Below are positions 1 to 64,000 of a stretch of DNA of 64,000 nucleotides, in pieces. Each line of letters opens with the position of its first letter. Position 1 is the stretch's first letter. The DNA is from Pontibacillus sp. HMF3514 (GTDB lineage: Bacteria; Bacillota; Bacilli; Bacillales; BH030062). The notes beneath the pieces are model-generated. The model ran no database searches. It saw only the letters and a list, made by a program, of their open reading frames with translations, and had not been told where the DNA came from. Position numbers and translations under genes: made by a program. The stretch is taken from the NCBI RefSeq assembly GCF_009858175.1, contig NZ_CP047393.1, positions 2,914,001-2,978,000 on the forward strand. Reading direction: 5' to 3'.

Positions 1-1329
1 AAAGCTCGGAATATCTACATGAAAATTCTCAGTATGTAATCCTGTAGATGCGATAGTTTCAGAGATTGTCCAATATACACTTGTAGCAAACACAGGACTT
101 GTAGACTGAACCATCATAGCTCCATTAGGCGACAAATGATTCCGAAGCAACGAGTAGAATTCTTTCGTGTAAAGCTTATTTAAGCTTTCATTATTGGGAT
201 CAGGCAAGTCAACAATAATGACATCATACCATTGATGTGATTCTTCCATAAACTCGAAGGCATCCTGGTGAACCACATGTACGATATCCCGCTTCAAAGC
301 CCCTTCATTCAGATTCAAGAGGTGTACATTTTGATTAGCTAACTCAACAACACGAGGATCTAGATCTACCAAGGTTATTTTATCTAAGCCCTTATATTTC
401 ATTAGTTCTCTTGCAGCCAGACCATCTCCTCCGCCAAGTATAAGAATGTTTTTGGGGTTTTCTGCTTGAGCCATCGGAAGGTGTACAAGAGGCTCATGAT
501 ACCGATATTCATCAGAAGAACTAAATTGAAGGGCACCATTTAGAAACATACGAACATCACTCTGATCCTTAGTAACAACGATTCTTTGATATGCAGTTTC
601 TTCCATGTGAATGATAGGGTCTTTATATAATTTTTGCTCAAATCGATATACGGTCTCTTCTCCAAAAAATGTTCCAGCTAATAAGATCAAGCCGATGATA
701 GATCCTATAATTACATACCCAACCATGTGACGGATTTCATTTCGGAATAACCACAACATCACAAGCGCTACACTTAAGTTGATCGCACCTACGACAAACG
801 CACTTTTAACCATACCCATTTCTGGTCTGAAATAAAAAACAAATAAAAGCCCACCAATTAAACCACCTGCATAATCCGAAAATAACACGCGGGCAGTACT
901 TTTATTTAATTCGACTCCGATTTCATTAGCCTTACGAATAAGTATAGGAAGTTCAATACCGGTGAGAGCTCCGATAATAAAGGTTATCAAGTATAAGAAC
1001 AATGCGTCTGAACCTGCTGGAGCAAATGCTGACATGGCAAACATGATAAAGCTCGATAATCCACCTAACAGAGCGACAGCAAACTCCACTTTAATAAAAG
1101 CGCTGATTAGATCCTTCATCACTTTTTCACTTAAGGAAGCTCCTACTCCCATCCCCGTTAAAAAGAGCGAGATCGTTAAGGTGTACTGCTTAACCCCATC
1201 CCCTAATATGTACGAGCCTAAGGCACCAAATAACACTTCAAAAATAATTCCACAGATCGAGACAATTCCTGATGCCCAATAAATCGTCTTACTTTTTCTT
1301 GTTGCAATATCACTCATTTCTCCGATCAC
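1..1329 (-). CDS. Membrane-fused spermidine synthase-like aminopropyltransferase (3' end outside window)
   Basis: About 440 residues are visible; the C-terminus runs off the left edge. The first ~210 residues carry six to seven hydrophobic segments, followed by a spermidine-synthase-type Rossmann methyltransferase fold with the SAM-binding motif ILGGGDGLAARE, then VDLDPRVVELA and VDLPDPN. This is the membrane-anchored version of the polyamine aminopropyltransferase family, which transfers aminopropyl groups from decarboxylated SAM; the actual acceptor is unknown. The start is ambiguous: GTG at 1329 has AAGGAG five bases upstream, while ATG at 1317 (MSDIATRK) has only a very close GGAG, and ATG at 1355 is also in frame. 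It is the last visible gene of the DUF4178-PspA-DUF4247-DUF350 cluster, all on the same strand, but separated from DUF350 by a small repeat and a hairpin. Family call is firm; substrate is not. Confidence 0.85.
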   Translation of the reverse strand, partial: MIGEMSDIATRKSKTIYWASGIVSICGIIFEVLFGALGSYILGDGVKQYTLTISLFLTGMGVGASLSEKVMKDLISAFIKVEFAVALLGGLSSFIMFAMSAFAPAGSDALFLYLITFIIGALTGIELPILIRKANEIGVELNKSTARVLFSDYAGGLIGGLLFVFYFRPEMGMVKSAFVVGAINLSVALVMLWLFRNEIRHMVGYVIIGSIIGLILLAGTFFGEETVYRFEQKLYKDPIIHMEETAYQRIVVTKDQSDVRMFLNGALQFSSSDEYRYHEPLVHLPMAQAENPKNILILGGGDGLAARELMKYKGLDKITLVDLDPRVVELANQNVHLLNLNEGALKRDIVHVVHQDAFEFMEESHQWYDVIIVDLPDPNNESLNKLYTKEFYSLLRNHLSPNGAMMVQSTSPVFATSVYWTISETIASTGLHTENFHVDIPSF

Positions 1330-1432
1330 TCCGACTCCTTGGAAAAATACACCCATCACTCTGCTACAGACAAGAGTGATTTTGTTCTGCTATATGAAAC
1401 GATAAAGTTGCTATCTTTATAAGAGCGTGGTC

Positions 1433-1503
1433 ACATCCAGCTCCAGCGCCCAACAACGAAGGGAATTCCCTTTGTTGCTTAACGTGCGCTTGCGATTTTG
1501 TTT
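1433..1503. repeat. Short copy of the CTCCAGCGC...GCGCTTGCG palindromic repeat
   Basis: Begins CCAGCTCCAGCGCC and ends GTGCGCTTGCG, with an inner hairpin CAACAACGAAGGG / CCCTTTGTTG around AATT. The same outer boundary sequences recur at 2740-2955, where the interior is much longer. It lies between the DUF350 gene and the aminopropyltransferase. Similar boundary sequences are, from memory, frequent in intergenic DNA of Bacillus-like genomes. Confidence 0.7.
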
Positions 1504-1510
1504 CCTATTG

Positions 1511-1546
1511 AAGAGCCCTTGAAGAGGATTCTTCAAGGGCTTTTTC
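1511..1546 (+). terminator. Terminator-like hairpin pointing against the flanking genes
   Basis: Stem AGCCCTTGAAG / CTTCAAGGGCT (1514-1524 with 1531-1541) followed by TTTTT on the plus strand. The genes on both sides run on the minus strand, where no T-run follows the stem, so it may act weakly there or belong to the adjoining repeat. Confidence 0.5.
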
Positions 1547-1559
1547 TAAGCTAAGCGGC

Positions 1560-1955
1560 TTATGTAATGGAAGCACCGATGACAAAGGCTAAGCCAATGG
1601 ATACGCCCAGGGTTACGATTCCTACAGCCACATTATTTTCATGAAGTTTTTCTTCAACTGAAAACTTGCGTGTTAATCCTTCAAAAACAAGGTAAGCAAC
1701 CATTTGCAACACAACACCTACAATTCCCCAGATAACTGTATCCAAAATTTGTGCGGAGTTATAAATCGCAAACGATAAAATAATACAAATCCCTATAATT
1801 TTACCTGTTACAGACAAAGCAATAGCTGTATTTCCTTTTCCTATTTCATCCCAATCTTTATACTGCCTTGTTAAGTTTTCAAAAATGAATAGTCCAATCA
1901 CAACCACCACAATTGCTACAACAAAATATAATAATGTTAATAAAAATGGTCCCAT
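1560..1955 (-). CDS. DUF350 (YjfL-like) membrane protein
   Basis: 131 residues with four predicted membrane helices arranged as two related halves: FENLTRQYKDWDEIGKGNTA in the first and FEGLTRKFSVEEKLHENNVA in the second, each a helix pair around a short charged loop. This internal duplication is typical of the DUF350 family, to which E. coli YjfL belongs. Function is unknown; in several bacteria the family is encoded beside PspA homologues and aminopropyltransferases, as here. It begins 12 bases after the stop of the DUF4247 lipoprotein gene and is almost certainly co-transcribed with it. The start ATG is preceded by a GGAGGG sequence. Confidence 0.85.
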   Translation of the reverse strand: MGPFLLTLLYFVVAIVVVVIGLFIFENLTRQYKDWDEIGKGNTAIALSVTGKIIGICIILSFAIYNSAQILDTVIWGIVGVVLQMVAYLVFEGLTRKFSVEEKLHENNVAVGIVTLGVSIGLAFVIGASIT

Positions 1956-1967
1956 GTTTTACCCTCC

Positions 1968-2618
1968 TTATTTTCCGGAACTAGGTCCGCCTCCACGTCC
2001 AGATGATCCTCGGAAACTCCCCGATGAATCAGAACGAAACTTTTTGCTAGAATATCCTCCATAACAATCTCCACTTAAGCAAGCTTTTCTTCTCTTTTTG
2101 CCCCAATCATCCACGTCTAACACTTCATCTAAAACCCATAGGGCAAACAATCCATCGAAGAAGTTTGGAGAATAATTATTTCGAACGAATTGATCACTTG
2201 CCATTTCGATTAACGTGACATCACTACTCTGTTCACTTTGTTTAAACGTGATAAAGGTATTGGCATAAATCAACACTTTTTTGCCATTGTTATAATCGCT
2301 CTCACGGTCTGGTTCGTATTTTTCTTTAACGATATTAGCGAGCTCTTGTACACCAAACCGCTGTGTTACATAGATACGGGCTTCTTGATTACTTTGATTT
2401 CCTTGAACTCGATCCAATAATGGAAATGTACTACTTACAAAATCCTGAGCACTTTGAAAGCTTCTATTTTCCATTCTATTCATTAAAGTCTGTTTGCTAG
2501 GCTCTTCAGGGAATGTATATGTATTTTGCATACCTCGATCTAACTCAGCAAATCCTTGGCTACAACTTGTTAAGAATAAAACAGATAAAATAGCAATAAT
2601 AACCCCTTTTGTTTTCAA
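1968..2618 (-). CDS. DUF4247-type lipoprotein
   Basis: 216 residues. The N-terminus is a lipoprotein signal peptide ending in the lipobox LTSC (Cys19 becomes the lipidated residue), so the mature protein should be tethered to the outer face of the membrane. The middle (about residues 55-165) is the conserved DUF4247-like body and the C-terminus is a low-complexity Gly/Ser/Arg tail (FRGSSGRGGGPSSGK). A strong AAGGAGG precedes the start. Part of the minus-strand stress cluster between PspA (upstream, with a repeat in between) and DUF350 (12 bases downstream). Molecular function unknown. Confidence 0.8.
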   Translation of the reverse strand: MKTKGVIIAILSVLFLTSCSQGFAELDRGMQNTYTFPEEPSKQTLMNRMENRSFQSAQDFVSSTFPLLDRVQGNQSNQEARIYVTQRFGVQELANIVKEKYEPDRESDYNNGKKVLIYANTFITFKQSEQSSDVTLIEMASDQFVRNNYSPNFFDGLFALWVLDEVLDVDDWGKKRRKACLSGDCYGGYSSKKFRSDSSGSFRGSSGRGGGPSSGK

Positions 2619-2739
2619 AGCTTCTTCCCCCTCCTTTCTTATTCATAACTTACACCATAAAGCATATGAAAGATTGGCCCACTTATTAGAAGCGGGCCAA
2701 CCTTATTTCACAATTACAGAAAGTACAGATGTTGCTCAT

Positions 2740-2955
2740 AGATGTCTAGCTCCAGCGCTCAGCAACGATGGGGCTTAGGCCCACACGACGTGGGTGAGAT
2801 CGACGTAGTCACAGGACGTGACGGGTTTAGTTGATCATTCTTTCCTCCGTACGATAAGTCAACATCGATTCGCCTAAGCACATCGTGTTTCCTTTATCTT
2901 TACTACGGACTCAGTCCAGTCCCATTGTTTCTAAACGATGCTTGCGCTTTTCTTA
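2740..2955. repeat. Long copy of the CTCCAGCGC...GCTTGCGC repeat with nested modules
   Basis: Starts GATGTCTAGCTCCAGCGCTC and ends GATGCTTGCGCTTTTC. Outer arms pair (AGCAACGATGGG with CCCATTGTTTCT), then GCTTAGGC pairs with GCCTAAGC near 2873, enclosing a module with CCCACACGACGTGGG and a related ACA...GTG hairpin plus TTAGTTGATC. That inner module (about 2778-2845) recurs, diverged, at 18034-18111 inside composite element 2. It fills the gap between the PspA stop and the DUF4247 gene. Confidence 0.7.
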
Positions 2956-3624
2956 TTATTCTTTACCCATCTTTTTCTTTAATGCAGCTAACTCATCATC
3001 TACGCTATCTTTTTCTAGTTCAGCAAATTCATCATCAAGGGAACGGCTAGACTCAGAAAGATCTTCACTTGTTTCTGCTTCTGCTTCATATTTGAGCACT
3101 TTCTCTTCCATACGCTCAAAACCTTGTTTGGATTCATCACTATTAATACCAGACATTGAACGATTCATTTTTGTACGAGTTTTAGCTGATTCAGCACGAG
3201 CTTTTAGAGAATCTTTCTTTAATTTCATTTCCTGGTATTCTTTTTTCATTTCATCAAGCTTAGTACGTAAGCTTTGTGAATCGCTCTGTGCACGCTCATA
3301 AGATTCTTTCAAGGAATCCGCTTGTTCTTGCTGATTCTTCTTGTCTTGTAGAGCTCTTCTCGCAAGATCCTCATTACCAGCTTCAATGGCTTTTTCAGCC
3401 TGTTCTTGTCGTTTGTCTGCAAGCGATTGAGCGTCGTCATATTTACGCTTCAACATCTTCTCATTTGCAATTTGCTTAGCTACTGCACTTTCAGCCTCTC
3501 GAATATCACTTTCCATATCTCGCATAAATTGTTCTAGCATTTTAACAGGATCTTCAGCTTTATCTAGCATAGCATTTAATTCAGAATTCACAACAGTACT
3601 AACACGCTTGAAAAATTTAAACAT
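2956..3624 (-). CDS. pspA: PspA/IM30 (LiaH-like) phage-shock protein
   Basis: 222 residues, almost wholly charged coiled coil, beginning with the short amphipathic helix MFKFFKRVSTVVNSELNAML that PspA/Vipp1/LiaH proteins use to contact membranes, followed by DPVKMLEQFMRDMESDI, a family signature. Length matches the family (about 220-230). PspA proteins form ESCRT-III-like oligomers that stabilise damaged membrane. AAAGGAGG precedes the ATG. It lies second in the cluster after DUF4178 (52-base gap) and should be transcribed from the sigma-W-type promoter at 4228-4253; pspA (ydjF) of B. subtilis is also a sigma-W target. In this cluster type the homologue is often an additional PspA paralogue rather than the housekeeping one. 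Confidence 0.93.
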   Translation of the reverse strand: MFKFFKRVSTVVNSELNAMLDKAEDPVKMLEQFMRDMESDIREAESAVAKQIANEKMLKRKYDDAQSLADKRQEQAEKAIEAGNEDLARRALQDKKNQQEQADSLKESYERAQSDSQSLRTKLDEMKKEYQEMKLKKDSLKARAESAKTRTKMNRSMSGINSDESKQGFERMEEKVLKYEAEAETSEDLSESSRSLDDEFAELEKDSVDDELAALKKKMGKE

Positions 3625-3676
3625 TTCGTTTTCCTCCTTTTATAATTAAAAGAAATAACTTAGATTTTAGGGTTTC

Positions 3677-4189
3677 TTATGACCCAGCCAATATTTTAAT
3701 CTCGTATTCCTCAATAGAATGCCCTACACTTACCTCTGTTTCAGTCCCCCATGTTTCAACACTTAAATACTCTTCCTCATTTTCATCACAATAATCAGCG
3801 TAATGTGTGGTCTTCCCGTGAATGTTTTCACTTCGACCTTGCCCTAGTACTTGAGCTTTTCCTTCTTCATCAAGGTAAAATGTCTTCCCATCATATTCAA
3901 GCTTTTTAGGGAATGGTTCAGAAACAGGAAGTTTTACAGATTTGTATATACCAAGCTCCAATTCCTCATCCATCTCTGCAGAAAGCCAAATAGAGTTTCT
4001 GCCTTCTAGCAGTTGATAAGAGTACCACTCATATGAACCATCGCGATAAGTGATTTTTCCTACCACTTCATAATCCACTAAATCATACGTCACGATATCT
4101 CCCACTTCTATATTTAAGGGAGTACGTTCTTTTATCTGGGGTTGATTTCTGTCTTTATCTTTAGAAAACAGTCTTGAAAACAATCCCAT
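3677..4189 (-). CDS. DUF4178 protein, first gene of the psp cluster
   Basis: 170 residues. After a basic leader (MGLFSRLFSKDKDR) come beta-rich segments with the DUF4178 pattern: VGDIVTYDLVDYEVVGKITYRDGS..WYSYQLLEG, and a C-terminal half with ADYCDENEEEYLSVETWG. No signal peptide or membrane helix, so cytoplasmic. Function is not established; the family is known for neighbouring PspA, DUF350, DUF4247 and spermidine-synthase-like genes. GAGGTGA lies just upstream of the ATG. The 5' UTR from the predicted sigma-W promoter is about 30 bases. Confidence 0.82.
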   Translation of the reverse strand: MGLFSRLFSKDKDRNQPQIKERTPLNIEVGDIVTYDLVDYEVVGKITYRDGSYEWYSYQLLEGRNSIWLSAEMDEELELGIYKSVKLPVSEPFPKKLEYDGKTFYLDEEGKAQVLGQGRSENIHGKTTHYADYCDENEEEYLSVETWGTETEVSVGHSIEEYEIKILAGS

Positions 4190-4227
4190 TTCTTCACCTC
4201 ACTTCAGGATCCTATTCATTAGAGTAA

Positions 4228-4253
4228 TACGATTCATATTCCGAAATGTTTCA
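4228..4253 (-). promoter_or_regulatory. Sigma-W (ECF) promoter for the psp cluster
   Basis: On the minus strand: TGAAAC (4253-4248), exactly 16 bases, then CGTA (4231-4228). This is a perfect match to the B. subtilis sigma-W consensus TGAAAC-N16-CGTA, about 40 bases upstream of the DUF4178 start codon. It predicts induction of DUF4178-PspA-DUF4247-DUF350 by cell-envelope stress. Confidence 0.8.
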
Positions 4254-4340
4254 TTTTTTATTATTTCTTTTAAATTAATAAGAAATCCTTTTAATTTAAA
4301 TAAACTTTTCATAAATAACGCTATCATCATACGAAAGAAT

Positions 4341-5007
4341 TTATTCAATTATATGGCAGTTATCTGGAATAACTGTTTTAGTGAGAGAGGCGGTTCCGTT
4401 GCTATTGTGGAGTGCGGTGGGCTTGGGAACGGGTTGCTTTCCCCGGACGAACGATCGAGCCTCCTCATACGCTACGCTTCTTGCGGGGTCTCGCTCGCCC
4501 GTTTTTCCGGAGGAGTCAACCCGTTCCCAAGCCCACCTTAGCCGAATGGTGATGAACGGAACCGCAACGATATGAGGAGGTAATGCTTACGGACATTTGA
4601 TCCGCTATTTCACCTTAAAATGGTTTTTCTAAAGAGCTTACGGACATTCATTCCGCTAATTGCTACAAATCACCTTATTAAAGAGCAATCTGTCACAAAT
4701 AAGGTACCATATGTCCGTAACGACTCTCGAAATGCCTTAAAAGTTCAAAATAACGGAACAGATGTCCGTAAGGTTTAGAACTCACACACTAGGGTCCGTT
4801 AACTTACATACCAGCAAAGGGGGGAAGGAAACGGCAAACTCCAGTGGTAGAAAGGGCAGATGAGACCCCACAGAGAACGGAGTGAACGAGGAGGCTCAGC
4901 TGGTCTTCCACAGGAGTATTGCCGTTTCACTGACCCCCTACCTCTCATAAAAGCAACGGACTGCTCTCAACTTATCTCGATTCCAAGTCTTCCAGATAAG
5001 GGGGCTT
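4341..5007 (+). repeat. Composite palindromic element, copy 1 (L-A-B-R, subfamily I)
   Basis: Left end TTATTCA...ATGGCAG, right end AGATAAGGGGGCT. Unit A (4391-4565) is bounded by CGGTTCCGTT / AACGGAACCG and has a long stem GTGGGCTTGGGAACGGG / CCCGTTCCCAAGCCCAC. Unit B (4793-4962) is bounded by GGTCCGTT / AACGGACT with stem GAAACGGCAA / TTGCCGTTTC. Both units contain an inner arm related to GAGACCCC...GAGGAGGCTC. The centre (4566-4792) carries four ACGGACAT-type inverted motifs. No convincing gene. It fills most of the 4190-5075 gap, between the psp promoter and the ald terminator. Confidence 0.9.
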
Positions 5008-5035
5008 ATATGGAAGAAGCAAATTAAATTAAATT

Positions 5036-5066
5036 AAAAAGACAGACTATAAAATTATAGCCTGTC
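5036..5066 (-). terminator. Terminator of ald
   Basis: Stem GACAGACTATAA / TTATAGCCTGTC (one mismatch) with a T-run on the minus strand (A-run at 5036-5040), ten bases after the ald stop. Confidence 0.85.
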
Positions 5067-5075
5067 CAAAATTAA

Positions 5076-6197
5076 TTAATCATTATTTAATAAAGAATGT
5101 GCATCACAATACTCAAGTCCATGAGCTTCTGCTACTGCTTCATATGTTACATAGCCATTTAATGTGTTTATCCCTTTTAATAATGCTTCATCATCCTGAC
5201 ACGCTTTCTTATACCCTTTTTTAGCAAGTTTAAGCGCATAAGGGACTGTCACGTTTGTAAGACCAATCGTAGATGTTCTTGGAACAGCACCAGGCATATT
5301 TGCTACAGCGTAGTGTAGAACTCCGTGTTTCTCATAAGTTGGATTGTCATGAGTTGTGATACGATCCGTTGTTTCGAAAATTCCACCCTGGTCTATCGCA
5401 ACGTCTACAATAACTGAGCCGTCCATCATTTCTTGAACCATTTCATCAGTAACTAGTTTTGGTGCTTTAGCTCCAGGAATTAGAACCGCCCCTATAACTA
5501 AGTCAGAATCTTTAAGTTCCTGTGCGATATTTAAAGGATTTGACATAATTGTATTAATTTTAGAACCAAAGATGTCATCTAATTCACGCATGCGCTCTGG
5601 GTTTAAGTCTACAATGGTTACGTCCGCTCCTAGACCCATAGCAATTTTGGCAGCGTTCGTTCCAACAACGCCTCCACCAATAACAGTGACCTTTCCGCGG
5701 CGTACACCTGGAATACCACCTAACAGGATTCCCATTCCGCCACGAGACTTCTCGAGGAACTGAGCTCCGATTTGAGATGCCATACGTCCTGCCACTTCAC
5801 TCATTGGTGTAAGCAACGGAAGTGTTCCTCTTGCTGTTTGGACTGTTTCGTATGCAATCCCTACTACTTTATTATCGATTAGTGCCTTTGTTAATGCTGG
5901 CTCTGCAGCTAAATGTAAGTAAGTAAATAGAATAAGACCTTCATGGAAATATTCATATTCTTCCGGTAATGGCTCTTTTACTTTCATAACCATTTCTTGA
6001 TTCCAAGCTTCATTAGCTGTATCAACAAGTATTGCTCCAGCTTCTGTATATTCTTCGTTCGTAAAACCTGATCCTTCTCCAGCATCTCTTTCTACGAATA
6101 CTTCATGCCCTGCATTCAATAGTGTCATTACGCCAGCAGGTGTCATAGCTACACGGTTTTCATTGTTTTTAATCTCTTTAGGTACCCCTATTCTCAT
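5076..6197 (-). CDS. ald: Alanine dehydrogenase
   Basis: 373 residues beginning [20 protein letters not shown], which aligns directly with the known Ald N-terminus; a longer in-frame start at 6218 lacks a proper ribosome site, whereas GGAGG lies nine bases before this ATG. The enzyme interconverts L-alanine and pyruvate with NAD+/NADH and ammonia, feeding alanine carbon into central metabolism and sporulation. Visible motifs: [10 protein letters not shown] with the active-site His, the Rossmann segment [20 protein letters not shown], and VAIDQGG with the catalytic Asp. Length is close to the usual ~375. It is monocistronic, with its own terminator; no adeR-type activator gene is visible nearby. 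Confidence 0.97.
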
Positions 6198-6390
6198 AAT
6201 AACCAACCTCCACATCAATATCTCTAGACATTCAAGTTGCTATCCTTTCTAACTATATCACTCCATAGATCTATAAAGGAAGATCCAAAATAAAACTTTT
6301 CCCACTGTTCTTTTGTAAGCCCTTTCATTGTAACAAATCTCCCTTAAAAATTCATAGTGAAATTAGAAAACAAACAAGCCACCTGTTTCC

Positions 6391-7161
6391 TCAAGGTGTC
6401 TTATAACAATATTTATGAATGACATCCATGCCACCTGTTACTTCCATTACTGTACCTGTAACCATATCGGCATCATCTCCACATAAAAATAATATGGAAC
6501 GTGCGATGTCTCCCCCAGTACCTGAGCGCCCAATTGGAGTTTGCTCGTCTTTATGAGGTCGACTGTCCGCAATATCTGCTTCTTTCATGTCCCCAACAAT
6601 TTTACCCGGACAAATCATATTCGATGTGATTCCATATTCGGCTTCTTCATATGCAATCGTTTTTGTTAAGGAAACTAATCCTGTCTTAGCAGCTGCAAAG
6701 GCCGATCGATACATCCAACCTGGGGCACCATTAGCGCCTTGGAAACCATAATTAATAATTCTTCCAAACTTTTGTGCTCGCATTATAGGAACAACTAGCT
6801 TTAACAAATGAAATACGGCATCAAGGTTCCCATTTATCATACGATTCCACTCTTCTGTGGTATAATCCATGAGTTTTTTTCTTTCAAAAATATAAGGTCC
6901 AGCGTTATTAATTAAAACATCAATTCGACCAAACCGTTCCATAGCTTTATTGACTATATTCGGTAAGTCATCAACCAAGGTTACATCAGCTTGAACACAC
7001 TGAATGCGATCTGAATAAGAAGGGAGTTGCTGAAAGATTTCTTCTGCTTTTTGCTGATCCTGTCGGTACGTAACAGTTACAGAGTATCCTGCTTCAAGCA
7101 TTTCCTCCGTCACCTTACGTCCTAACCCTTTGGTTCCTGCTGTTATGATGGCATGTCTCAT
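6391..7161 (-). CDS. Short-chain dehydrogenase/reductase-like protein with degenerate active site
   Basis: 256 residues. Start chosen at MRHAIITAGTKGLG because AAAGGAGGT precedes it; a longer frame to 7251 would run into the divergent permease gene. The Rossmann motif is TAGTKGLG (variant of TGxxxGxG) and NNAG is intact at 85-88. The catalytic Tyr of YxxxK is Phe155 (FAAAK, Lys159 kept) and the catalytic Ser is replaced (NYGF at 137-140 where most members have NISS). It may bind NAD(P) without classical SDR catalysis, or use Tyr151/Tyr138. Resembles the YtkK-type proteins found near ald in Bacillus. Divergent from the NCS1 permease. Confidence 0.85.
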   Translation of the reverse strand: MRHAIITAGTKGLGRKVTEEMLEAGYSVTVTYRQDQQKAEEIFQQLPSYSDRIQCVQADVTLVDDLPNIVNKAMERFGRIDVLINNAGPYIFERKKLMDYTTEEWNRMINGNLDAVFHLLKLVVPIMRAQKFGRIINYGFQGANGAPGWMYRSAFAAAKTGLVSLTKTIAYEEAEYGITSNMICPGKIVGDMKEADIADSRPHKDEQTPIGRSGTGGDIARSILFLCGDDADMVTGTVMEVTGGMDVIHKYCYKTP

Positions 7162-7237
7162 GCAACGACCTCCTTTGTCATTTACAATACGCTTTGTCTT
7201 TATGTACAATATGTTTTGCTGAGAGGATGTGAAATAA

Positions 7238-8560
7238 ATGGGAGCTCCCAATTCCGCATTGAAGTCAACAGTTGTTGAAACGATTGGTTTAGAAGCGGTG
7301 CCACAGTCCCAACAAAATACTCCTTGGTTTCGATATATGTTTATTCAAATTGCGATATCCGCTAATGCTGGAAATTTTTTAATCCCTGCACTAGCTGTTT
7401 TAAAAGGAAATTTATCTTTTCTTGCAGCCGTCATCGCTACTAGCTTAGGAGCTATTTTCGGATTTGTTTTTGTATCATTATTGTCCTACCCAGGTTCTGT
7501 TTACGGCATTCCAGCCCAATATGCCATTCGAACAATGTTGGGTGTAAGAGGTGCCAGGTATCTTTCTTCCCCCATACGTAGTATTACATCACTTTACTGG
7601 TTTAGTGTGCAAACAATAGGCGGTACTTATGTTCTTCAACAATTACTCGTTCGCCTTACTGGGGAGGAATATCCATTTCTACTATTTTCAGTCCCGATAT
7701 CCATCTTAATGGTGGTATTAGCCATCATTGGATTTGAAGCTGTAAAGCGAGCGACAACTTACTTTCTCCCTCTCCTCTTGTTAGGAGAAGGCACTATGCT
7801 CTATCTATACTTTACTACAAATGAATCAAGTCGTTCACTCTTTACGCTCCCTGCTAACGAATCACACGGAAGTTTTGGGATGATGGTTTTCTTTGCAAGT
7901 CTCGCTTTTGTCCAATATGTATCAGGTGTTAGTGCGTCAGCTGATATGACACGTTATGCCAAAACACCTAAACAAGGTGCAGTTGGGTTATTTTTAGGGA
8001 ACACATTTGGATTCTTTATTACAGCCATACTTGGATGTGCCTCTGCTTATTTATACCATGACAGTAACCCTTATGTGTCTTCTAGTTCAATAACTGATTC
8101 ACCACTATTTCTTACAATCATCACACTTACAGCGATTATATCGATGCTATCCATAAACTTAAGTAATGCATACACAGGTGGCTATAGCCTTTTAAACACC
8201 TTTTCCAGCTTGTCCCGGATACAAAGTGCTATCATCTTTGGAGTCTCAGGCGTAATTTTAAGCTCAGTTCCTACTCTCGTAACGCATGCTGAGAAATTTG
8301 TGTCTGCTTTAGGTGGTTTAATTATTCCTATTTCTGCTGTAATCGTTGTGGACTTTATCTTTATCAAGAAGAGACGTTTATCAGAAGAATCCCTGTTAAC
8401 CTTACAAGAAAAGGGAACGTTATATCGCGTGCCATTGCTTACCGTTCTTGGAGGAAGTATTATTTACTTCGTTATCCCAGAATCTTATTCACCTGGTTTC
8501 ATTACATTCTTCGCAATTGGTATCCTCTATTACCTATTAGCAAAGAAGTCTAATGAATAG
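7238..8560 (+). CDS. NCS1-family nucleobase:cation symporter (cytosine permease-like)
   Basis: 440 residues with about twelve hydrophobic segments. The N-terminal region (NTPWFRYMFIQIAISANAGNFL...GAIFG) and PGSVYGIPAQYAIRTMLG are characteristic of the NCS1 family, which imports cytosine, purines, hydantoins or thiamin precursors. Substrate cannot be assigned. AGAGGA lies ten bases upstream of the ATG. It is divergent from the SDR-like gene with a 76-base shared promoter region and ends in a strong terminator. No pyrimidine or purine catabolic genes are adjacent, so context gives no help on substrate. Confidence 0.88.
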   Translation: MGAPNSALKSTVVETIGLEAVPQSQQNTPWFRYMFIQIAISANAGNFLIPALAVLKGNLSFLAAVIATSLGAIFGFVFVSLLSYPGSVYGIPAQYAIRTMLGVRGARYLSSPIRSITSLYWFSVQTIGGTYVLQQLLVRLTGEEYPFLLFSVPISILMVVLAIIGFEAVKRATTYFLPLLLLGEGTMLYLYFTTNESSRSLFTLPANESHGSFGMMVFFASLAFVQYVSGVSASADMTRYAKTPKQGAVGLFLGNTFGFFITAILGCASAYLYHDSNPYVSSSSITDSPLFLTIITLTAIISMLSINLSNAYTGGYSLLNTFSSLSRIQSAIIFGVSGVILSSVPTLVTHAEKFVSALGGLIIPISAVIVVDFIFIKKRRLSEESLLTLQEKGTLYRVPLLTVLGGSIIYFVIPESYSPGFITFFAIGILYYLLAKKSNE

Positions 8561-8561
8561 A

Positions 8562-8606
8562 AATACCATCTTCAGCTCGTGTAAGGCTGAAGATGGTATT
8601 TTTTTA
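8562..8606 (+). terminator. Terminator of the NCS1 permease gene
   Basis: Perfect 15-bp stem AATACCATCTTCAGC / GCTGAAGATGGTATT (8562-8576 with 8586-8600) followed by a T-run. The T-run overlaps the stop codon of the small opposite-strand gene. Confidence 0.93.
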
Positions 8607-8753
8607 TGCCTTACGCTTCGGATGTTCTCGAATATTACGTCCCTCAACATCATTATCGATGACACCACTCTGATAACTCTCAGAAAGCATCCGATTTGTT
8701 TCTTTATCGCCTTCCGGATCATATTGCAGACCTAATTTATTCTTTTTGTCCAC
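8604..8753 (-). CDS. Small conserved-looking protein, 49 residues
   Basis: Starts at GTG 8753 (a second GTG lies immediately upstream at 8756) with GGGAGGT seven bases before it. Sequence starts VDKKNKLGLQYDPEGDKETN and ends NIREHPKRKA; very hydrophilic, no membrane segment, no recognised domain. Codon use and the good ribosome site support a real gene. It converges on the permease, sharing the terminator region. Function unknown; small hydrophilic proteins of this kind in Bacillus are often sporulation or stress related, which is inference only. Confidence 0.6.
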   Translation of the reverse strand: MDKKNKLGLQYDPEGDKETNRMLSESYQSGVIDNDVEGRNIREHPKRKA

Positions 8754-8867
8754 CACAAACACCTCCCGCTATTTAGTGTGCCTCAGAAAGTTCAAATTCT
8801 CTCTTGAACCTTTTGCCAATTCCTTATCCTTACGTGTTATAATTAGGAAAAGAAAGGAGAGATCCGA

Positions 8868-9317
8868 ATGCCATTTGAGTACAAGCGAATTGTAGTTGCT
8901 ATGGATGGTTCTGAAGCTTCTGAGCACGCCTTTCAAAAAGCAATTGATATTGCAAAACGTAATGATGCAAATTTATATCTTTCTCATGTAGTTGATACAC
9001 GCGCTTTTGCAACAGTAGAAGCGTATGACAGAACATTAGCTGATCGAGCAGATGAATATGCATCTGAGTTATTACAGAAATGCGAACAGCAAGCAAGAGA
9101 TGCTGGGCTTACATCAGTTCAAATTGACATTGAATACGGATCTCCTAAGATTAAAATCGCCAAAGAAGTCGCACCAAAGTATGATGCTGACCTTATAATT
9201 TGTGGGGCTACTGGTTTAAATGCAGTCGAGCGCTTCTTTATAGGAAGCGTTTCTGAGCACATCACTCGATATGCAAGTTGTGATGTACTCGTTGTTCGAC
9301 CTGAGACAGACGAATAG
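8868..9317 (+). CDS. Universal stress protein (UspA family)
   Basis: 149 residues, one Usp domain. Begins FEYKRIVVAMDGSEASEHAF, the first strand and loop of the fold, and ends with the ATP-binding loop GATGLNAVERFFIGSVSEH (G-x2-G-x9-GS) then DVLVVRP. Members bind ATP or AMP and are induced under starvation or stress. GAAAGGAGAG precedes the ATG; a TATAAT hexamer at 8838-8843 is a plausible -10. Single-gene unit, convergent with moaB through a shared bidirectional terminator. Confidence 0.94.
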   Translation: MPFEYKRIVVAMDGSEASEHAFQKAIDIAKRNDANLYLSHVVDTRAFATVEAYDRTLADRADEYASELLQKCEQQARDAGLTSVQIDIEYGSPKIKIAKEVAPKYDADLIICGATGLNAVERFFIGSVSEHITRYASCDVLVVRPETDE

Positions 9318-9328
9318 TTCCATGTAAA

Positions 9329-9362
9329 AAAGCTGTTACCTTAATATAAGGTAACAGCTTTT
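9329..9362. terminator. Bidirectional terminator between uspA-like gene and moaB
   Basis: Stem AAGCTGTTACCTTA / TAAGGTAACAGCTT (9330-9343 with 9347-9360), A-run on the left and T-run on the right, so it can serve both converging genes. Confidence 0.9.
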
Positions 9363-9873
9363 AAATGTCTTTTTTTACTTCTTTCACCACATGCCTTAAT
9401 TCTGGTAGTATTAATTTTTCCATAGCTAGCTTAACCGCACCACTAGATCCTGGAGTTGAAAATATGGCTGTGTGTTGACTCACACCAGCAATGGCTCTTG
9501 ATAAAATAGCTGATGATCCAATATCTTCCGAGTAGCTAAGCATTCGGAACAGCTCTCCAAAACCTGTCATTTCCTTATCCAGCAGTGGATGAACCGTCTC
9601 AATGGTCACATCACGGTAAGCCATACCTGTGCCACCATTCGTTAGCACTGCATCAACACTTGGATCCTCTAAACCACTTACAACGGCTTCTTTAATCGCA
9701 AGTTGTTCATCTTTAACAATTACGTAGCGAGTTACTTTATGGCCTTCTTCTTTCAAGTAATCTTTGATAAGTCGACCACTTTTGTCCGTTTCTTCATCTC
9801 TCGTATCACTTACTGTAATCACCATACATCGAACCGATGTATGGTGATCTTTCTTATGCTCTGTAACTGACAT
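9361..9873 (-). CDS. moaB: Molybdenum cofactor biosynthesis protein MoaB
   Basis: 170 residues of the MoCF/MogA fold: VITVSDTRDEETDKSG near the start, then LTNGGTGMAYRDVTIET (the molybdopterin-binding GGTG loop) and FSTPGSSGAVKLAM. The family adenylylates molybdopterin before metal insertion, although MoaB of Bacillus is less well characterised. No other Moco genes are in the window, which is also the case around B. subtilis moaB. It starts one base after the stop of the EcsC-family gene, so the two are translationally coupled. Confidence 0.95.
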   Translation of the reverse strand: MSVTEHKKDHHTSVRCMVITVSDTRDEETDKSGRLIKDYLKEEGHKVTRYVIVKDEQLAIKEAVVSGLEDPSVDAVLTNGGTGMAYRDVTIETVHPLLDKEMTGFGELFRMLSYSEDIGSSAILSRAIAGVSQHTAIFSTPGSSGAVKLAMEKLILPELRHVVKEVKKDI

Positions 9874-9874
9874 A

Positions 9875-10702
9875 TTAATCGAATTCTCCTTGTTCCACTA
9901 AATATCGATACTGATAAAAGCGTAACGCAAAATCAGTAACCTGACGAGTTAGTTGATAATTTAACGTTGCCCCAATAGCCATTGATACGAGCGGTAACCC
10001 TTGAATTAATTTCTTTCGGAACATCAGAATAAATAAAGACTTCATACTATGCTTCATAGGTTGCTCAAGCCACGTTTCATCTGTCAGCTCTTCTTCACCT
10101 TCATAGATAAAAGGAGAAGTCTGATGTTCTAATTCACGTTTTAAATCATCCCACGCCTCTTTTTGAAGACGTTTAGGTAGTGTTGCAGCATGAAAGATTT
10201 TTAAGGATAACATCATTTCGTAAGGGTGATTTACTTCATAGCCAAATGTAAGCCCAATTAACTGGACAGCTCGAACATTTAAGATCAACATAGCCGGAAA
10301 ATCAATCCCTAATAGTAGAAGCCCTCCTGTTCCCGTTAGACCGCCTTGTGCGAATGAATAAAGCTTTCCTTTTGCCACTTGTTGATGCGCTAAATATGTA
10401 AGCTGATCGATCGTGAGGTTTTTCATATCTTCTATATGATCAATATCTGATTGAAAAATGCGCCCACTTGTTAAAATACGCTCTCGTGCCTCATTTTGAA
10501 AAGCCGTCCCTTGGATGTAAGCATGCGTATGAAAGAGCCACTGATCAATCTGATGAAAAAATTTCTTTCGGGTACGATTCGACATATCCTGAAACGATTT
10601 ATTCATCCATTGATCATACATCATCTCAAAGTCATTCGCTCGATAATCCTTCCATTGTCTTTCCCAATGTTGGATATCGTGTAATACTTTTTCTTTACTC
10701 AT
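9875..10702 (-). CDS. EcsC-family protein
   Basis: 275 residues. Characteristic EcsC features: an N-terminal WERQWKDYRANDFEMMYDQW segment, then LTIDQLTYLAHQQVAKGKLYSFAQGGLTGTGGLLLLGIDFP, and a hydrophobic stretch near residues 230-245. EcsC proteins accompany the EcsAB ABC transporter in B. subtilis, but this gene stands apart from any ecsAB and its role is unknown. Preceded by AGGAGGTG. First gene of a two-gene unit with moaB (gap of one base). Function inferred only at family level. Confidence 0.82.
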   Translation of the reverse strand: MSKEKVLHDIQHWERQWKDYRANDFEMMYDQWMNKSFQDMSNRTRKKFFHQIDQWLFHTHAYIQGTAFQNEARERILTSGRIFQSDIDHIEDMKNLTIDQLTYLAHQQVAKGKLYSFAQGGLTGTGGLLLLGIDFPAMLILNVRAVQLIGLTFGYEVNHPYEMMLSLKIFHAATLPKRLQKEAWDDLKRELEHQTSPFIYEGEEELTDETWLEQPMKHSMKSLFILMFRKKLIQGLPLVSMAIGATLNYQLTRQVTDFALRFYQYRYLVEQGEFD

Positions 10703-10748
10703 TCTTACACCTCCTAAAACCTTTTCCCATTATTGTAGCGTGATCGCT

Positions 10749-10772
10749 AAAAAAAAGCGAAGGATATCCTTC
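10749..10772 (-). terminator. Hairpin with eight Ts upstream of the EcsC-family gene
   Basis: On the minus strand GAAGGATATCCTTC followed by GC and T8. It lies in the leader of the EcsC-family gene and some 180 bases beyond the ackA terminator, so it could end a short intergenic transcript or act as an attenuator. Confidence 0.55.
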
Positions 10773-10942
10773 TTATTATGATGTATATTTGACTATGACT
10801 TGTTTACATGTACATAAAGAAAACTTGCCGATTGGCAAGCGTTTAAGACGCAGACAGAGGTTTAGTTGCGCTTATACTTCATAACTTCAAAATTTTCACT
10901 ACTTCGAATTGCTTCATTGCTGAATTTTATACTTTCTTAAAG

Positions 10943-10976
10943 TAAAAAAAAGCTGCTGAATCTAAATCAGCAGCTT
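10943..10976 (-). terminator. Terminator of ackA
   Basis: Stem AAGCTGCTGA / TCAGCAGCTT (10950-10959 with 10967-10976), T-run on the minus strand from A-run 10943-10950, eight bases after the ackA stop. Confidence 0.92.
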
Positions 10977-10983
10977 TTTCAAA

Positions 10984-12180
10984 TTATTTATTCTCTTCAA
11001 TCAAACGAACCGTGTCACGAGCGATCATAACTTCTTCGTTTGTTGGAATGACCATTACTTTAACAGGAGAATGAGGGTAGCTTACGAAAGCTTCCTTTCC
11101 GCGTACCTGGTTAAGGGATGGATCCCAATAAACGCCCATGAATTCAAGTCCTTGAAGAACTCGCTCACGGATTGTTGTACTATTTTCACCTACACCTGCT
11201 GTAAATACAATAGCATCTACACCGTGCATACGAGCAGCATAAGAACCGATATATTTGTGGATACGTGCTGCAAATACTTCAAGAGCTAGCTCTGCACGCT
11301 CATCGCCTTCTTTAGCTCGATCTTCAATATCACGTAAGTCACTAGAGAAACCAGATAAAGCAAGCATACCACTTTCTTTGTTAAGAACGTGAAGAACTTC
11401 TTCAGCTGTTTTCCCAGTTTTTTGCATAATATACGGGATAAGTGCAGGGTCAATGTTACCTGAACGAGTTCCCATTGTTACACCAGCAAGTGGTGTGAAG
11501 CCCATGGATGTGTCCACAGATTTTCCGCCTTCAATTGCAGCAATGCTTGCTCCGTTTCCTAGGTGACAAGAAAGAATGCGAAGGTGCTCTTCAGGACGGT
11601 TTAACAACTCTGAAGCACGTTGGGATACATACTTGTGAGATGTACCATGGAAGCCATACTTACGAATACCATACTCTTCATAGTACTCATATGGAAGACT
11701 ATATAAGAAGGACTGCTCTGGCATTGATTGGTGGAACGCTGTATCGAACACAACGACAGCTGGAACGTTAGGTAGTACCTTTTGGAATGCACGAATTCCA
11801 GTTAGGTTCGCTGGGTTGTGTAGAGGTGCAAGCTCAGAAACTTCGTCAATTTCTTTAATTACCTCTTCTGTAACAAGTGCAGAGTCAGCGAAACGCTCGC
11901 CACCATGTACTACACGGTGTCCAATTCCTTCAATTTCATCAAGAGAGTCTATAATACCTAACCCAGTAAGCTTTTCAACTAACATTTGAACAGCTGTACC
12001 ATGCTCAGGTAGATCCGTAACGGTTTCATTTTTCTCACCGTTCACTTCGATCGTAAATACAGATTCAGGAAGGCCAATACGTTCAACAAGGCCTTTTGTA
12101 ATAACTTTTTCCTCTGGCATTTCAATCAACTGAAATTTCAGTGAAGAGCTACCAGCATTAATGGCTAAAATTTTACTCAA
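10984..12180 (-). CDS. ackA: Acetate kinase
   Basis: 398 residues. The likely start is TTG at 12180 ([16 protein letters not shown]), which matches the family N-terminus and has AAGGGG nine bases upstream; ATG at 12189 touches that sequence directly. The enzyme converts acetyl phosphate and ADP to acetate and ATP in overflow metabolism. Motifs: [58 protein letters not shown] and FTAGVGENS, all of the ASKHA kinase fold. A cre-like site about 90 bases upstream suggests CcpA activation, as known for B. subtilis ackA; ccpA itself is at 42.1-43.1 kb. Single-gene unit with its own terminator, although ytxK lies upstream on the same strand. Confidence 0.97.
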
Positions 12181-12267
12181 TATTTTCATCCCCTTAATAA
12201 CCTAGGTTCATGATTACCATTTCCCATTTAACCACCCGTCATTAAGCATTTCAAGACACTTATGAAA

Positions 12268-12282
12268 TTGGTAACGCTTTCC
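12268..12282 (-). promoter_or_regulatory. Candidate CcpA operator (cre) upstream of ackA
   Basis: TTGGTAACGCTTTCC compared with WTGNAANCGNWWNCW has two mismatches, keeping the central CG and most symmetric positions. It is 88 bases upstream of the ackA start, a position compatible with CcpA-dependent activation as reported for ackA of B. subtilis. Confidence 0.5.
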
Positions 12283-12301
12283 GAATGAAATCTTTATTTT
12301 C

Positions 12302-13297
12302 TTAAAATTTGGACAGATGTTCCTTCTTAAACCATTCGTTGATTTGCCCGACCATATCATTCATTGCTTCGACATTTTGAAAGGATGGAAGTTGAGCAAT
12401 TAGAGCTTGTGATGGCGTCTTTGTGTATTGTCCTTTTTTCTGAACAATAAAAATGCTTTTTCCAAACTTTTCGTTCTTAAACATCGATTCAGGAAGTTGT
12501 AATACTCCTACAATGTGAACATGTTCATGTAAGTAAGCATGTAGCTTTTCAGACTGATCACTTTCAAATAAGAAGTTTGGAATCAGGAATAAAGCGTATC
12601 CAGCCTCTTTCACATAATTTAAGCTCTGCTCAATAAATAAGTGATGGGAATAAGAATGGCCTTCATCAGCTTTTAATTTGTACTCATTTGCCTGTACATC
12701 ATTCGGATAATAACCTACGGGTAAGTCTGCAATAGCCATATCAACAGGTTCTAATAAAAATGGACTCAGGCTGTCTTGGTGGAAAAATTCAATTTCAGTT
12801 TTCTGCAAGTTTGCATTCATAAGTGCCAATTGAATGAGAGTTTGATCTACTTCACTCCCATAGGCTTCCACATTTTGTTCCATTTGATTAACGACAGCAG
12901 TTAATAAGTTTGCAGTGCCACAGGCAGGGTCAAACAAACGTAATGTCTTTTGATCTGAATTGGTAAGCTTTTGAACCAAATACCCCATAAAGATCGCTAC
13001 AGAGTCCGGTGTAATATGATGCTGCTGTTGGGTTGTCCCTTTCATTCCTTTAAGTATAGCAAGCTGCATTGCCTTACGGATTTCTTCTTTTTTATAATCC
13101 TCTACGGATATATGAGTTAGTTTATCTTTTAATTTAGCTTGTATTTCCTCGCTATACTCTTGGGTTGGCTGTTGTTCAAAAAGGGTTTCCCCAGCTAAAG
13201 GTAAAAGCTCTAAATAGGAAAGATCTACTTCTTGTCCAATTAACTCCACTGCTTCATCTAACCATGTATAGAGTTGCTCTACATTTGATTGTTCCAC
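12302..13297 (-). CDS. ytxK: YtxK-like class I SAM-dependent methyltransferase (N6-adenine methylase fold)
   Basis: 331 residues, GTG start with GGAGGAG upstream. The SAM-binding region is RLFDPACGTANLLTAVVNQM and is followed by AYGSEVDQTLIQLA. At motif IV, where N6-adenine methylases have (N/D)PP(Y/F), the protein reads ADLPVGYYP, so catalytic competence as a DNA adenine methylase is uncertain; the same region appears substituted in YtxK-type proteins as a group. No specificity subunit or endonuclease is near. The ytxK-ackA order is as in B. subtilis. A cre-like site lies in the gap to ackA. Confidence 0.85.
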   Translation of the reverse strand: MEQSNVEQLYTWLDEAVELIGQEVDLSYLELLPLAGETLFEQQPTQEYSEEIQAKLKDKLTHISVEDYKKEEIRKAMQLAILKGMKGTTQQQHHITPDSVAIFMGYLVQKLTNSDQKTLRLFDPACGTANLLTAVVNQMEQNVEAYGSEVDQTLIQLALMNANLQKTEIEFFHQDSLSPFLLEPVDMAIADLPVGYYPNDVQANEYKLKADEGHSYSHHLFIEQSLNYVKEAGYALFLIPNFLFESDQSEKLHAYLHEHVHIVGVLQLPESMFKNEKFGKSIFIVQKKGQYTKTPSQALIAQLPSFQNVEAMNDMVGQINEWFKKEHLSKF

Positions 13298-13370
13298 GAT
13301 TTCTCCTCCACTTCTTTAGAAAAAGCAAGATTTCTTGCTGGATATATTAATAGCCTTACTTATTTTACAT

Positions 13371-13398
13371 GAGAAAACCCGGCCACGTCAGCCGGGTT
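13371..13398 (-). terminator. Terminator of tpx
   Basis: Stem AACCCGGC / GCCGGGTT (13376-13383 with 13391-13398), then TTTTCTC on the minus strand, just after the tpx stop. Confidence 0.75.
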
Positions 13399-13402
13399 CT
13401 AG

Positions 13403-13903
13403 TTATTTTGCTTCTTTTGCTGCTTCAATGGCTGCATCGTAATCAGGATGGTCGGTTGCTTCTGGAACGTATTCTGCATACACGACCTCATCATCACTAT
13501 TTACAACGAATACAGAGCGAGTTAGTAAACGCATTTCTTTAATGAGTACGCCGAACGCTTCACCAAAGTATGCATCACGGTGATCAGAAAGTGTATCAAC
13601 ATTTTCGATACCGTTTGCTCCACACCAGCGTTTTTGTGCAAAAGGAAGATCCATGCTAATCGTTAGCACTGTTACATTATCAAGTTTTGCTGCTTCTTCG
13701 TTGAAACGACGGGTTTGTGCATCACATACCCCTGTGTCGATTGAAGGAATGACACTAATCAATTTTACTTGACCTTCATAATCTTTTAACGAAACCTCTG
13801 ATAAGTCATTCGCTAATGCGGTAAAATTAGGGGCTTTTTCCCCAACCTTCACTTCGTCTCCAACTAGGGTGACTGGGTTGTTTTTAAACGTAACATTTGC
13901 CAT
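13403..13903 (-). CDS. tpx: Thiol peroxidase (2-Cys, atypical)
   Basis: 166 residues, peroxiredoxin fold. The peroxidatic Cys is in [15 protein letters not shown] and the resolving Cys in KRWCGANG, the two cysteines expected for Tpx. Starts [15 protein letters not shown] with GAGGAGG upstream. It reduces hydroperoxides using thioredoxin. The gene has its own terminator and lies between ytfJ and ytxK, the same order as in B. subtilis (ytxK-tpx-ytfJ-ytfI). Confidence 0.96.
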
Positions 13904-13961
13904 GATTTTGTATCCTCCTCGTATATCATAACGATAATATAAATGTCAGTCTTCTCTCAAA

Positions 13962-14001
13962 AAGAAAACTGCCTACTATGTATTATGAAGGCAGTTTTCT
14001 T
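13962..14001 (-). terminator. Terminator of ytfI-ytfJ
   Basis: Stem AAGAAAACTGCCT / AGGCAGTTTTCTT (13962-13974 with 13989-14001), 17 bases after the ytfJ stop; the descending arm itself supplies the T-rich tail on the minus strand. Confidence 0.8.
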
Positions 14002-14018
14002 AGATGTCTAACGATAAC

Positions 14019-14546
14019 CTACCAGGAAAAATTCTGGTTATTTTGCTTCCCGTTTCGTTGTTCGGATTGTTGCTGTTGATCCCCTCTTGATGAAGACCCA
14101 TCTTTTTTTGAACCTTTACTAAGTACTTCTTGAATTTTTTGTACGGTTTGTGGTGCAAGGTCTAGCATGCGCTCGTACAAGTGTGTATTTTCATCAAGGT
14201 GAATCATCTTTACACCTGAAGTTTTATTGACAATTAAGAAAGCAATCGGAGTGATCGAAACTCCTCCACCGCTACCTCCGCCAAATGGAAGTTCGCTTTG
14301 CCCTTGGCCTTGGGATCCATCACCATCATTTTGACCTTTATCTGATTGATGTCTATCTGAAGATTTGCCCATTTTGAACTGACTTCCACCAGCAGCAAAA
14401 CCAAAGCCTACCTTGGAAACAGTTAGTATTAGAGTGCTACCATCTGGTGTCTCAATAGGATCTCCTATGATCGTATTTACATCAATCATATCTTTTAAGC
14501 TTTCCAATGCAGTTGTCATTAGACCTTGAATTGGATGTTCAGACAT
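14019..14546 (-). CDS. ytfJ: Sporulation protein YtfJ (GerW family)
   Basis: 175 residues. Begins MSEHPIQGLMTTALESLKDMIDVNTIIGDPI, contains ILTVSKVGFGFAAGGSQF and the glycine-rich GGGSGGGVSITPIAFLIV that typify the YtfJ/GerW family, and ends in a Gln/Ser/Asn-rich low-complexity tail. The family is expressed in the forespore and affects germination in Bacillus; the biochemical role is unknown. AAGGAGG precedes the ATG. Second gene of the ytfI-ytfJ pair (21-base gap), followed by a terminator. Confidence 0.93.
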   Translation of the reverse strand: MSEHPIQGLMTTALESLKDMIDVNTIIGDPIETPDGSTLILTVSKVGFGFAAGGSQFKMGKSSDRHQSDKGQNDGDGSQGQGQSELPFGGGSGGGVSITPIAFLIVNKTSGVKMIHLDENTHLYERMLDLAPQTVQKIQEVLSKGSKKDGSSSRGDQQQQSEQRNGKQNNQNFSW

Positions 14547-14567
14547 CGTAAATCCTCCTTCTTCGGT

Positions 14568-15218
14568 TTAAGCAGTTTTCTTTCTAAATTTAGGGACACG
14601 ACCTTGCGTATGCCGTACAATTAAAAACACTGCGAGTATAGCTTGTCCAAAGCGAAATGAAATCATACACTTTATGCGAGTTTGAGAATGTTTTTGTTGA
14701 AAATAGGGAGTTACATATAATTCCGGTGCTGTATTCAGTTGCATATAGCTAGAAATAAAGGCTACGATACTACCTTTTAATGTCCATATTCCGCCACAAA
14801 GCATTCCTGTTGTACTTGCTTCTGATGTACCTACTTGTGTATCCCAAAGTAATGTATGAACATGTACCTTTGATAAAAAACGCCTAAGAATGCGATGAAA
14901 TCCTACGACACGATCTAGGAAGTCTTTCACGCTTTCGAGTTGCGTTTTGATATCTTCTGGTGAATAATCCTTCTCTTCTTCCTCTTTCTTATCTTGTCCA
15001 TATTCTTCTTTTTGTTTCGTTTTCACCGTCATTTCTTCTTTATCAACAGTAACCATTGGGATTTCTTTCTTTAATCGAACCCATCTCCAAAAACGGAGTT
15101 CTATGCTTAAAAAGTCACCATCAGATTTATGAATATAGGAAATGGTGAAGAATAATCTTGTGAAAATAACGACAATCATATTAACGAATAGAAATAATAA
15201 TAGTGCGATCCACCACAT
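14568..15218 (-). CDS. ytfI: YtfI-like DUF2953 membrane protein
   Basis: 216 residues from MWWIALLLFLFVNMIVVIFT, a start chosen because GAGGAGG sits seven bases upstream; a longer frame begins at 15269. One N-terminal membrane helix, then a charged linker (KEEYGQDKKEEEEKD), then a DUF2953 region with WDTQVGTSEASTTGMLCGGIW and a second hydrophobic stretch. Pairs with ytfJ, the standard arrangement in spore formers, so probably sporulation linked. Divergent from the NAD kinase gene. Confidence 0.85.
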   Translation of the reverse strand: MWWIALLLFLFVNMIVVIFTRLFFTISYIHKSDGDFLSIELRFWRWVRLKKEIPMVTVDKEEMTVKTKQKEEYGQDKKEEEEKDYSPEDIKTQLESVKDFLDRVVGFHRILRRFLSKVHVHTLLWDTQVGTSEASTTGMLCGGIWTLKGSIVAFISSYMQLNTAPELYVTPYFQQKHSQTRIKCMISFRFGQAILAVFLIVRHTQGRVPKFRKKTA

Positions 15219-15327
15219 ATACGTCCTCCTCACTATCCATTTTCTGCTTAGTATAGTCATTTTAAACATGAAACATAGATGTTATTTTTGTTATGATTTA
15301 TTATGAAAGTGAAGGGAGTGTCCAAAA

Positions 15328-16131
15328 ATGGCAAAAGGTAGCAACTTATATTTTTTCTACAAGAAGGACGAGGAACTAGAACAAAAACTGAAACCCCTTT
15401 TTAATCTCGCGAAGGAAAACGGTTTCAATATCGTGGAAGATCACCAAGAAGCTAATATCATTGTGAGTGTAGGTGGGGACGGAATGTTCCTACAAGCCGT
15501 ACGAAAAACAGGCTTTCGACAAGATTGCTTATACACAGGTATCACACGTTCTGGTGAAGAAGCAGGCTTATACTGTGATTTTAACTTAGATCGATTTGAT
15601 GAAATGGTGCACTCCATGATGTATGAAGAGTTAGAGGTTAGACGTTTCCCAATTATTGAGGCTGATGTAAACGGGGATTCTTCATTTTATTGCTTAAATG
15701 AAATGAGCATGCGTTCTACGATTATTAAAACAATCGTGCTTGATGTGTACATTGATGATATTCACTTTGAAACATTCCAGGGAGACGGCTTAATTGTTGC
15801 GACTCCTACTGGTTCAACAGGGTACAATAAGTCCACTAAAGGAGCCGTGGTCGATCCAAAGCTTCCTTGTTTTCAAGTTTCTGAGTTAGCGTCTCTTAAT
15901 AATAATCGTTATCGCACACTTGGTTCTTCCTTTATTTTGAGTGGAGATAGAAAGTTATCGTTAAAACTCCTACAAGATGGGAATGACTATCCAATCATCG
16001 GAATGGACAATGAAGCCTTACCGATTCGAAACATCCACAACCTTGATATCAGGTTAAGTGATAAAGTTATTAAGACGATTAAGTTGAAGGATAATTCTTA
16101 TTGGGAACGCGTGAAGCGTACGTTCTTATAA
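15328..16131 (+). CDS. nadK2: NAD kinase
   Basis: 267 residues. The NAD-kinase signature GGDG appears in IIVSVGGDGMFLQAVRKTG, and the second motif is ATPTGSTGYNKSTKG. The enzyme phosphorylates NAD+ to NADP+. Position between ytfI and ytcJ corresponds to B. subtilis ytdI (ppnKB/nadK2), the second NAD kinase of that species. GAAGGGAG precedes the ATG. In B. subtilis yteJ and sppA lie between ytfI and this gene; both are missing here. Confidence 0.94.
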   Translation: MAKGSNLYFFYKKDEELEQKLKPLFNLAKENGFNIVEDHQEANIIVSVGGDGMFLQAVRKTGFRQDCLYTGITRSGEEAGLYCDFNLDRFDEMVHSMMYEELEVRRFPIIEADVNGDSSFYCLNEMSMRSTIIKTIVLDVYIDDIHFETFQGDGLIVATPTGSTGYNKSTKGAVVDPKLPCFQVSELASLNNNRYRTLGSSFILSGDRKLSLKLLQDGNDYPIIGMDNEALPIRNIHNLDIRLSDKVIKTIKLKDNSYWERVKRTFL

Positions 16132-16137
16132 TTAAGT

Positions 16138-16180
16138 AAAAAGCTTTTGCTCTGGGATATCCCTTAGCAAAAGCTTTTTT
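16138..16180. terminator. Bidirectional terminator between nadK2 and ytcJ
   Basis: AAAAAGCTTTTGCT pairs with AGCAAAAGCTTTTT around a 14-base loop; A-run on the left, T-run on the right. Serves converging nadK2 and ytcJ. Confidence 0.9.
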
Positions 16181-16182
16181 TA

Positions 16183-17775
16183 TTAGGAATTATAAACAAT
16201 ATCTCCACTAACAACCGTCTGAACCACTCTAGCAGAAGTAATTTCTTCAGGTGAAATAGCAAATAAATCTTTGTCTAAAACTGTGAAGTCAGCTAAGTAA
16301 CCTGCTTCAACTTTCCCACGTTTATCTTCCTCGCCAATAGCATAAGCACTACCCGTTGTATATAATGATACCGCTTCGAACATGGAAAGTTGCTGATCTT
16401 CTCCATACACTTTTCCATCTGAATCTGCCTTTCGTAACACGGCTGCTCGCATGCCAAGAAGAGGATTGATTTCTTCTATCGGAGCATCAGAGCCTCCCGC
16501 ACATGGAATGCCCTTATCCAATAACGTTTTCCAAGCATAGGCGTACGGTAAACGTTCTTCACCGATTCGTTCAATTACCCAAGGGAAATCAGATGATACA
16601 AAAGTAGGCTGAATATCAATAATTGCGTTCACCTTTTGTAGTTCTTCAATTAAATCTTCTCGTAAAAATTGAGCATGAATAATACGATCACGTAAGTCAG
16701 GACTAGTTGGAGGATATTCCTGTATAGCTTCCAAGACAGCTTCAACTGCTTTATCTCCAATTGTATGAACAGCTATAGGGAGATGATCATTACGTGCTCG
16801 TTTTACTAGTTGCTTTAAGTTTTTATCTTCATGAATCGGCATCCCTTGATTACCCTTATCATCTGTATAATCCTTAGATAACCACGCCGTACGCCCTCCA
16901 ATAGCTCCGTCCGCAAATATTTTCATGGCTCCAAATTCCACAAAATCAGTGCCTGTTTTATAACTGTGACCTAAATCAATCATTTCATCTACTACACCAT
17001 GATGGACTAACAAGTGTGCTCGAAACTTTAACTGGTCCCCATTAATCGTATTTAAGTAGGCCTGGTGTGTTTTAAAGAATCCACCGTAGTAATTCATGTC
17101 TTCTGTATGTCCACCAACAATACCGTTTTGCCATAAATCTTGAACAGATAAACGGATTGCTCTCTCAAGATACCCTTGTTTAAACTCAGGCATTGCTCCT
17201 TTAATGAGTTCTTGTGCTGTATCAAGAAAGTAGCCCGTCATTTGATCATGATCATCACGTACGATCTTTCCCCCCTGTGGATCCTCACTATGCTCCGTTA
17301 TTCCTGCAAGTTCAATGGCTTGAGAATTGGCAAGTAAGGCATGGCGACATACACGAGTTAACATGATAGGATGTTTTGTAGATATAGCATCTAGCTCATG
17401 TTTATGTGGAACCTCAGGATCCTCCCATAAATTTTCGTTCCATCCTTCTCCAATTAACCATTCACCTTCCGGAAGGTTAGAAGCATAGTTTTTTAGTGCT
17501 TGTTTCATTTCATTAACAGAAGTCATTTGTGATAAGTCTAATCTCATCAACTTTTCACCATGACCAATTATATGTAAATGGCTGTCTACAAAACCCGGAT
17601 AAAGAACATTTCCTTTGAGATCATGCTCAGTCGCAATTGTAGAAGAGTATGCATCTCGAATTTCTTCTTCTTTTCCCGCTGCTAAAATAATTCCATCTTG
17701 TGTAAGGACAGCTTCTACTCGCTCATTCGGCTTCTCCATGGTGTAGATCGTTCCACCAAACCAAAGTTCTCCCAT
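16183..17775 (-). CDS. ytcJ: YtcJ-like amidohydrolase (amidohydrolase 3 family)
   Basis: 530 residues. AAGGAG is seven bases before the chosen ATG (MGELWF); the ATG six bases earlier is too close. Metal-binding and catalytic motifs of the amidohydrolase superfamily are present: DSHLHIIGHG (HxH), VHTIGDKAVEAV, IIHAQFL and GSDAPIEEINPLLG with the catalytic Asp. A metal-dependent hydrolase of unknown substrate; relatives act on cyclic amides or N-acyl compounds. Composite element 2 lies directly upstream. No co-transcribed partner. Confidence 0.9.
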   Translation of the reverse strand: MGELWFGGTIYTMEKPNERVEAVLTQDGIILAAGKEEEIRDAYSSTIATEHDLKGNVLYPGFVDSHLHIIGHGEKLMRLDLSQMTSVNEMKQALKNYASNLPEGEWLIGEGWNENLWEDPEVPHKHELDAISTKHPIMLTRVCRHALLANSQAIELAGITEHSEDPQGGKIVRDDHDQMTGYFLDTAQELIKGAMPEFKQGYLERAIRLSVQDLWQNGIVGGHTEDMNYYGGFFKTHQAYLNTINGDQLKFRAHLLVHHGVVDEMIDLGHSYKTGTDFVEFGAMKIFADGAIGGRTAWLSKDYTDDKGNQGMPIHEDKNLKQLVKRARNDHLPIAVHTIGDKAVEAVLEAIQEYPPTSPDLRDRIIHAQFLREDLIEELQKVNAIIDIQPTFVSSDFPWVIERIGEERLPYAYAWKTLLDKGIPCAGGSDAPIEEINPLLGMRAAVLRKADSDGKVYGEDQQLSMFEAVSLYTTGSAYAIGEEDKRGKVEAGYLADFTVLDKDLFAISPEEITSARVVQTVVSGDIVYNS

Positions 17776-17933
17776 ATTCATTCTCCTTTATATCAGTAAC
17801 GGTTTTTCACTTTAGCGAATTGAATACTCACATCATAACAAAATGGTTATGAATCGACTAGTTTTTGTATTTATTATATGTTTTTACTACAAAAGTGTTT
17901 TCAGAGAATCTTGTTTCACTCACTCTTCCATAA

Positions 17934-18657
17934 AAGCCCCCTTATGTGGAAGACTTGATTTCGAGATATTGTGCGGTGAAGGTCCGTTGCTTTTATGAGG
18001 GGGAGGGGTTCAGTGAAACGGCAATACTCCTGCTGCCCCACACGACGTGGGGTAGGTCGACGTTGCCACACGATGTGGCGGTCTTAGTCGATCTTCATTA
18101 TTTACTTTCAGCCTCCTCATACGCTACGCTCCTTGCGGGGTCTCATCTGCCCTTTCTACCGCGGGAGTTTGCCGTTTCCCTCACCCCTTTGCGTTTATGG
18201 AGATTAACGGACCCTAGTTACTTGAGATCTAAACGTTACGGACATCGGTTCCGTTATTTTGAACTTTTAAGGCATTTCGAGAGTCGTTACGGACATATGG
18301 TACCTTATTTATGACAAATTGGGCTTATTCAAGGTGATTTGATGCAAATAACGGAATAAATGTCCGTAAGAAAGTCATTTTAAGGTCAAATAACGGAACA
18401 ATTGTCCGCAAGCATTTCCTCACATTATCGCTGCGGTTCCGTTAATCTCCATTCGGCTAAGGTGGGCTTGGGAACGGGTTGACTCCTCCGGAAAAACGGG
18501 CGAGCGAGACCCCGCAAGAAGCGTAGCGTATGAGGAGGCTCGATCGTTCGTCCGGGGAAAGCAACCCGTTCCCAAGCCCACCGCTCTCCACAATAGCAAC
18601 GGAACCGCCTCTCTCACTAAAACAGTTATTCCAGATAACTGCCATATAATTGAACAA
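17934..18657 (-). repeat. Composite palindromic element, copy 2 (L-A-B-R, subfamily I, inverted relative to copy 1)
   Basis: Reads R-B-centre-A-L on the plus strand. Unit B 17981-18213, unit A 18433-18609. The centre (18214-18432) carries the ACGGACAT motifs and is close to the centre of copy 1. Unit B is enlarged by a ~78-bp insert (18034-18111) starting CCCCACACGACGTGGGG that resembles the interior of the small repeat at 2778-2845. Fills the gap between ytcJ and the SASP terminator; no gene in it. Confidence 0.9.
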
Positions 18658-18673
18658 ATTCATTCTTAAAGTT

Positions 18674-18703
18674 AAAAAAGGGTAGTGAGTTCACTCACTA
18701 CCC
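18674..18703 (-). terminator. Terminator of the SASP gene
   Basis: Stem GGGTAGTGAGT / ACTCACTACCC (18680-18690 with 18693-18703), T-run on the minus strand (A-run 18674-18679). Confidence 0.9.
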
Positions 18704-18720
18704 TCTTACCATATTATTCA

Positions 18721-18921
18721 TTATTGTTGTTGACCGTTATACTGCTGTTCAGCAGCTTGAACTAAACGCTTGGTGATTTCACCGCCAACAGAACCGTTTT
18801 GGCGAGACGTTGAATCTGGACCAAGTTGAACACCAAATTCTTGTGCAATTTCAGTTTTCATTTGATCTAAAGCTTGTTGTACACCAGGTACTACAAGTTG
18901 GTTAGAGTTGTTGTTTGCCAT
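18721..18921 (-). CDS. Alpha/beta-type small acid-soluble spore protein
   Basis: 66 residues. Contains [20 protein letters not shown] and GEITKRLVQ, the two conserved alpha/beta-SASP blocks. TEIAQEFG is the germination-protease (GPR) cleavage site, cut after Glu. The protein coats spore DNA and is degraded at germination. AAGGAGGTGA precedes the ATG. A sigma-G-like promoter lies upstream. Corresponds in position to B. subtilis sspA next to thiI, and is direct evidence that the organism forms endospores. Confidence 0.97.
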
Positions 18922-18944
18922 GATGAACTCACCTCCTTGTTACC

Positions 18945-18974
18945 TAGCATGTGTAACAAAGCGAGATCAATCCA
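18945..18974 (-). promoter_or_regulatory. Candidate sigma-G promoter of the SASP gene
   Basis: On the minus strand TGGATT, 17 bases, CATGCTA; the -10 fits the sigma-G pattern CATnnTA. The predicted start falls very close to the ribosome site (18931-18938), which is tight and lowers confidence. Confidence 0.38.
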
Positions 18975-19007
18975 TTCAGTTATTGGTAGTTCATGAAATC
19001 TCAGTCA

Positions 19008-20210
19008 TTATAAAAGATCTGAGAACTCATCTTCTTGTTCTGCTTCTTCCTTGAACTCAATGACTTCAATGGATTCAAGCGTTTCTTCTAATTCCTTAGA
19101 GAAGTCAACTTTTGCCTCTAATTCATTGATTTTCTCACGGGTTGGACGTGTTTTTGGCTGACTTGGCACAAATACTGTACAACAATCTTCATATGGACGA
19201 ATGGAAATATCATACGTATCAATTCGTTTCGAAATATCAATAATCTCAAGCTTGTCCATGGATACCAGTGGACGAATGATCGGATAATTGGTTACTTCGT
19301 TAATCGTATTCATACTCTCCATGGTTTGACTGGCTACTTGACCAAGACTCTCTCCAGTTGTAAAGGAAAGGATTCCTTCTTTTTCAGCAACACACTCACT
19401 GATTTTCATCATCAAACGACGCATAACAGTCATTCCGTATCCTTCAGGAATTTCACGATAAATCGTTTGTTGTAGCTTTGTAAATGGAACGACATGAACA
19501 CGGAGTTTATGCCCAAAACGTGTGAGTTGCTTTGCAAGGTCCATCACTTTTTGTTTAGAGCGTTCACTTGTATAAGGCGGGGAATGGAAGTGGATAGCTT
19601 CCATTTCAACACCGCGCTTCATTGACAAGTATCCAGCTACCGGACTGTCGATTCCTCCAGAAAGCAATAATAAGCTCTTACCAGAAGTACCTACTGGCAA
19701 TCCACCAGCTCCCGGAATCTTTTTCGAAGTTATATAAGTTCCATCTTTACGAATTTCAACTTGAAGCTCTATATCAGGATTATGAACATCTACCGAATAC
19801 CCTTCTGTATTGGATAAAAGGTGCCCACCTAGAACACGGTTCATATCTTGAGAACCAATCGGAAAATCCTTATCTACGCGTCTTACTGAAACTTTAAATG
19901 TTTTCACATCTTCTGGCTCTGTTAACGCAAACATAACCGCTTTTTTAATTTGCTCTTCTTCACTATCAGATTTAATTGCTAAACTAAAGGATTGTATCCC
20001 AAATACATCTTTAAGTTGTTCCATAATTGGCTCAGGATCTTCCCCATTTAGCAAAATGTACATACGACTTCGATTACGTTTAATTTGGATATTGGAAAAA
20101 TTAGCTAACTTTATTTTAACGTTCTCATATAAACGAGCTACGAATTGCTTCAGGTTTTTCCCTTTTAACGACATTTCACCGTATCGGATTAATATATGAT
20201 CATAGTTCAT
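19008..20210 (-). CDS. thiI: tRNA 4-thiouridine synthase ThiI
   Basis: 400 residues. N-terminal ferredoxin-like and THUMP domains (about 1-165) bind tRNA, followed by a PP-loop ATPase with LLLSGGIDSPVAGYLSMKRG. The C-terminal rhodanese domain of the E. coli enzyme is absent, as in other Bacillaceae. It adenylates and thiolates U8 of tRNA (s4U). It starts five bases after the stop of the cysteine desulfurase gene, and the two are a known functional pair in B. subtilis (NifZ supplies sulfur directly to ThiI). Confidence 0.97.
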   Translation of the reverse strand: MNYDHILIRYGEMSLKGKNLKQFVARLYENVKIKLANFSNIQIKRNRSRMYILLNGEDPEPIMEQLKDVFGIQSFSLAIKSDSEEEQIKKAVMFALTEPEDVKTFKVSVRRVDKDFPIGSQDMNRVLGGHLLSNTEGYSVDVHNPDIELQVEIRKDGTYITSKKIPGAGGLPVGTSGKSLLLLSGGIDSPVAGYLSMKRGVEMEAIHFHSPPYTSERSKQKVMDLAKQLTRFGHKLRVHVVPFTKLQQTIYREIPEGYGMTVMRRLMMKISECVAEKEGILSFTTGESLGQVASQTMESMNTINEVTNYPIIRPLVSMDKLEIIDISKRIDTYDISIRPYEDCCTVFVPSQPKTRPTREKINELEAKVDFSKELEETLESIEVIEFKEEAEQEDEFSDLL

Positions 20211-20215
20211 GTTAT

Positions 20216-21355
20216 CTACCCCATTACTTCACTTAATTGATTCATGACGTCTTTAAACGCCTCACAAAACGTTTCCACTTCTTCTTTCGTACTATCATAA
20301 GATAAACTAACTCTTAATGCAGATGAGGATCGTTTAAACTGATGTCCACATGCAGCTAATACAGCACTTTCATCCGCATTTTTAGAAGAACAAGCGGACT
20401 TGGTGGATATATAAATACCTTTTTCTCCAAGAGCATGAATCACAACTTCAGGTTTATAGCCTGGCACTGAAAAATTTAAGATGTGAGGAGCGCTATCCTC
20501 TGGAGAATTTATCATCACCTGAGGAACATCCTTAAGACAATCTCTTAACTGTTTATTTAAGTTTTGAAGATGTCTGTACTGACTTTGTTGTTTATCTAAA
20601 ATCATTCGTAAGGCCTTAACCATAGCTACAATACCAGCTAGATTTTCTGTGCCTGCTCTGTACGAAGCCTCCTGGCTACCTCCATGAAGCAACGGAAACA
20701 AGGACGTATTCCTCTTCACATATAACATCCCTGCTCCTTTTAATCCATGTATTTTATGACTAGACATCGTACATAAATCAATGTGGGAGCTATGGAAATT
20801 AAGCGAAAGTTTACCCAGCCCTTGCACGTGATCCACATGGAAGAACATTTTAGGATGCTGACTTGCAATATGACCTATTTCTTCAATAGGTTGGACAGTC
20901 CCAAGCTCATTATTAACATGCATCACACTTAACAATATGGTATCGTTACGGATTGCATTCTTAACATCATCTCCACTTAATCTTCCTTCTTCGTCAACAG
21001 GAAGGTATGTGACTTCAAAACCTAAACTTTCTAATGAACGACATGCTTCCAACACAGATGGATGCTCTATAGTCGTTGTAATAATGTGTTTACCTCGATT
21101 CTGGTGTTGAAGAGCAATTCCTTTAATCGCTAAGTTATTTCCTTCAGTTCCACCAGATGTAAATATGATCTCTTCTTGATTCACATTTAGAAGCTGAGCT
21201 GCCTGCTTCTTGGACTGAAGCAAAAGCTTTTCAGTTTCACTTCCAAAACTATGAATAGAAGATGGATTTGCATAATAACGTTCGGAAACCTGTTGAAAAC
21301 TTTTTAACGCTTCGGGAAAAGGCTTCGTCGTTGCACTATTATCAAAATAAATCAT
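20216..21355 (-). CDS. nifZ: Cysteine desulfurase dedicated to ThiI (NifZ/IscS-like)
   Basis: 379 residues, PLP-dependent aminotransferase class V fold. Starts MIYFDNSATTKP; the PLP Lys is in SSHKIHGLKGAG and the persulfide-forming Cys in STKSACSSK. It removes sulfur from cysteine and passes it as persulfide to partners. Adjacent to thiI (five-base gap), so the product should be the s4U-specific desulfurase, as B. subtilis NifZ (YtbJ). Upstream is composite element 3. Confidence 0.95.
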   Translation of the reverse strand: MIYFDNSATTKPFPEALKSFQQVSERYYANPSSIHSFGSETEKLLLQSKKQAAQLLNVNQEEIIFTSGGTEGNNLAIKGIALQHQNRGKHIITTTIEHPSVLEACRSLESLGFEVTYLPVDEEGRLSGDDVKNAIRNDTILLSVMHVNNELGTVQPIEEIGHIASQHPKMFFHVDHVQGLGKLSLNFHSSHIDLCTMSSHKIHGLKGAGMLYVKRNTSLFPLLHGGSQEASYRAGTENLAGIVAMVKALRMILDKQQSQYRHLQNLNKQLRDCLKDVPQVMINSPEDSAPHILNFSVPGYKPEVVIHALGEKGIYISTKSACSSKNADESAVLAACGHQFKRSSSALRVSLSYDSTKEEVETFCEAFKDVMNQLSEVMG

Positions 21356-21592
21356 ATCGCCCGAACCCCTTTATTATCATTTGCATTCCAATATCGTATC
21401 ACAACTTGATTACTTTTTAAATATATCTCAGTAGAGATGAGCTCTCTTTTAATATGTATCCAAACTAGAAACGAATCCATATATTATCTTTTATTATATC
21501 AAACCATTTTCATAAATAATCAAAACGTATAGATTAGGGGAGAAAAGAAAAGATTCATTAATCAATTTTATTTCTTTAAATTCGATAAGAAG

Positions 21593-22176
21593 TTATTCCG
21601 TTAAATGGCAGTAATCTGGAATAAGCTTCTGAGTGAGATGGTGTGTTCGTTGCGTTTGTGAGGCGTGGGGGTCATTGAAACGGCAATACTCCTGCGGAAG
21701 ACCGTCCAAGCCTCCTCATCCGCTACGCTCCTTGCGGGGTCTTGGCCGCCCTTTCTACCGCGGGAGTTTGCCGTTTCCTTCCCCCATTGGTATGTAGGTT
21801 AACGACCCCAGCTCTAATTAGTTGATCTTCCATAGCGCATCAGAAGTATTATATGGAGATCAGAAATGCTATAAACAAGCTTTATCTCAGGATCCAAATC
21901 CTCTTCAATCTAATTAAGGTGCAACTAACAAATCAAAACAGAAATACTTATTAGGCTGCGGTTCCGTTAACCTCAATACGGCTAAGGTGGGCTGGGAAAC
22001 GGGCTGACTCCTCCGGAAAAACGGGCGAGCGAGACCCCGCAGGGAACGTAGTGACTGAGGAGGCTCGATCGTTCGTCCGGGGAAAGCAGCCCATTTCCCA
22101 GCCCGCCGCACTCCATTAAAGCAACGGAACCATACTCACCTTATATCGAAATCAAGTCTTCCAGATAAGGGGGCTT
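21593..22176 (+). repeat. Composite palindromic element, copy 3 (L-B-A-R, subfamily II)
   Basis: Left end TTATTCC...ATGGCAG, then unit B (GAAACGGCAA / TTGCCGTTTC stem), a centre beginning near GTTGATCTTCCATAG, unit A (CTGGGAAACGGGCTG / CAGCCCATTTCCCAG stem) and right end AGATAAGGGGGCT. Nearly identical over its whole length to copy 7 at 63313-63895. Together with the nifZ upstream region it fills 21356-22207; no gene seen. Confidence 0.9.
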
Positions 22177-22207
22177 TAATGGAAGAAGAAAGAGTCCCCA
22201 AAACAAA

Positions 22208-22247
22208 ACACCCCTCTCTTATTCCTTCTTGGAATCGAGAGGGGTGT
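22208..22247 (-). terminator. Terminator overlapping the 3' end of the ezrA-downstream gene
   Basis: Stem ACACCCCTCTC / GAGAGGGGTGT (22208-22218 with 22237-22247), the right arm being the last sense codons of the 115-residue gene, with TTTTGTTTTG following on the minus strand. Confidence 0.75.
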
Positions 22248-22566
22248 TCTTTTCTTGTTCTATAGAAGCTAATAAATCATCAACAGAGAATTTATCTTTT
22301 CCCATTTTATTTACCCATTCACGAGTTATCCCACCACTAGCAGTAATGTTACTGTTTTGAGGACGAACTTGAGGCGAACGGATTTCAGCTAAATGCTGAA
22401 CGAACATGCCATAATCCTGAGGAGCTTTTGATTCTACAGTAACCTCCGCACGGCTTACATGTGATGTAGCTTTCATTTGATCACCAGGGAAAAAGAACAA
22501 CAATATAACGGATGACCAAACAAGTCCTGATATAACAGTTAAACTTATTAACAATCTTTTTTGCAT
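22219..22566 (-). CDS. Membrane-anchored hypothetical protein downstream of ezrA
   Basis: 115 residues: one N-terminal membrane helix (LLISLTVISGLVWSSVILLF) then a hydrophilic, presumably extracytoplasmic region with TASGGITREWVNKMGKDKFSVDDLL. No recognised domain. It starts eight bases after the ezrA stop, so it should be co-transcribed with ezrA and could be linked to division or the envelope. In B. subtilis a branched-chain amino-acid transporter gene (braB), not this protein, lies in this interval. The codons at its 3' end double as the terminator stem. Confidence 0.65.
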   Translation of the reverse strand: MQKRLLISLTVISGLVWSSVILLFFFPGDQMKATSHVSRAEVTVESKAPQDYGMFVQHLAEIRSPQVRPQNSNITASGGITREWVNKMGKDKFSVDDLLASIEQEKNTPLDSKKE

Positions 22567-22574
22567 AACATCAC

Positions 22575-24269
22575 CTATCCAACGGGGGTTTTCATGTTGC
22601 TTTCAATGCGCTGTAATGCTCCTGGTTCCACATTCTCTAACGCTGCAGATGCTTGTTCTAGTGCCACATCATATTCATACGAACGAAATGCACCTTCTGA
22701 GTCAGCTAGTTTAGCAGCTAAGAATGGGTCTTTACTACGATATCTATTGGCATATTGAATAACTTGCTCTGCCATATGAGCCTGGTCTAATAGAAGTTCT
22801 GTTTGCTCTTTTGCTTTACTTGCCTCTTTTTTAGCGTAATCAAGTGATTCATGTACTTTAGCCATATCTAATGGCTGACAATCTAATTGTTCTTCAACCT
22901 TAGCTAAAGCTTCAGTTGCAGCTTGTAATACATCTCGAATATACACAGGAACTCCAGGTAAATTACTTTTTTGTAGCTTCCGGTGAACAGTTAAAAGCTC
23001 TTTTTTCAATTCGTCTATGTGATCTGAGGCTTCTCGTTCTCCTTTTCGCAAGTTGAAAAGACGTTCTTTAAATTGTTCATGTTGGTCGACTAATTCTGCT
23101 AACTGTGTTTCCCAGTTTTCTAAATCAGAACGAATAGAAGAATGAGCTGTTTCTTCCTTATCTATATTCGTCTTCAACTCATCAAAGTGTTTAGTTAGGA
23201 GACTTAACCATTTCTCTAAACTCATATGCATTTCAAGGTCTTTATCTTCTAGTTGATATGTATCTTGTAGTCGCTCAAGTTCATTTTTTGTTTCTTTCAT
23301 GTCTTCTTTAGTCGTTTGTAATTGTTTGTATAATTGTGGTTGATGATGATCAATATAGTTCTTTGCAATAGCTTCCTTTTCCAACTCGCTATAAATCTCT
23401 TGAATTCGTTCTTCAATCTCTGGAACACGTAATTTTGCATCATCCATTTCAGCTTTCTCAAGAGATGTTACAAAACCTAAAAGCTCCTCTTGGTAATTTT
23501 GAATCTCTTTATCAAACCCAAAAAGTTCAATATGGTAACCGTCTTCTTTCATCTTTCGTATTCCAGATTGAAGGTCATCCAACTCTGACGGCAGCTCTTG
23601 GTGACATGCTTTATATAGTACCGGGAACTCTTCTAGTTTTTCCTCAAGTTGTTCCATTTTTTCTTTGGTTTCTTGAACAACAGATTGAGCTTCGAAATAA
23701 TCTCCTTGATCGACAAGTTGATAATATTTAAGCATTCGTTCTTCAAGTTCATCAATTTGCATTTCAAACCGAACTTCTGCCTTACCGTATCGATGTCGCT
23801 GTTGTAAAAGCTTTTTCCTAAACTCTTTAACGTAAGGTTGTAGAGCTTCAATATCTTTTCTGCTATTTTCTTCAGAGTGTAATAGGGTATCTACTTCATC
23901 AAACATACCATTAATAGAACTTTCAATAGATTGAAGGCTCTCTTCAACCTCATTGATAACTTTTTTGGCAGATCGGAATCGATATTTATCAGCATATTCC
24001 TCAGCATCAAACAGGCCTTCCTCAAGGTCTGGTAGCTGTTTGGCTAAGATATCATCCCATTCTTCACGCCAAGATTCAAATTTTTCTTGTGTTTCACCTG
24101 ATAAATTAAGGTTCTTAATTTTAGCCAGTTCTTCTGTAACCGGCCGATTGGTAATCTGCATTTTCCAGCTTTCTAGTCGGTCGACAGCATCATATACTTT
24201 TTTCCTTAACAACAAACCATAAATAATAAATACAATCAAAGTGAGTATGACAGCGATGACGTACCCCAT
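22575..24269 (-). CDS. ezrA: Septation ring formation regulator EzrA
   Basis: 564 residues, matching the family length (562 in B. subtilis). Start at MGYVIAVILTLIVFIIYG, with AGGAGG upstream; a longer frame to 24344 has no ribosome site. One N-terminal membrane helix, then extended spectrin-like coiled coils throughout (cytoplasmic). EzrA binds FtsZ, prevents extra Z-rings at poles and coordinates division and wall synthesis. A TATAAT hexamer on the minus strand (24348-24353) is a plausible -10. Followed by a co-transcribed membrane protein. Confidence 0.95.
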   Translation of the reverse strand: MGYVIAVILTLIVFIIYGLLLRKKVYDAVDRLESWKMQITNRPVTEELAKIKNLNLSGETQEKFESWREEWDDILAKQLPDLEEGLFDAEEYADKYRFRSAKKVINEVEESLQSIESSINGMFDEVDTLLHSEENSRKDIEALQPYVKEFRKKLLQQRHRYGKAEVRFEMQIDELEERMLKYYQLVDQGDYFEAQSVVQETKEKMEQLEEKLEEFPVLYKACHQELPSELDDLQSGIRKMKEDGYHIELFGFDKEIQNYQEELLGFVTSLEKAEMDDAKLRVPEIEERIQEIYSELEKEAIAKNYIDHHQPQLYKQLQTTKEDMKETKNELERLQDTYQLEDKDLEMHMSLEKWLSLLTKHFDELKTNIDKEETAHSSIRSDLENWETQLAELVDQHEQFKERLFNLRKGEREASDHIDELKKELLTVHRKLQKSNLPGVPVYIRDVLQAATEALAKVEEQLDCQPLDMAKVHESLDYAKKEASKAKEQTELLLDQAHMAEQVIQYANRYRSKDPFLAAKLADSEGAFRSYEYDVALEQASAALENVEPGALQRIESNMKTPVG

Positions 24270-24531
24270 AAAAAGCCTCCTAACAGCAAAGTCTTTCAAA
24301 TTAAATTTTATGTTCAACAAGGATGCAAAAGTAACCGAAATCATCCTATTATAGTGATTGGACTACTTTTGACATAACCTTATTGAACAACCGTAATCCT
24401 CTAAATTGTCAAATCGAGTCTAGTTATGTAGAGATATTGCCTTTATGATACCATGTATACAGCCTATTTGGCTAAAATTTTTCAAATTTATTAAGTAAAT
24501 GTAATTTTTTCCTATAAGGAGCGAATATAAG

Positions 24532-25332
24532 ATGATAATAGACGGGCATGTCCACACACCATTTTGCCCCCATGGAACACGCGATACCCTAAAACAATAC
24601 GTTGAAAACGCCATTTTTTTAAATTATCATTCGATAAGCTTTACAGAGCATGCTCCATTACCAAAAAGTTTTCATGATCCAGTGCCTACAAAGGATAGTG
24701 CGATATCATTAAAAGACATGGAATCTTACATTAAAGCAATACAGGATATAAAAGAAACGTACAAAAAGGATATTACTGTTCATATCGGTTTGGAATTAGA
24801 TTATATTGAGGGGTATGAAGGAGAAATCAGGGAATTTTTGAATACCTATGGACCTATGTTAACGGACAGCATCCTTTCTGTTCATTTTTTAAAAGCTGGC
24901 GAGGATTATGTATGTATGGATTATGGGGTAGAAGCTTTTAAGGAACTTGTGCAACGCTTGGGTTCGGTGGATGCTGTTTATAAGCGATATTTCGATACAG
25001 TTTTACAATCAATATCAGCTGACTTAGGGGCTTATAAACCAGAACGTATCGGACATATGACATTAGTTCAAAAATTTAAAAATCAATACCCGGCCACTAC
25101 TTCCTTTGATCAGGAGATCGACCATATACTAGATAAAATCAACGAGCATAACTATTCCTTAGATGTAAATAGTGCCGGGCTTCGTAAACCTTACTGTCTT
25201 GAAAGTTATCCGCCAGAAAATGTGATAGCTAAAGCAAAGAATAAAGGGATCCATTTAGTGTATGGTTCAGATGCCCATAAAGCCGAGGACTTAGGAAAAG
25301 GATATGAGCACCTAGAACAATATTTTAAATAA
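24532..25332 (+). CDS. hisJ: Histidinol-phosphatase, PHP type
   Basis: 266 residues. PHP-domain metal motifs: DGHVHTPFCPHG at the start, SFTEHAPLP, GLELDYIEGYE, SVHFL and GSDAHKAEDLG at the end. It dephosphorylates histidinol phosphate in histidine synthesis. AAGGAG precedes the ATG. Corresponds to B. subtilis ytvP (hisJ), located away from the his operon as here. Its 3' end overlaps the convergent yttP by eight bases. Confidence 0.93.
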   Translation: MIIDGHVHTPFCPHGTRDTLKQYVENAIFLNYHSISFTEHAPLPKSFHDPVPTKDSAISLKDMESYIKAIQDIKETYKKDITVHIGLELDYIEGYEGEIREFLNTYGPMLTDSILSVHFLKAGEDYVCMDYGVEAFKELVQRLGSVDAVYKRYFDTVLQSISADLGAYKPERIGHMTLVQKFKNQYPATTSFDQEIDHILDKINEHNYSLDVNSAGLRKPYCLESYPPENVIAKAKNKGIHLVYGSDAHKAEDLGKGYEHLEQYFK

Positions 25333-25954
25333 CCCCCTCTTTCTTATAACAATATTTATGACTATCTATTAAGTGATCAAACCATTGAATGATCGTTTTG
25401 GAATACTGTTTTGAAAAATAGGTATCTGAGTGATCCAGAACGTTCTGATCTCTCATATCATAAGGCATCATAAATGGCGTCATAAGCATACCTTTAAATT
25501 GGAGGAACAAATATTGTAGTTGAGTGCCTTTTATCCCAGAACCATGTAAGCATTGTTTAAACAAACGATAGAGAATATATTTTTCCTTAGCCAAATACGT
25601 CACCATCATTTCACGTACCAGAACATTATCGAGAGTTAATTCACGATGAACGAAACATGTAAATTGATAGTGTTTCTTTTTATACTGTATAATAAGCTCT
25701 ATTAATCGGTAAAATGATTCTCTTGTATCTTCTTTTTGAGCATATTCTTCTAAGAGCTCAATATACGGTTCAAAATACTCTACCATTAAATATTCAAGCA
25801 GGCCTTGCTTATTCTTAAAATGATAGCTAATCAACGAGACATTCACCTTAGCTCTGCCTGCGATCTCACGTACAGAAGTGCCATGGTAACCTTTAGTAAA
25901 AAACAAATATCCAGCAGCATCCATCACTTTCTGTTTCGTTGTAGCATTTCTCAT
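25325..25954 (-). CDS. yttP: TetR-family regulator YttP
   Basis: 209 residues from ATG 25954 (a TTG codon lies directly before it and could also start). The N-terminal helix-turn-helix is clear: VMDAAGYLFFTKGYHGTSVREIAGRAKVNVSLISYHFKNKQG. C-terminal ligand domain is unremarkable. Ligand and targets unknown. Divergent from ytsP with a ~136-base gap that may hold its operator. Its 3' end contains the 20-bp sequence also found at the end of the SDR-like gene (see findings). Confidence 0.9.
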   Translation of the reverse strand: MRNATTKQKVMDAAGYLFFTKGYHGTSVREIAGRAKVNVSLISYHFKNKQGLLEYLMVEYFEPYIELLEEYAQKEDTRESFYRLIELIIQYKKKHYQFTCFVHRELTLDNVLVREMMVTYLAKEKYILYRLFKQCLHGSGIKGTQLQYLFLQFKGMLMTPFMMPYDMRDQNVLDHSDTYFSKQYSKTIIQWFDHLIDSHKYCYKKEGVI

Positions 25955-26090
25955 CAATATTCCCCCTCCTACTAGACTGATTTCGCCTTAGGGAGGGGAA
26001 TTCCTGCAACATTCTCTCGTCACTTTCCGAGCTGAATCTGTCGAAAGGATCAGAACCTAACACATTTATGACTATTGAGGAGGATTACTG

Positions 26091-26570
26091 ATGTTTCATG
26101 TCGAGCAATATAGTGGCACAAAAGAACAAAATTATGAATTCCTATTAAAACAATTAAAAGCTCTTTTAGAGGATGAACAGGATCAGGTTGCTAACCTTTC
26201 TAATGCCTCTTCTTTGCTAAATCAATTCTTAGACCAAGTTAACTGGGTTGGTTTTTATATTTGGAAACAAGATGAATTGGTACTTGGACCTTTCCAGGGA
26301 CTACCTGCATGTGTACGAATCCCATCTGGAAAAGGTGTTTGTGGAACTGCGATCGCTGAAGGTAAAACGCAAGTTGTTGCAGATGTCCATCAATTCCCAG
26401 GCCATATCGCATGTGATGCAGCTAGCCAATCAGAAGTTGTCGTCCCGATGTATGTTGACGGAGAACTATTTGGTGTACTAGATATTGATAGCCCTATTAA
26501 AAACCGTTTTGATGAAGTAGACGAAAAGTATCTAAACCAATTTGCAGAATTGACGTCAAAATACCTTTAA
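26091..26570 (+). CDS. ytsP: Free methionine-(R)-sulfoxide reductase, GAF type (YtsP)
   Basis: 159 residues, a single GAF domain. Cysteines of the fRMsr active site are present: LPACVRIPSGKGVCGTA and GHIACDAAS, followed by VVVPMYVDGELFGVLDIDSP. The family reduces free methionine-R-sulfoxide. GAGGAGG is just upstream of the ATG. It converges with dgcP through a bidirectional terminator, exactly as in B. subtilis (yttP-ytsP-ytrP order). Confidence 0.92.
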   Translation: MFHVEQYSGTKEQNYEFLLKQLKALLEDEQDQVANLSNASSLLNQFLDQVNWVGFYIWKQDELVLGPFQGLPACVRIPSGKGVCGTAIAEGKTQVVADVHQFPGHIACDAASQSEVVVPMYVDGELFGVLDIDSPIKNRFDEVDEKYLNQFAELTSKYL

Positions 26571-26575
26571 AAACA

Positions 26576-26604
26576 AAAAGCCATGGATCAACTCCATGGC
26601 TTTT
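26576..26604. terminator. Bidirectional terminator between ytsP and dgcP
   Basis: Stem AAAAGCCATGGA / TCCATGGCTTTT (26576-26587 with 26593-26604). Confidence 0.9.
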
Positions 26605-26611
26605 GTGTGAC

Positions 26612-28522
26612 TTAATATTGAATATACCCCATATCCCCTTCATGCCGAACCTGGTTCTTCCCTGCCTCTTTCGCTTCATAAAGTGCTTGGTCTGCACGGA
26701 TAAAATAATCTTTTAAATTGTCTTGATTACCTTGCCAATAAGAAATACCACAAGAAATCGTTACAGTTGGATTCGTAGAAGATTCTATTGTTGTTCTTAA
26801 ACGTTCAGCTTGTGCAAAGGCTTGTTCTAAAGAGTGCCTAGGTAAATATATGGCTAATTCTTCGCCTCCCCAACGAGCAACTACTCCTGCAGAACCAATT
26901 GCTTCATTCAGCAAGTCACCCACTTGAACGATAACTTGGTCTCCCACTTGATGACCATACCGATCATTGATTTGCTTAAAGTTATCTATATCAACAATCA
27001 CAAATGCCCCATAATATCCTTGACTAATGTAATCACTAATCGTTTCATCCAAATACTTTCTAGAATAAAGTTTCGTTAAGTAATCCGTACGAACCAGCTG
27101 TTCCAATTCCTCTCTTAACATTGAGTTAGCAAATGCTAGTGTTGAGTGATGAACAAGCGATTGTAACAACTTAAATGTTTCAAAGGAAAAGAAATAAGGT
27201 GAAGGGTGAAGGACGATTACGACACCTTTTACTGTCCCTCTTTGAATCATCGGGATAGCCATAACAGATTGATATTCACATTTCATATTTGGGTTTTTAA
27301 CAGAAAAATCTCCAATAAATAAAGCATCTTGATGATTACTCAACCTATCATTTATATGATGTATTAATTGTTCCGCTTCCCTTGAATGGAAATAGTCAGT
27401 ACTTTCATCTAATATTTGATAGGAAGTAACTTCTTCATCTTTGAAAAGGAGAAATCCAACTTCTTTTGCATCGAAAGAGTGTTTAATCTGACCTGCCATA
27501 TAGGTTATCGTTTCAGATAAACGTAAATTCGAATTAAGCTTATGTGAAGTTTCATTAATTAACTGAAGATCTGAGATCAGACGTTTCGATTGTTGGTACA
27601 ATCTCGCATTTTCCAAAGCATTCCCGGCAGTATTGGCTAATAATGTTATAAATTCTATATCATCGTCAGGAAATAGCATGGAATTTGGAGCGATAACTTG
27701 TAAGACCCCATAAACTCCTTGCTTCCCTTTTAAAGGTGCATATAGACAGGATTTTCTCTGGTCCATTCGATCCTCAAATTGAATTTGCCCAGTTAAATAA
27801 GCCTGTGCACTAGCTTTACTCGTAATATCTTGATCGTACATTAACTCTTTTATTGGCAAATCACGTTTGGTGGAATAATCATGAGATAATAACAGGTGAT
27901 ATTCAAATTTCGGGTACACCTCCCGAAGTGTATCTATGATTTCAGCAAGAACATCATCCATATTCATGGAAGAATGAAACTTTGAGGTTACTCGAAATAA
28001 TAATTCATACTTTTTCTCTTCATCGAGCGTTTTATAATAGCTTTCCATTTTCATCAGAACTTTTAACACTTCAAACCCTATAGCCTGAAGGTCAAAACAG
28101 AATTCTCTTGAAAAAGTAATATCAGAAAAAGCAATAAACAGAAAACCAAAGACGCGATTTTCTATCTTTAAAGGGATAACAAAATTAGAATGGTCATTAT
28201 TGTCATTCCATAATCGAGAACCATTTAGTATTTCTGTATCCCAAAGTCTATTCTCCTCTTTAAATTCCGCCCATTCAGAGAAAGTAAACGGGGATAGCTT
28301 TATGCGATGTGAAGGCGTTGCATTTGACTTTAAATGAAACTTGTCTTCCCATTCATCATAAATGTAAATTCCAATTTCAGAAGGACAAAGGGATTTTTTC
28401 ATTTCTACTGTCATTTCATCAAGAAATTGTTCAAAAGATCGATTTGATTTAGATGTGAATAGATCATAAAATCGAACTTTTAGATCGCTATATATTTGAG
28501 ATTGAAAATTATTCGTAATCAT
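26612..28522 (-). CDS. dgcP: Diguanylate cyclase DgcP-like (GAF-GAF-GGDEF)
   Basis: 636 residues: GAF-like regions across roughly 20-150, 170-300 and 320-460, then a GGDEF domain (about 465-630) with RTDYLTKLYSRKYL, VDIDNFKQINDRYGHQVGD and the active-site loop RWGGEELAIYLP. The loop is GGEEL rather than GG(D/E)EF, still compatible with activity. The inhibitory I-site (RxxD five residues before the loop) is absent; the sequence there is GSAG. It should make cyclic di-GMP from GTP, as B. subtilis DgcP (YtrP), which occupies the same locus. Cytoplasmic: no membrane segments. Confidence 0.92.
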   Translation of the reverse strand: MITNNFQSQIYSDLKVRFYDLFTSKSNRSFEQFLDEMTVEMKKSLCPSEIGIYIYDEWEDKFHLKSNATPSHRIKLSPFTFSEWAEFKEENRLWDTEILNGSRLWNDNNDHSNFVIPLKIENRVFGFLFIAFSDITFSREFCFDLQAIGFEVLKVLMKMESYYKTLDEEKKYELLFRVTSKFHSSMNMDDVLAEIIDTLREVYPKFEYHLLLSHDYSTKRDLPIKELMYDQDITSKASAQAYLTGQIQFEDRMDQRKSCLYAPLKGKQGVYGVLQVIAPNSMLFPDDDIEFITLLANTAGNALENARLYQQSKRLISDLQLINETSHKLNSNLRLSETITYMAGQIKHSFDAKEVGFLLFKDEEVTSYQILDESTDYFHSREAEQLIHHINDRLSNHQDALFIGDFSVKNPNMKCEYQSVMAIPMIQRGTVKGVVIVLHPSPYFFSFETFKLLQSLVHHSTLAFANSMLREELEQLVRTDYLTKLYSRKYLDETISDYISQGYYGAFVIVDIDNFKQINDRYGHQVGDQVIVQVGDLLNEAIGSAGVVARWGGEELAIYLPRHSLEQAFAQAERLRTTIESSTNPTVTISCGISYWQGNQDNLKDYFIRADQALYEAKEAGKNQVRHEGDMGYIQY

Positions 28523-28876
28523 CCATACATCACCTTATCTCCCATGGAGTTTTACACTATAAAAAGGTTTCTCATTATTATATCGGTAATAGTCTTAAAT
28601 CCCTAATCATTTTGACTTATTTTTTTTAAAAAGTCTAATCTCAGGGTAAACTTTTCCCCTATATTGGTATTTGAAACTTGATAAATATGCTGAAACAACA
28701 CATTTAATAAGCCTTTTGCACTAAAAGCTTCTATATAATTATCTTGAAATTGATATAATGCACATTATACCATGATATGAGATACTTTGATTATAATAAT
28801 CATATTAATCCTTTCATGATAGACCTTCTATAGAGACTCCTCCCCCCTATTTCATATAATTCATTTTAAAGTTTCC
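28523..28876. other. AT-rich gap upstream of dgcP and rpsD
   Basis: Very AT-rich, no ORF with a ribosome site on either strand and no clear hairpin with a T-run. It probably contains the dgcP promoter, which could not be placed with confidence. Confidence 0.5.
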
Positions 28877-28905
28877 TTGACTTATTCATATAAAAAACTT
28901 ATAAT
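28877..28905 (+). promoter_or_regulatory. Sigma-A promoter of rpsD
   Basis: TTGACT, 17 bases, TATAAT: a near-consensus vegetative promoter. Transcription should begin near 28912, giving a 5' leader of about 180 nt. Confidence 0.88.
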
Positions 28906-28919
28906 AGCCTTTGTGTAAA

Positions 28920-29080
28920 ATAAAAGGCAGCTTAGGTGAACCACCGTTGCACTAGTTTGTTCCTCATTTAGAGGTGTATTGCGTAACCCTCTGCTGCTGG
29001 GGCGAAGATACATGAAAAACAAAATGGTCTGCGAGATCGGTACACTCTGTTTTTATTTTATGCAAATAAAATAGATAAAG
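28920..29080 (+). ncRNA. rpsD mRNA leader (ribosomal protein S4 autoregulatory structure)
   Basis: The ~180-nt untranslated leader is GC-richer than its surroundings and can fold extensively: GGCAGC near its start can pair with GCTGCTG (about 28993-29000). In B. subtilis S4 represses its own mRNA through such a leader. Assignment rests on position and potential structure, not on a covariance model. Confidence 0.6.
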
Positions 29081-29092
29081 GAGAGATGACCA

Positions 29093-29695
29093 ATGGCACG
29101 TTTCACAGGTTCCACTTGGAAAAAATCTCGTCGTCTCGGTATTTCCTTAACAGGTACTGGGAAAGAATTAGAAAAACGCCCTTACGCTCCAGGACAACAC
29201 GGTCCTAACCAGCGTAAAAAACTTTCTGAATATGGCATGCAGCTTCAAGAGAAGCAAAAGCTTCGTTTCATGTTCGGAATTAACGAACGTCAATTCCGCA
29301 GCATGTTCGACCAAGCAGGTAAAATGAAAGGTGTTCACGGTGAGAACTTCTTAACACTTCTAGAATCTCGCCTAGACAACATCGTTTACCGCATGGGTCT
29401 TGCACGCACTCGTCGTCAAGCTCGCCAGCTTGTTAACCATGGTCACATCGTTGTAGATGGTGGTCGTGTAGACATCCCATCTTACCACGTGAAGCCTGGT
29501 CAAACGATCGGTGTTCGTGAAAAATCAGCTAACCTTGACATCATCAAGGACGCTGTAGAAGTGAACAACTTCGTACCTGAATACCTTTCTTTTGACGAAG
29601 AAAAATTTGAAGGTTCTTACGTTCGTTACCCTGAACGTTCTGAAATGCCTTCTGAAATTAACGAAGCGCTTATCGTTGAGTACTACTCTCGTTAA
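29093..29695 (+). CDS. rpsD: Ribosomal protein S4
   Basis: 200 residues, standard bacterial S4. Starts [15 protein letters not shown] (zinc-free variant, no N-terminal Cys cluster) and contains the S4 RNA-binding domain [21 protein letters not shown] primary 16S rRNA binder that nucleates 30S assembly and autoregulates its mRNA. AAAGGAGAG precedes the ATG. Codon use is strongly biased compared with neighbours, as expected for a highly expressed gene. Monocistronic between a strong promoter and terminator. Confidence 0.99.
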
Positions 29696-29708
29696 TATGC
29701 TTCTGAAA

Positions 29709-29738
29709 AACCTGGTCTGTTTACAGATCAGGTTTTTT
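29709..29738 (+). terminator. Terminator of rpsD
   Basis: Stem AACCTGGTCTGT / ACAGATCAGGTT (29709-29720 with 29723-29734, one mismatch) followed by TTTT. Confidence 0.9.
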
Positions 29739-29835
29739 ATTGTTTTATTACTACATTTCTCTCTCCTGTAACACGGTTTCCCTTAAACATGATATACTAA
29801 CAGAACATACGTTTGAAAAAAAGATTGGTGATAAC

Positions 29836-32130
29836 ATGGAGCAACACATACATATCTCTGTACGCTCTCTTGTCGAGTATGTTTATCGAAGTGGCTCAAT
29901 TGATACTGGTTTAAAGACAGCAACCTCTATGCATGAGGGGACTCTTCTTCATCAAGAAATCCAAAATGAATATAAAGAAGATGACCAAAAAGAAGTCTAT
30001 CTCAAAACAAACATAGACTTTGATGGGATTACTTACACAGTAGATGGTCGATGTGATGGGATTTTAATAGATGGTCAAGCTACTATAATTGATGAAATAA
30101 AGTCCACTTCCCTCAATATAAGTGATATTGACCATAATCAATCCCCAGTTCATTGGGCGCAAGTAAAATTTTATGCTTTTATGTATTTACTTGATCATGA
30201 TCAACAGGATATCACTATACAGCTTACATACATTCAGAAACAAACCAAAGAAAAGAAGCGATTTAAAGAAATCGTTTCATTAAGTGAACTTCGCCCTTAT
30301 GTTGAATGGGTCATCCACGAGTATTCACCCTACGCCAAGTTAATGTTAGAACATAAAAAGAAACGAAACGAGAGCATTCAAGAACTCCCTTTCCCATTTC
30401 CTGAATTTCGTAGGGGACAGCGAAAACTTGCGGGAGCTGTTTATAAAACCATTCAAGACAAAACAAACCTATTTGCCAATGCACCAACTGGAACTGGCAA
30501 AACAATCTCTACTCTATTTCCATCTGTTAAAGCTATAGGTGAAGGATACTTAGAGCAAATCTACTATTTAACTGCCAAAACAACCACAAAACAAACTGCA
30601 GAAGAAACATTCTCTTTGATGGATCATCAAGGTCTATCCATGCACACCGTTTCTATAACTGCAAAAGATAAAATTTGCTTTAAAGAAGAAACCATTTGCC
30701 AAAAAGATTATTGCGAATTTGCTAATGGATATTATGACCGAATTAACGGTGCTATACTTGACCTTTTCCAACATGAAACCAACATGAGTCGTGAAGTGAT
30801 TGAATCCTATGCTAGAAAGCATCAAGTTTGCCCTTTTGAATTTTCCCTAGATGCCTCCTATCAAGCTGATGCTATTATTTGTGATTACAATTATATTTTT
30901 GACCCTCGTGTTTCTTTAAAAAGAATGTGGAACGAGTCGAAAGCTAAAACAGCTTTATTAATAGATGAGGCTCATAATCTTGTAGACCGATCTCGTTCTA
31001 TGTTTTCTTCTGAGCTTTTAAAGTCCGAATTTCTCGACCTAAAGCGTACTTATAAAAATCAAAATGAAGACCTTTTTGAGTCCGCTAAAGCTATTAATGA
31101 CCGGATGCTTCAGATGAAAAAAGAAATGATGGAAAATGAAACAGAGAAGAAAAGTGACCATAAGCCCTCTTCATTAATTGAATTGGTTGAGCAGTTTAAT
31201 GAAAGTGCAGAAAAAGAATTAGTTCAATCTGGGCAATCAGTTGAGCAGGATAAGCTCTTAGAGGCTTATTTTAATACGTTAAGTTTTATACGAATTGCAA
31301 AACTATATGATTCATCATTTATTACGTACTTACAACGATATAAAAGTGAGGTACGTGTAAAACTATTCTGTGTTGATCCTTCAGGTTTACTTCAAAAGAT
31401 GAGCAAGGGATATAGAGCACAAACCTATTTTTCAGCAACGCTTATGCCAATGCCCTATTTTCAAAACATGCTAGGTTGGAAGGAAGATAATTATAGGTTA
31501 AGCATACCTTCTCCCTTCCCTGTGGAAAACTCTGAAGTCTACGTGAAACCAACCTCCACACGTTACCGAGACCGTGAACAATCTATAGAACCTATCATTC
31601 GAACCATGGCAGAATTTACTAATAAAGCCGGTAACTTTCTCGTATTCTTCCCTTCATATCAATACATGAATGAGGTTTATGAGGCTTTTACAATGGCGTA
31701 TGATCATATTGAAACGATACTCCAAGAAACCCAAATGGGGGATTTAGAACGCGAGGAGTTTTTAGCGCATTTTCAAGAAGGGCGAGATCAACCTTTAGTC
31801 GGCTTTGCGGTTCTAGGTGGAGTGTTTTCAGAAGGTGTGGACCTAAAGGGAGACCGTTTAAACGGCGTTCTCATAATAGGTACAGGTATGCCAAAATTAA
31901 ACTATGAGCGAGATATCATTAAAGATTACTTCGAGGAGAACTCGGGGCAAGGGTTTGACTACGCTTATGTCTATCCTGGGATGAATAAAGTACTTCAAGC
32001 TGGTGGTCGATTAATACGGACAGAAACAGATAAAGGTTTTATCGTGCTGATTGATGACCGTTTTTTACAACCGAAGTACCGAACCCTGTTACCTCCTGAA
32101 TGGAGAAATTTTATGGTATTACCAAGGTAA
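29836..32130 (+). CDS. PD-(D/E)XK nuclease fused to DinG/XPD-like Fe-S DNA helicase
   Basis: 764 residues from the ATG at 29836, which has GGTGAT upstream; the frame extends to 29740 without a ribosome site. Residues ~1-190 form a RecB/Cas4-like nuclease: GTLLHQEI, DGRCDGILIDGQATIIDEIKST (catalytic D and ExK). Then a superfamily 2 helicase: Walker A NAPTGTGKTIST, four cysteines (KICFKEETIC, DYC and CPFE) suited to the XPD-type 4Fe-4S cluster, DEAH box LLIDEAHNL, and late motifs VFSEGVDLKGDRL and QAGGRLIRTETDKG. Predicted 5'-3' DNA helicase-nuclease for repair. It replaces nothing obvious in the B. subtilis order. No terminator seen before composite element 4. Confidence 0.88.
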   Translation: MEQHIHISVRSLVEYVYRSGSIDTGLKTATSMHEGTLLHQEIQNEYKEDDQKEVYLKTNIDFDGITYTVDGRCDGILIDGQATIIDEIKSTSLNISDIDHNQSPVHWAQVKFYAFMYLLDHDQQDITIQLTYIQKQTKEKKRFKEIVSLSELRPYVEWVIHEYSPYAKLMLEHKKKRNESIQELPFPFPEFRRGQRKLAGAVYKTIQDKTNLFANAPTGTGKTISTLFPSVKAIGEGYLEQIYYLTAKTTTKQTAEETFSLMDHQGLSMHTVSITAKDKICFKEETICQKDYCEFANGYYDRINGAILDLFQHETNMSREVIESYARKHQVCPFEFSLDASYQADAIICDYNYIFDPRVSLKRMWNESKAKTALLIDEAHNLVDRSRSMFSSELLKSEFLDLKRTYKNQNEDLFESAKAINDRMLQMKKEMMENETEKKSDHKPSSLIELVEQFNESAEKELVQSGQSVEQDKLLEAYFNTLSFIRIAKLYDSSFITYLQRYKSEVRVKLFCVDPSGLLQKMSKGYRAQTYFSATLMPMPYFQNMLGWKEDNYRLSIPSPFPVENSEVYVKPTSTRYRDREQSIEPIIRTMAEFTNKAGNFLVFFPSYQYMNEVYEAFTMAYDHIETILQETQMGDLEREEFLAHFQEGRDQPLVGFAVLGGVFSEGVDLKGDRLNGVLIIGTGMPKLNYERDIIKDYFEENSGQGFDYAYVYPGMNKVLQAGGRLIRTETDKGFIVLIDDRFLQPKYRTLLPPEWRNFMVLPR

Positions 32131-32195
32131 TAAATATTCTCATACTAAAACACATGACTCACCAAGGCATTTTGAGTAATGCTCTTATTCTGTTA

Positions 32196-32735
32196 AAGCC
32201 CCTTATGTGGAAGACTTGGAATCGAGATAATGTGCGTATGGTTCCGTTGCTTTTGTGCAGATCGGCGGGCTGTGGAACGGGTTGCTTTCCCCGGAAGACC
32301 GATCGATCTTCCTCGTCACTTCGTTCCTGCGGGATCTCGCTCGCCCTTTCTACCGGAGGAGTCAACCCGTTCCACAGCCCGCCTTAGCAGAATGGAGATT
32401 AACGGAACCGCCTTAGTTCAGGGATGAGTTGTTCTGATTCCAGGTAGTATTACCCTATCATGACAAGGCTCTGAACAACTTCTCTGAATATGATTTCCAA
32501 CCAACATGAGGTGGGAAAGCCAAATTATGGTCCGTTAGTTTCCATAATCGCGTGGAGGGAAGGAAACGGCAAACTGTCGTGGTAGCAAAGGCAAGACGAG
32601 ACCCCGCAGGAACGAGGAGGCTCGGCTTGTCTTCCACAACAGGCTTGCCGTTTCACTGACCGCAATAAATTACTCAACAGCAACGGACTCCTCTCAGTTT
32701 CAAGTCTTCAACAATCCTGCCATTTAACTGAATAA
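32196..32735 (-). repeat. Composite palindromic element, copy 4 (L-B-A-R, subfamily III, inverted)
   Basis: Plus strand reads R-A-centre-B-L. Unit A stem GGCGGGCTGTGGAACGGG / CCCGTTCCACAGCCCGCC; unit B stem GGAAACGGCAAACTG / CAGGCTTGCCGTTTC. The centre (TTAGTTCAGGGATGAG...) is shared only with copy 5, to which the whole element is about 97% identical by eye in inverted orientation. Fills the gap between the converging helicase and tyrS genes. Confidence 0.9.
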
Positions 32736-32768
32736 ATCCCCCTACACAAAATGTGACATAAGCAAAAA

Positions 32769-32803
32769 AAGCCTTGAGTGAATCAATCATTCACTCAAGG
32801 CTT
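32769..32803. terminator. Terminator of tyrS (bidirectional)
   Basis: Stem AAGCCTTGAGTGAAT / ATTCACTCAAGGCTT (32769-32783 with 32789-32803) with A-run on the left and T-run on the right. Confidence 0.92.
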
Positions 32804-32814
32804 TTTCGCTCATC

Positions 32815-34083
32815 TTATTCATAACGAATTAAGAAATACTTCTTTTTCCCTCGACGGATAATGGTAAATTTGCCATCAATTCGATCTTCAGCATCTACAG
32901 TGTACTTAAGATCCTGTTGACGTTCACCATTAATATAGATCGCACCGTTTTGGATATCCTCACGAGCTTGTCGTTTTGAAGAAGAAATTTTAGCTTCTAC
33001 TAGAAGATCAATTAGACCTTTTTCATCTTCGGAAAGTGAGTGAGTTGGAACATCTTTAAAGCCTTGCTCAATCTCATCTCCAGTTAGTCCTTTAAGGTCT
33101 CCACTAAACAATGCTTCTGTAATTTTTTGAGCTTGTTTTAATGCAGCTTCATCATGAACCATTGTCGTTACTTCTTCAGCTAAACGACGTTGAGCTACAC
33201 GCTTTTCTGGTTGATTTTCAACTTCTTTCTTAAGCTCATCAATCTCTTCTAGACTTAAGAATGTAAAGTAATGTAAGAAGTTAATAACATCACGGTCATC
33301 CGTGTTAATCCAGAATTGGTAAAATTCATAAGGAGTTGTTTTCTCAGGATCTAACCAAATTGCTCCTCCAGCTGTTTTTCCGAATTTGCTACCATCCGCT
33401 TTTGTAATTAAAGGTACCGTTAGACCGAACGCTTTTGCTTCTTCTCCTTCTTCTGAGGAGCGGCGAATCAATTCTAGACCTGCAGTAATATTTCCCCACT
33501 GGTCACTTCCGCCAATCTGTAATGTGCAATTTTCTTTACGAAATAGGTTTAGGAAGTCGTAAGATTGTAAAATCATATAACTAAATTCAGTAAAAGATAT
33601 ACCGTGTTGAATACGGGATTCAACCGAATCTTTTGCTAACATGTAGTTAACTCCGAAGTGCTTACCAACATCACGTAAAAACTCAATCATCGTCATGTCT
33701 GAAAGCCAGTCTAAGTTATTTCGAACAACCGCAGCATTTCCACCTTTTTCAAAATCAAGAACTTTCGCAAGTTGGCCAGCTATTTTCTCACTATAGTTGC
33801 GCACAGTGTCTTCATCATTAAGTTGACGCTCACTTGAACGCCCGCTTGGGTCACCAATTAAACCTGTGCCACCACCAACAAGAGCGAGTGGACGGTGCCC
33901 TGCTTCTTGGAAACGTTTTAAAATCAAGATGGCTACTAAATTTCCGATGTGTAAACTATCTGCCGTTGGATCAAATCCACAGTATAATGTGACTTGATTG
34001 TTAGCTAACTGTTCTTTCAAACCATCTTCATCAGTCGTTTGGTTTAATAAACCACGAGCTTTTAAATCTTGTAAAATATCCAT
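32815..34083 (-). CDS. tyrS: Tyrosyl-tRNA synthetase
   Basis: 422 residues, class Ic synthetase. The HIGH motif is in CGFDPTADSLHIGNLV, the KMSKS-equivalent in ADGSKFGKTAGGA, and an S4-like RNA-binding domain forms the C-terminus (about 355-420). Charges tRNA-Tyr. Expression is controlled by the T-box leader upstream. In B. subtilis the neighbour is acsA; here a class A PBP gene is divergent instead. Confidence 0.98.
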   Translation of the reverse strand: MDILQDLKARGLLNQTTDEDGLKEQLANNQVTLYCGFDPTADSLHIGNLVAILILKRFQEAGHRPLALVGGGTGLIGDPSGRSSERQLNDEDTVRNYSEKIAGQLAKVLDFEKGGNAAVVRNNLDWLSDMTMIEFLRDVGKHFGVNYMLAKDSVESRIQHGISFTEFSYMILQSYDFLNLFRKENCTLQIGGSDQWGNITAGLELIRRSSEEGEEAKAFGLTVPLITKADGSKFGKTAGGAIWLDPEKTTPYEFYQFWINTDDRDVINFLHYFTFLSLEEIDELKKEVENQPEKRVAQRRLAEEVTTMVHDEAALKQAQKITEALFSGDLKGLTGDEIEQGFKDVPTHSLSEDEKGLIDLLVEAKISSSKRQAREDIQNGAIYINGERQQDLKYTVDAEDRIDGKFTIIRRGKKKYFLIRYE

Positions 34084-34230
34084 GATTACACTCCTTGTTT
34101 ACATAGGTACATGTTTTGATTTTTCAATAAAAATACTTAAAACGTGTTTACAGTATTTACATCTTCCCTTATAACACGAATAAGGAATATTATGGTGGAA
34201 ATAACGTTTCCTGGTAGGTTTAGAGCATAT

Positions 34231-34470
34231 AAAAAACCCCGTCCTATATAAAAGGGACGAGGTTTGATCGCGGTACCACCCTTGTTGTAACAAGCTTACT
34301 TGTTACCACTCGGAAAAATAACGGTTTTTAACCGTCTTCTGATTTCGCAGAAGATACTCCAGGACGTAATTCACAATTTGTTCTGTACTGACTTTCACCA
34401 ACCGCCAGCTCTCTAAAATCAGATAACAAATCATTACTGCAACCCTTCAACGTTCAATATTTAAATACTG
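34231..34470 (-). ncRNA. T-box leader of tyrS, specifier UAC (Tyr)
   Basis: On the minus strand the T-box core TGGTACCGCG (complement of 34270-34279) precedes a terminator stem AACCTCGTCCC / GGACGGGGTT (34264-34254 with 34244-34235) and T-run. Stem I contains the AGAGAG and GGTTGGTGAAAG-like conserved loops, and the stem pairing ATCTG..CAGAACAAAT leads into GAATTACGTC, giving UAC as specifier. Uncharged tRNA-Tyr should stabilise the antiterminator and permit tyrS transcription. Confidence 0.92.
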
Positions 34471-34477
34471 TGAGATA

Positions 34478-34506
34478 TTTATATCACATATTAAAGTGAA
34501 AAGCAA
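34478..34506 (-). promoter_or_regulatory. Sigma-A promoter of tyrS
   Basis: Minus strand TTGCTT, 17 bases, TATAAA, ending just before the T-box leader. Confidence 0.72.
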
Positions 34507-34650
34507 TAATCGAAATGCGGAGATTCTGCCAAAGTTTGTGAGAAGTAATTGATACAAAAGCAAGATATAAAAGTATGAAAGAATACTATATTTAATCTAT
34601 TATTCTTCATGAAAAAGGAAAGTAGAATCATGTCTCCTTATGGGGGATTA

Positions 34651-34659
34651 TGGTATAAT
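34651..34659 (+). promoter_or_regulatory. Extended -10 promoter of the class A PBP gene
   Basis: TGGTATAAT with the TGn extension; no good -35. The start codon is 30 bases downstream, with AGGGGG in between. Confidence 0.6.
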
Positions 34660-34688
34660 GGCAAGTGTTATTATTAGGGGGTAATAGT

Positions 34689-37600
34689 ATGAGTAATAAC
34701 CAGTCAAATGGTTCGAATAGATCACGTTTTAAAGCATGGTGGGAAACTGGGAAAATCCAAAAGGCATCCCGAATTACCTATGATGTAATTTGGAACATCA
34801 TCTTGTTCTTCATCATTGTTGGCGTGATTGGGATCTTCTTTGCGGGAGGACTAGGTGCAGGATATTTCGCATCACTTGTAAAAGACGAGCCTGTCCGTGC
34901 GGAAGAAGATATGAAGAAAGATATTTATAACTATGAAGAAAACACAGAACTCTATTTTGCTCAAGAAGATTACTTAGGTAAAATACGCTCTGATTTGTAT
35001 CGTGAAGAAATAAAACTAGACCAAGTTTCAGAGCATTTAAAGAATGCCGTCATAGCTACAGAGGACGCATACTTTGAAGAGCACAATGGTATTGTGCCTA
35101 AAGCAATCATGCGTGCAATCTTTCAAGAAATCACAAATGCTAGCGTCAAAACTGGTGGTAGTACCTTAACGCAACAGTTAATTAAGAACCAAATTCTAAC
35201 GAATGAAGTTTCCTTTGAACGTAAAGCAAAGGAAATGTTGTTAGCTATGCGTTTAGAGAAATTTTTTGAAAAAGATGAAATTCTTGAAGCTTACCTGAAT
35301 GTAGTACCATTCGGACGAGATGCTTCAGGTCGAAACATTGCAGGCGTTGAAACAGCAGCTCAAGGTATTTTTGGTAAAAGTGCAGATGAACTAAATATTG
35401 CACAAGCTGCTTATATGGCAGGAATGCCACAAAGTCCATTCCTATATACACCATTTAAAAATAATGGTGAAGTCAAAAGTGTTGAAGGTATCACACCAGG
35501 AATGGATCGAATGAGAACCGTTCTATCCCGAATGAAAGAAGCTGAGATGATTACATCAGAAGAGTACGAACAAGCGATCAATTACAACATCGCTGCTGAC
35601 CTTGCTGAACCTCAGCCTTCACCAATTCAAGAGTATCCTTGGTTAACCATTGAAATTGAAAAGAGGGCTAAAAAGATTTTAGCCGATAAATTAGCTGAAC
35701 AAGATGGCTATACGGAAGAAGATTTAAAAGCTAATGAATCCTTACGTGAACAGTACAATATCCTAGCAGAACGTAGCTTGCGTCAAGAAGGCTATAAAAT
35801 TCATACAACGGTAGATAAAGATATCTATGACAAGATGCAACAGATCGCAAAAGAGTATAAGCAATATGGGCCTGATAAACCTCAAAAGGTTACGGACCCT
35901 GAAACCGGAGAACAAAAAACAATCATGGAACCAGTTCAAGTCGGTGGAATGCTAATTGAAAATAGCACAGGTAAAATTGTCGGCTTTATTGGTGGTCGAG
36001 ATTATGAAAAAGAAAACTTGAACCACGCAACAAATGCATTACGTCCGAACGGAAGTACAATGAAGCCACTTCTCGTTTATGCACCAGCCATTGAACTAGG
36101 TGCAGCCCAGCCAGGCTCTGTTGTAGCAGATATTGAAAAAGAATTTGATGCAGGTACTGATACTTGGACACCTGGAAACTATACAGGTCGTTTTCACGGC
36201 TTAACTTCTGTACGTTATGCCTTGGCAAAATCATTTAACGTTCCTGCAGCTAGAACTTATGCTGATATTATTGATCAAAACCCAGGCTCGTACTTAGAAA
36301 AAATGGGTTTCACATCATTAATTGAAGAAGATAAGCACATTCTGTCTGCATCTCTTGGTGCTACTAGAAACGGTGTAAGTATCGAAGAAAACACAAATGC
36401 TTATGCTACATTTGGTAACATGGGTAAATTCGTTGACGCTTATATGATCGAACGAATTGAATCCCCAGACGGTGACGTTCTATATGAGCATGAAAGCCAA
36501 ACTCAAGATGTATTTAGTCCTCAAACATCTTATTTAACAATTGATATGATGCGTGACGTTTTAGAGTACGGCACAGCAACTTACGCTAAATATCAATTGA
36601 ACAATAAGAATGTGGACTGGGCTGGAAAGACAGGTACATCTCAGGATTGGCATGATACTTGGTTCGTCGCTACAAATCCTAATGTTACAATGGGTTTGTG
36701 GATGGGATATGACACACCTAAACCAATTAACAAATGTTATGAATGTAACCTTGGTTACAGTAACCGAAACGTAAATCTTTGGGCTCAAATTGTTAATGCA
36801 GCAACAGAAATCCGACCAGAACTAATGGCACCAGAAAAAGATTTCAAACGTCCTGGTGGTATTGTGAGCAGCTCTTACTGTGCTTCTTCTGGTAAATTGC
36901 CTACAGAACTTTGTCAGCAGCTTGGATTAGTCAAGAGTGATATCTATTACGCCAAGCATGCACCGACTAAAAAAGATGATAGTTTAATACAGTCACAATA
37001 CGTTACAATTGGTGAAACAACTTATGTCGCTGGAGCATCTACACCAACTGAATTTACAAATGAAGGAATCTTTTTTAACCCAGAGTGGCTTAAAGAGAAA
37101 GGCTATGACAAATTAGAAGACTACAGTAAGCTTGTACCAAACAACGAGCGTTGGGCAGACATTCGCGTTCCATCTACTGAAGAAGTACCAAATGATGGTC
37201 AGGCACCTGAAGCACCTGCACAGGTTTCAGCAAGTGACGGAGTATTAAATTGGTCACCTTCAGAAAGCTCAGATGTCGTGGGTTATCGCGTATATCGTGC
37301 TAGTGCTCCTGGAGGGGTTTATCAACTAGCAGGAAGCTCTGGAGGCACAAGCATTGGTATTTCTGGTAGAGGTGTATATATCGTACGTGCGGTAGACTAC
37401 TTTGGAATGGAATCAGGATCTTCTCCATCTGTTGTGTACGGTGACTTTACTCCAGATGAACCAGAAAATGACGATAATGGTGATCAAAACGATTCTAATT
37501 CAGGGTCTGATTCAAACGATGATAATTCATCTGGTAATAGTGATGACGACTCTGGTTCAGATGATAATTCCAACAATGACTCCAATGACGGATCAAATGA

Positions 37601-37760
37601 TGATTCTAATAACGATGATAGTTCAAACGATCAAACTAACGATAGCGGAGAAACAAACGACGAAGGATCTGATAGCGGTTCTGACAGTGGAGGTCAAGAC
37701 TCTGGAGGTTCAACAGACAGCGGATCAGATTCCTCTGGCTCAGATAATACCGACGAATAG
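34689..37760 (+). CDS. Class A penicillin-binding protein with FN3 domain and acidic tail
   Basis: 1023 residues from ATG 34689 (AGGGGG upstream). Short cytoplasmic segment, one membrane helix (IILFFIIVGVIGIFFAGGLG), glycosyltransferase domain with ATEDAYFEEHNG, GGSTLTQQLIKN and EAYLNVVPFGR, then transpeptidase domain with GSTMKPLL (SxxK), SFN (SxN) and AGKTGTSQDWHDTWF (KTG). Residues ~838-920 form a fibronectin type III-like module (WSPSESSDVVGYRVYRAS). The last ~100 residues are nearly all Asp, Ser, Asn, Gly and Glu. It polymerises and crosslinks peptidoglycan at the outer face of the membrane. The acidic tail fits a halophile. It occupies the acsA position of B. subtilis. Confidence 0.95.
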   Translation: MSNNQSNGSNRSRFKAWWETGKIQKASRITYDVIWNIILFFIIVGVIGIFFAGGLGAGYFASLVKDEPVRAEEDMKKDIYNYEENTELYFAQEDYLGKIRSDLYREEIKLDQVSEHLKNAVIATEDAYFEEHNGIVPKAIMRAIFQEITNASVKTGGSTLTQQLIKNQILTNEVSFERKAKEMLLAMRLEKFFEKDEILEAYLNVVPFGRDASGRNIAGVETAAQGIFGKSADELNIAQAAYMAGMPQSPFLYTPFKNNGEVKSVEGITPGMDRMRTVLSRMKEAEMITSEEYEQAINYNIAADLAEPQPSPIQEYPWLTIEIEKRAKKILADKLAEQDGYTEEDLKANESLREQYNILAERSLRQEGYKIHTTVDKDIYDKMQQIAKEYKQYGPDKPQKVTDPETGEQKTIMEPVQVGGMLIENSTGKIVGFIGGRDYEKENLNHATNALRPNGSTMKPLLVYAPAIELGAAQPGSVVADIEKEFDAGTDTWTPGNYTGRFHGLTSVRYALAKSFNVPAARTYADIIDQNPGSYLEKMGFTSLIEEDKHILSASLGATRNGVSIEENTNAYATFGNMGKFVDAYMIERIESPDGDVLYEHESQTQDVFSPQTSYLTIDMMRDVLEYGTATYAKYQLNNKNVDWAGKTGTSQDWHDTWFVATNPNVTMGLWMGYDTPKPINKCYECNLGYSNRNVNLWAQIVNAATEIRPELMAPEKDFKRPGGIVSSSYCASSGKLPTELCQQLGLVKSDIYYAKHAPTKKDDSLIQSQYVTIGETTYVAGASTPTEFTNEGIFFNPEWLKEKGYDKLEDYSKLVPNNERWADIRVPSTEEVPNDGQAPEAPAQVSASDGVLNWSPSESSDVVGYRVYRASAPGGVYQLAGSSGGTSIGISGRGVYIVRAVDYFGMESGSSPSVVYGDFTPDEPENDDNGDQNDSNSGSDSNDDNSSGNSDDDSGSDDNSNNDSNDGSNDDSNNDDSSNDQTNDSGETNDEGSDSGSDSGGQDSGGSTDSGSDSSGSDNTDE

Positions 37761-37777
37761 CTTTTACTACACTTCAT

Positions 37778-37810
37778 AAGAGGAATGATGTACTCATCAT
37801 TCCTCTTTTT
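37778..37810 (+). terminator. Terminator of the PBP gene
   Basis: Stem AAGAGGAATGATG / CATCATTCCTCTT (37778-37790 with 37795-37807) followed by T-run. Confidence 0.92.
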
Positions 37811-37947
37811 TATACGTTAAGAGATTGTTAAGCTATACATATAGAATTGGCAGTCGCTACGTTTTCTTTATGCTTTATCCATTAAATTTCACAAGATTTC
37901 ATGTATAATAGGAAGAAAATCATGGTTGCTTGTAAGGTGGTGTATAA

Positions 37948-38601
37948 ATGATTCATCATAAAACGTATTACTCCAAAGAAATTGAAACAGAAAAAGGAAT
38001 CATTACAATTGAGGGACCTCTTTCATCTACTGATTTAGCAAACTACCATTTTCATGAGGGACTGCGTGCATTCCGACCAGCTCCCAAGCAGTTTGAAGCA
38101 GTTCAAAAGATTGCAGATTTTGATGAGGGACGAATTATTATAGCTCGAACGGAAGACACCATTATCGGGTACGTTACTTTCCTCTACCCTGACCCACTTG
38201 AGCGCTGGTCAAAGTTTCAAATGGAGGACCTCATCGAATTAGGTGCCATTGAAGTCATCTCAGAATTCCGAGGATATAAAATCGGCTCATGGCTATTAAA
38301 AGTATCTATGATGGATGATGAAATGGAAAACTTTATTATCATTTCTACAGAATACTATTGGCATTGGGATCTATCAGGCACGGGATTGAACATATGGAAC
38401 TATCGTAAAGTTATGGAGAAGATGATGGGAGCCGGTGGCCTATCGCCCCAACCTACTGATGATCCAGAGATCGTTTCCCACCCAGCCAATTGCTTAATGG
38501 TGAAAGTTGGGGAACGTGTTCCGCAAGAATCGATTGACCGATTTGAAGATCTACGCTTTTTAGCTAGAAGAAAAAGTCGTACAGAGAGAGGCGGAGTGTA
38601 A
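37948..38601 (+). CDS. acuA: Protein acetyltransferase AcuA
   Basis: 217 residues with a GNAT fold: IIARTEDTIIGYVTFLYPDPLERW and LGAIEVISEFRGYKIGSWLLK (acetyl-CoA loop RGYKIGS). In B. subtilis AcuA acetylates and inactivates acetyl-CoA synthetase AcsA. AAGGTGGTG precedes the ATG, and a TATAAT hexamer lies at 37904-37909. First gene of acuABC: acuB begins one base after the stop. The usual neighbour acsA is not in the window. Confidence 0.95.
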   Translation: MIHHKTYYSKEIETEKGIITIEGPLSSTDLANYHFHEGLRAFRPAPKQFEAVQKIADFDEGRIIIARTEDTIIGYVTFLYPDPLERWSKFQMEDLIELGAIEVISEFRGYKIGSWLLKVSMMDDEMENFIIISTEYYWHWDLSGTGLNIWNYRKVMEKMMGAGGLSPQPTDDPEIVSHPANCLMVKVGERVPQESIDRFEDLRFLARRKSRTERGGV

Positions 38602-38602
38602 C

Positions 38603-39250
38603 ATGCTAGTTGAAGATATCATGAAAACCGAGGTTATAAAGCTTGAACCTCACGAAACAATTGAAACCGCTTTAAGACTACTTAACCAATATCATATTCG
38701 TCATATACCGATTGTTGATGATCAAAATCAGGTGATTGGAATTGTGTCAGATCGTGATGTACGTGATGCTAGCCCATCTATCTTTTATCAAGACGAAGAT
38801 CGTAGTGAGCTTCAAAATACGTTAGAGACGATCATGACAACACCTGTTATAACCGTACACCCACTTGATTTTGTAGAGGAAACAGCATCTATCTTTTATG
38901 AACAAGAAATTGCTTGTGTCCCTGTAACAAAAGCAAATAAATTAGTCGGTATCGTAACAGAAAAAGATATGCTTTATACCATGATTCAACTTACAGGCGT
39001 TCATGTACAAAGCTCCCAAATTGAAATTAAAGTGTATGATAAACCCGGTATTTTACCTGAGGTAACAGCTGTTTTAGGAAGGCGAAAAGTTAATATCACT
39101 TCGGTCTTGGTCTATCCATACCAGAAGGATGACAAGTATAAAATCATCGTATTCCGTGTTCAGACAATGAATCCGAATCCAATCATAGAAGATTTAAGAG
39201 CAGAAGGGTATGAAGTACTATGGCCAAACTTGCCAGGGATCGAGACGTAA
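38603..39250 (+). CDS. acuB: CBS-ACT domain protein AcuB
   Basis: 215 residues: two CBS domains (LVEDIMKTEVIKLEPHETIE... and LETIMTTPVITVHPLDFVEE...) followed by an ACT-like domain (about 140-205, IEIKVYDKPGILPEVTAVLG). CBS pairs bind adenine nucleotides. Required with AcuA and AcuC for acetoin/acetate use in B. subtilis; exact role unknown. Overlaps the start of acuC by 31 bases, indicating translational coupling. Confidence 0.95.
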   Translation: MLVEDIMKTEVIKLEPHETIETALRLLNQYHIRHIPIVDDQNQVIGIVSDRDVRDASPSIFYQDEDRSELQNTLETIMTTPVITVHPLDFVEETASIFYEQEIACVPVTKANKLVGIVTEKDMLYTMIQLTGVHVQSSQIEIKVYDKPGILPEVTAVLGRRKVNITSVLVYPYQKDDKYKIIVFRVQTMNPNPIIEDLRAEGYEVLWPNLPGIET

Positions 39251-40422
39251 ATTGCCATTCAGCTTTTGTGTATTCAGATGAAATAACGAAATATCGCTTC
39301 CGGGATGATCACCCTTTTAATCAGATGAGGGTCATTTTAACCTATGAACTTTTGAAAGATAGTAAGGCTCTTGATGAGGAAAACATCATTCCACCTCGAT
39401 TAGCGTCTGATGAAGAACTTAACCTTGCTCACGATAAAGCTTACATAAATGCAGTTAAAAAAGCGAGTGTTGGAGAGTTATCTGAAGATGATGGATTAGA
39501 ATATGGCATTGGTACAGAAGATACGCCTATATTTGAAAACATGCATGAAGCAGCCTCTTTGCTTGTTGGAGGAACATTAACTGCAGTTGAGTCTGTTATG
39601 CACGGACACGCTAAGCATGCTTTAAATCTGGGAGGCGGCCTTCATCACGGCTTTCAGCGTAAAGCTTCAGGCTTTTGTATTTATAACGATGGCGCTGTAG
39701 CTATCCAATATTTACGAAAGCATTACGATGTAAAGGTTCTTTATATCGATACAGACGCTCACCATGGTGACGGTGTGCAATGGGCATTTTACGATGACCC
39801 TAATGTTTGTACCTTATCCATTCATGAAACAGGTAGATATCTTTTCCCTGGTACCGGAAACGTTAATGAACGAGGTATAAAAGAAGGATATGGGTACAGC
39901 TTCAATGTACCTATCGATGCCTTTACAGAGGATGAATCTTTTCAACAAGTTTATGAGAGCGCTTTCCGAGAAGTTGTTGAATATTTTCAACCCGACGTGA
40001 TTGTCTCTCAAAATGGAGCTGATGCGCACGTATATGATCCACTAACCCACTTATGCACCACCATGAGCACATTTGAGTTGATCCCCCAACTTGCTCATGA
40101 GCTTGCCCATCAATACTGTGATGGGAAGTGGATTGCATTAGGTGGTGGAGGTTATGATATTTGGCGAGTCGTACCAAGAGCTTGGGCTCAAATTTGGAAG
40201 GTTATGAGTACATCTACTCCATTCCATGGTGAGTTGCCAGAACAATGGTTATCAAAATGGAATGAGAAGTCACCTGTCCAACTTCCGACTCACTGGAATG
40301 ATCCATCTGGGATGTACAAACCTATCCCTCGCAAACCTGAAATAACCGAGAAGAATGAAAAAGCATTAGAAAAAGCCCTACAGTTCATTCGACTTAAATA
40401 TAACTCGGGACAAAGCCTATAA
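39220..40422 (+). CDS. acuC: Deacetylase AcuC (histone deacetylase family)
   Basis: 400 residues, class I/II HDAC fold. Zinc and catalytic motifs: GGGLHHGFQRKASGFCIYND, YIDTDAHHGDGVQWAF, SQNGADAH and ALGGGGYD. In B. subtilis it removes the acetyl group placed on AcsA by AcuA. The start at 39220 overlaps acuB by 31 bases; no later ATG, GTG or TTG fits the family N-terminus better. Ends at a terminator shared with motS. Confidence 0.95.
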   Translation: MAKLARDRDVNCHSAFVYSDEITKYRFRDDHPFNQMRVILTYELLKDSKALDEENIIPPRLASDEELNLAHDKAYINAVKKASVGELSEDDGLEYGIGTEDTPIFENMHEAASLLVGGTLTAVESVMHGHAKHALNLGGGLHHGFQRKASGFCIYNDGAVAIQYLRKHYDVKVLYIDTDAHHGDGVQWAFYDDPNVCTLSIHETGRYLFPGTGNVNERGIKEGYGYSFNVPIDAFTEDESFQQVYESAFREVVEYFQPDVIVSQNGADAHVYDPLTHLCTTMSTFELIPQLAHELAHQYCDGKWIALGGGGYDIWRVVPRAWAQIWKVMSTSTPFHGELPEQWLSKWNEKSPVQLPTHWNDPSGMYKPIPRKPEITEKNEKALEKALQFIRLKYNSGQSL

Positions 40423-40423
40423 G

Positions 40424-40458
40424 AAAAGCGAGCTCATGACTCTGAGCTCGCTTTTTTT
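40424..40458. terminator. Bidirectional terminator between acuC and motS
   Basis: Stem AAGCGAGCTCA / TGAGCTCGCTT (40426-40436 with 40443-40453) followed by T8; it overlaps the last codons of motS on the other strand. Confidence 0.88.
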
Positions 40459-41255
40459 TGAGTGGTTTGATTTGAATTGTCTTGATAAGTAGGGTCTAGT
40501 ATTACGATTTCTACTCTACGGTTCTTATTCCAGTTCTCTGGACTGTCATTAGGCGCAATAGGACGTGTAGCACCATACCCTACCGCCGTAAATCGTGAAC
40601 CTTTTAGTTGTTCAGCGTCTGTTAGATACCGAATAACACTACTTGCACGAGCAGCCGAGAGCTCCCAGTTAGATGGATAACGAAAAGTTGAGATAGGGCG
40701 ATTATCCGTATGTCCTTCTACCTTCACATAGTTCGGTATCTTATCTAACAATTGACCAACCTTATCCAAGAATGGTCGGCCTGCTTGAATAATTTCAGCA
40801 TTACCTGTTTCAAATAGGACTTGCTCTTGAAGGGTCAAGACAACCCCTCGATCTGTTCGATCAGCAGTAATATCTTTACTCATGTCGTTGGTATCTAAGA
40901 AGCTTTTTACATCTTTAACCAACTCATCTAAGGAATCTTCCTTTTGGTCGCTTCCTTTTTCATCCTGATTCACACTATTTTTAGATGGTGAATCATACTC
41001 ACTAACATCTTTTTGCTCTTGCTCACTACTACGGCGTTGAGATGGGTTTTCGAACTCCATCATAGATGGATAAAAATCGAAAATCGCTCTACTACGAAAC
41101 GATTCAGCAACAGCTTCAAACTTTTGTAAATCAATTTGTGACATGGAGAACAATAAAATAAAGAATACAAGAATTAATGTCATCATATCCGAAAAGGTCA
41201 CCATCCATTTCGGTGCCCCTTTATCTTGTTGTTTCTTTTTACGTCTAGGCTTCAT
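40434..41255 (-). CDS. motS: Flagellar stator protein MotS (MotB-like, Na+ type)
   Basis: 273 residues from MKPRRKKKQQDKGAPKWMVT, matching MotS N-termini; a longer frame starts at 41327. One membrane helix with the ion-binding Asp (FSDMMTLILVFFILLFS), then an acidic/Ser linker and an OmpA-like peptidoglycan-binding domain (VEGHTDNRPIS, WELSAARASSVIRYL). With MotP it forms a sodium-driven stator. Overlaps the motP end by 11 bases. motPS beside ccpA is as in B. subtilis. Confidence 0.95.
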   Translation of the reverse strand: MKPRRKKKQQDKGAPKWMVTFSDMMTLILVFFILLFSMSQIDLQKFEAVAESFRSRAIFDFYPSMMEFENPSQRRSSEQEQKDVSEYDSPSKNSVNQDEKGSDQKEDSLDELVKDVKSFLDTNDMSKDITADRTDRGVVLTLQEQVLFETGNAEIIQAGRPFLDKVGQLLDKIPNYVKVEGHTDNRPISTFRYPSNWELSAARASSVIRYLTDAEQLKGSRFTAVGYGATRPIAPNDSPENWNKNRRVEIVILDPTYQDNSNQTTQKKASSES

Positions 41256-42066
41256 TAGCCGCTTCCCCCATGAAATCCTCTTCTTCATCTTCTTGTTGAA
41301 GCTTATCATCTTCAGAAAGGAAAGCACTTAGCTTTTCTTCTAAGATTTTAGGATTCTGTCCGGACTGAACTCCAATGACACCTTCAATAATCACTTGTTT
41401 CATAAACATCTCTTGTTCTGTTTTGTTCTCTGACTTCCCTGCAATTGGTTGAAAAACAAGGTTAGCAAGAATAGTTCCATACAAGGTTGTTAATAGCGCG
41501 ACAGCCATATTTGGTCCTAAAGTTGAAGGGTCAGTTAAATTGTCTAGCATCAATACTAGTCCAATCAAAGTACCAATCATTCCCCAGGCAGGTGCGTATT
41601 CCGCTGCCTTTTCAAAGATAGCCCGTCCCCTTGTATGACGCTCTTCAATAGCAGAGATTTCAGCATTCATAATGTCATTAATTACTTCTGGTTCAATGCC
41701 ATCAACTGCTAAGAGAATGCCTTTCTTAATGAAAGGATCCTCTACTTCCTCTAAGTCCGTTTCAAGAGCTAATAATCCTTCTCGTCTCGCACGTTCTGAT
41801 AAGCGTACGAATAACTGGATCAGCTCACGAAGGTTTTGTTCATCATGGTTAAATGCCTCTTTCAAAACCTTCCATGTAATCTTCATTTCTTTTAGATTAA
41901 AGTTAACTAAAAGAGCTGCGGATAAGCCTCCAAGCACGATAATAATAGATGTAACTTGAACGAAGGATAAAACACCAGCAAATCCACCATTCGAATAAAT
42001 GCCCACCATTATCATGGTGACACCCAAAAATATGCCGATTGGGGTTAATAAGTCGTTTCGTTTCAT
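41245..42066 (-). CDS. motP: Flagellar stator protein MotP (MotA-like)
   Basis: 273 residues, four membrane helices (about 10-28, 33-52, 145-170, 180-205) with the large cytoplasmic loop between the second and third. Family motifs EKAAEYAPAWGMIGTLIGLV and ALLTTLYGTILANLVFQPIA are clear. Pairs with MotS as an Na+ channel that turns the flagellum. It follows ccpA by 55 bases on the same strand with no terminator, so read-through from ccpA is likely, as reported in B. subtilis. Confidence 0.95.
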   Translation of the reverse strand: MKRNDLLTPIGIFLGVTMIMVGIYSNGGFAGVLSFVQVTSIIIVLGGLSAALLVNFNLKEMKITWKVLKEAFNHDEQNLRELIQLFVRLSERARREGLLALETDLEEVEDPFIKKGILLAVDGIEPEVINDIMNAEISAIEERHTRGRAIFEKAAEYAPAWGMIGTLIGLVLMLDNLTDPSTLGPNMAVALLTTLYGTILANLVFQPIAGKSENKTEQEMFMKQVIIEGVIGVQSGQNPKILEEKLSAFLSEDDKLQQEDEEEDFMGEAANEA

Positions 42067-42121
42067 AGTCTCTCTCCCTAATCTAACCCTTATGAACTAC
42101 TTCTCTATATCGACATATTTA

Positions 42122-43117
42122 TTATTTTGTTGAGTTTCTTTCAATATTTCTATGCGGAAGAATGACATTTTGCTCAGCTACTTCCTCGTTGTTCATATAT
42201 TTCGTAAGGAGACGCATGGATACGGCTCCAATATCATACATAGGCTGAACTACTGTAGATAACGTTGGGCGAACCATGGTGGCAAGACGTGTATTGTCAA
42301 AGCCAAAGACTTCTATATCTTCCGGTACTTTCATACCACGGTCTTGAGCTCCATGAATGACACCAAGAGCCATTTCGTCTGAAGCTACAAAAATGCCTGT
42401 TGGCTTCTTTTCAATAGCTATTAATTGATCTAAAGCTTCAATTCCACTGTCGTACGTATAGTCACCACGAACGATATACTTATCAGTGTATGACTTTCCT
42501 TTTTCTTTTAAAGCACGTACATAACCATTGTACTTTTGTTCATTAATATTCGTTTCAATTGGACCAGAAACAAAGGCAACATCGTCATTCCCTTTTTCAA
42601 ACAATGTCATTGTTGCTTCGTAAGCCGCTTCTTCATAATTAATATTTACAGAAGGCACAGAGTTCGTTTCATCTTCTGTAGCTGCTAATACAACAGGTAC
42701 AGAAGCATTGTTAAACTCACGAATGTGATCTTCAGTAATCTTTCCACCCATAAATACAAGTCCATCTACCTGTTTTCCTAACATGGAGTTGATTAAATGA
42801 ATTTCTTTTTCTTTATTTTGGTCAGAGTTACTTAAGATTATGTTGTAATTATACATTGTCGCAATATCTTCAATACCTCGTGCTAGTTCGGCAAAAAAGA
42901 TACTTGAGATATCTGGAATAATAACTCCCACAGTTGTTGTTTTCTTGCTTGCTAAACCTCTTGCAACAGCATTTGGACGATAGCCAAGTCGCTCAATTGC
43001 GTCTAATACCTTCTTACGTGTAGCTGGCTTAACATTCGGATTTCCATTCACTACTCTTGAAACTGTAGCCATGGAAACATTCGCTTCACGGGCTACATCA
43101 TATATTGTTACGTTCAT
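42122..43117 (-). CDS. ccpA: Catabolite control protein A
   Basis: 331 residues, LacI/GalR family. [24 protein letters not shown] with hinge helix [14 protein letters not shown], then the periplasmic-binding-protein-like core. Length and N-terminus match CcpA. With HPr-Ser-P it binds cre sites and governs carbon catabolite repression and activation, including ackA. GAGGTAACG precedes the ATG. Located between aroA (upstream) and motP as in other Bacillus. Confidence 0.97.
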
Positions 43118-43252
43118 TTCGTTACCTCCTCAAAATATTCGTCTCTATACGAGATTTTCCCCTATTTTGTCTTTAAATAATCATACGATACTATGCATGG
43201 TTCTGCAATTCTCGACATTCTTGAATACATAATGGATTTCTAATTTCTTTTT

Positions 43253-43285
43253 TTACAAAAAGAATACGCCAACCCTACGTTGGCG
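43253..43285 (-). terminator. Terminator of aroA
   Basis: Stem CGCCAAC / GTTGGCG (43267-43273 with 43279-43285) followed on the minus strand by TATTCTTTTTG. Short stem but well placed, 45 bases after the aroA stop. Confidence 0.65.
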
Positions 43286-43329
43286 CATGTACAAGTTTAT
43301 TTCACAAATTTACAAAAGACAAGCTAAAA

Positions 43330-44385
43330 TTACCTTAACTCTTGCATAAAGTTTTTGAACATCTCTATATCCATTTGTTGAGCAGAATCTGATAGGGCAA
43401 CAGCTGGATCAGGATGTACCTCAGCCATAATGCCATCCGCTCCAATTGCCATTGCAGCTTTAGCTGTTGGTAAAAGTAAATCTCTACGGCCAGTTGAATG
43501 TGTGACATCGACCATAACAGGTAAATGTGTCTCTTGTTTTAAGATTGGAACTGCAGAAATATCAAGTGTATTTCTTGTCGCCTTTTCATACGTTCGAATT
43601 CCGCGTTCACATAAAATGATGTCGCCGTTTCCTTTAGAAATGATATATTCAGCTGCATTAATAAATTCAGATATTGTTGCAGCTAGTCCACGCTTAAGCA
43701 AGACAGGCTTATTAACAGATCCTGCAGCTTTTAGCAGTTCAAAGTTCTGCATGTTACGTGCTCCAATTTGAATAACATCTACGTATTCAACAGCTGTTTC
43801 AATATCAGCCGGGTTTACAATTTCACTAACCACGGCAAGGTCATACTCATCTGCAACGCGTCTTAAGATTTTTAACCCTTCTAGACCGAGCCCCTGAAAA
43901 TCGTAAGGAGATGTTCTTGGCTTAAAAGCTCCACCTCTTAATAAGGTTAAGCCTTGATCTTTTACTTCCTTAGCTACTCTTGCTACCTGATCATAGCTTT
44001 CCACTGAACATGGCCCCATAATAAAATGAGGATTCCCATCTCCAATGGTTTCTCCTTTTATTTCGATGATCGTATCCTCAGGCTTCTTTTTACGAGATAC
44101 GAGCAAGGCTTTTCGATGGTCATCTTCCATCAATTCGAGACCCGCTTTAAAAATTTCCTTAAATATATGCTCCACAGTACTATGTTCAAATGGTCCAGTA
44201 TTTTTCTCTTTAATGGAATCTAGCATGTTTCTCTCTCTTACAGGATCATACCTGTTCATACCTTGCCTCTGCTTAATTTGGCCAATTTGTTGAACGACCT
44301 TGGCCCGTTTATTAATTAAATCTAATAAATCTTCGTTAACCTCATCTAATTCTCTTCTCAGCTTGTCTAGTTCTTCATTACTCAC
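43330..44385 (-). CDS. aroA: Bifunctional chorismate mutase / DAHP synthase
   Basis: 351 residues. The N-terminal ~85 residues are an AroQ-type chorismate mutase ([34 protein letters not shown]); the rest is a KDOPS-like DAHP synthase with [51 protein letters not shown] and [15 protein letters not shown]. It catalyses the first step of the shikimate pathway, the mutase domain acting as feedback sensor for prephenate/chorismate. Same neighbours (ccpA, ytxJ side) as B. subtilis aroA(G). Confidence 0.97.
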
Positions 44386-44495
44386 GTTTTTGAGCCTCCA
44401 TTATAGTTTATAGAAAACAGAAAATATGATAAATTCGTAATGATTAACATAATTTTCGTGTACTTGGCACTTCTCAACGAAGGGATCGAATCGAA

Positions 44496-46646
44496 GTGAA
44501 TGAAAGAATATTTGCACTGGATATTGGTACAAGATCTGTTGTCGGCATTATCTTAGAAAAAAAAGCGACTTCATATCAAGTAATAGATATTATATCAAAA
44601 GAACATGATGAACGGTCAATGGTAGACGGTCAAATTCACGATGTTTTATCTGTTTCTAAGGTCATTTCTTCAGTAAAAGAATCTCTGGAAGAAAAGCATG
44701 GTCCGTTACATAAAGTATGTGTTGCTGCGGCGGGACGAGCTTTGAAAACAAAACGAACGAGAGTCGAAGTAAATATTGAGAGTCAGCCACTCATGAACCA
44801 AGATGATGTTACACATTTAGAACTAAGCGCTGTTCAACAGGCACAATATGATTTGGCCAAACAGGAAGAAGATACACAAAGTACTCATTATTATTGTGTC
44901 GGTTACTCAGTTATTCACTATCACCTAGATGGAGAAGAAATAGGGTCACTTATTGACCAGCAAGGGAAAATAGCTTCTGCTGAGATTATTGCTACGTTTT
45001 TACCTAAGGTAGTCGTAGAATCCCTAATTTCAGCTCTCCAGCGTTCCGGACTTGAAATGGAAGCTTTAACACTTGAACCTATTGCAGCCATTGATGTGCT
45101 AATTCCTGCATCCATGAGAAGACTTAATGTGGCTCTTGTAGACATTGGTGCCGGAACTAGCGACATTGCTATCACAGAGTTAGGAACGGTTACCGCCTAT
45201 GGAATGGTTCCGAATGCAGGTGATGAAATAACGGAAGCCATTAGTGACCAATATTTACTTGACTTTCCACTTGCCGAAAAAGCTAAGCGCGATCTCTCTA
45301 CCCAAGATGCCATTACAGTTACAGATATACTTGGTTTTGAAACAGATGTGCCTTATGAAGAAGCAGTCCGTTCTATTCAAGAATCTATCAAAAATCTAAG
45401 TAATGCCATTCATGAAGAGATACTTAGTCTGAATAACAAACCACCTAAAGCAGTCATGCTCGTTGGAGGTGGAAGCTTAACCCCAGAACTGCCTAAACAA
45501 TTAGCTGAGAGTCTGGGATTACCAGAAAACCGTGTAGCGATCCGTGGCATCGATGCTATTCAATCGCTTGAAAAGACAGACAACTTACCAGAAGGCCCTG
45601 CTTTTGTGACACCTATTGGTATCGCCATCGCTGCCAAGCAAAATCCAGTTCACTATATAAGTGTTCAGGTCAATGATCGTGCGGTTCGTTTATTTGATAT
45701 GAAAACTCTCACAGTGGGGGATTGTCTTTTAGCAGCAGGAATTGAAATGAAGAAGCTCTACGGAAAACCTGGCATGGCCTACATGATTAAACTGAACGGA
45801 AAAGAAATTACACTTCCTGGTAATTACGGAACAACCCCAACCATTGAATTGAATGGGGAACCATGTTCTTTAAACGAAACCATACAAAATGGTGATGTGA
45901 TGAATGTGAGTAAAGGAAAAGATGGTGAGCCGCCTAACTTTACGTTAGAAGAGCTTATTGGGGATATACCTTCTTTTTCTGTTTTATGGAATGAAGAACG
46001 CTATGACCTACAACCTAAGCTTCTAGTTAATGGGGATGAAGTTCCTGCAGATTATAAGATCAAAGATAATGACCAAATCGAATTTCAATCGATTAAAACG
46101 ATCAATGATTTCTTTGAATCAATTGACGAAAAAGGAGTAATCGATCAGTTTGCACCTTTTTCTATTTATGTGAATAATCGTAAGCAAAAAATTAAAGAGC
46201 AAAAGGTTTCGCTTTTGAAAAACAATGCTAAAGCTAATCTTCGTGACCCAATACATCATGGAGATCAAATCATCACAGAAAACCATACTCCATTACCATT
46301 ATATAAATTAATGGATCAGTTCGATCTTTCGTTCTACTACACAATAACGGTGATGTTTAATAATGAATATATCACCCTTTCTAAACAACAAATCAAAGTG
46401 TTTCGAGATGGGGAGTCGCTAACAGAAGATGATCTCGTTTATCCAGATAATCAACTTCTTACAGAGGAAGTTAGTGTGGAACCATTTATCTTCCAGGATG
46501 TTTTCCGATTTGTAGATATTGATATTCAGGCTACGCAAGGAAGACGTTTTCGAATAACAAAAAATGGTGAGGAAACGACCTTCTTTGAGCAGATTTCACC
46601 TGGTGATGAACTAGAGTTACAGTGGGAAACATCAAATCAATATTAA
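44496..46646 (+). CDS. Large FtsA-like/PilM-like actin-fold ATPase with long C-terminal extension
   Basis: 716 residues. Residues ~1-375 are an FtsA-type ATPase: phosphate 1 loop FALDIGTRSVVGI, an SHS2-like insertion (VCVAAAGRALKTKRTRV), phosphate 2 VALVDIGAGTSDIAI, and MLVGGGSLTPELPKQLAESL. FtsA is normally about 420 residues. The extra ~330 residues contain repeated short beta-rich patterns ending in NG or GD turns (LNGKEITL, LNGEPCSLNETIQNGDVM, VNGDEVPADYKIKDNDQIEF, FNNEYITLSKQQIKVF), suggestive of tandem beta-grasp-like modules. No amphipathic FtsA C-terminal helix recognised. Divergent from aroA. Role in division or envelope is inference. Confidence 0.85.
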   Translation: MNERIFALDIGTRSVVGIILEKKATSYQVIDIISKEHDERSMVDGQIHDVLSVSKVISSVKESLEEKHGPLHKVCVAAAGRALKTKRTRVEVNIESQPLMNQDDVTHLELSAVQQAQYDLAKQEEDTQSTHYYCVGYSVIHYHLDGEEIGSLIDQQGKIASAEIIATFLPKVVVESLISALQRSGLEMEALTLEPIAAIDVLIPASMRRLNVALVDIGAGTSDIAITELGTVTAYGMVPNAGDEITEAISDQYLLDFPLAEKAKRDLSTQDAITVTDILGFETDVPYEEAVRSIQESIKNLSNAIHEEILSLNNKPPKAVMLVGGGSLTPELPKQLAESLGLPENRVAIRGIDAIQSLEKTDNLPEGPAFVTPIGIAIAAKQNPVHYISVQVNDRAVRLFDMKTLTVGDCLLAAGIEMKKLYGKPGMAYMIKLNGKEITLPGNYGTTPTIELNGEPCSLNETIQNGDVMNVSKGKDGEPPNFTLEELIGDIPSFSVLWNEERYDLQPKLLVNGDEVPADYKIKDNDQIEFQSIKTINDFFESIDEKGVIDQFAPFSIYVNNRKQKIKEQKVSLLKNNAKANLRDPIHHGDQIITENHTPLPLYKLMDQFDLSFYYTITVMFNNEYITLSKQQIKVFRDGESLTEDDLVYPDNQLLTEEVSVEPFIFQDVFRFVDIDIQATQGRRFRITKNGEETTFFEQISPGDELELQWETSNQY

Positions 46647-46657
46647 GTGTGTGTCCA

Positions 46658-46690
46658 CCCTCCAATTAGTATAGAAATTGGAGGGTTTTT
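46658..46690 (+). terminator. Terminator of the FtsA-like gene
   Basis: Stem CCCTCCAATT / AATTGGAGGG (46658-46667 with 46676-46685) followed by TTTTT. Composite element 5 starts eight bases after the T-run. Confidence 0.92.
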
Positions 46691-46697
46691 GTAGGTT

Positions 46698-47237
46698 TTA
46701 TTCAACAATTTGGCAGGATTGTTGAAGACTTGAAACTGAGAGGAGTCCGTTGCTGTAGGGTAATTTGTTGCGGTCAGTGAAACGGCAAGCCTGTTGTGGA
46801 AGACAAGCCGAGCCTCCTCGTTCCTGCGGGGTCTCGTCTTGCCTTTGCTACCACGACAGTTTGCCGTTTCCTTCCCTCCACGCGATTATGGAAACTAACG
46901 GACCATAATTTGGATATCCCACGTCATGTTGGTTGGAAAACATATTCAGAGAAGTAGTTCAGAGCCTTGTCATGATAGGGTAATACTACCTGGAATCAGA
47001 ACAACTCATCCCTGAACTAAGGCGGTTCCGTTAATCTCCATTCTGCTAAGGCGGGCTGTGGAACGGGTTGACTCCTCCGGTAGAAAGGGCGAGCGAGATC
47101 CCGCAGGAACGAAGTGACGAGGAAGCTCGATCGGTCTTCCGGGGAAAGCAACCCGTTCCACAGCCCGCCGATCTGCACAAAAGCAACGGAACCATACGCA
47201 CATTATCTCGATTCCAAGTCTTCCAGATAAGGGGGCT
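46698..47237 (+). repeat. Composite palindromic element, copy 5 (L-B-A-R, subfamily III)
   Basis: Reads L-B-centre-A-R. Inverted near-duplicate of copy 4: differences are concentrated at the left end and in the centre; unit A and B stems are the same apart from a few bases. It lies between two terminators (46658-46690 and 47257-47301) separating converging genes. No gene in it. Confidence 0.9.
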
Positions 47238-47256
47238 ATCCTTGAATACACTCATG

Positions 47257-47301
47257 AAACACAAAAAGTCCAGGGGTGGTATCCCTGGACTTTTTGTGTT
47301 T
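47257..47301. terminator. Terminator of ytxJ (bidirectional)
   Basis: A 19-bp perfect stem, AACACAAAAAGTCCAGGG with CCCTGGACTTTTTGTGTT (47257-47275 with 47283-47301), A/T-rich at its base in both directions. Confidence 0.9.
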
Positions 47302-47304
47302 TTC

Positions 47305-47634
47305 TTATGATTGATCATCAGCACGTTCTAGACTATCTGGAGTGATGTTCCAATGTGAGGTGTGCCACACAACTTCACGATCTTTGAATTGTAGAATTTG
47401 AGGGCTTTCATGCTTCACATCATGGCTATTAGCAATCTGTTGTGAAAGATCTCGAGCTTCTTGTATATGCAAAATATATGTTGGAGTTTGAGTCGTTTCA
47501 GCGAATCTTTCGTAAGCCTGTTTAGCAGTTGAACTTATGGGGCAGGTTAAGCTATGTTTCAATAAGAATAACTGATCATTTGTTTCCAAAGCTTGCTCAA
47601 AATCCTTTTGACTTTGCAACTGTTGAATGTTCAT
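47305..47634 (-). CDS. ytxJ: YtxJ/BrxC-type bacilliredoxin
   Basis: 109 residues from MNIQQLQSQKDF, with AGGAGG upstream; the frame extends to 47691 without a ribosome site. Thioredoxin-like fold of the DUF2847 family with a single active Cys in HSLTCPISSTAKQAY. The family acts as a monothiol bacilliredoxin in bacillithiol metabolism. In B. subtilis it forms the ytxGHJ operon; here a terminator-like hairpin separates it from ytxH. Confidence 0.92.
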   Translation of the reverse strand: MNIQQLQSQKDFEQALETNDQLFLLKHSLTCPISSTAKQAYERFAETTQTPTYILHIQEARDLSQQIANSHDVKHESPQILQFKDREVVWHTSHWNITPDSLERADDQS

Positions 47635-47734
47635 ATGTATTCCTCCTATAATAAATGAAAAAACGATGGCAGACAAAAACCTGACTGACAAAGATTTTAT
47701 TGTACATAATTAATGTTTTTAAGTTTTAAACTAC

Positions 47735-47779
47735 AAAAAGGTTGTTGGGTTAGTTATAGCATACCCAACAACCTTTTTT
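47735..47779. terminator. Terminator of ytxG-ytxH
   Basis: Stem AAAAAGGTTGTTGGGT / ACCCAACAACCTTTTT (47735-47750 with 47763-47778), T-run on both strands. Confidence 0.9.
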
Positions 47780-47791
47780 CTATCTTACTGC

Positions 47792-48238
47792 TTATAAATT
47801 AGAACTAGTAGATGGTTCTTGTTGTCTTTCAAGCTCTTCAGCTGCTTCTTCAATTGCTTCCGCAACTTCTTCAGCTGCCTCTTCTGCTTCATCCTTACTT
47901 CTGAACTCACCCACTTTATCTTTTACACGCTCTTGAATGTCTTGAGACTTTTCAGAAAGGTTTTGAGAAAGCTGAGCAGAAGATTCACGTGCACGGTCTT
48001 TCCATTCGCCGCTCTTTTCATAAGCAACATCTTTCCATTCTCCAGCACGTTCACGCATGTAGCTTGCACCTTGGTTTAAGTCTTCGCGTACTTCACGACC
48101 AGACTTTGGAGCAAATAGCAGAGCAGCGCATGCGCCTACTAAACCACCAATTAGTGAACCGATTAAGAAATCCTTACTATTCATATCATTTTGGTTTTGA
48201 CCTTGATTCTGGTTCTGATTCTGATCTTGATTACTCAT
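47792..48238 (-). CDS. ytxH: YtxH-domain general stress protein
   Basis: 148 residues. An Asn/Gln-rich start (SNQDQNQNQNQGQNQND) precedes the YtxH core FLIGSLIGGLVGACAALLFAPKSGREVREDL, a glycine-rich membrane helix with its basic stop, then amphipathic repeats with EWKDxAxEKSGEWKDRARE and an Ala/Glu-rich tail. B. subtilis ytxH belongs to the general stress regulon. GAGGAGG precedes the ATG. Follows ytxG by 28 bases. Confidence 0.93.
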   Translation of the reverse strand: MSNQDQNQNQNQGQNQNDMNSKDFLIGSLIGGLVGACAALLFAPKSGREVREDLNQGASYMRERAGEWKDVAYEKSGEWKDRARESSAQLSQNLSEKSQDIQERVKDKVGEFRSKDEAEEAAEEVAEAIEEAAEELERQQEPSTSSNL

Positions 48239-48266
48239 AAGACGAACTCCTCCTCTAAATTTTTAA

Positions 48267-48692
48267 TTATTGATTGCTTTTGGGTTTCTGTGTTTGCCAT
48301 TTCTTATACAAATCAATCCCAACTTGACCCCACTTCATAGCTTGAGCAGCATTGTCCGTGTTGCTTTGGGCTGATTGTTTCAGATTACTAGATATAGAAT
48401 GAAGTGATTCGTTGAAGTCTTGAACAGAATCTCCAATACCTTTAACACCATCTACTAGCGTATTAAGCTTTTGAGATTTGTCTCCTAAATCATCAGCTAG
48501 GTGATTGGTTTTGCTTAATAATGCAGTGGTTTCAACAGAGATCCCTTCCATTTGCTTCTCTAAACCACCTAATGTTGTTGCTACATTATCCAACGTGTGT
48601 TGAGCGGCTTTTAACGTTTTCGATAAATAGACCACTAGAACAGCGAAGGCCAGGGCAAAGATTAATGCAGCAATATATAATATTATGATCAT
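48267..48692 (-). CDS. ytxG: YtxG-like DUF948 membrane protein
   Basis: 141 residues: an N-terminal membrane helix (IIILYIAALIFALAFAVLVV) then a helical region (LSKTLKAAQHTLDNVATTLGGLEKQMEGI, TNHLADDLGDKSQKLNTLVDGVK) characteristic of DUF948. Upstream partner of ytxH, part of the general stress ytxGHJ operon in B. subtilis. Cell-envelope association likely; molecular role unknown. Confidence 0.92.
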   Translation of the reverse strand: MIIILYIAALIFALAFAVLVVYLSKTLKAAQHTLDNVATTLGGLEKQMEGISVETTALLSKTNHLADDLGDKSQKLNTLVDGVKGIGDSVQDFNESLHSISSNLKQSAQSNTDNAAQAMKWGQVGIDLYKKWQTQKPKSNQ

Positions 48693-48900
48693 TTCCCCCT
48701 GCTCAACTCCTTTATGTATTATGTTTTATAATATCATATACCCGTTTTGGAAAGCCGTAAACCTAATTTTAGTAAAATAATTATAAATAGGTTTCACATT
48801 AATATATTCGCTTTAAATAGTTTAACTCCTTTATTTAAATTCTTTTTTTAATTATGAAAATTCGTTATGATAAAACTAGTAAATAAAAGGAGGAAGATTC

Positions 48901-50016
48901 ATGCGTGATCCTAGAATCCAACAACTTGCTCAACAAGTTGTCCATTATTCTGTAAATCTACAAAAAGGTGAAAAATTATTAATTGAAAATACAGGCCTCC
49001 AACAAGAACTCGTTTCAGCTATCGTTGAAGAAGCATATAAAGCTGAAGGGCTACCATTTGTTTCTCTTAAAGAACCAAAAGTCCAACGTTCTTTACTACA
49101 AAATGCTGATGAAGAACAAATGAATGTGTTAGCTGAACATGAAGCATCTCTTATGAAACAGATGGACGCTTACATAACAATACGTTCAGGAGATAACATT
49201 TCAGAGCTTGCTGATGTACCTGCTGAAGGAATGAAATTATATAATCAAACAGTCGGTCAAAAAGTACACAGAGAATGGCGTGTCCCTCATACAAAATGGT
49301 GTGTTCTTCGCTTCCCTAATGAGTCTATGGCTCAATTGGCTAATATGAGTACAGAAGGTTTTGAAGATTTCTATTTCAATGTATGTACACTAGATTATGA
49401 AAAAATGAGCAATGCTATGGATGCACTTGTTAAACGTATGGAACAAACGGACAAGGTGCGTATTACAGGACCTAACACAGATTTACAATTCTCCATTGAT
49501 GGGATTCCAAATGTGAAATGTGCAGGTAACTTAAATATTCCAGATGGAGAAGTATACACAGCACCTGTTAAAGATTCTGTGAATGGTACAATCCATTACA
49601 ATACACCATCTCCTTACAACGGCTTCACGTATGAAGATGTAAAACTTACATTCAAGGATGGAAAAATTATTGATGCGACAGCAAACGATACAGAACGTAT
49701 TAACAAGATTTTTGATACAGATGAAGGTGCAAGATACGTAGGAGAATTCGCCATCGGATTAAACCCTTATATTCAACATCCTATGAAGGATATCCTATTT
49801 GATGAAAAAATTGATGGGAGCTTTCACTTTACTCCAGGACAGTGTTATGATGAAGCACCAAACGGGAATAACTCTGCCATCCACTGGGATATGGTTATGA
49901 TCCAACGCCCTGAATACGGTGGAGGGGAAATATACTTTGATGACGTACTGATTCGTAAAGACGGACGTTTTGTCGTTCCAGACCTTGAAGTATTAAATCC
50001 AGAAAACCTTAAATAA
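48901..50016 (+). CDS. M29-family aminopeptidase
   Basis: 371 residues, thermophilic metalloprotease (M29, AmpS-like) family, slightly shorter than the usual ~410. Metal-binding region is visible: IPDGEVYTAP, YVGEFAIGLNP, GSFHFTPGQCYDEAPNGNNS and AIHWDMVMIQRP (His and Asp ligands). Cleaves N-terminal residues with two Co/Zn ions in related enzymes. AGGAGG precedes the ATG. Divergent from ytxG, convergent with murC through a shared terminator. Confidence 0.9.
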   Translation: MRDPRIQQLAQQVVHYSVNLQKGEKLLIENTGLQQELVSAIVEEAYKAEGLPFVSLKEPKVQRSLLQNADEEQMNVLAEHEASLMKQMDAYITIRSGDNISELADVPAEGMKLYNQTVGQKVHREWRVPHTKWCVLRFPNESMAQLANMSTEGFEDFYFNVCTLDYEKMSNAMDALVKRMEQTDKVRITGPNTDLQFSIDGIPNVKCAGNLNIPDGEVYTAPVKDSVNGTIHYNTPSPYNGFTYEDVKLTFKDGKIIDATANDTERINKIFDTDEGARYVGEFAIGLNPYIQHPMKDILFDEKIDGSFHFTPGQCYDEAPNGNNSAIHWDMVMIQRPEYGGGEIYFDDVLIRKDGRFVVPDLEVLNPENLK

Positions 50017-50020
50017 GCAC

Positions 50021-50052
50021 AAAAAAGCTTGGCAGAAACGCCAAGCTTTTTT
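50021..50052. terminator. Bidirectional terminator between aminopeptidase gene and murC
   Basis: Stem AAAAAAGCTTGGC / GCCAAGCTTTTTT (50021-50033 with 50040-50052). Confidence 0.92.
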
Positions 50053-50057
50053 ACGTA

Positions 50058-51347
50058 CTATAAACTTTCATAGGCTTTTTGGAATTTTTGAATATCCCCA
50101 GCACCCATAAAAATTAATACGCTATCTTTATGTTGTTGTAAAACAGATGTTTCATCAAGTTGTAATAAATGAGCTCCATCTATTCTACCTTGTAAGTCTT
50201 CAATCGATAGTTTTCCAGATTCCTCACGTGCTGAACCGAAAATATCACATAAATAAACTTGATCAGCATCATTTAAGCTATCCGCAAATTCTTGTAGAAA
50301 CATCCTTGTTCTTGTAAAGGTATGAGGTTGGAAAATTGCAATGACTTCTTTGTTCGGATATTTTTTCTTTGCTGATTCAATTGTCACTTCAACCTCTTTT
50401 GGATGATGGGCATAGTCATCAATAATAACTTGATCGTTATGCTTCTTCTCTGTAAAGCGACGCTTAACACCTTTGAATTCACTAATATGCTTCATATCTT
50501 CAGAAGAGATCTGTTCATACTGACATAATGCGATAACTGATAATGCGTTTAATACATGGTGTGTCCCATAACCTGGAATCGTAAAGGAATCATAAAATGT
50601 GTTACGTACATACACGTCAAAAGTCGTACCATTTTCATCTTCACTCACATTTTGAGCTTGAAAGTCATTACCGTCTGACAAACCGTAATATAATACAGGA
50701 ACTCTAGCTTGAATCTGTTGAAGATGCTCATCATCACCGCAAGCAATAATACCCTTCTTCACTTTGAGAGCCATTTCTTGAAAGGCACTAAAAACATCTT
50801 CTAAGCTCGTGAAGTAATCCGGGTGATCAAAATCAATATTTGTCATGATTGCATAATCCGGTTCATAAGCAAGGAAGTGTCTACGATATTCACATGCTTC
50901 AAACACAAAGTACTGACTATCCTCGTGCCCTCTGCCTGTTCCGTCACCAATTAAATACGATGTTGGATGAATGCCACTTAGTACATGAGCAAGCAACCCT
51001 GTTGTTGATGTCTTTCCATGGGCTCCTGTTACAGCAATACTCGTATAATTTTGTAACCATTCACCTAAGAATTCATGGTACCTAAAGAATGGCACACCTA
51101 ACTCTTTGGCTGCTTGAATTTCTTCATGGTCTTCGCCAAACGCATTTCCTGCTATTATAGTTAAACCTTCTTCAATGTTCTCTTTAGAAAACGGTAAGAT
51201 CGGTATTCCTTTTGACTCTAAAGATGCTTGCGTAAAAAATGTCTTCTCCACATCAGAACCTTGAACCTTTTCCCCCGCATCATGAAGAATTTGTGCTAAT
51301 GCACTCATTCCCGTACCTTTGATACCAATAAAATGGTAAGTAGTCAT
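50058..51347 (-). CDS. murC: UDP-N-acetylmuramate--L-alanine ligase
   Basis: 429 residues from [25 protein letters not shown] lies nine bases before this ATG, while the longer frame to 51365 has none. Rossmann-type motif [11 protein letters not shown] loop [18 protein letters not shown], and [16 protein letters not shown] in the C-terminal domain are diagnostic. Adds L-Ala to UDP-MurNAc in peptidoglycan precursor synthesis. Located between ytxGHJ and sftA as in B. subtilis, with a phosphoribosyltransferase gene added upstream. Confidence 0.98.
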
Positions 51348-51525
51348 ATAGAAGAACCTCCACAATTATACAGTCGTATCTGTTTGCTATTATATGTATA
51401 TAGGCAAAACTTGCGCCTACTTCTTTTTGATTATACCCGTTCCTTTATTATAGCAAAACCTCAAATAGGAGTGAATGGTATCATCAAAACTGTAATATGT
51501 TGAAATATTTATTATCATAACGCCT

Positions 51526-51557
51526 AAGAAAAAGCTGACACAATACGTGTCAGCTTT
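51526..51557 (-). terminator. Terminator of the nicotinate phosphoribosyltransferase gene
   Basis: Stem AAAGCTGACAC / GTGTCAGCTTT (51531-51541 with 51547-51557) with T-run on the minus strand; it overlaps the stop codon. Confidence 0.85.
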
Positions 51558-52665
51558 CTTGAGGAATATATTCCACTTTTTCTAATCTTGGATTTGGACG
51601 GTAACGACGTCCTTCTTTAGCTTCATTTTGTCCATTTAATAATACATTGTCTCCTGTAAAAGAAGTATCGATATTAAGTAAGCTGCTCCCAACTCCATAA
51701 ATATCTACAGGAACTTTTCGTTCTTCAAATTTACGGATACGATCTTCTGTAAAACCGCCACTCGCTACTATTTTCACATGATTATACCCTTCAGCATCCA
51801 ATGCTTTTCGAAGAGCAAAAATTAATTCAGGATTCACTCCTCGAGGGTCAAATGTGCCCATAAGGTGTTGGTTACGTAGGAAATACTTGTCTACTAAAGA
51901 TCTTGATGTATCAACACGTACTCCGTTTAGTTCATCACCAAATTCACGTGCAACTTTTAAAGAGTCTGTGATCACATCATTGTTGTAATCAACTAAGGCC
52001 ATTAATTCATCGTCTGGGAATTGTTCTTTGTATGCTCTCGTTGCAGCAACTACATCTCCCTGGAACATTTGTATTAAGGCGTGTGGCATGGTTCCCATCC
52101 CTTCTTTCCCCCACCATTCATTCATGGCGTGAGTCGCCTGGGCAGTAGAGCCACCAATATAAGCTGCGTACCCATCACCTGCTTGTTGAGTGTAATGATC
52201 ATCACGGTCACCCATAAAGATAACAGGCTTCTGCTTTCCCGATGCTCTTGCAGATTTAACAACATTAAATACATTCGTTGATACAGATGTTCTTCGTGAT
52301 AAAATACCATCGATGATACCTTCTAAGTACCCAAAATGTTGGTATGGACCTGTGATCGTTAACACCGTCTCGAATGGACGAATTCGATCTCCATCCTTCA
52401 ATGAATAAATAGAGAGTTCCTCTGGATGGTCAGCGAATGTGTGAATAAGCGCAATCGCCTCATCCGTTCCACAAAGAACAGCATCTTTCTTTTGGAAAAA
52501 TTGCATCGTTACATAATTATCCGGAAGGGTGTTCTCGACAATCTTTCTTGTTTTAAGGAAATAAACAGCAGAAAACCAACCTTCTTCGATACGTTCATCA
52601 AATTTAAACGTCTTGTTGGTTAACCGTTTGATGTCGCCCTTCATTTTCAGTTCGATTTCTTTCAT
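51550..52665 (-). CDS. Nicotinate phosphoribosyltransferase
   Basis: 371 residues of the NAPRTase family (shorter archaeal/Bacillus-type). Regions seen: DGDRIRPFETVLTITGPYQ, GILSRRTSVSTNVF, YIGGSTAQATHAMNEWWG, LVDYNNDVITDSLKVARE and GVRVDTSRSLVDKYF, then KIVASGGFTEDRI and YGVGSSLL which form the phosphate-binding part of the barrel. Converts nicotinate and PRPP to nicotinate mononucleotide in NAD salvage. Start retained at MKEIELKMKGD (AAGGGG 12 bases upstream); Met8 has no ribosome site. Same strand as sftA and murC. Confidence 0.92.
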   Translation of the reverse strand: MKEIELKMKGDIKRLTNKTFKFDERIEEGWFSAVYFLKTRKIVENTLPDNYVTMQFFQKKDAVLCGTDEAIALIHTFADHPEELSIYSLKDGDRIRPFETVLTITGPYQHFGYLEGIIDGILSRRTSVSTNVFNVVKSARASGKQKPVIFMGDRDDHYTQQAGDGYAAYIGGSTAQATHAMNEWWGKEGMGTMPHALIQMFQGDVVAATRAYKEQFPDDELMALVDYNNDVITDSLKVAREFGDELNGVRVDTSRSLVDKYFLRNQHLMGTFDPRGVNPELIFALRKALDAEGYNHVKIVASGGFTEDRIRKFEERKVPVDIYGVGSSLLNIDTSFTGDNVLLNGQNEAKEGRRYRPNPRLEKVEYIPQES

Positions 52666-52771
52666 ATCTACGTTATACCCCTTATCGTCAATCTCCTCAA
52701 TGTACCTATTTACTTATAGTATAAAATTCCTTGGAGTTCGACAAGTTATGTGTGAAAATCCTATAGTTTTT

Positions 52772-55594
52772 TTATTCTTTTTCTCGTGCTAAATATTCTT
52801 TAAAGCTGGCATGAGTCATATGCACTTCTCGAGGCTTACTTCCTTTTGAACCAGAAATAATCCCTTTTTCCTCCATTGTATCAATAAGTCGAGCGGCACG
52901 ATTATAACCAACTTTAAAGCGTCTTTGTAATAATGAAGCACTAGCACCATTTTGATTGATTACGAAGTCCACTGCATCTTCAAACAGCTCGTCTTCTTCC
53001 TCTTCAAAACTTGTTTGCTTCATTAACTCTTCTTGTTCAAACATATAATTTGGTGGCGCAATTTTCTTAACGTAGTTAGCAATACGTTCAATCTCATCAT
53101 CCGAAACAAAAGCACCTTGAATTCGTTGCCCTTTTCCAGATCCATTCTCTAAGAATAACATATCGCCTTTACCAAGTAATTTTTCAGCACCATTCGTATC
53201 GATAATCGTTCTTGAATCTACTTGTGATGATACGCTAAAGGCTACACGAGTTGGGATGTTTGCTTTAATTAAACCAGTAATAACATCAACAGATGGACGT
53301 TGTGTAGCTAGAAGCAAGTGCATACCACAAGCACGAGCTTTTTGAGCAATACGACAGATCGCATCTTCTACGTCCTGAGGTGAAACCATCATAAGGTCTG
53401 CTAGCTCATCAATCACAATGACCATATATGGCATCTTTTCTGCTTTACGACCTTTTTCTTTCATCTTTTCATTATAACGATCTATATCGCGAACGCCTTC
53501 TGCCACAAACTTTTCATAGCGTTCTTCCATTTCTTTCACTGCCCACTTAAGAGCTGATGTAGCTGCTTTTACATCTGTGATAACAGGTGCCACTAAATGA
53601 GGTAAATCATTGTAAGGTGCTAGTTCAACCATTTTTGGATCAATTAATAGAAACTTCACATCTTCATAGTTCGCTTTATACAACAAGCTAATTAAAATTG
53701 TATTGATACACACACTCTTACCTGAACCTGTTGCACCAGCTATTAACCCATGCGGCATTTTCTTGAGATCTGTTATAACAGGAGAACCAGCAATATCTAA
53801 GCCAAGCCCAACAGATAGTGGTGAATCGTTATCTTTAAAAGAAGGATTTTCTAAGATTTCTTGTAGACTTACTGCCTGTGCTTGTTGATTTGGAACCTCT
53901 ATGCCAATTGCATTCTTACCTGGGATAGGAGCTTCTATACGAATATCTTTAGCAGCAAGACTCAATTTAATATCATCTGCTAAGTTCGTGATTTTGCTTA
54001 CTTTCACTCCGGGTTCAGGCTGTACTTCAAAACGCGTAACAGCAGGTCCCTTCATAGCATTAACCACTTTTGCTTTAACATGAAAGTGTTGCAACGTGGT
54101 TTCTAATAATTGCATCTGATCCTCAATCCAAGCATCGTCATTCTCATCTCGGGATATCGGATCATTTAACATGTGCATCGGTGGTGTAGAATCTTTCACT
54201 ACCTCGTCAAAGGATACTTCCTCTGCCTCTTGTCCTTTGACCTCTTCTTCCTTAACAGGAGCTGGTTCTTCAGTCTTTTGCTTCCGTTCCTTAGCTTCCT
54301 CACTCGCTTTAAGATCACGGTTTCTTTTATCCCTTGGCGTCATAATTACATTAAATGGGCGTCTATTTTTTTTAGGAGAACGCTCTGGTTCTGGTGCAAT
54401 TTCTGACGGTGATTCTGGTTGTGTTTCTGATTCTCTGTCTGTCTCTAGTTCAGATTCAGGTGTTGATTCTGATTCTGTCTCTACCTCAAATTCGGATTCA
54501 GGTTCTGATTGCGGCTCTGTCTCTACCTCAAATTCGGATTCAGGTTCTGGTTGCGGATCTGTTTCTGACTCAACTTCTGATTCAGGTTCTGATTGCGGCT
54601 CTGTTTCTGACTCAACTTCTGATTCAGGTTCTGATTGCAGCTCTGTTTCTGACTCAACTTCTGATTCAGGTTCTGGTTGTGGCTCGTTTCCATTAACTAA
54701 TTCCGCATCTTCTTGCTGAGCTACTTCTTGAGCTTCTCCTTGGAAAGACTGCTCTTCGTTTATAGACTCTTCAGTCGTTTGTTCTTCAACAGGCTCTTCT
54801 TCTCCAAAATCCATAAAGAAGCTTTTCTTTTCTTCTTGATCGGACTCTGCACCTTCTTGATCTTCTTCAACCTCATAATGAGGATTTTCATGTTGTTCAT
54901 CTTCGTCGGCCTCTTCAGTCGACTCTTCTTCTTGTACACGTAAAAAAGGAACAATTTTATCGGATTGATTTATTAAATCGTGCTTGTTTACCTCGCCAGA
55001 AGACCCCGCCATTCGTTGTTCCTCAAGAATATCTCCTCCCGCTTTTTCAGAATGAGTCGATTGAAAACTTGCTTCTGGTGATTCTTCATTTTGCTTTCGT
55101 AAAAAGGCTGGGAGATCTTCTAAACTTATTGCATCTTCATCTTGCTCGGATCTACTTCCAAACCCATAGATAGGAGATGGAACGTCACTAGGAACAAAAG
55201 GATATGGCATGTCTTCTTCTGTTTCTTTTTGACTAGTATTTTCTGTATAGGATTCCTTGTAAGACGTATTGTATGATTGTGTTCCTGAATCTCTGTATTC
55301 TTTACGGTTATATGTATCTGTTTGGGAATTTTGATAAGGTTGTTTGTTGTTGTAACCTTCTTCCTGATGTTGCTTAGGTTCACTTGACCTACTTCGTTTC
55401 ATCCCTTTTTTATCATCAGGAATAACTGGAAAACGAAACTCTCCTTGCTTTGGGTATTGGTAAACCATTTTCGTTTGAAATTCGTTGTTTAGTTTCTTTC
55501 CTCCAACAGATTGTGAAGAATCGGGCAGTTCATCTTCAGTCGATGTATCTTCTTGGAGTACGTGATGTAACCATTTTTTCATTCGATTCCACAT
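52772..55594 (-). CDS. sftA: DNA translocase SftA (soluble FtsK/SpoIIIE family)
   Basis: 940 residues. No membrane helices, unlike SpoIIIE. The first ~430 residues are a disordered, highly acidic linker that includes 14-residue Glu/Ser repeats (about 305-390). Then the FtsK motor: LIAGATGSGKSVCINTILIS (Walker A), PYMVIVIDELADLMMV (Walker B), LLLATQRPSVDVITGLIKAN. The C-terminal winged-helix gamma domain is FVINQNGASASLLQRRFKVGYNRAARLID, which reads SRS/KOPS-like sequences. SftA moves DNA away from the closing septum. Matches B. subtilis ytpS/T in position and length (952). Confidence 0.96.
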   Translation of the reverse strand: MWNRMKKWLHHVLQEDTSTEDELPDSSQSVGGKKLNNEFQTKMVYQYPKQGEFRFPVIPDDKKGMKRSRSSEPKQHQEEGYNNKQPYQNSQTDTYNRKEYRDSGTQSYNTSYKESYTENTSQKETEEDMPYPFVPSDVPSPIYGFGSRSEQDEDAISLEDLPAFLRKQNEESPEASFQSTHSEKAGGDILEEQRMAGSSGEVNKHDLINQSDKIVPFLRVQEEESTEEADEDEQHENPHYEVEEDQEGAESDQEEKKSFFMDFGEEEPVEEQTTEESINEEQSFQGEAQEVAQQEDAELVNGNEPQPEPESEVESETELQSEPESEVESETEPQSEPESEVESETDPQPEPESEFEVETEPQSEPESEFEVETESESTPESELETDRESETQPESPSEIAPEPERSPKKNRRPFNVIMTPRDKRNRDLKASEEAKERKQKTEEPAPVKEEEVKGQEAEEVSFDEVVKDSTPPMHMLNDPISRDENDDAWIEDQMQLLETTLQHFHVKAKVVNAMKGPAVTRFEVQPEPGVKVSKITNLADDIKLSLAAKDIRIEAPIPGKNAIGIEVPNQQAQAVSLQEILENPSFKDNDSPLSVGLGLDIAGSPVITDLKKMPHGLIAGATGSGKSVCINTILISLLYKANYEDVKFLLIDPKMVELAPYNDLPHLVAPVITDVKAATSALKWAVKEMEERYEKFVAEGVRDIDRYNEKMKEKGRKAEKMPYMVIVIDELADLMMVSPQDVEDAICRIAQKARACGMHLLLATQRPSVDVITGLIKANIPTRVAFSVSSQVDSRTIIDTNGAEKLLGKGDMLFLENGSGKGQRIQGAFVSDDEIERIANYVKKIAPPNYMFEQEELMKQTSFEEEEDELFEDAVDFVINQNGASASLLQRRFKVGYNRAARLIDTMEEKGIISGSKGSKPREVHMTHASFKEYLAREKE
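54428..54685 (-). repeat. In-frame 42-bp tandem repeats in sftA
   Basis: Encodes five successive 14-residue units of the form (E/D)PQ(S/P)EPESE(V/F)E(S/V)ET plus a partial sixth (ESESTPESELET). The DNA repeat unit is 42 bp with a few differences per unit, so copy number is likely to vary between strains. Confidence 0.85.
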
Positions 55595-55769
55595 CAATGC
55601 TCACTCTCTCTATTAAAATATTGAATACACCTATTTTAACAGTTTTTTTAGGATTTTGGGAAAGTAGAGGTGTGCTATAAAGGAAAATCCCTCTTTAGGT
55701 GGATATAGATTTAGGGTTTTATAGACCAATCATAGAATGAACTATGCAATCATTGTTTTTCTTATGGAA

Positions 55770-56377
55770 TTATTCAGCTAAATGGCAGTAATATCGAATA
55801 AGCTGGTGCGGAGTGGTTCCGTTGCTTTTATGGAGTGCGGCGGGCTGGGAAACGGGCTGCTTTCCCCGGACGAACGATCGAGCCTCCTCATCCGCTACGC
55901 TTCTTGCGGGGTCTCGCTCGCCCGTTTTTCCGGAGGAGTCAGCCCGTTTCCCAGCCCACCTTAGCCGAATGATGATTAACGGAACCACAGCGATATTAAG
56001 AAGACGATGCTTAAGGACATTTGTTCCGCTAATGTCTTTTTAATGATCTTTTTGAAGAGCTTACGGACATTCATCCCGTTATTTGCTCCAAATCATCTTT
56101 AAAAAGCCCATTTTGTCACAAATAAGGTACCATATGTCCGCAAGGGTTAGAACTCATACAACTAGGGTCCGTTAACCTCCACATCCTTAAGGGGTGAAGG
56201 AAACGGCAAACTCCCGCGGTAGAAAGGGCGACCGAGACCCCGCAGGAACGAAGTGACGAGGAGGCTCGGACGGTCTTCCGCAGGAGTATTGCCGTTTCAC
56301 TGAACCCCTAACTCTCATAAAAGCAACGGACTGCTCTCAACTTATCTCGATTCCAAGTCTTCCAGATAAGAGGGCTT
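55770..56377 (+). repeat. Composite palindromic element, copy 6 (L-A-B-R, subfamily I)
   Basis: Left end TTATTCAGCTAAATGGCAG. Unit A stem GCGGGCTGGGAAACGGGCTG / CAGCCCGTTTCCCAGCCCAC, centre with ACGGACAT motifs (for example near 56013 and 56062), unit B with GCGGTAGAAAGGGC and CCGCAGGAG arms. Centre is shared with copies 1 and 2, although unit A is closer to that of copies 3 and 7. Lies between the sftA start and the ytpR terminator. Confidence 0.9.
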
Positions 56378-56437
56378 TAATGGAACATGTAATCAAGAAG
56401 ATATCTCTAATCCCCCCCTATATATAGCTAAAAAATA

Positions 56438-56472
56438 AAAAAAGCCCGCGATGATAAAACATCGCGGGCTTC
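56438..56472 (-). terminator. Terminator of ytpQ-ytpR
   Basis: Stem AAAGCCCGCGATG / CATCGCGGGCTT (56441-56453 with 56460-56472) with T-run on the minus strand. Confidence 0.92.
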
Positions 56473-56479
56473 CTCAATA

Positions 56480-57088
56480 TTATTGTTCAAATGGCTGACC
56501 AACTTCATAACTATCTTCAAGTACAAGAATTCCTTTTTCTTTAGGAGCATTTGGTAAACCAAGTTCTTTTGCTGAACAGATCATGCCATTAGAAGGTACG
56601 CCACGTAATTCAGTTGCTTTAATTTCCATTCCACTTGGCATAACTGCACCCACTTTAGCCACTACTACTTTTTGTCCTGCATCTACGTTAGGTGCACCAC
56701 ACACGATTTGCAGTAACTCGTCTCCTACATCAACTTTACATACGCTAAGCTTATCAGCGTTTTCGTGCTGATCCTTCTCTTTCACATAACCAACAACAAA
56801 TTTTGGAGAAAGATCAATATCAAGCTTGTCATCTAGTTCGTTTTTTTGAAAAACCTCTTGAATTTCCTTAAGAAAATCTTCTGTTAGGGTAATCGCCCCA
56901 TTTTCTTGAAGGTTGAAATAGGCAGATGCTTGAAAAATGTTATAACCCAAAGTGTGTCCACTCTCACTATTCGTAATCTTAACAACATCACCATGTTTTT
57001 CATGCTGAACATCGTCACGATCTTCCCCTTTTTGTAATGGAAAGATGAGTACATCCCCTATTCCTGAATGGTTATAATACACTTGCAT
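56480..57088 (-). CDS. ytpR: tRNA-binding domain protein YtpR
   Basis: 202 residues. An N-terminal DUF4479-like domain (about 1-80) is followed by an EMAP/Trbp111-type tRNA-binding OB fold: [53 protein letters not shown]... ending with [16 protein letters not shown]. This fold resembles the N-terminus of bacterial phenylalanyl-tRNA synthetase beta. Function unknown. Starts 22 bases after the ytpQ stop and ends at a strong terminator. Confidence 0.94.
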
Positions 57089-57110
57089 AAGCTATGACTT
57101 CCTTTCTCCG

Positions 57111-57926
57111 CTATTCTTGATTTTTATCTTTTGGTTTATTTTTGGCTAAAATAAAGATCGGTTCTAACTGCTTATCCTCATATAGAAATGGTAAAGAAGT
57201 AATTGGTACGCGACCTTCAGCAAAGAACTTCATTGTCATTTGAGCTAAAATATCGTACCCCATATCATTTTGAATATCAGCAAAAATACACACATCTCCA
57301 TGTGGGACAGCTACTGCTAATTCTCCAACACTCTTCGCCTTCATTTCTTCAAGTAAAGCTTCGTTCAATATACGTGATGAATCATAACCATCATTTGATG
57401 AAACAAAATAAAATGTATTGCCTGCAACATCATCTTGTTTCATGTTCTGATCTAATGAGCGTACATTAAACCTCGCAATTTCTCGGATTCGATCTTGGTC
57501 CCAACCTTGCTCCTGGAGCATTTCTTCATCAATTAACCGATATGATTTCCCTAAATCTAATGCATAATAAATACGCGTTTCAGCTGTATGCTCATCTGTA
57601 ACAAGCGGCTTTCCTTCGTTAGATTCTGTCGGGAATGATGCAGCTCGAATTACAGGGATGATACTCTTTTCTTTACCTACTAGATCATGCGTCTCATTCA
57701 TGATTTTAAGAGCTTCTTCAATATGCTCTTCTAACTCATCAAGAGCAGCATCCTGTTTCTGTTCGTATTTCGAAATGATACCTGGCAGAGAAATTTCAAT
57801 ACCTTTTTGTGTATCCTTCCATTCTATACGATAAATATCTTTGTCTCGATTAAAAGAAGTACGCCATTCTGGGTTCTGAAGACGCTCGTCCAATAATCGT
57901 TTCATTTTAATACTTGTCATCTTCAT
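57111..57926 (-). CDS. ytpQ: DUF1444 protein YtpQ
   Basis: 271 residues (270 in B. subtilis) from [16 protein letters not shown], with GGAGG nine bases upstream; the longer frame to 57965 lacks this. Conserved segments include [22 protein letters not shown] and [16 protein letters not shown]. No recognised catalytic motif. Forms an operon with ytpR downstream; separated from ytpP by a terminator hairpin. Confidence 0.92.
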
Positions 57927-58002
57927 TTCCTTTTTCCTCCTTTTCTGTTTGAAGGAAACGTTCACGTAGCTATTTTAGCATGAATTGAATTGGATAAAAA
58001 GC

Positions 58003-58029
58003 AAGCCTTGCTACTACCTAACAAGGCTT
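58003..58029 (-). terminator. Terminator after ytpP
   Basis: Minus strand AAGCCTTG, 11-base loop, CAAGGCTT, then GCTTTTTATCC. Modest stem; some read-through to ytpQR is possible. Confidence 0.65.
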
Positions 58030-58039
58030 TTATTAACAA

Positions 58040-58357
58040 TTAGGAACATAAACCTTCCATAAAGTTCTCAATTTCCTCTTTTGTCTTACGATCCTTACTT
58101 ACAAATCGTCCAACTTCTTCGCCATCATGAAAGGCTACGAAGCTTGGAATACCAAAGACGCCTAAATCTCCGCAAAGCTCTATGAAATCATCACGGTCCA
58201 CATAAACGAATTGGTACGTATCATATTTTTCTTCTATTTCTGGTAGAAATGGTTCTATAACACGGCAATCTGGACACCAATCAGCTGAAAACATGAAAAT
58301 CGTTTTACCTGACTGGGATAATTCTTGATATTCTTCTATTGATTGTAAAGTTTTCAT
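58040..58357 (-). CDS. ytpP: Thioredoxin-like protein YtpP
   Basis: 105 residues, thioredoxin fold with active site SADWCPDCRVIEPF (CPDC in place of CGPC) and the cis-Pro loop FGIPSFVAF. Known in Bacillus as a thioredoxin-like disulfide reductase. AAGGAGGATATT precedes the ATG and overlaps the stop codon region of the EIIC-like gene (15-base gap), so the two are co-translated. Confidence 0.94.
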   Translation of the reverse strand: MKTLQSIEEYQELSQSGKTIFMFSADWCPDCRVIEPFLPEIEEKYDTYQFVYVDRDDFIELCGDLGVFGIPSFVAFHDGEEVGRFVSKDRKTKEEIENFMEGLCS

Positions 58358-58372
58358 GGATAAATATCCTCC

Positions 58373-59410
58373 TTAATACTCGATCTTTAAATCTCCTGGC
58401 TGAATCCAACCTTTTTTCCTAAACCATTCCGATAATAGCAAAGTTATAACAAGAGGACCAACGATGTGCAATCCCATAATCGCCCAAAAGATTTCCCAGG
58501 AAAAGCCCATCTGTTGAAAGGTCATGATTTGACCTACAAATCCACTTGTTCCCATACCTCCACCAGGTGCGTTATTTACCATTTTTAGCCAGACTGAAGC
58601 AAATGGTGCTAGAACTGCCCCAGCAATTGTGGGTGGTAAGATCAAAAGCGGTTTTCGGATAACATTGGCTACTTGAAGCATAGAGGTACCGATTCCTTGA
58701 GCAATCCAGCCTCCTATTCCATTATCGCGATAGCTCATCGTTGCAAAACCAATCATTTGTGCAGCACAACCGACTGTCGCTGCCCCCGCTGCAATCCCAC
58801 TTAAATCCAACATTAAAGCAATTGCTAAACTCGAGATCGGTGCGGTTAAAGCCCATCCCATAAGGACTGCAACCAAGATCCCCATAATAAATGGTCGCTG
58901 ATTTGTAGCCCATTCAATTATATCTCCAAATGCAAGCATAAAGGCATTTACAGAAGGACTAATTAAAACGCCTACTAAATATCCGACCAAAATTGTAATA
59001 AATGGTGTAAGAATGATATCAATTCTAGTTTGTTTACTTACCAGCTTCCCTATTTCAATGGAAAGAAGTGCAGCTATGTAACTTCCTGCTGGACCACCAC
59101 CAATTTCAGCACTAAAAGCTCCGCTAAAGAGAGCAGCAAACACAACGAGAGGTGGTGCTTTTAATCCATAGGCAATCGCTACGCCAATGGCACCTCCCCA
59201 TACCTTTTTTTCCATTGCAAACGAGCCCATCTCGATAAGAGGTTGAAATCCAATTTCTTGGCCAATGGTTTTAACAATTAAACCTATAATAAGTGATGAA
59301 AATAGCCCTAAAGCCATATAACTTAAGGCTGTTATAAAGTATTCTTTTGCAGATAAAGTGACTCCTTGTTTATCTAAAAACTTCTTTATAGATGAAGTAT
59401 CTTGAGTCAT
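58373..59410 (-). CDS. EIIC-like membrane protein (PTS_EIIC_2 family)
   Basis: 345 residues with about nine hydrophobic segments. GAGGG is seven bases before the chosen ATG (MTQDTSS); the ATG six bases upstream touches it. Motifs include VWGGAIGVAIAYGLKAPPLVVFAALFSG, GGGPAGSYIAAL and NAPGGGMGTSGFVGQ. It resembles stand-alone PTS IIC proteins that lack IIA and IIB partners, so sugar phosphorylation is unproven. No PTS genes nearby; it is coupled to ytpP instead. Confidence 0.8.
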   Translation of the reverse strand: MTQDTSSIKKFLDKQGVTLSAKEYFITALSYMALGLFSSLIIGLIVKTIGQEIGFQPLIEMGSFAMEKKVWGGAIGVAIAYGLKAPPLVVFAALFSGAFSAEIGGGPAGSYIAALLSIEIGKLVSKQTRIDIILTPFITILVGYLVGVLISPSVNAFMLAFGDIIEWATNQRPFIMGILVAVLMGWALTAPISSLAIALMLDLSGIAAGAATVGCAAQMIGFATMSYRDNGIGGWIAQGIGTSMLQVANVIRKPLLILPPTIAGAVLAPFASVWLKMVNNAPGGGMGTSGFVGQIMTFQQMGFSWEIFWAIMGLHIVGPLVITLLLSEWFRKKGWIQPGDLKIEY

Positions 59411-59702
59411 AAGCATTCCCTCTTTCTTTTATTAGGTGCCTGATTTTATCATAACCAATTCAAAATGCTTCCTCAATCGTTAGTTGTTATCCACTCAAAC
59501 TCTTTTATCTATTTTAACTCATTCTATTAAGGTTTAAATATTGATGTCGAAATAAAAATTAGACCTATCCTTTTTCCACTTAGATTCAGTCGACAAAAAT
59601 CCCGAAACGCAATTGTAATCCTACATATTTAGTTCTATAATTAATAGATAAATTAACAATTTTTTAATTATTTAGTCATATCTCATAAGAGATAGAGGAC
59701 GC

Positions 59703-61934
59703 ATGCAAGAAATTTTTAACACTTCATTCTTTCAAAGGGGGACTTTCATCTTGAGATCGATACGTAATCGAGTACGCTTAATGCTAGTTTTATCCTTATC
59801 TAGTTTAATTGTCCTAATTGGTTTTTCATTCTATTTTTTAACTGAACAAAAGAAAATGGCTGAAGCACAGGAAAATGTGCAACAAGCACTCCACCAAAGT
59901 GATGACATTAAATACACTGTCTCGTTAACAAGAAATGCAGAAAAGACATTCTTTAATGATCCATCCATAGAAAATGGAGAAGCGATGAGAGAGGCAATCC
60001 AAAACTTACAGGAAAAGGCTTCGAAATACGCTAAAGAGAATCAGAATTATCCTGAAATCTCCAAGTCTTTCAATTCTATCAAAGAAAGTGCCGTAGCTTA
60101 TGAAGAACAACTGGATCCACTAATTGGCATGTATGATATTGTGGGCTTTTCTGAAAATGAAGGCATGTACAAACGAATCAACGATACAGTTGACTCGTTT
60201 TACGCGATTGTTGAAAAAGCAAGCAACCCTGACCTAAGTAACGCTTTTATTCAATTAAAGCTAGTACAAGAAGACTACTTGAAATCTGGTAGTGAAGAAG
60301 ACATGAATAAGTTCAACTCGATATCCAATGAAATGCGTGATCTAGTTAGTGATGCTGATCTACCTTCTGAAGATACGAGTAACTTTAACATGAACCTACT
60401 TAAGTTTAAGCAAAACCTGAATACCATAACAAATACCAAACTTCAGGCTAGCAACCTTACTAGTACGTTTAGTGAAATTGCTAGTAACATTACAAATCAA
60501 GCAACTTCCGTAACCGTTAGCGCCAATGCGAAAAGTAGTGCAATGCAAGAAGAAGCAGAAGCGACCAATCAAAAAACGGTTACGATGCTACTCATTATTA
60601 GTGGTATTGCTATCGTATTACTGCTTGGTACCGGAATATTCTTAATCCGTTCCATTAGTCGCTCTATTAAGAGTCTTAAAGAAGGTGCAGAAATTATCGG
60701 TAACGGAAATCTATCCTACCGTGTGGAATTAAAAACAAAAGATGAAATGGCTGAGTTAGCTACAACCTTTAACAATATGGCCGATCGAATGCAAAGTTCA
60801 CTTTTAAAGGTTAATCATGCATCAAACGTTCTTTCTTCTTCATCCTCTAACCTTGCTGCGGTTTCTCAGCAAACAACAGCACAGTCACAAGAGGTAAGTG
60901 AAGCCATTAATCAAGTAGCAGTTGGTTCTCAAGAACAAGCAAGTCAGATTGAAGAAAGTACGAAGTTGATTGAAGACGTTTCTGGAGCAATTAAACGTAC
61001 AGATGATTACGCTAATGAAATTTCTGAGTCACTTTCTTCTGCAAAAAATGATGGTGAAGCTGGAATTGAAACCGTGAACGAGCTTCAAGAAACATCAGAT
61101 TCCTTTATTGGTTTAGCATCTCATCTAACAAATGAGGTACAACAAGCAACCGAACAATCAAGAAAAATTAATCAAATTGTTTCGACCATCCAAGAAATTG
61201 CTGACAACACTAATCTCTTAGCACTAAACGCAGCAATCGAATCTGCCCGTGCAGGTGAATCAGGCCGAGGTTTTGCCGTAGTTGCTGATGAAGTAAGAAA
61301 GTTAGCTGAACGATCAAAACAAGAAGCACAGGAAATTTATCAGCTTGTTAATGGAATGTCTGAGCAAATGTCTTCTTTATCTGAGGAAGCTGATAAATTC
61401 CATACCTATCAAGAAACACAATCAGAGTCTGTTAATAAAACAAAAGAAGCGTTTGACCGCATCGCAGGCCATGTAACAAGCATGAACAGCCAAATCACTA
61501 ATGTAAAACAAGCTGTAAGCGAAGTAGGTGGATTTAACAACGACCTTAAAACTAAGCTTCATGAAATCAGCGTGATCTCAGAGGAGTCAGTCGCAACAGC
61601 AGAAGAAGTAGCAGCTTCTTCTGAAAACCAGCTACAAGCTATTTCTCAAGTGAATTCATCAGCAATGGACCTTCAAAACCTATCCCAAGAACTTGATGAA
61701 GAAGTAAGTCAATTTGAATTGGGTGACGAGGAACAATCCGAAGAGCCTACAATCACTTTAGCTGATGATGAGCCATATACAGAAGAGCTTTCAGATGAAG
61801 AAACGGATTACGAAGAAAAGCTAGATGAAGAACATGATTATAATGATGAATACGATAAAAATGATTATTATGATGAAGTTGCTAGCTCTTCTGAGGAAGA
61901 TGAGATCTTAGATAATGATTTAGACGAAGATTAA
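59703..61934 (+). CDS. Methyl-accepting chemotaxis protein with acidic tail
   Basis: 743 residues from ATG 59703 (GAGG close upstream); TTG at 59751, with GGGGG nine bases before it, is an alternative that would begin [11 protein letters not shown]. Membrane helix 1 at ~27-46, helical extracytoplasmic sensor to ~288, helix 2 at ~290-314, HAMP domain, then the signalling hairpin tip [21 protein letters not shown]. The ~65 C-terminal residues are almost entirely acidic ([20 protein letters not shown]) and contain no NWETF-type receptor-tether. Signals to CheA/CheW. Ligand unknown. Single gene. Confidence 0.95.
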
Positions 61935-61951
61935 CAACATAGAGACTAAAC

Positions 61952-61986
61952 AAAAGCGCCCTCCCTTACTGGGAGAGCGCTTTTTT
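61952..61986. terminator. Bidirectional terminator after the chemoreceptor gene
   Basis: AAAAGCGCCCTCCC pairs with GGGAGAGCGCTTTT (one mismatch), A-run left and T-run right. Confidence 0.9.
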
Positions 61987-61990
61987 AAAA

Positions 61991-62542
61991 CTATTCTGAT
62001 TCTGTATCTGTCGTGGAATAAGCTATGGAACGTACAATTTTCATCATTTCGTGCGCATCATCTTTTAAATCATTCTTGTCCGTTTCAGTAGTCATCTTAA
62101 CGCCACCAACACCAACCTGAAGCTCATATGATTCATCATTTAACTGAATAATACGAAGGTATCCAAATCGCTCATCATTACTAAAGGTTTCGATCATCTT
62201 GATGTCTTTAGCTTGTTTAGCAGACTTATAAAAGGTATCACTTTCAAGCTTTTCAAAAGGGTTATAAAATAGAATATACCCTTGTTCATCTTCTCTAAGT
62301 ATAAGATTATTTGCTGAATTAGACACGATCTCCATCGTTTCAGGCATATACAAAGATATGCTTTCTAATTCTCTCGTAAACGGAACTTCTTCCTTGTTAA
62401 AAGCCTCTTTTGCTGCAGATTTTGCATTTTGCATGGCTTGTTTCTCTGATACAAAGAACCCTGACAAGAACAAAATCAGCAGGACAGCAATGGCTACACT
62501 TACTAAGCCGACTAAAAGCCATTTTGGATTAAACTGTTTCAA
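61991..62542 (-). CDS. Membrane-anchored hypothetical protein
   Basis: 183 residues: N-terminal membrane helix (WLLVGLVSVAIAVLLILFLSGFF) followed by an extracytoplasmic region with SISLYMPETMEIVSNSANNLIL and YILFYNPFEKLESDTFYK. No recognised domain. Single gene, divergent from ytoQ. Sequence quality and codon use look like an ordinary conserved Bacillaceae gene, but no function can be proposed. Confidence 0.72.
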   Translation of the reverse strand: MKQFNPKWLLVGLVSVAIAVLLILFLSGFFVSEKQAMQNAKSAAKEAFNKEEVPFTRELESISLYMPETMEIVSNSANNLILREDEQGYILFYNPFEKLESDTFYKSAKQAKDIKMIETFSNDERFGYLRIIQLNDESYELQVGVGGVKMTTETDKNDLKDDAHEMMKIVRSIAYSTTDTESE

Positions 62543-62768
62543 TGCGACTCTCCCCCTGCTTCCATCTTAAACAAGTGTCTCTTTTTAATCTTCTATATCT
62601 ATCATACTATGAGATTGTCATTTGACAAGGATCGATTTTATATGTTTTTAAAAATTCATATTCTCATTGCAGGTTAAACGTATTCACTGCCCTAGATATC
62701 CGTTTATGCTAAACTTAATAAGGGAAAGAATTAACAGATTTTGTTTCCGTTAGAGGAGGAATATCATT

Positions 62769-63209
62769 ATGGAGCTAACTGTCTATCTTGCAGGACAAAT
62801 TCATGATTCTTGGAGAGATGATGTAAAAGCAAAAGCAAGACAAAAAGATTTACCCTTACACTTTGTAGGACCTCAAGAACAGCATGATCGATCTGATTCA
62901 GTTGGAGAAGATATTTTAGGGGAACAACCTAACCATGTCTATCGTGATGACGCTGCTTCAAGCATTAATAATTTACGTACACAAGTGTTAATGCAAAAAT
63001 CTGATGTTGTTATCGCTTTGTTTGGAGACAAATACAAACAATGGAACACAGCAATGGATGCAAGTACTGCATTAACAATGGGCAAGCCAGTTATATTGGT
63101 TCGTCCAGAATCTTTACACCACCCATTAAAAGAGTTATCGAATAAAGTAAATGTGACAGTAGAGACGATTGATCAGGCTTTAGATGTCATTTCTTATATT
63201 TTTGAGTAG
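62769..63209 (+). CDS. ytoQ: YtoQ family protein
   Basis: 146 residues. Highly characteristic YtoQ sequence: VYLAGQIHDSWRDDVKAKA, FVGPQEQHDRSDSVGEDILG, QKSDVVIALFGDKYKQWNTA and VRPESLHHPLKELSNK. The fold appears related to nucleoside 2-deoxyribosyltransferases (YLAG start), but function is unproven. AGAGGAGG precedes the ATG. Followed by a terminator and composite element 7. Confidence 0.95.
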   Translation: MELTVYLAGQIHDSWRDDVKAKARQKDLPLHFVGPQEQHDRSDSVGEDILGEQPNHVYRDDAASSINNLRTQVLMQKSDVVIALFGDKYKQWNTAMDASTALTMGKPVILVRPESLHHPLKELSNKVNVTVETIDQALDVISYIFE

Positions 63210-63239
63210 TCCTTTTTACAAATTACATTAAATGATTTT

Positions 63240-63274
63240 GAAGACGGAATCAAAAATGATTTCGTCTTCTTTTT
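63240..63274 (+). terminator. Terminator of ytoQ
   Basis: GAAGACGGAATCA pairs with TGATTTCGTCTTC (one mismatch), followed by TTTTT. Confidence 0.88.
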
Positions 63275-63312
63275 ATTTCAAGAACAAATGATGGCGAAGT
63301 CCTATATTAAAG

Positions 63313-63895
63313 TTATTCAGCTTTATGGCAGTAATCTGGAATAAGCTTCTGAGTGAGATGGTGGGTTCGTTGCGTTTGTGAGGCGTGAGGGTCATTGAAA
63401 CGGCAATACTCCTGCGGAAGACCGTCCAAGCCTCCTCATCCGCTACGCTCCTTGCGGGGTCTTGGCCGCCCTTTCTACCGCGGGAGTTTGCCGTTTCCTT
63501 CCCCCCATTGGTATGTAGGTTAACGACCCCAGCTCTAATTAGTTGATCTTCCATAGAGCATCAGAAGTATTATATGGAGATCAGAAATACTATAAACAAG
63601 CTTTATCTCAGGATTCAAATCCTCTTCAATCTAATTAAGGTGCAACTAACAAATCAAAACAGAAATACTTATTAGGCTGCGGTTCCGTTAACCTCAATAC
63701 GGCTAAGGTGGGCTGGGAAACGGGCTGACTCCTCCGGAAAAACGGGCGAGCGAGACCCCGCAGGGAACGTAGTGACTGAGGAGGCTCGATCGTTCGTCCG
63801 GGGAAAGCAGCCCGTTTCCCAGCCCGCCGCACTCCATTAAAGCAACGGAACCATACTCACCTTATCTCGAAATCAAGTCTTCAAGATAAGGGGGC
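63313..63895 (+). repeat. Composite palindromic element, copy 7 (L-B-A-R, subfamily II)
   Basis: Left end TTATTCAGCTTTATGGCAG, unit B, centre identical in type to copy 3, unit A (stem CTGGGAAACGGGCTG / CAGCCCGTTTCCCAG) and right end AGATAAGGGGGC. Direct near-duplicate of copy 3 with only a handful of differences by eye. Sits between two terminators. No gene in it. Confidence 0.9.
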
Positions 63896-63919
63896 AACTG
63901 TTAAATAAGCCAACACACA

Positions 63920-63949
63920 AAACGACCAGATTATATAATCTGGTCGTTT
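63920..63949. terminator. Perfect 30-bp palindromic terminator
   Basis: AAACGACCAGATTA followed by its exact complement, eight bases after the stop codon of the gene that enters from the right edge. Confidence 0.75.
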
Positions 63950-63957
63950 CGGTTCGT

Positions 63958-64000
63958 TCAATACACACGCTGACCAATCAGATCAGCTATTTTTATGATA
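63958..64000 (-). CDS. 3' end of a gene entering from the right edge
   Basis: Minus-strand reading frame ending IIKIADLIGQRVY then TGA at 63960-63958, with a terminator palindrome just downstream. Only 13-14 codons are visible, too few to identify the protein. Confidence 0.4.
   Translation of the reverse strand, partial: IIKIADLIGQRVY

Follow-up and report, generated by a model that had tools for sequence, protein, structure and literature searches.

Composite palindromic elements of Pontibacillus hold stable addresses, while their interiors are probably exchanged in situ

Introduction

The usual view of dispersed palindromic repeats is that they spread by transposition and afterwards decay where they have landed. 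For the REPs, gene conversion was reportedly proposed by Higgins in 1988. The elements described here, from the salt-loving Bacillus relative Pontibacillus, are closest in kind to NIME, BOX and BIME. They resemble BIMEs, REPs and REPINs as an interspersed mosaic of palindromes; however, REPs measure 20-60 bp and REPINs are RAYT-dependent, whereas the single Y1 gene of Pontibacillus sp. HMF3514 is bordered by another palindrome.

NIMEs of Neisseria join dRS3 palindromes (ATTCCC N8 GGGAAT) with many kinds of intergenic RS units, and a role in recombination has been proposed for them (PMC3898611). The likeness, as far as that description of their anatomy goes, lies in short palindromic repeats combined with varied intergenic units. 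NIMEs, however, form arrays of the 20-bp dRS3 and 30-160 bp RS units, while the Pontibacillus elements are single, ∼250-850 bp long, with ends of ∼50 bp, long GC-rich hairpins and stable addresses; dRS3 is acted on by a phage integrase, and none is known for the Pontibacillus elements. BOX of Streptococcus pneumoniae is described as composite, modular, structured, intergenic, in excess between convergent genes and slow-moving (PMC3049150), and the traits listed there are common to the Pontibacillus elements. BOX differs in having terminal inverted repeats with target duplications and in varying mainly in the number of boxB modules, whereas no duplication is seen in Pontibacillus and whole interiors change. 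The small variable segments of E. coli, by their published outline, are likewise short loci whose content varies among strains between common borders, with palindromic units at 129 of 1,037 loci (PMC2884548), but they are not a single repeat family trading content among its own addresses. The intergenic stem-loop repeat families bcr1 and Bhal-1 of Bacillus (PMC2267715) have models of 167 and 74 bp, and are set apart from the present elements by description only.

Results and discussion

The window, i.e. the whole analysed stretch of 64,000 nucleotides from Pontibacillus sp. HMF3514, holds seven elements that are real and well above chance expectation (Table 1). They lie where originally predicted, with common ends and two hairpin units, except that the true edge on the R side is 12-14 bp further out. 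Their termini form an imperfect inverted repeat, TTATTCNNTTAAA-TGGCAG ... GGGGGC-TTTAANNGAATAA, both ends carrying TTATTCNNTTAAA outside and a TTATCTGGAA-like sequence inside; the common sequence of the copies after GGGGGC is TTTAATGGAATAA, which pairs with TTATTCNNTTAAA. An end comprises an outer arm of ∼13 bp and a core of 6 bp, with ∼30 more conserved bases on the R side. The two units, alpha and beta, proved to be homologous hairpins in opposite orientation, a relation added to the original prediction. RNA folding of two copies gave z values of −9.0 and −10.5 (20 dinucleotide shuffles each). Four ORFs (92-122 aa) overlapping the elements have no Pfam match at E 0.1; a protein-coding reading was hence rejected, in agreement with the earlier view that the elements encode nothing plausible.

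Table 1. Elements, hairpin units and RNA module of the window
Feature	Position	Strand	Remarks
Element 1, arm to arm	4341..5019	+	L end left; order alpha-beta
Alpha unit, element 1	4392..4562	-	
Beta unit, element 1	4793..4961	+	
Element 2, arm to arm	17922..18657	-	L end right; alpha-beta, Bacillaceae-1 within beta
Beta unit, element 2	17981..18212	-	Pieces 17981-18037 and 18110-18212 either side of Bacillaceae-1 module
Bacillaceae-1 RNA (RF01690) in beta unit, element 2	18037..18103	-	68.3 bits
Alpha unit, element 2	18436..18606	+	
Element 3, arm to arm	21593..22188	+	Order beta-alpha
Beta unit, element 3	21645..21804	-	L001:1553-1712
Alpha unit, element 3	21961..22131	+	L001:1869-2039
Element 4, arm to arm	32183..32735	-	L end right; beta-alpha from L
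Alpha unit, element 4	32240..32408	-	
Beta unit, element 4	32529..32689	+	
Element 5, arm to arm	46698..47250	+	Order beta-alpha
Beta unit, element 5	46744..46904	-	
Alpha unit, element 5	47025..47193	+	
Element 6, arm to arm	55770..56389	+	Order alpha-beta; missing in sister G003
Alpha unit, element 6	55815..55985	-	
Beta unit, element 6	56166..56331	+	
Element 7, arm to arm	63313..63909	+	Order beta-alpha
Beta unit, element 7	63363..63525	-	L002:1551-1713
Alpha unit, element 7	63682..63852	+	L002:1870-2040

The end pattern TTATTCNNTTAANNNNCNNNTATNTGGAA, with no more than 3 mismatches, has 163 occurrences in the HMF3514 genome as compared to 2 for the reversed control, and a model of the R-end finds at least 150 matches in each of four of the eight genomes of the genus, HMF3514 among them. 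These counts are consistent with the estimate of hundreds per genome, and the family is spread genome-wide rather than confined to this locus. G006 and G007 are high-copy genomes, while the same model finds no R-end in G002 and one in G005. A phage or plasmid origin was rejected: element 6 has no phage or plasmid match at E 1e-5, and the R-end consensus gives only short, weak plasmid matches (the best being 81% over 47 nt in a plasmid of Pseudalkalibacillus hwajinpoensis). A search with the alpha unit returned matches of 26-27 nt only.

At gathering score, the Rfam content of the window is a T-box and two Bacillaceae-1 RNAs, and no other Rfam family covers the elements. The module in element 2 is a full-model match, and seven further HMF3514 copies carry Bacillaceae-1 at 64.5-68.3 bits, so that an identical module lies inside beta in 8 of 33 copies. 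The module has 67 nt, and known Rfam sequence is limited to this part of some copies; the elements as a whole are not fragments of that family. Bacillaceae-1 has been catalogued among candidate RNAs from Bacillaceae, in an entry where a repeat element is not mentioned (PMC2864571).

Of 40 element ends, 20 have a terminator-like hairpin within 110 bp, as compared to 83 of 1000 random intergenic stretches, in line with the terminator association offered in the original prediction. Occupancy of intergenic spaces is 7/14 for convergent, 13/103 for tandem and 1/27 for divergent genes. In the stems, pair-keeping double changes (alpha, 26 cells at 6 of 51 pairs; beta, 42 cells at 9 of 30 pairs) exceed all 500 shuffles in cell count. 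This setting, the kept pairing and the Rfam module would suit a cellular role, either as a structured RNA or as an element marking transcription boundaries, selected at the 3' ends of genes. However, R-ends are absent or nearly so from two genomes of the genus, interiors are interchangeable and one interior class is a tandem array, while further pair types show no excess in alpha or beta (429 and 497 of 500 shuffles reach them). One-sided stem changes are few (9 cells in alpha, 3 in beta), and this is closer to palindrome correction at the DNA level. A cellular role of this kind is thus considered very unlikely; of the structured RNA family suggested earlier, the pairing kept through double changes stands, while the known RNA is restricted to the module of some copies.

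The sister species G003 has flanks ∼92% identical to those of HMF3514. Of the 16 element sites in a collinear block of 212 kb, 13 are common to both species, two being present only in HMF3514 and one only in G003. Identity was measured at 11 shared sites free of N: a first set of 12 lost two with N-containing G003 interiors (324 and 407 N) and gained L004. Outside these 11 are the first and last common sites of the block (stretch or contig end), HMF3514 site 41014 (L end undetected), element 7 (G003 contig end) and elements 2 and 4 (one flank non-collinear, and element 2 also with an N gap); element 1 falls outside the G003 comparison. Site 113809 of HMF3514 has its arms detected out of register, and the identity test permits a shift of two. 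A profile of divergence by position was drawn from 11 pairs, the two with N included and site 113809 and L004 left out. The 13-bp outer arms are site-specific, with identities of 0.860 (L) and 0.811 (R) as compared to 0.718 and 0.671 for shuffled sites, values reached in 0 of 20,000 shuffles each; at element 7 the L arm is identical in G003. Identity of the deep interior, on the other hand, is 0.563 against 0.566 for shuffled sites (10,592 of 20,000 reach it). Site-specific arms around interiors at the shuffled level suggest that the addresses are stable and the interiors exchanged in situ.

Unit order, unit number or class differs at 7 of the 11 sites. Telling against exchange, unit order is unchanged at four, and element 5 has an identity of 0.80. 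No G003 interior among 10 has its best match in the copy at its own address, and certain ones match HMF3514 interiors at other addresses at 92.5-93.3%. Nine near-identical copies of subfamily 1 have differing arms, and at three of their addresses (L001, L004 and L008) G003 has a different kind of interior beneath similar arms. Mosaics also occur within interiors, as in L018, where the left half resembles element 5 and alpha belongs to the other subfamily. In the species pair G001/G004, both draft genomes, one site has common ends and different hairpins; the pair G006/G007 shares a single R-end, at which the blocks on either side lie far closer together in G007.

The main caveat is that G003 is a draft, with contigs ending in elements and N in 3 of the 16 paired elements examined, so that wrong gap filling is possible. 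That the interior differences are artefacts of this assembly is nevertheless the least probable of the readings considered, since the 11 sites contain no N and have collinear flanks on both sides, some G003 interiors match the closed HMF3514 genome at neutral divergence, and the G001/G004 site agrees, though from drafts too. Moreover, 11 of the 16 G003 copies can be matched to another across 60% or more of their length and none exceeds 97% identity, i.e. they are at least 3% apart where comparable.

Inverted-repeat ends, many copies and intergenic location would also be expected of MITE-like transposition, in which excision is followed by re-insertion of other copies at preferred sites beside terminators, and the three unshared sites of the block and the absence of element 6 from G003 point the same way. 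But 34 copies have no evident target-site duplication, the four empty sites carry no extra flank from which one could be read and none is a clean empty site, and repeated re-insertion at the same base pair, keeping site-specific arms, would be needed. We regard this reading as quite unlikely. The non-autonomous mobile family proposed earlier holds as a dispersed family with inverted-repeat ends, but the copies do not behave like whole units hopping to new places, given the 13 common sites and the changed interiors.

Several candidates for target or mobiliser were rejected. A TA duplication within TTATTC/GAATAA disagrees with the R side, which varies among copies (GAAGA, GAACA, GAATA). The single Y1 (RAYT) gene of the HMF3514 genome (177 aa) has GTGCCTGACCCCC palindromes on both sides and no element ends in its 3.3-kb locus; the different repeat at its borders speaks against a RAYT-driven REPIN. 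Mobilisation by IS110-type genes with bridge RNA was dismissed because PF01548 presence does not track copy number (HMF3514, 8; G003, 1, partial with a stop; G006 and G007, 0; G002, 2 with no R-end). A pre-existing palindromic target was also discarded: 10 of 11 such places in HMF3514 are L ends of elements, and arms are missing from sites empty in one species. One of the 11 places may be solo.

Divergence steps sharply at both cores, TGGCAG and GGGGGC, and the outermost TTATTC (0.10) is more conserved than the seven bases that separate it from the core (0.28), a pattern that does not resemble a conversion gradient. The L and R arm consensus sequences also differ, the third base of the hexamer being C in 1 of 63 L ends as against 18 of 63 R ends. 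Such features could fit a dedicated site-specific recombinase that docks on the outer arms and exchanges cassettes at the cores. However, the family is linked to no recombinase gene, IS110-type genes are not a common factor, arms are missing too at the four sites that one of the species lacks, hardly any empty palindromes exist and mosaics occur inside interiors, which leaves such an enzyme unlikely. The broader picture of an integron-like system without genes, whose arms dock structured non-coding cassettes swapped by dedicated recombination at these cores, is equally doubtful; if true, one cassette of a gene-free integron-like system would be a catalogued candidate RNA.

As judged from the two aligned genomes, the ends are fixed at addresses, mostly just downstream of genes, and the interiors differ between species and agree across addresses. 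It therefore appears reasonably likely that the elements are non-coding composites in which palindromic ends at fixed addresses enclose hairpin modules, and interiors are swapped in a conversion-like manner among copies. Exchange in situ probably takes place at the palindromic ends, through recombination or template switching. Since swaps extend to the TGGCAG core, no more than ∼19 bp of homology remains on the left; such a length is short for ordinary RecA exchange and tells against this reading. We infer that pairing or template switching at the common ends would start a swap between dispersed copies, involving whole interiors as well as single modules; copies may be lost through deletion, and either palindrome correction or selection for the fold could keep the stems paired. 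Initially, the family probably spread by transposition with a putative enzyme; no autonomous partner with the same ends was noticed in the loci read.

Conclusions

Address and content appear decoupled in this family, the addresses looking as old as the species split and the contents fully reshuffled. The elements would allow exchange at short palindromic homologies to be assayed in nature, and the old gene-conversion proposal for bacterial intergenic palindromes becomes directly testable. Because a candidate RNA curated by Rfam is located inside a repeat family that shuffles, the interpretation of that RNA is also affected.

Organisation and distribution of the element

Thirty-four copies of the composite palindromic element were aligned in register, and removal of one duplicate left 33. 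The element typically starts with TTATTCNNTTAAA followed by TGGCAG (L end) and finishes with GGGGGC followed by TTTAANNGAATAA (R end), the inner sequence on the R side, GAAGACTTGGNTTCGAGATAA, being nearly invariant. Two homologous hairpin units, alpha and beta, lie in opposite orientation in 30 of the 33 copies (alpha, 123.6–150.2 bits; beta, intact or split, up to 120.0 bits) and are found in both orders; copies L014, L017 and L022 carry an alpha-type unit alone. The Bacillaceae-1 RNA of Rfam (RF01690) interrupts beta, always at one place, in 8 of the 33 copies; the Rfam scan covered the loci of 20 copies, and none of the other 13 shows an interrupted beta. The module is also present within two copies of G003, the draft genome of a sister species (flanks ∼92% identical), and a further interior class consists of a tandem array of ∼21-bp repeats between the usual ends (own locus L159; G003 at the L004 site).

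The HMF3514 genome (G000; one contig of 3,976,892 bases, the window being C1:2914001-2978000) displays 163 occurrences of the end pattern as compared to 2 for the reversed control, and G003 displays 88 as compared to 5. A sequence model of the R end, built from 45 sequences of these two genomes and applied at an E cut-off of 0.01, gave at least 150 matches each in G000, G003 and the congeners G006 and G007, 47 in G004, 38 in G001, one in G005 and none in G002. Under stricter filters, matches were recorded in 47 of 299 genomes sampled across the order, belonging to 18 of 116 genera. At several other Pontibacillus loci the R end is joined to other hairpin interiors. Isolated palindromes sharing the arm-core-arm design are present in other Bacillales; these could be relatives of the element ends, their remnants or their ancestors.

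Neighbouring and related features are collected in the table. The Y1 gene listed there, together with its palindromes, is a REP/RAYT system separate from the element family.

Features located in the window and in the compared genomes
Location	Feature	Details
L099:1330-1863 (G000:C1:3433847 region)	RAYT-like Y1 gene	single copy, 177 aa; palindromes GTGCCTGACCCCC...GGGGGTCAGGCAC on each side, a third further on
window 2780-2846	second Bacillaceae-1 RNA	outside all elements, between longer inverted-repeat-like arms
L027 2801-2867	another Bacillaceae-1 RNA	outside element
window 54369-54704	42-bp tandem repeats	within large ORF 52772-55597
window 34250-34459	T-box leader	142.8 bits
L085:789-1696 and 7228-8133 (G315:C29)	repeated 908-bp block	93% identity; first bases exactly palindrome TTATTCAACTAAACTGCCATTATGTTGAATAA
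G000:C1:2288477-2447656	160-kb region	the genome's complete set of eight IS110-type matches
L273 (G175:C1:1619000-1627000)	terminator-like hairpin	flanked outward by R-type and L-type inner end sequences, inside-out (by eye)
L163:1650-1730 (G003:C16)	∼65-bp palindrome	both sides made of R-end inner sequence (ATATCTCGAAACCGAGTCTTC ... GAAGACTTGGATTCGAGATAT); no further cargo

Genomic context

Simple ORF-based gene calls over 324 kb of G000 (spaces of at least 60 bp) placed 21 of 22 elements: 7 in the 14 convergent spaces, 13 in the 103 tandem spaces and one in the 27 divergent spaces. For 12 of the 13 elements in tandem spaces, the start lies 30–126 bp past the upstream stop codon; for the remaining one the distance is 350 bp. 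Of 40 element ends, 20 have a terminator-like hairpin within 110 bp, as compared to 83 of 1000 random element-free intergenic stretches.

Conserved addresses and probable exchange of interiors

The mean pairwise divergence of nine subfamily-1 copies falls from ∼0.71 in the left flank to 0.10 at TTATTC and 0.28 over the next seven bases, is 0.00 from TGGCAG, 0.01–0.14 across the interior and 0.04 at GGGGGC, and rises through the right arm (0.41 and 0.31) to 0.60–0.78 beyond it; these copies vary from site to site in their arms and hardly at all in their interiors. The L and R arms are not alike: at the third hexamer position in the own and G003 stretches, 63 L ends have A 54 times and C once, and 63 R ends have A 32 times and C 18 times.

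Comparison with G003 suggests that the addresses are fixed between the species and the interiors exchanged in situ. G003 is collinear with most of the window beyond position 18589 (long blocks of 90–94% identity) and with own 1618001-1830000 (mostly 89–95%), the latter block having 16 element sites, of which 13 are common to both species, two are confined to G000 (own 17970, 206235) and one to G003 (204122). Eleven shared sites with both ends present and no N, ten from collinear blocks and one (L004) from elsewhere, were compared. Identity at orthologous sites is 0.860 for L arms and 0.811 for R arms, as compared to 0.718 and 0.671 after shuffling (0 of 20,000 in each case), whereas deep interiors score 0.563 as compared to 0.566 (10,592 of 20,000). 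Unit order, unit number or class differs between the species at 7 of the 11 sites; order is kept at own 31974, own 67024, element 3 and element 5, and two of these four differ by the Bacillaceae-1 module.

Close relatives of the interiors are found at other addresses: G003 113152 and G003 54840 share 93% identity with own 17970, and G003 15698, at the address of element 5, shares 92.5% with own L027, each alignment spanning 75% or more of both copies. As this divergence equals that of the flanks, such interiors are about as old as the species split. When 13 G003 copies were compared with 43 own copies, which are part of the G000 complement and in which two address-matched copies were too short to qualify, none of the 10 G003 copies with a known own address had its best match there. 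The draft state of G003 is the greatest weakness of the case for interior exchange. In a 3.1-kb stretch surrounding one element, G001 and G004, both drafts, share 86% identity; the two ends of this element agree and the hairpin interiors differ; comparison of a second site is confined to one end.

Element 6, own 17970, own 206235 and G003 204122 each correspond to an empty site in the other species, where the arms are absent along with ∼20–60 bp of flank. No target duplication is readable at any of these four sites. They are most simply explained by loss of old copies through deletion; insertion with filler may also account for them. G005 and G007 (∼73% identity) show no such element in the spaces matching elements 2 to 4, nor does G005 in that matching element 5.

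Hairpin structure and proposed mechanism of exchange

Standard pairs make up 99.2% of cells in the 51 pairs of alpha (27 units, 25 distinct) and 99.1% in the 30 pairs of beta (20 units, 19 distinct). Double changes affect 6 pairs of alpha (26 cells) and 9 of beta (42 cells), with 9 and 3 one-sided cells, respectively. For both units, covariation scores are higher than in any of the 500 shuffles or any slid control, a result to be read with the caveat that kinship among sequences can beat shuffles without structure and that the counts rest on few independent events; the number of further pair types is not above shuffles. Since most stem changes are double and few pass via G-U, a DNA-level process is suggested as their origin.

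Among the matches listed, the accessible text on Bacillus/Halobacillus palindromic repeats, bcr1, Bacillaceae-1 RNA and Pontibacillus repeats, and on REPIN/RAYT, BIME gene conversion and NIME, gives no account of the element. The background draws on passages of PMC2267715, PMC2884548, PMC3116915, PMC3049150, PMC4641356, PMC2864571 and PMC3898611.

In the L hairpin, the inner half varies along with the interior, and homology on the left is therefore limited to ∼19 bp at most; that on the R side extends over ∼50 bp. Cassette exchange by a putative recombinase is the main rival explanation of the exchanged interiors. Our best guess is conversion or template switching, which would begin at the R end, with resolution taking place in the left palindrome.
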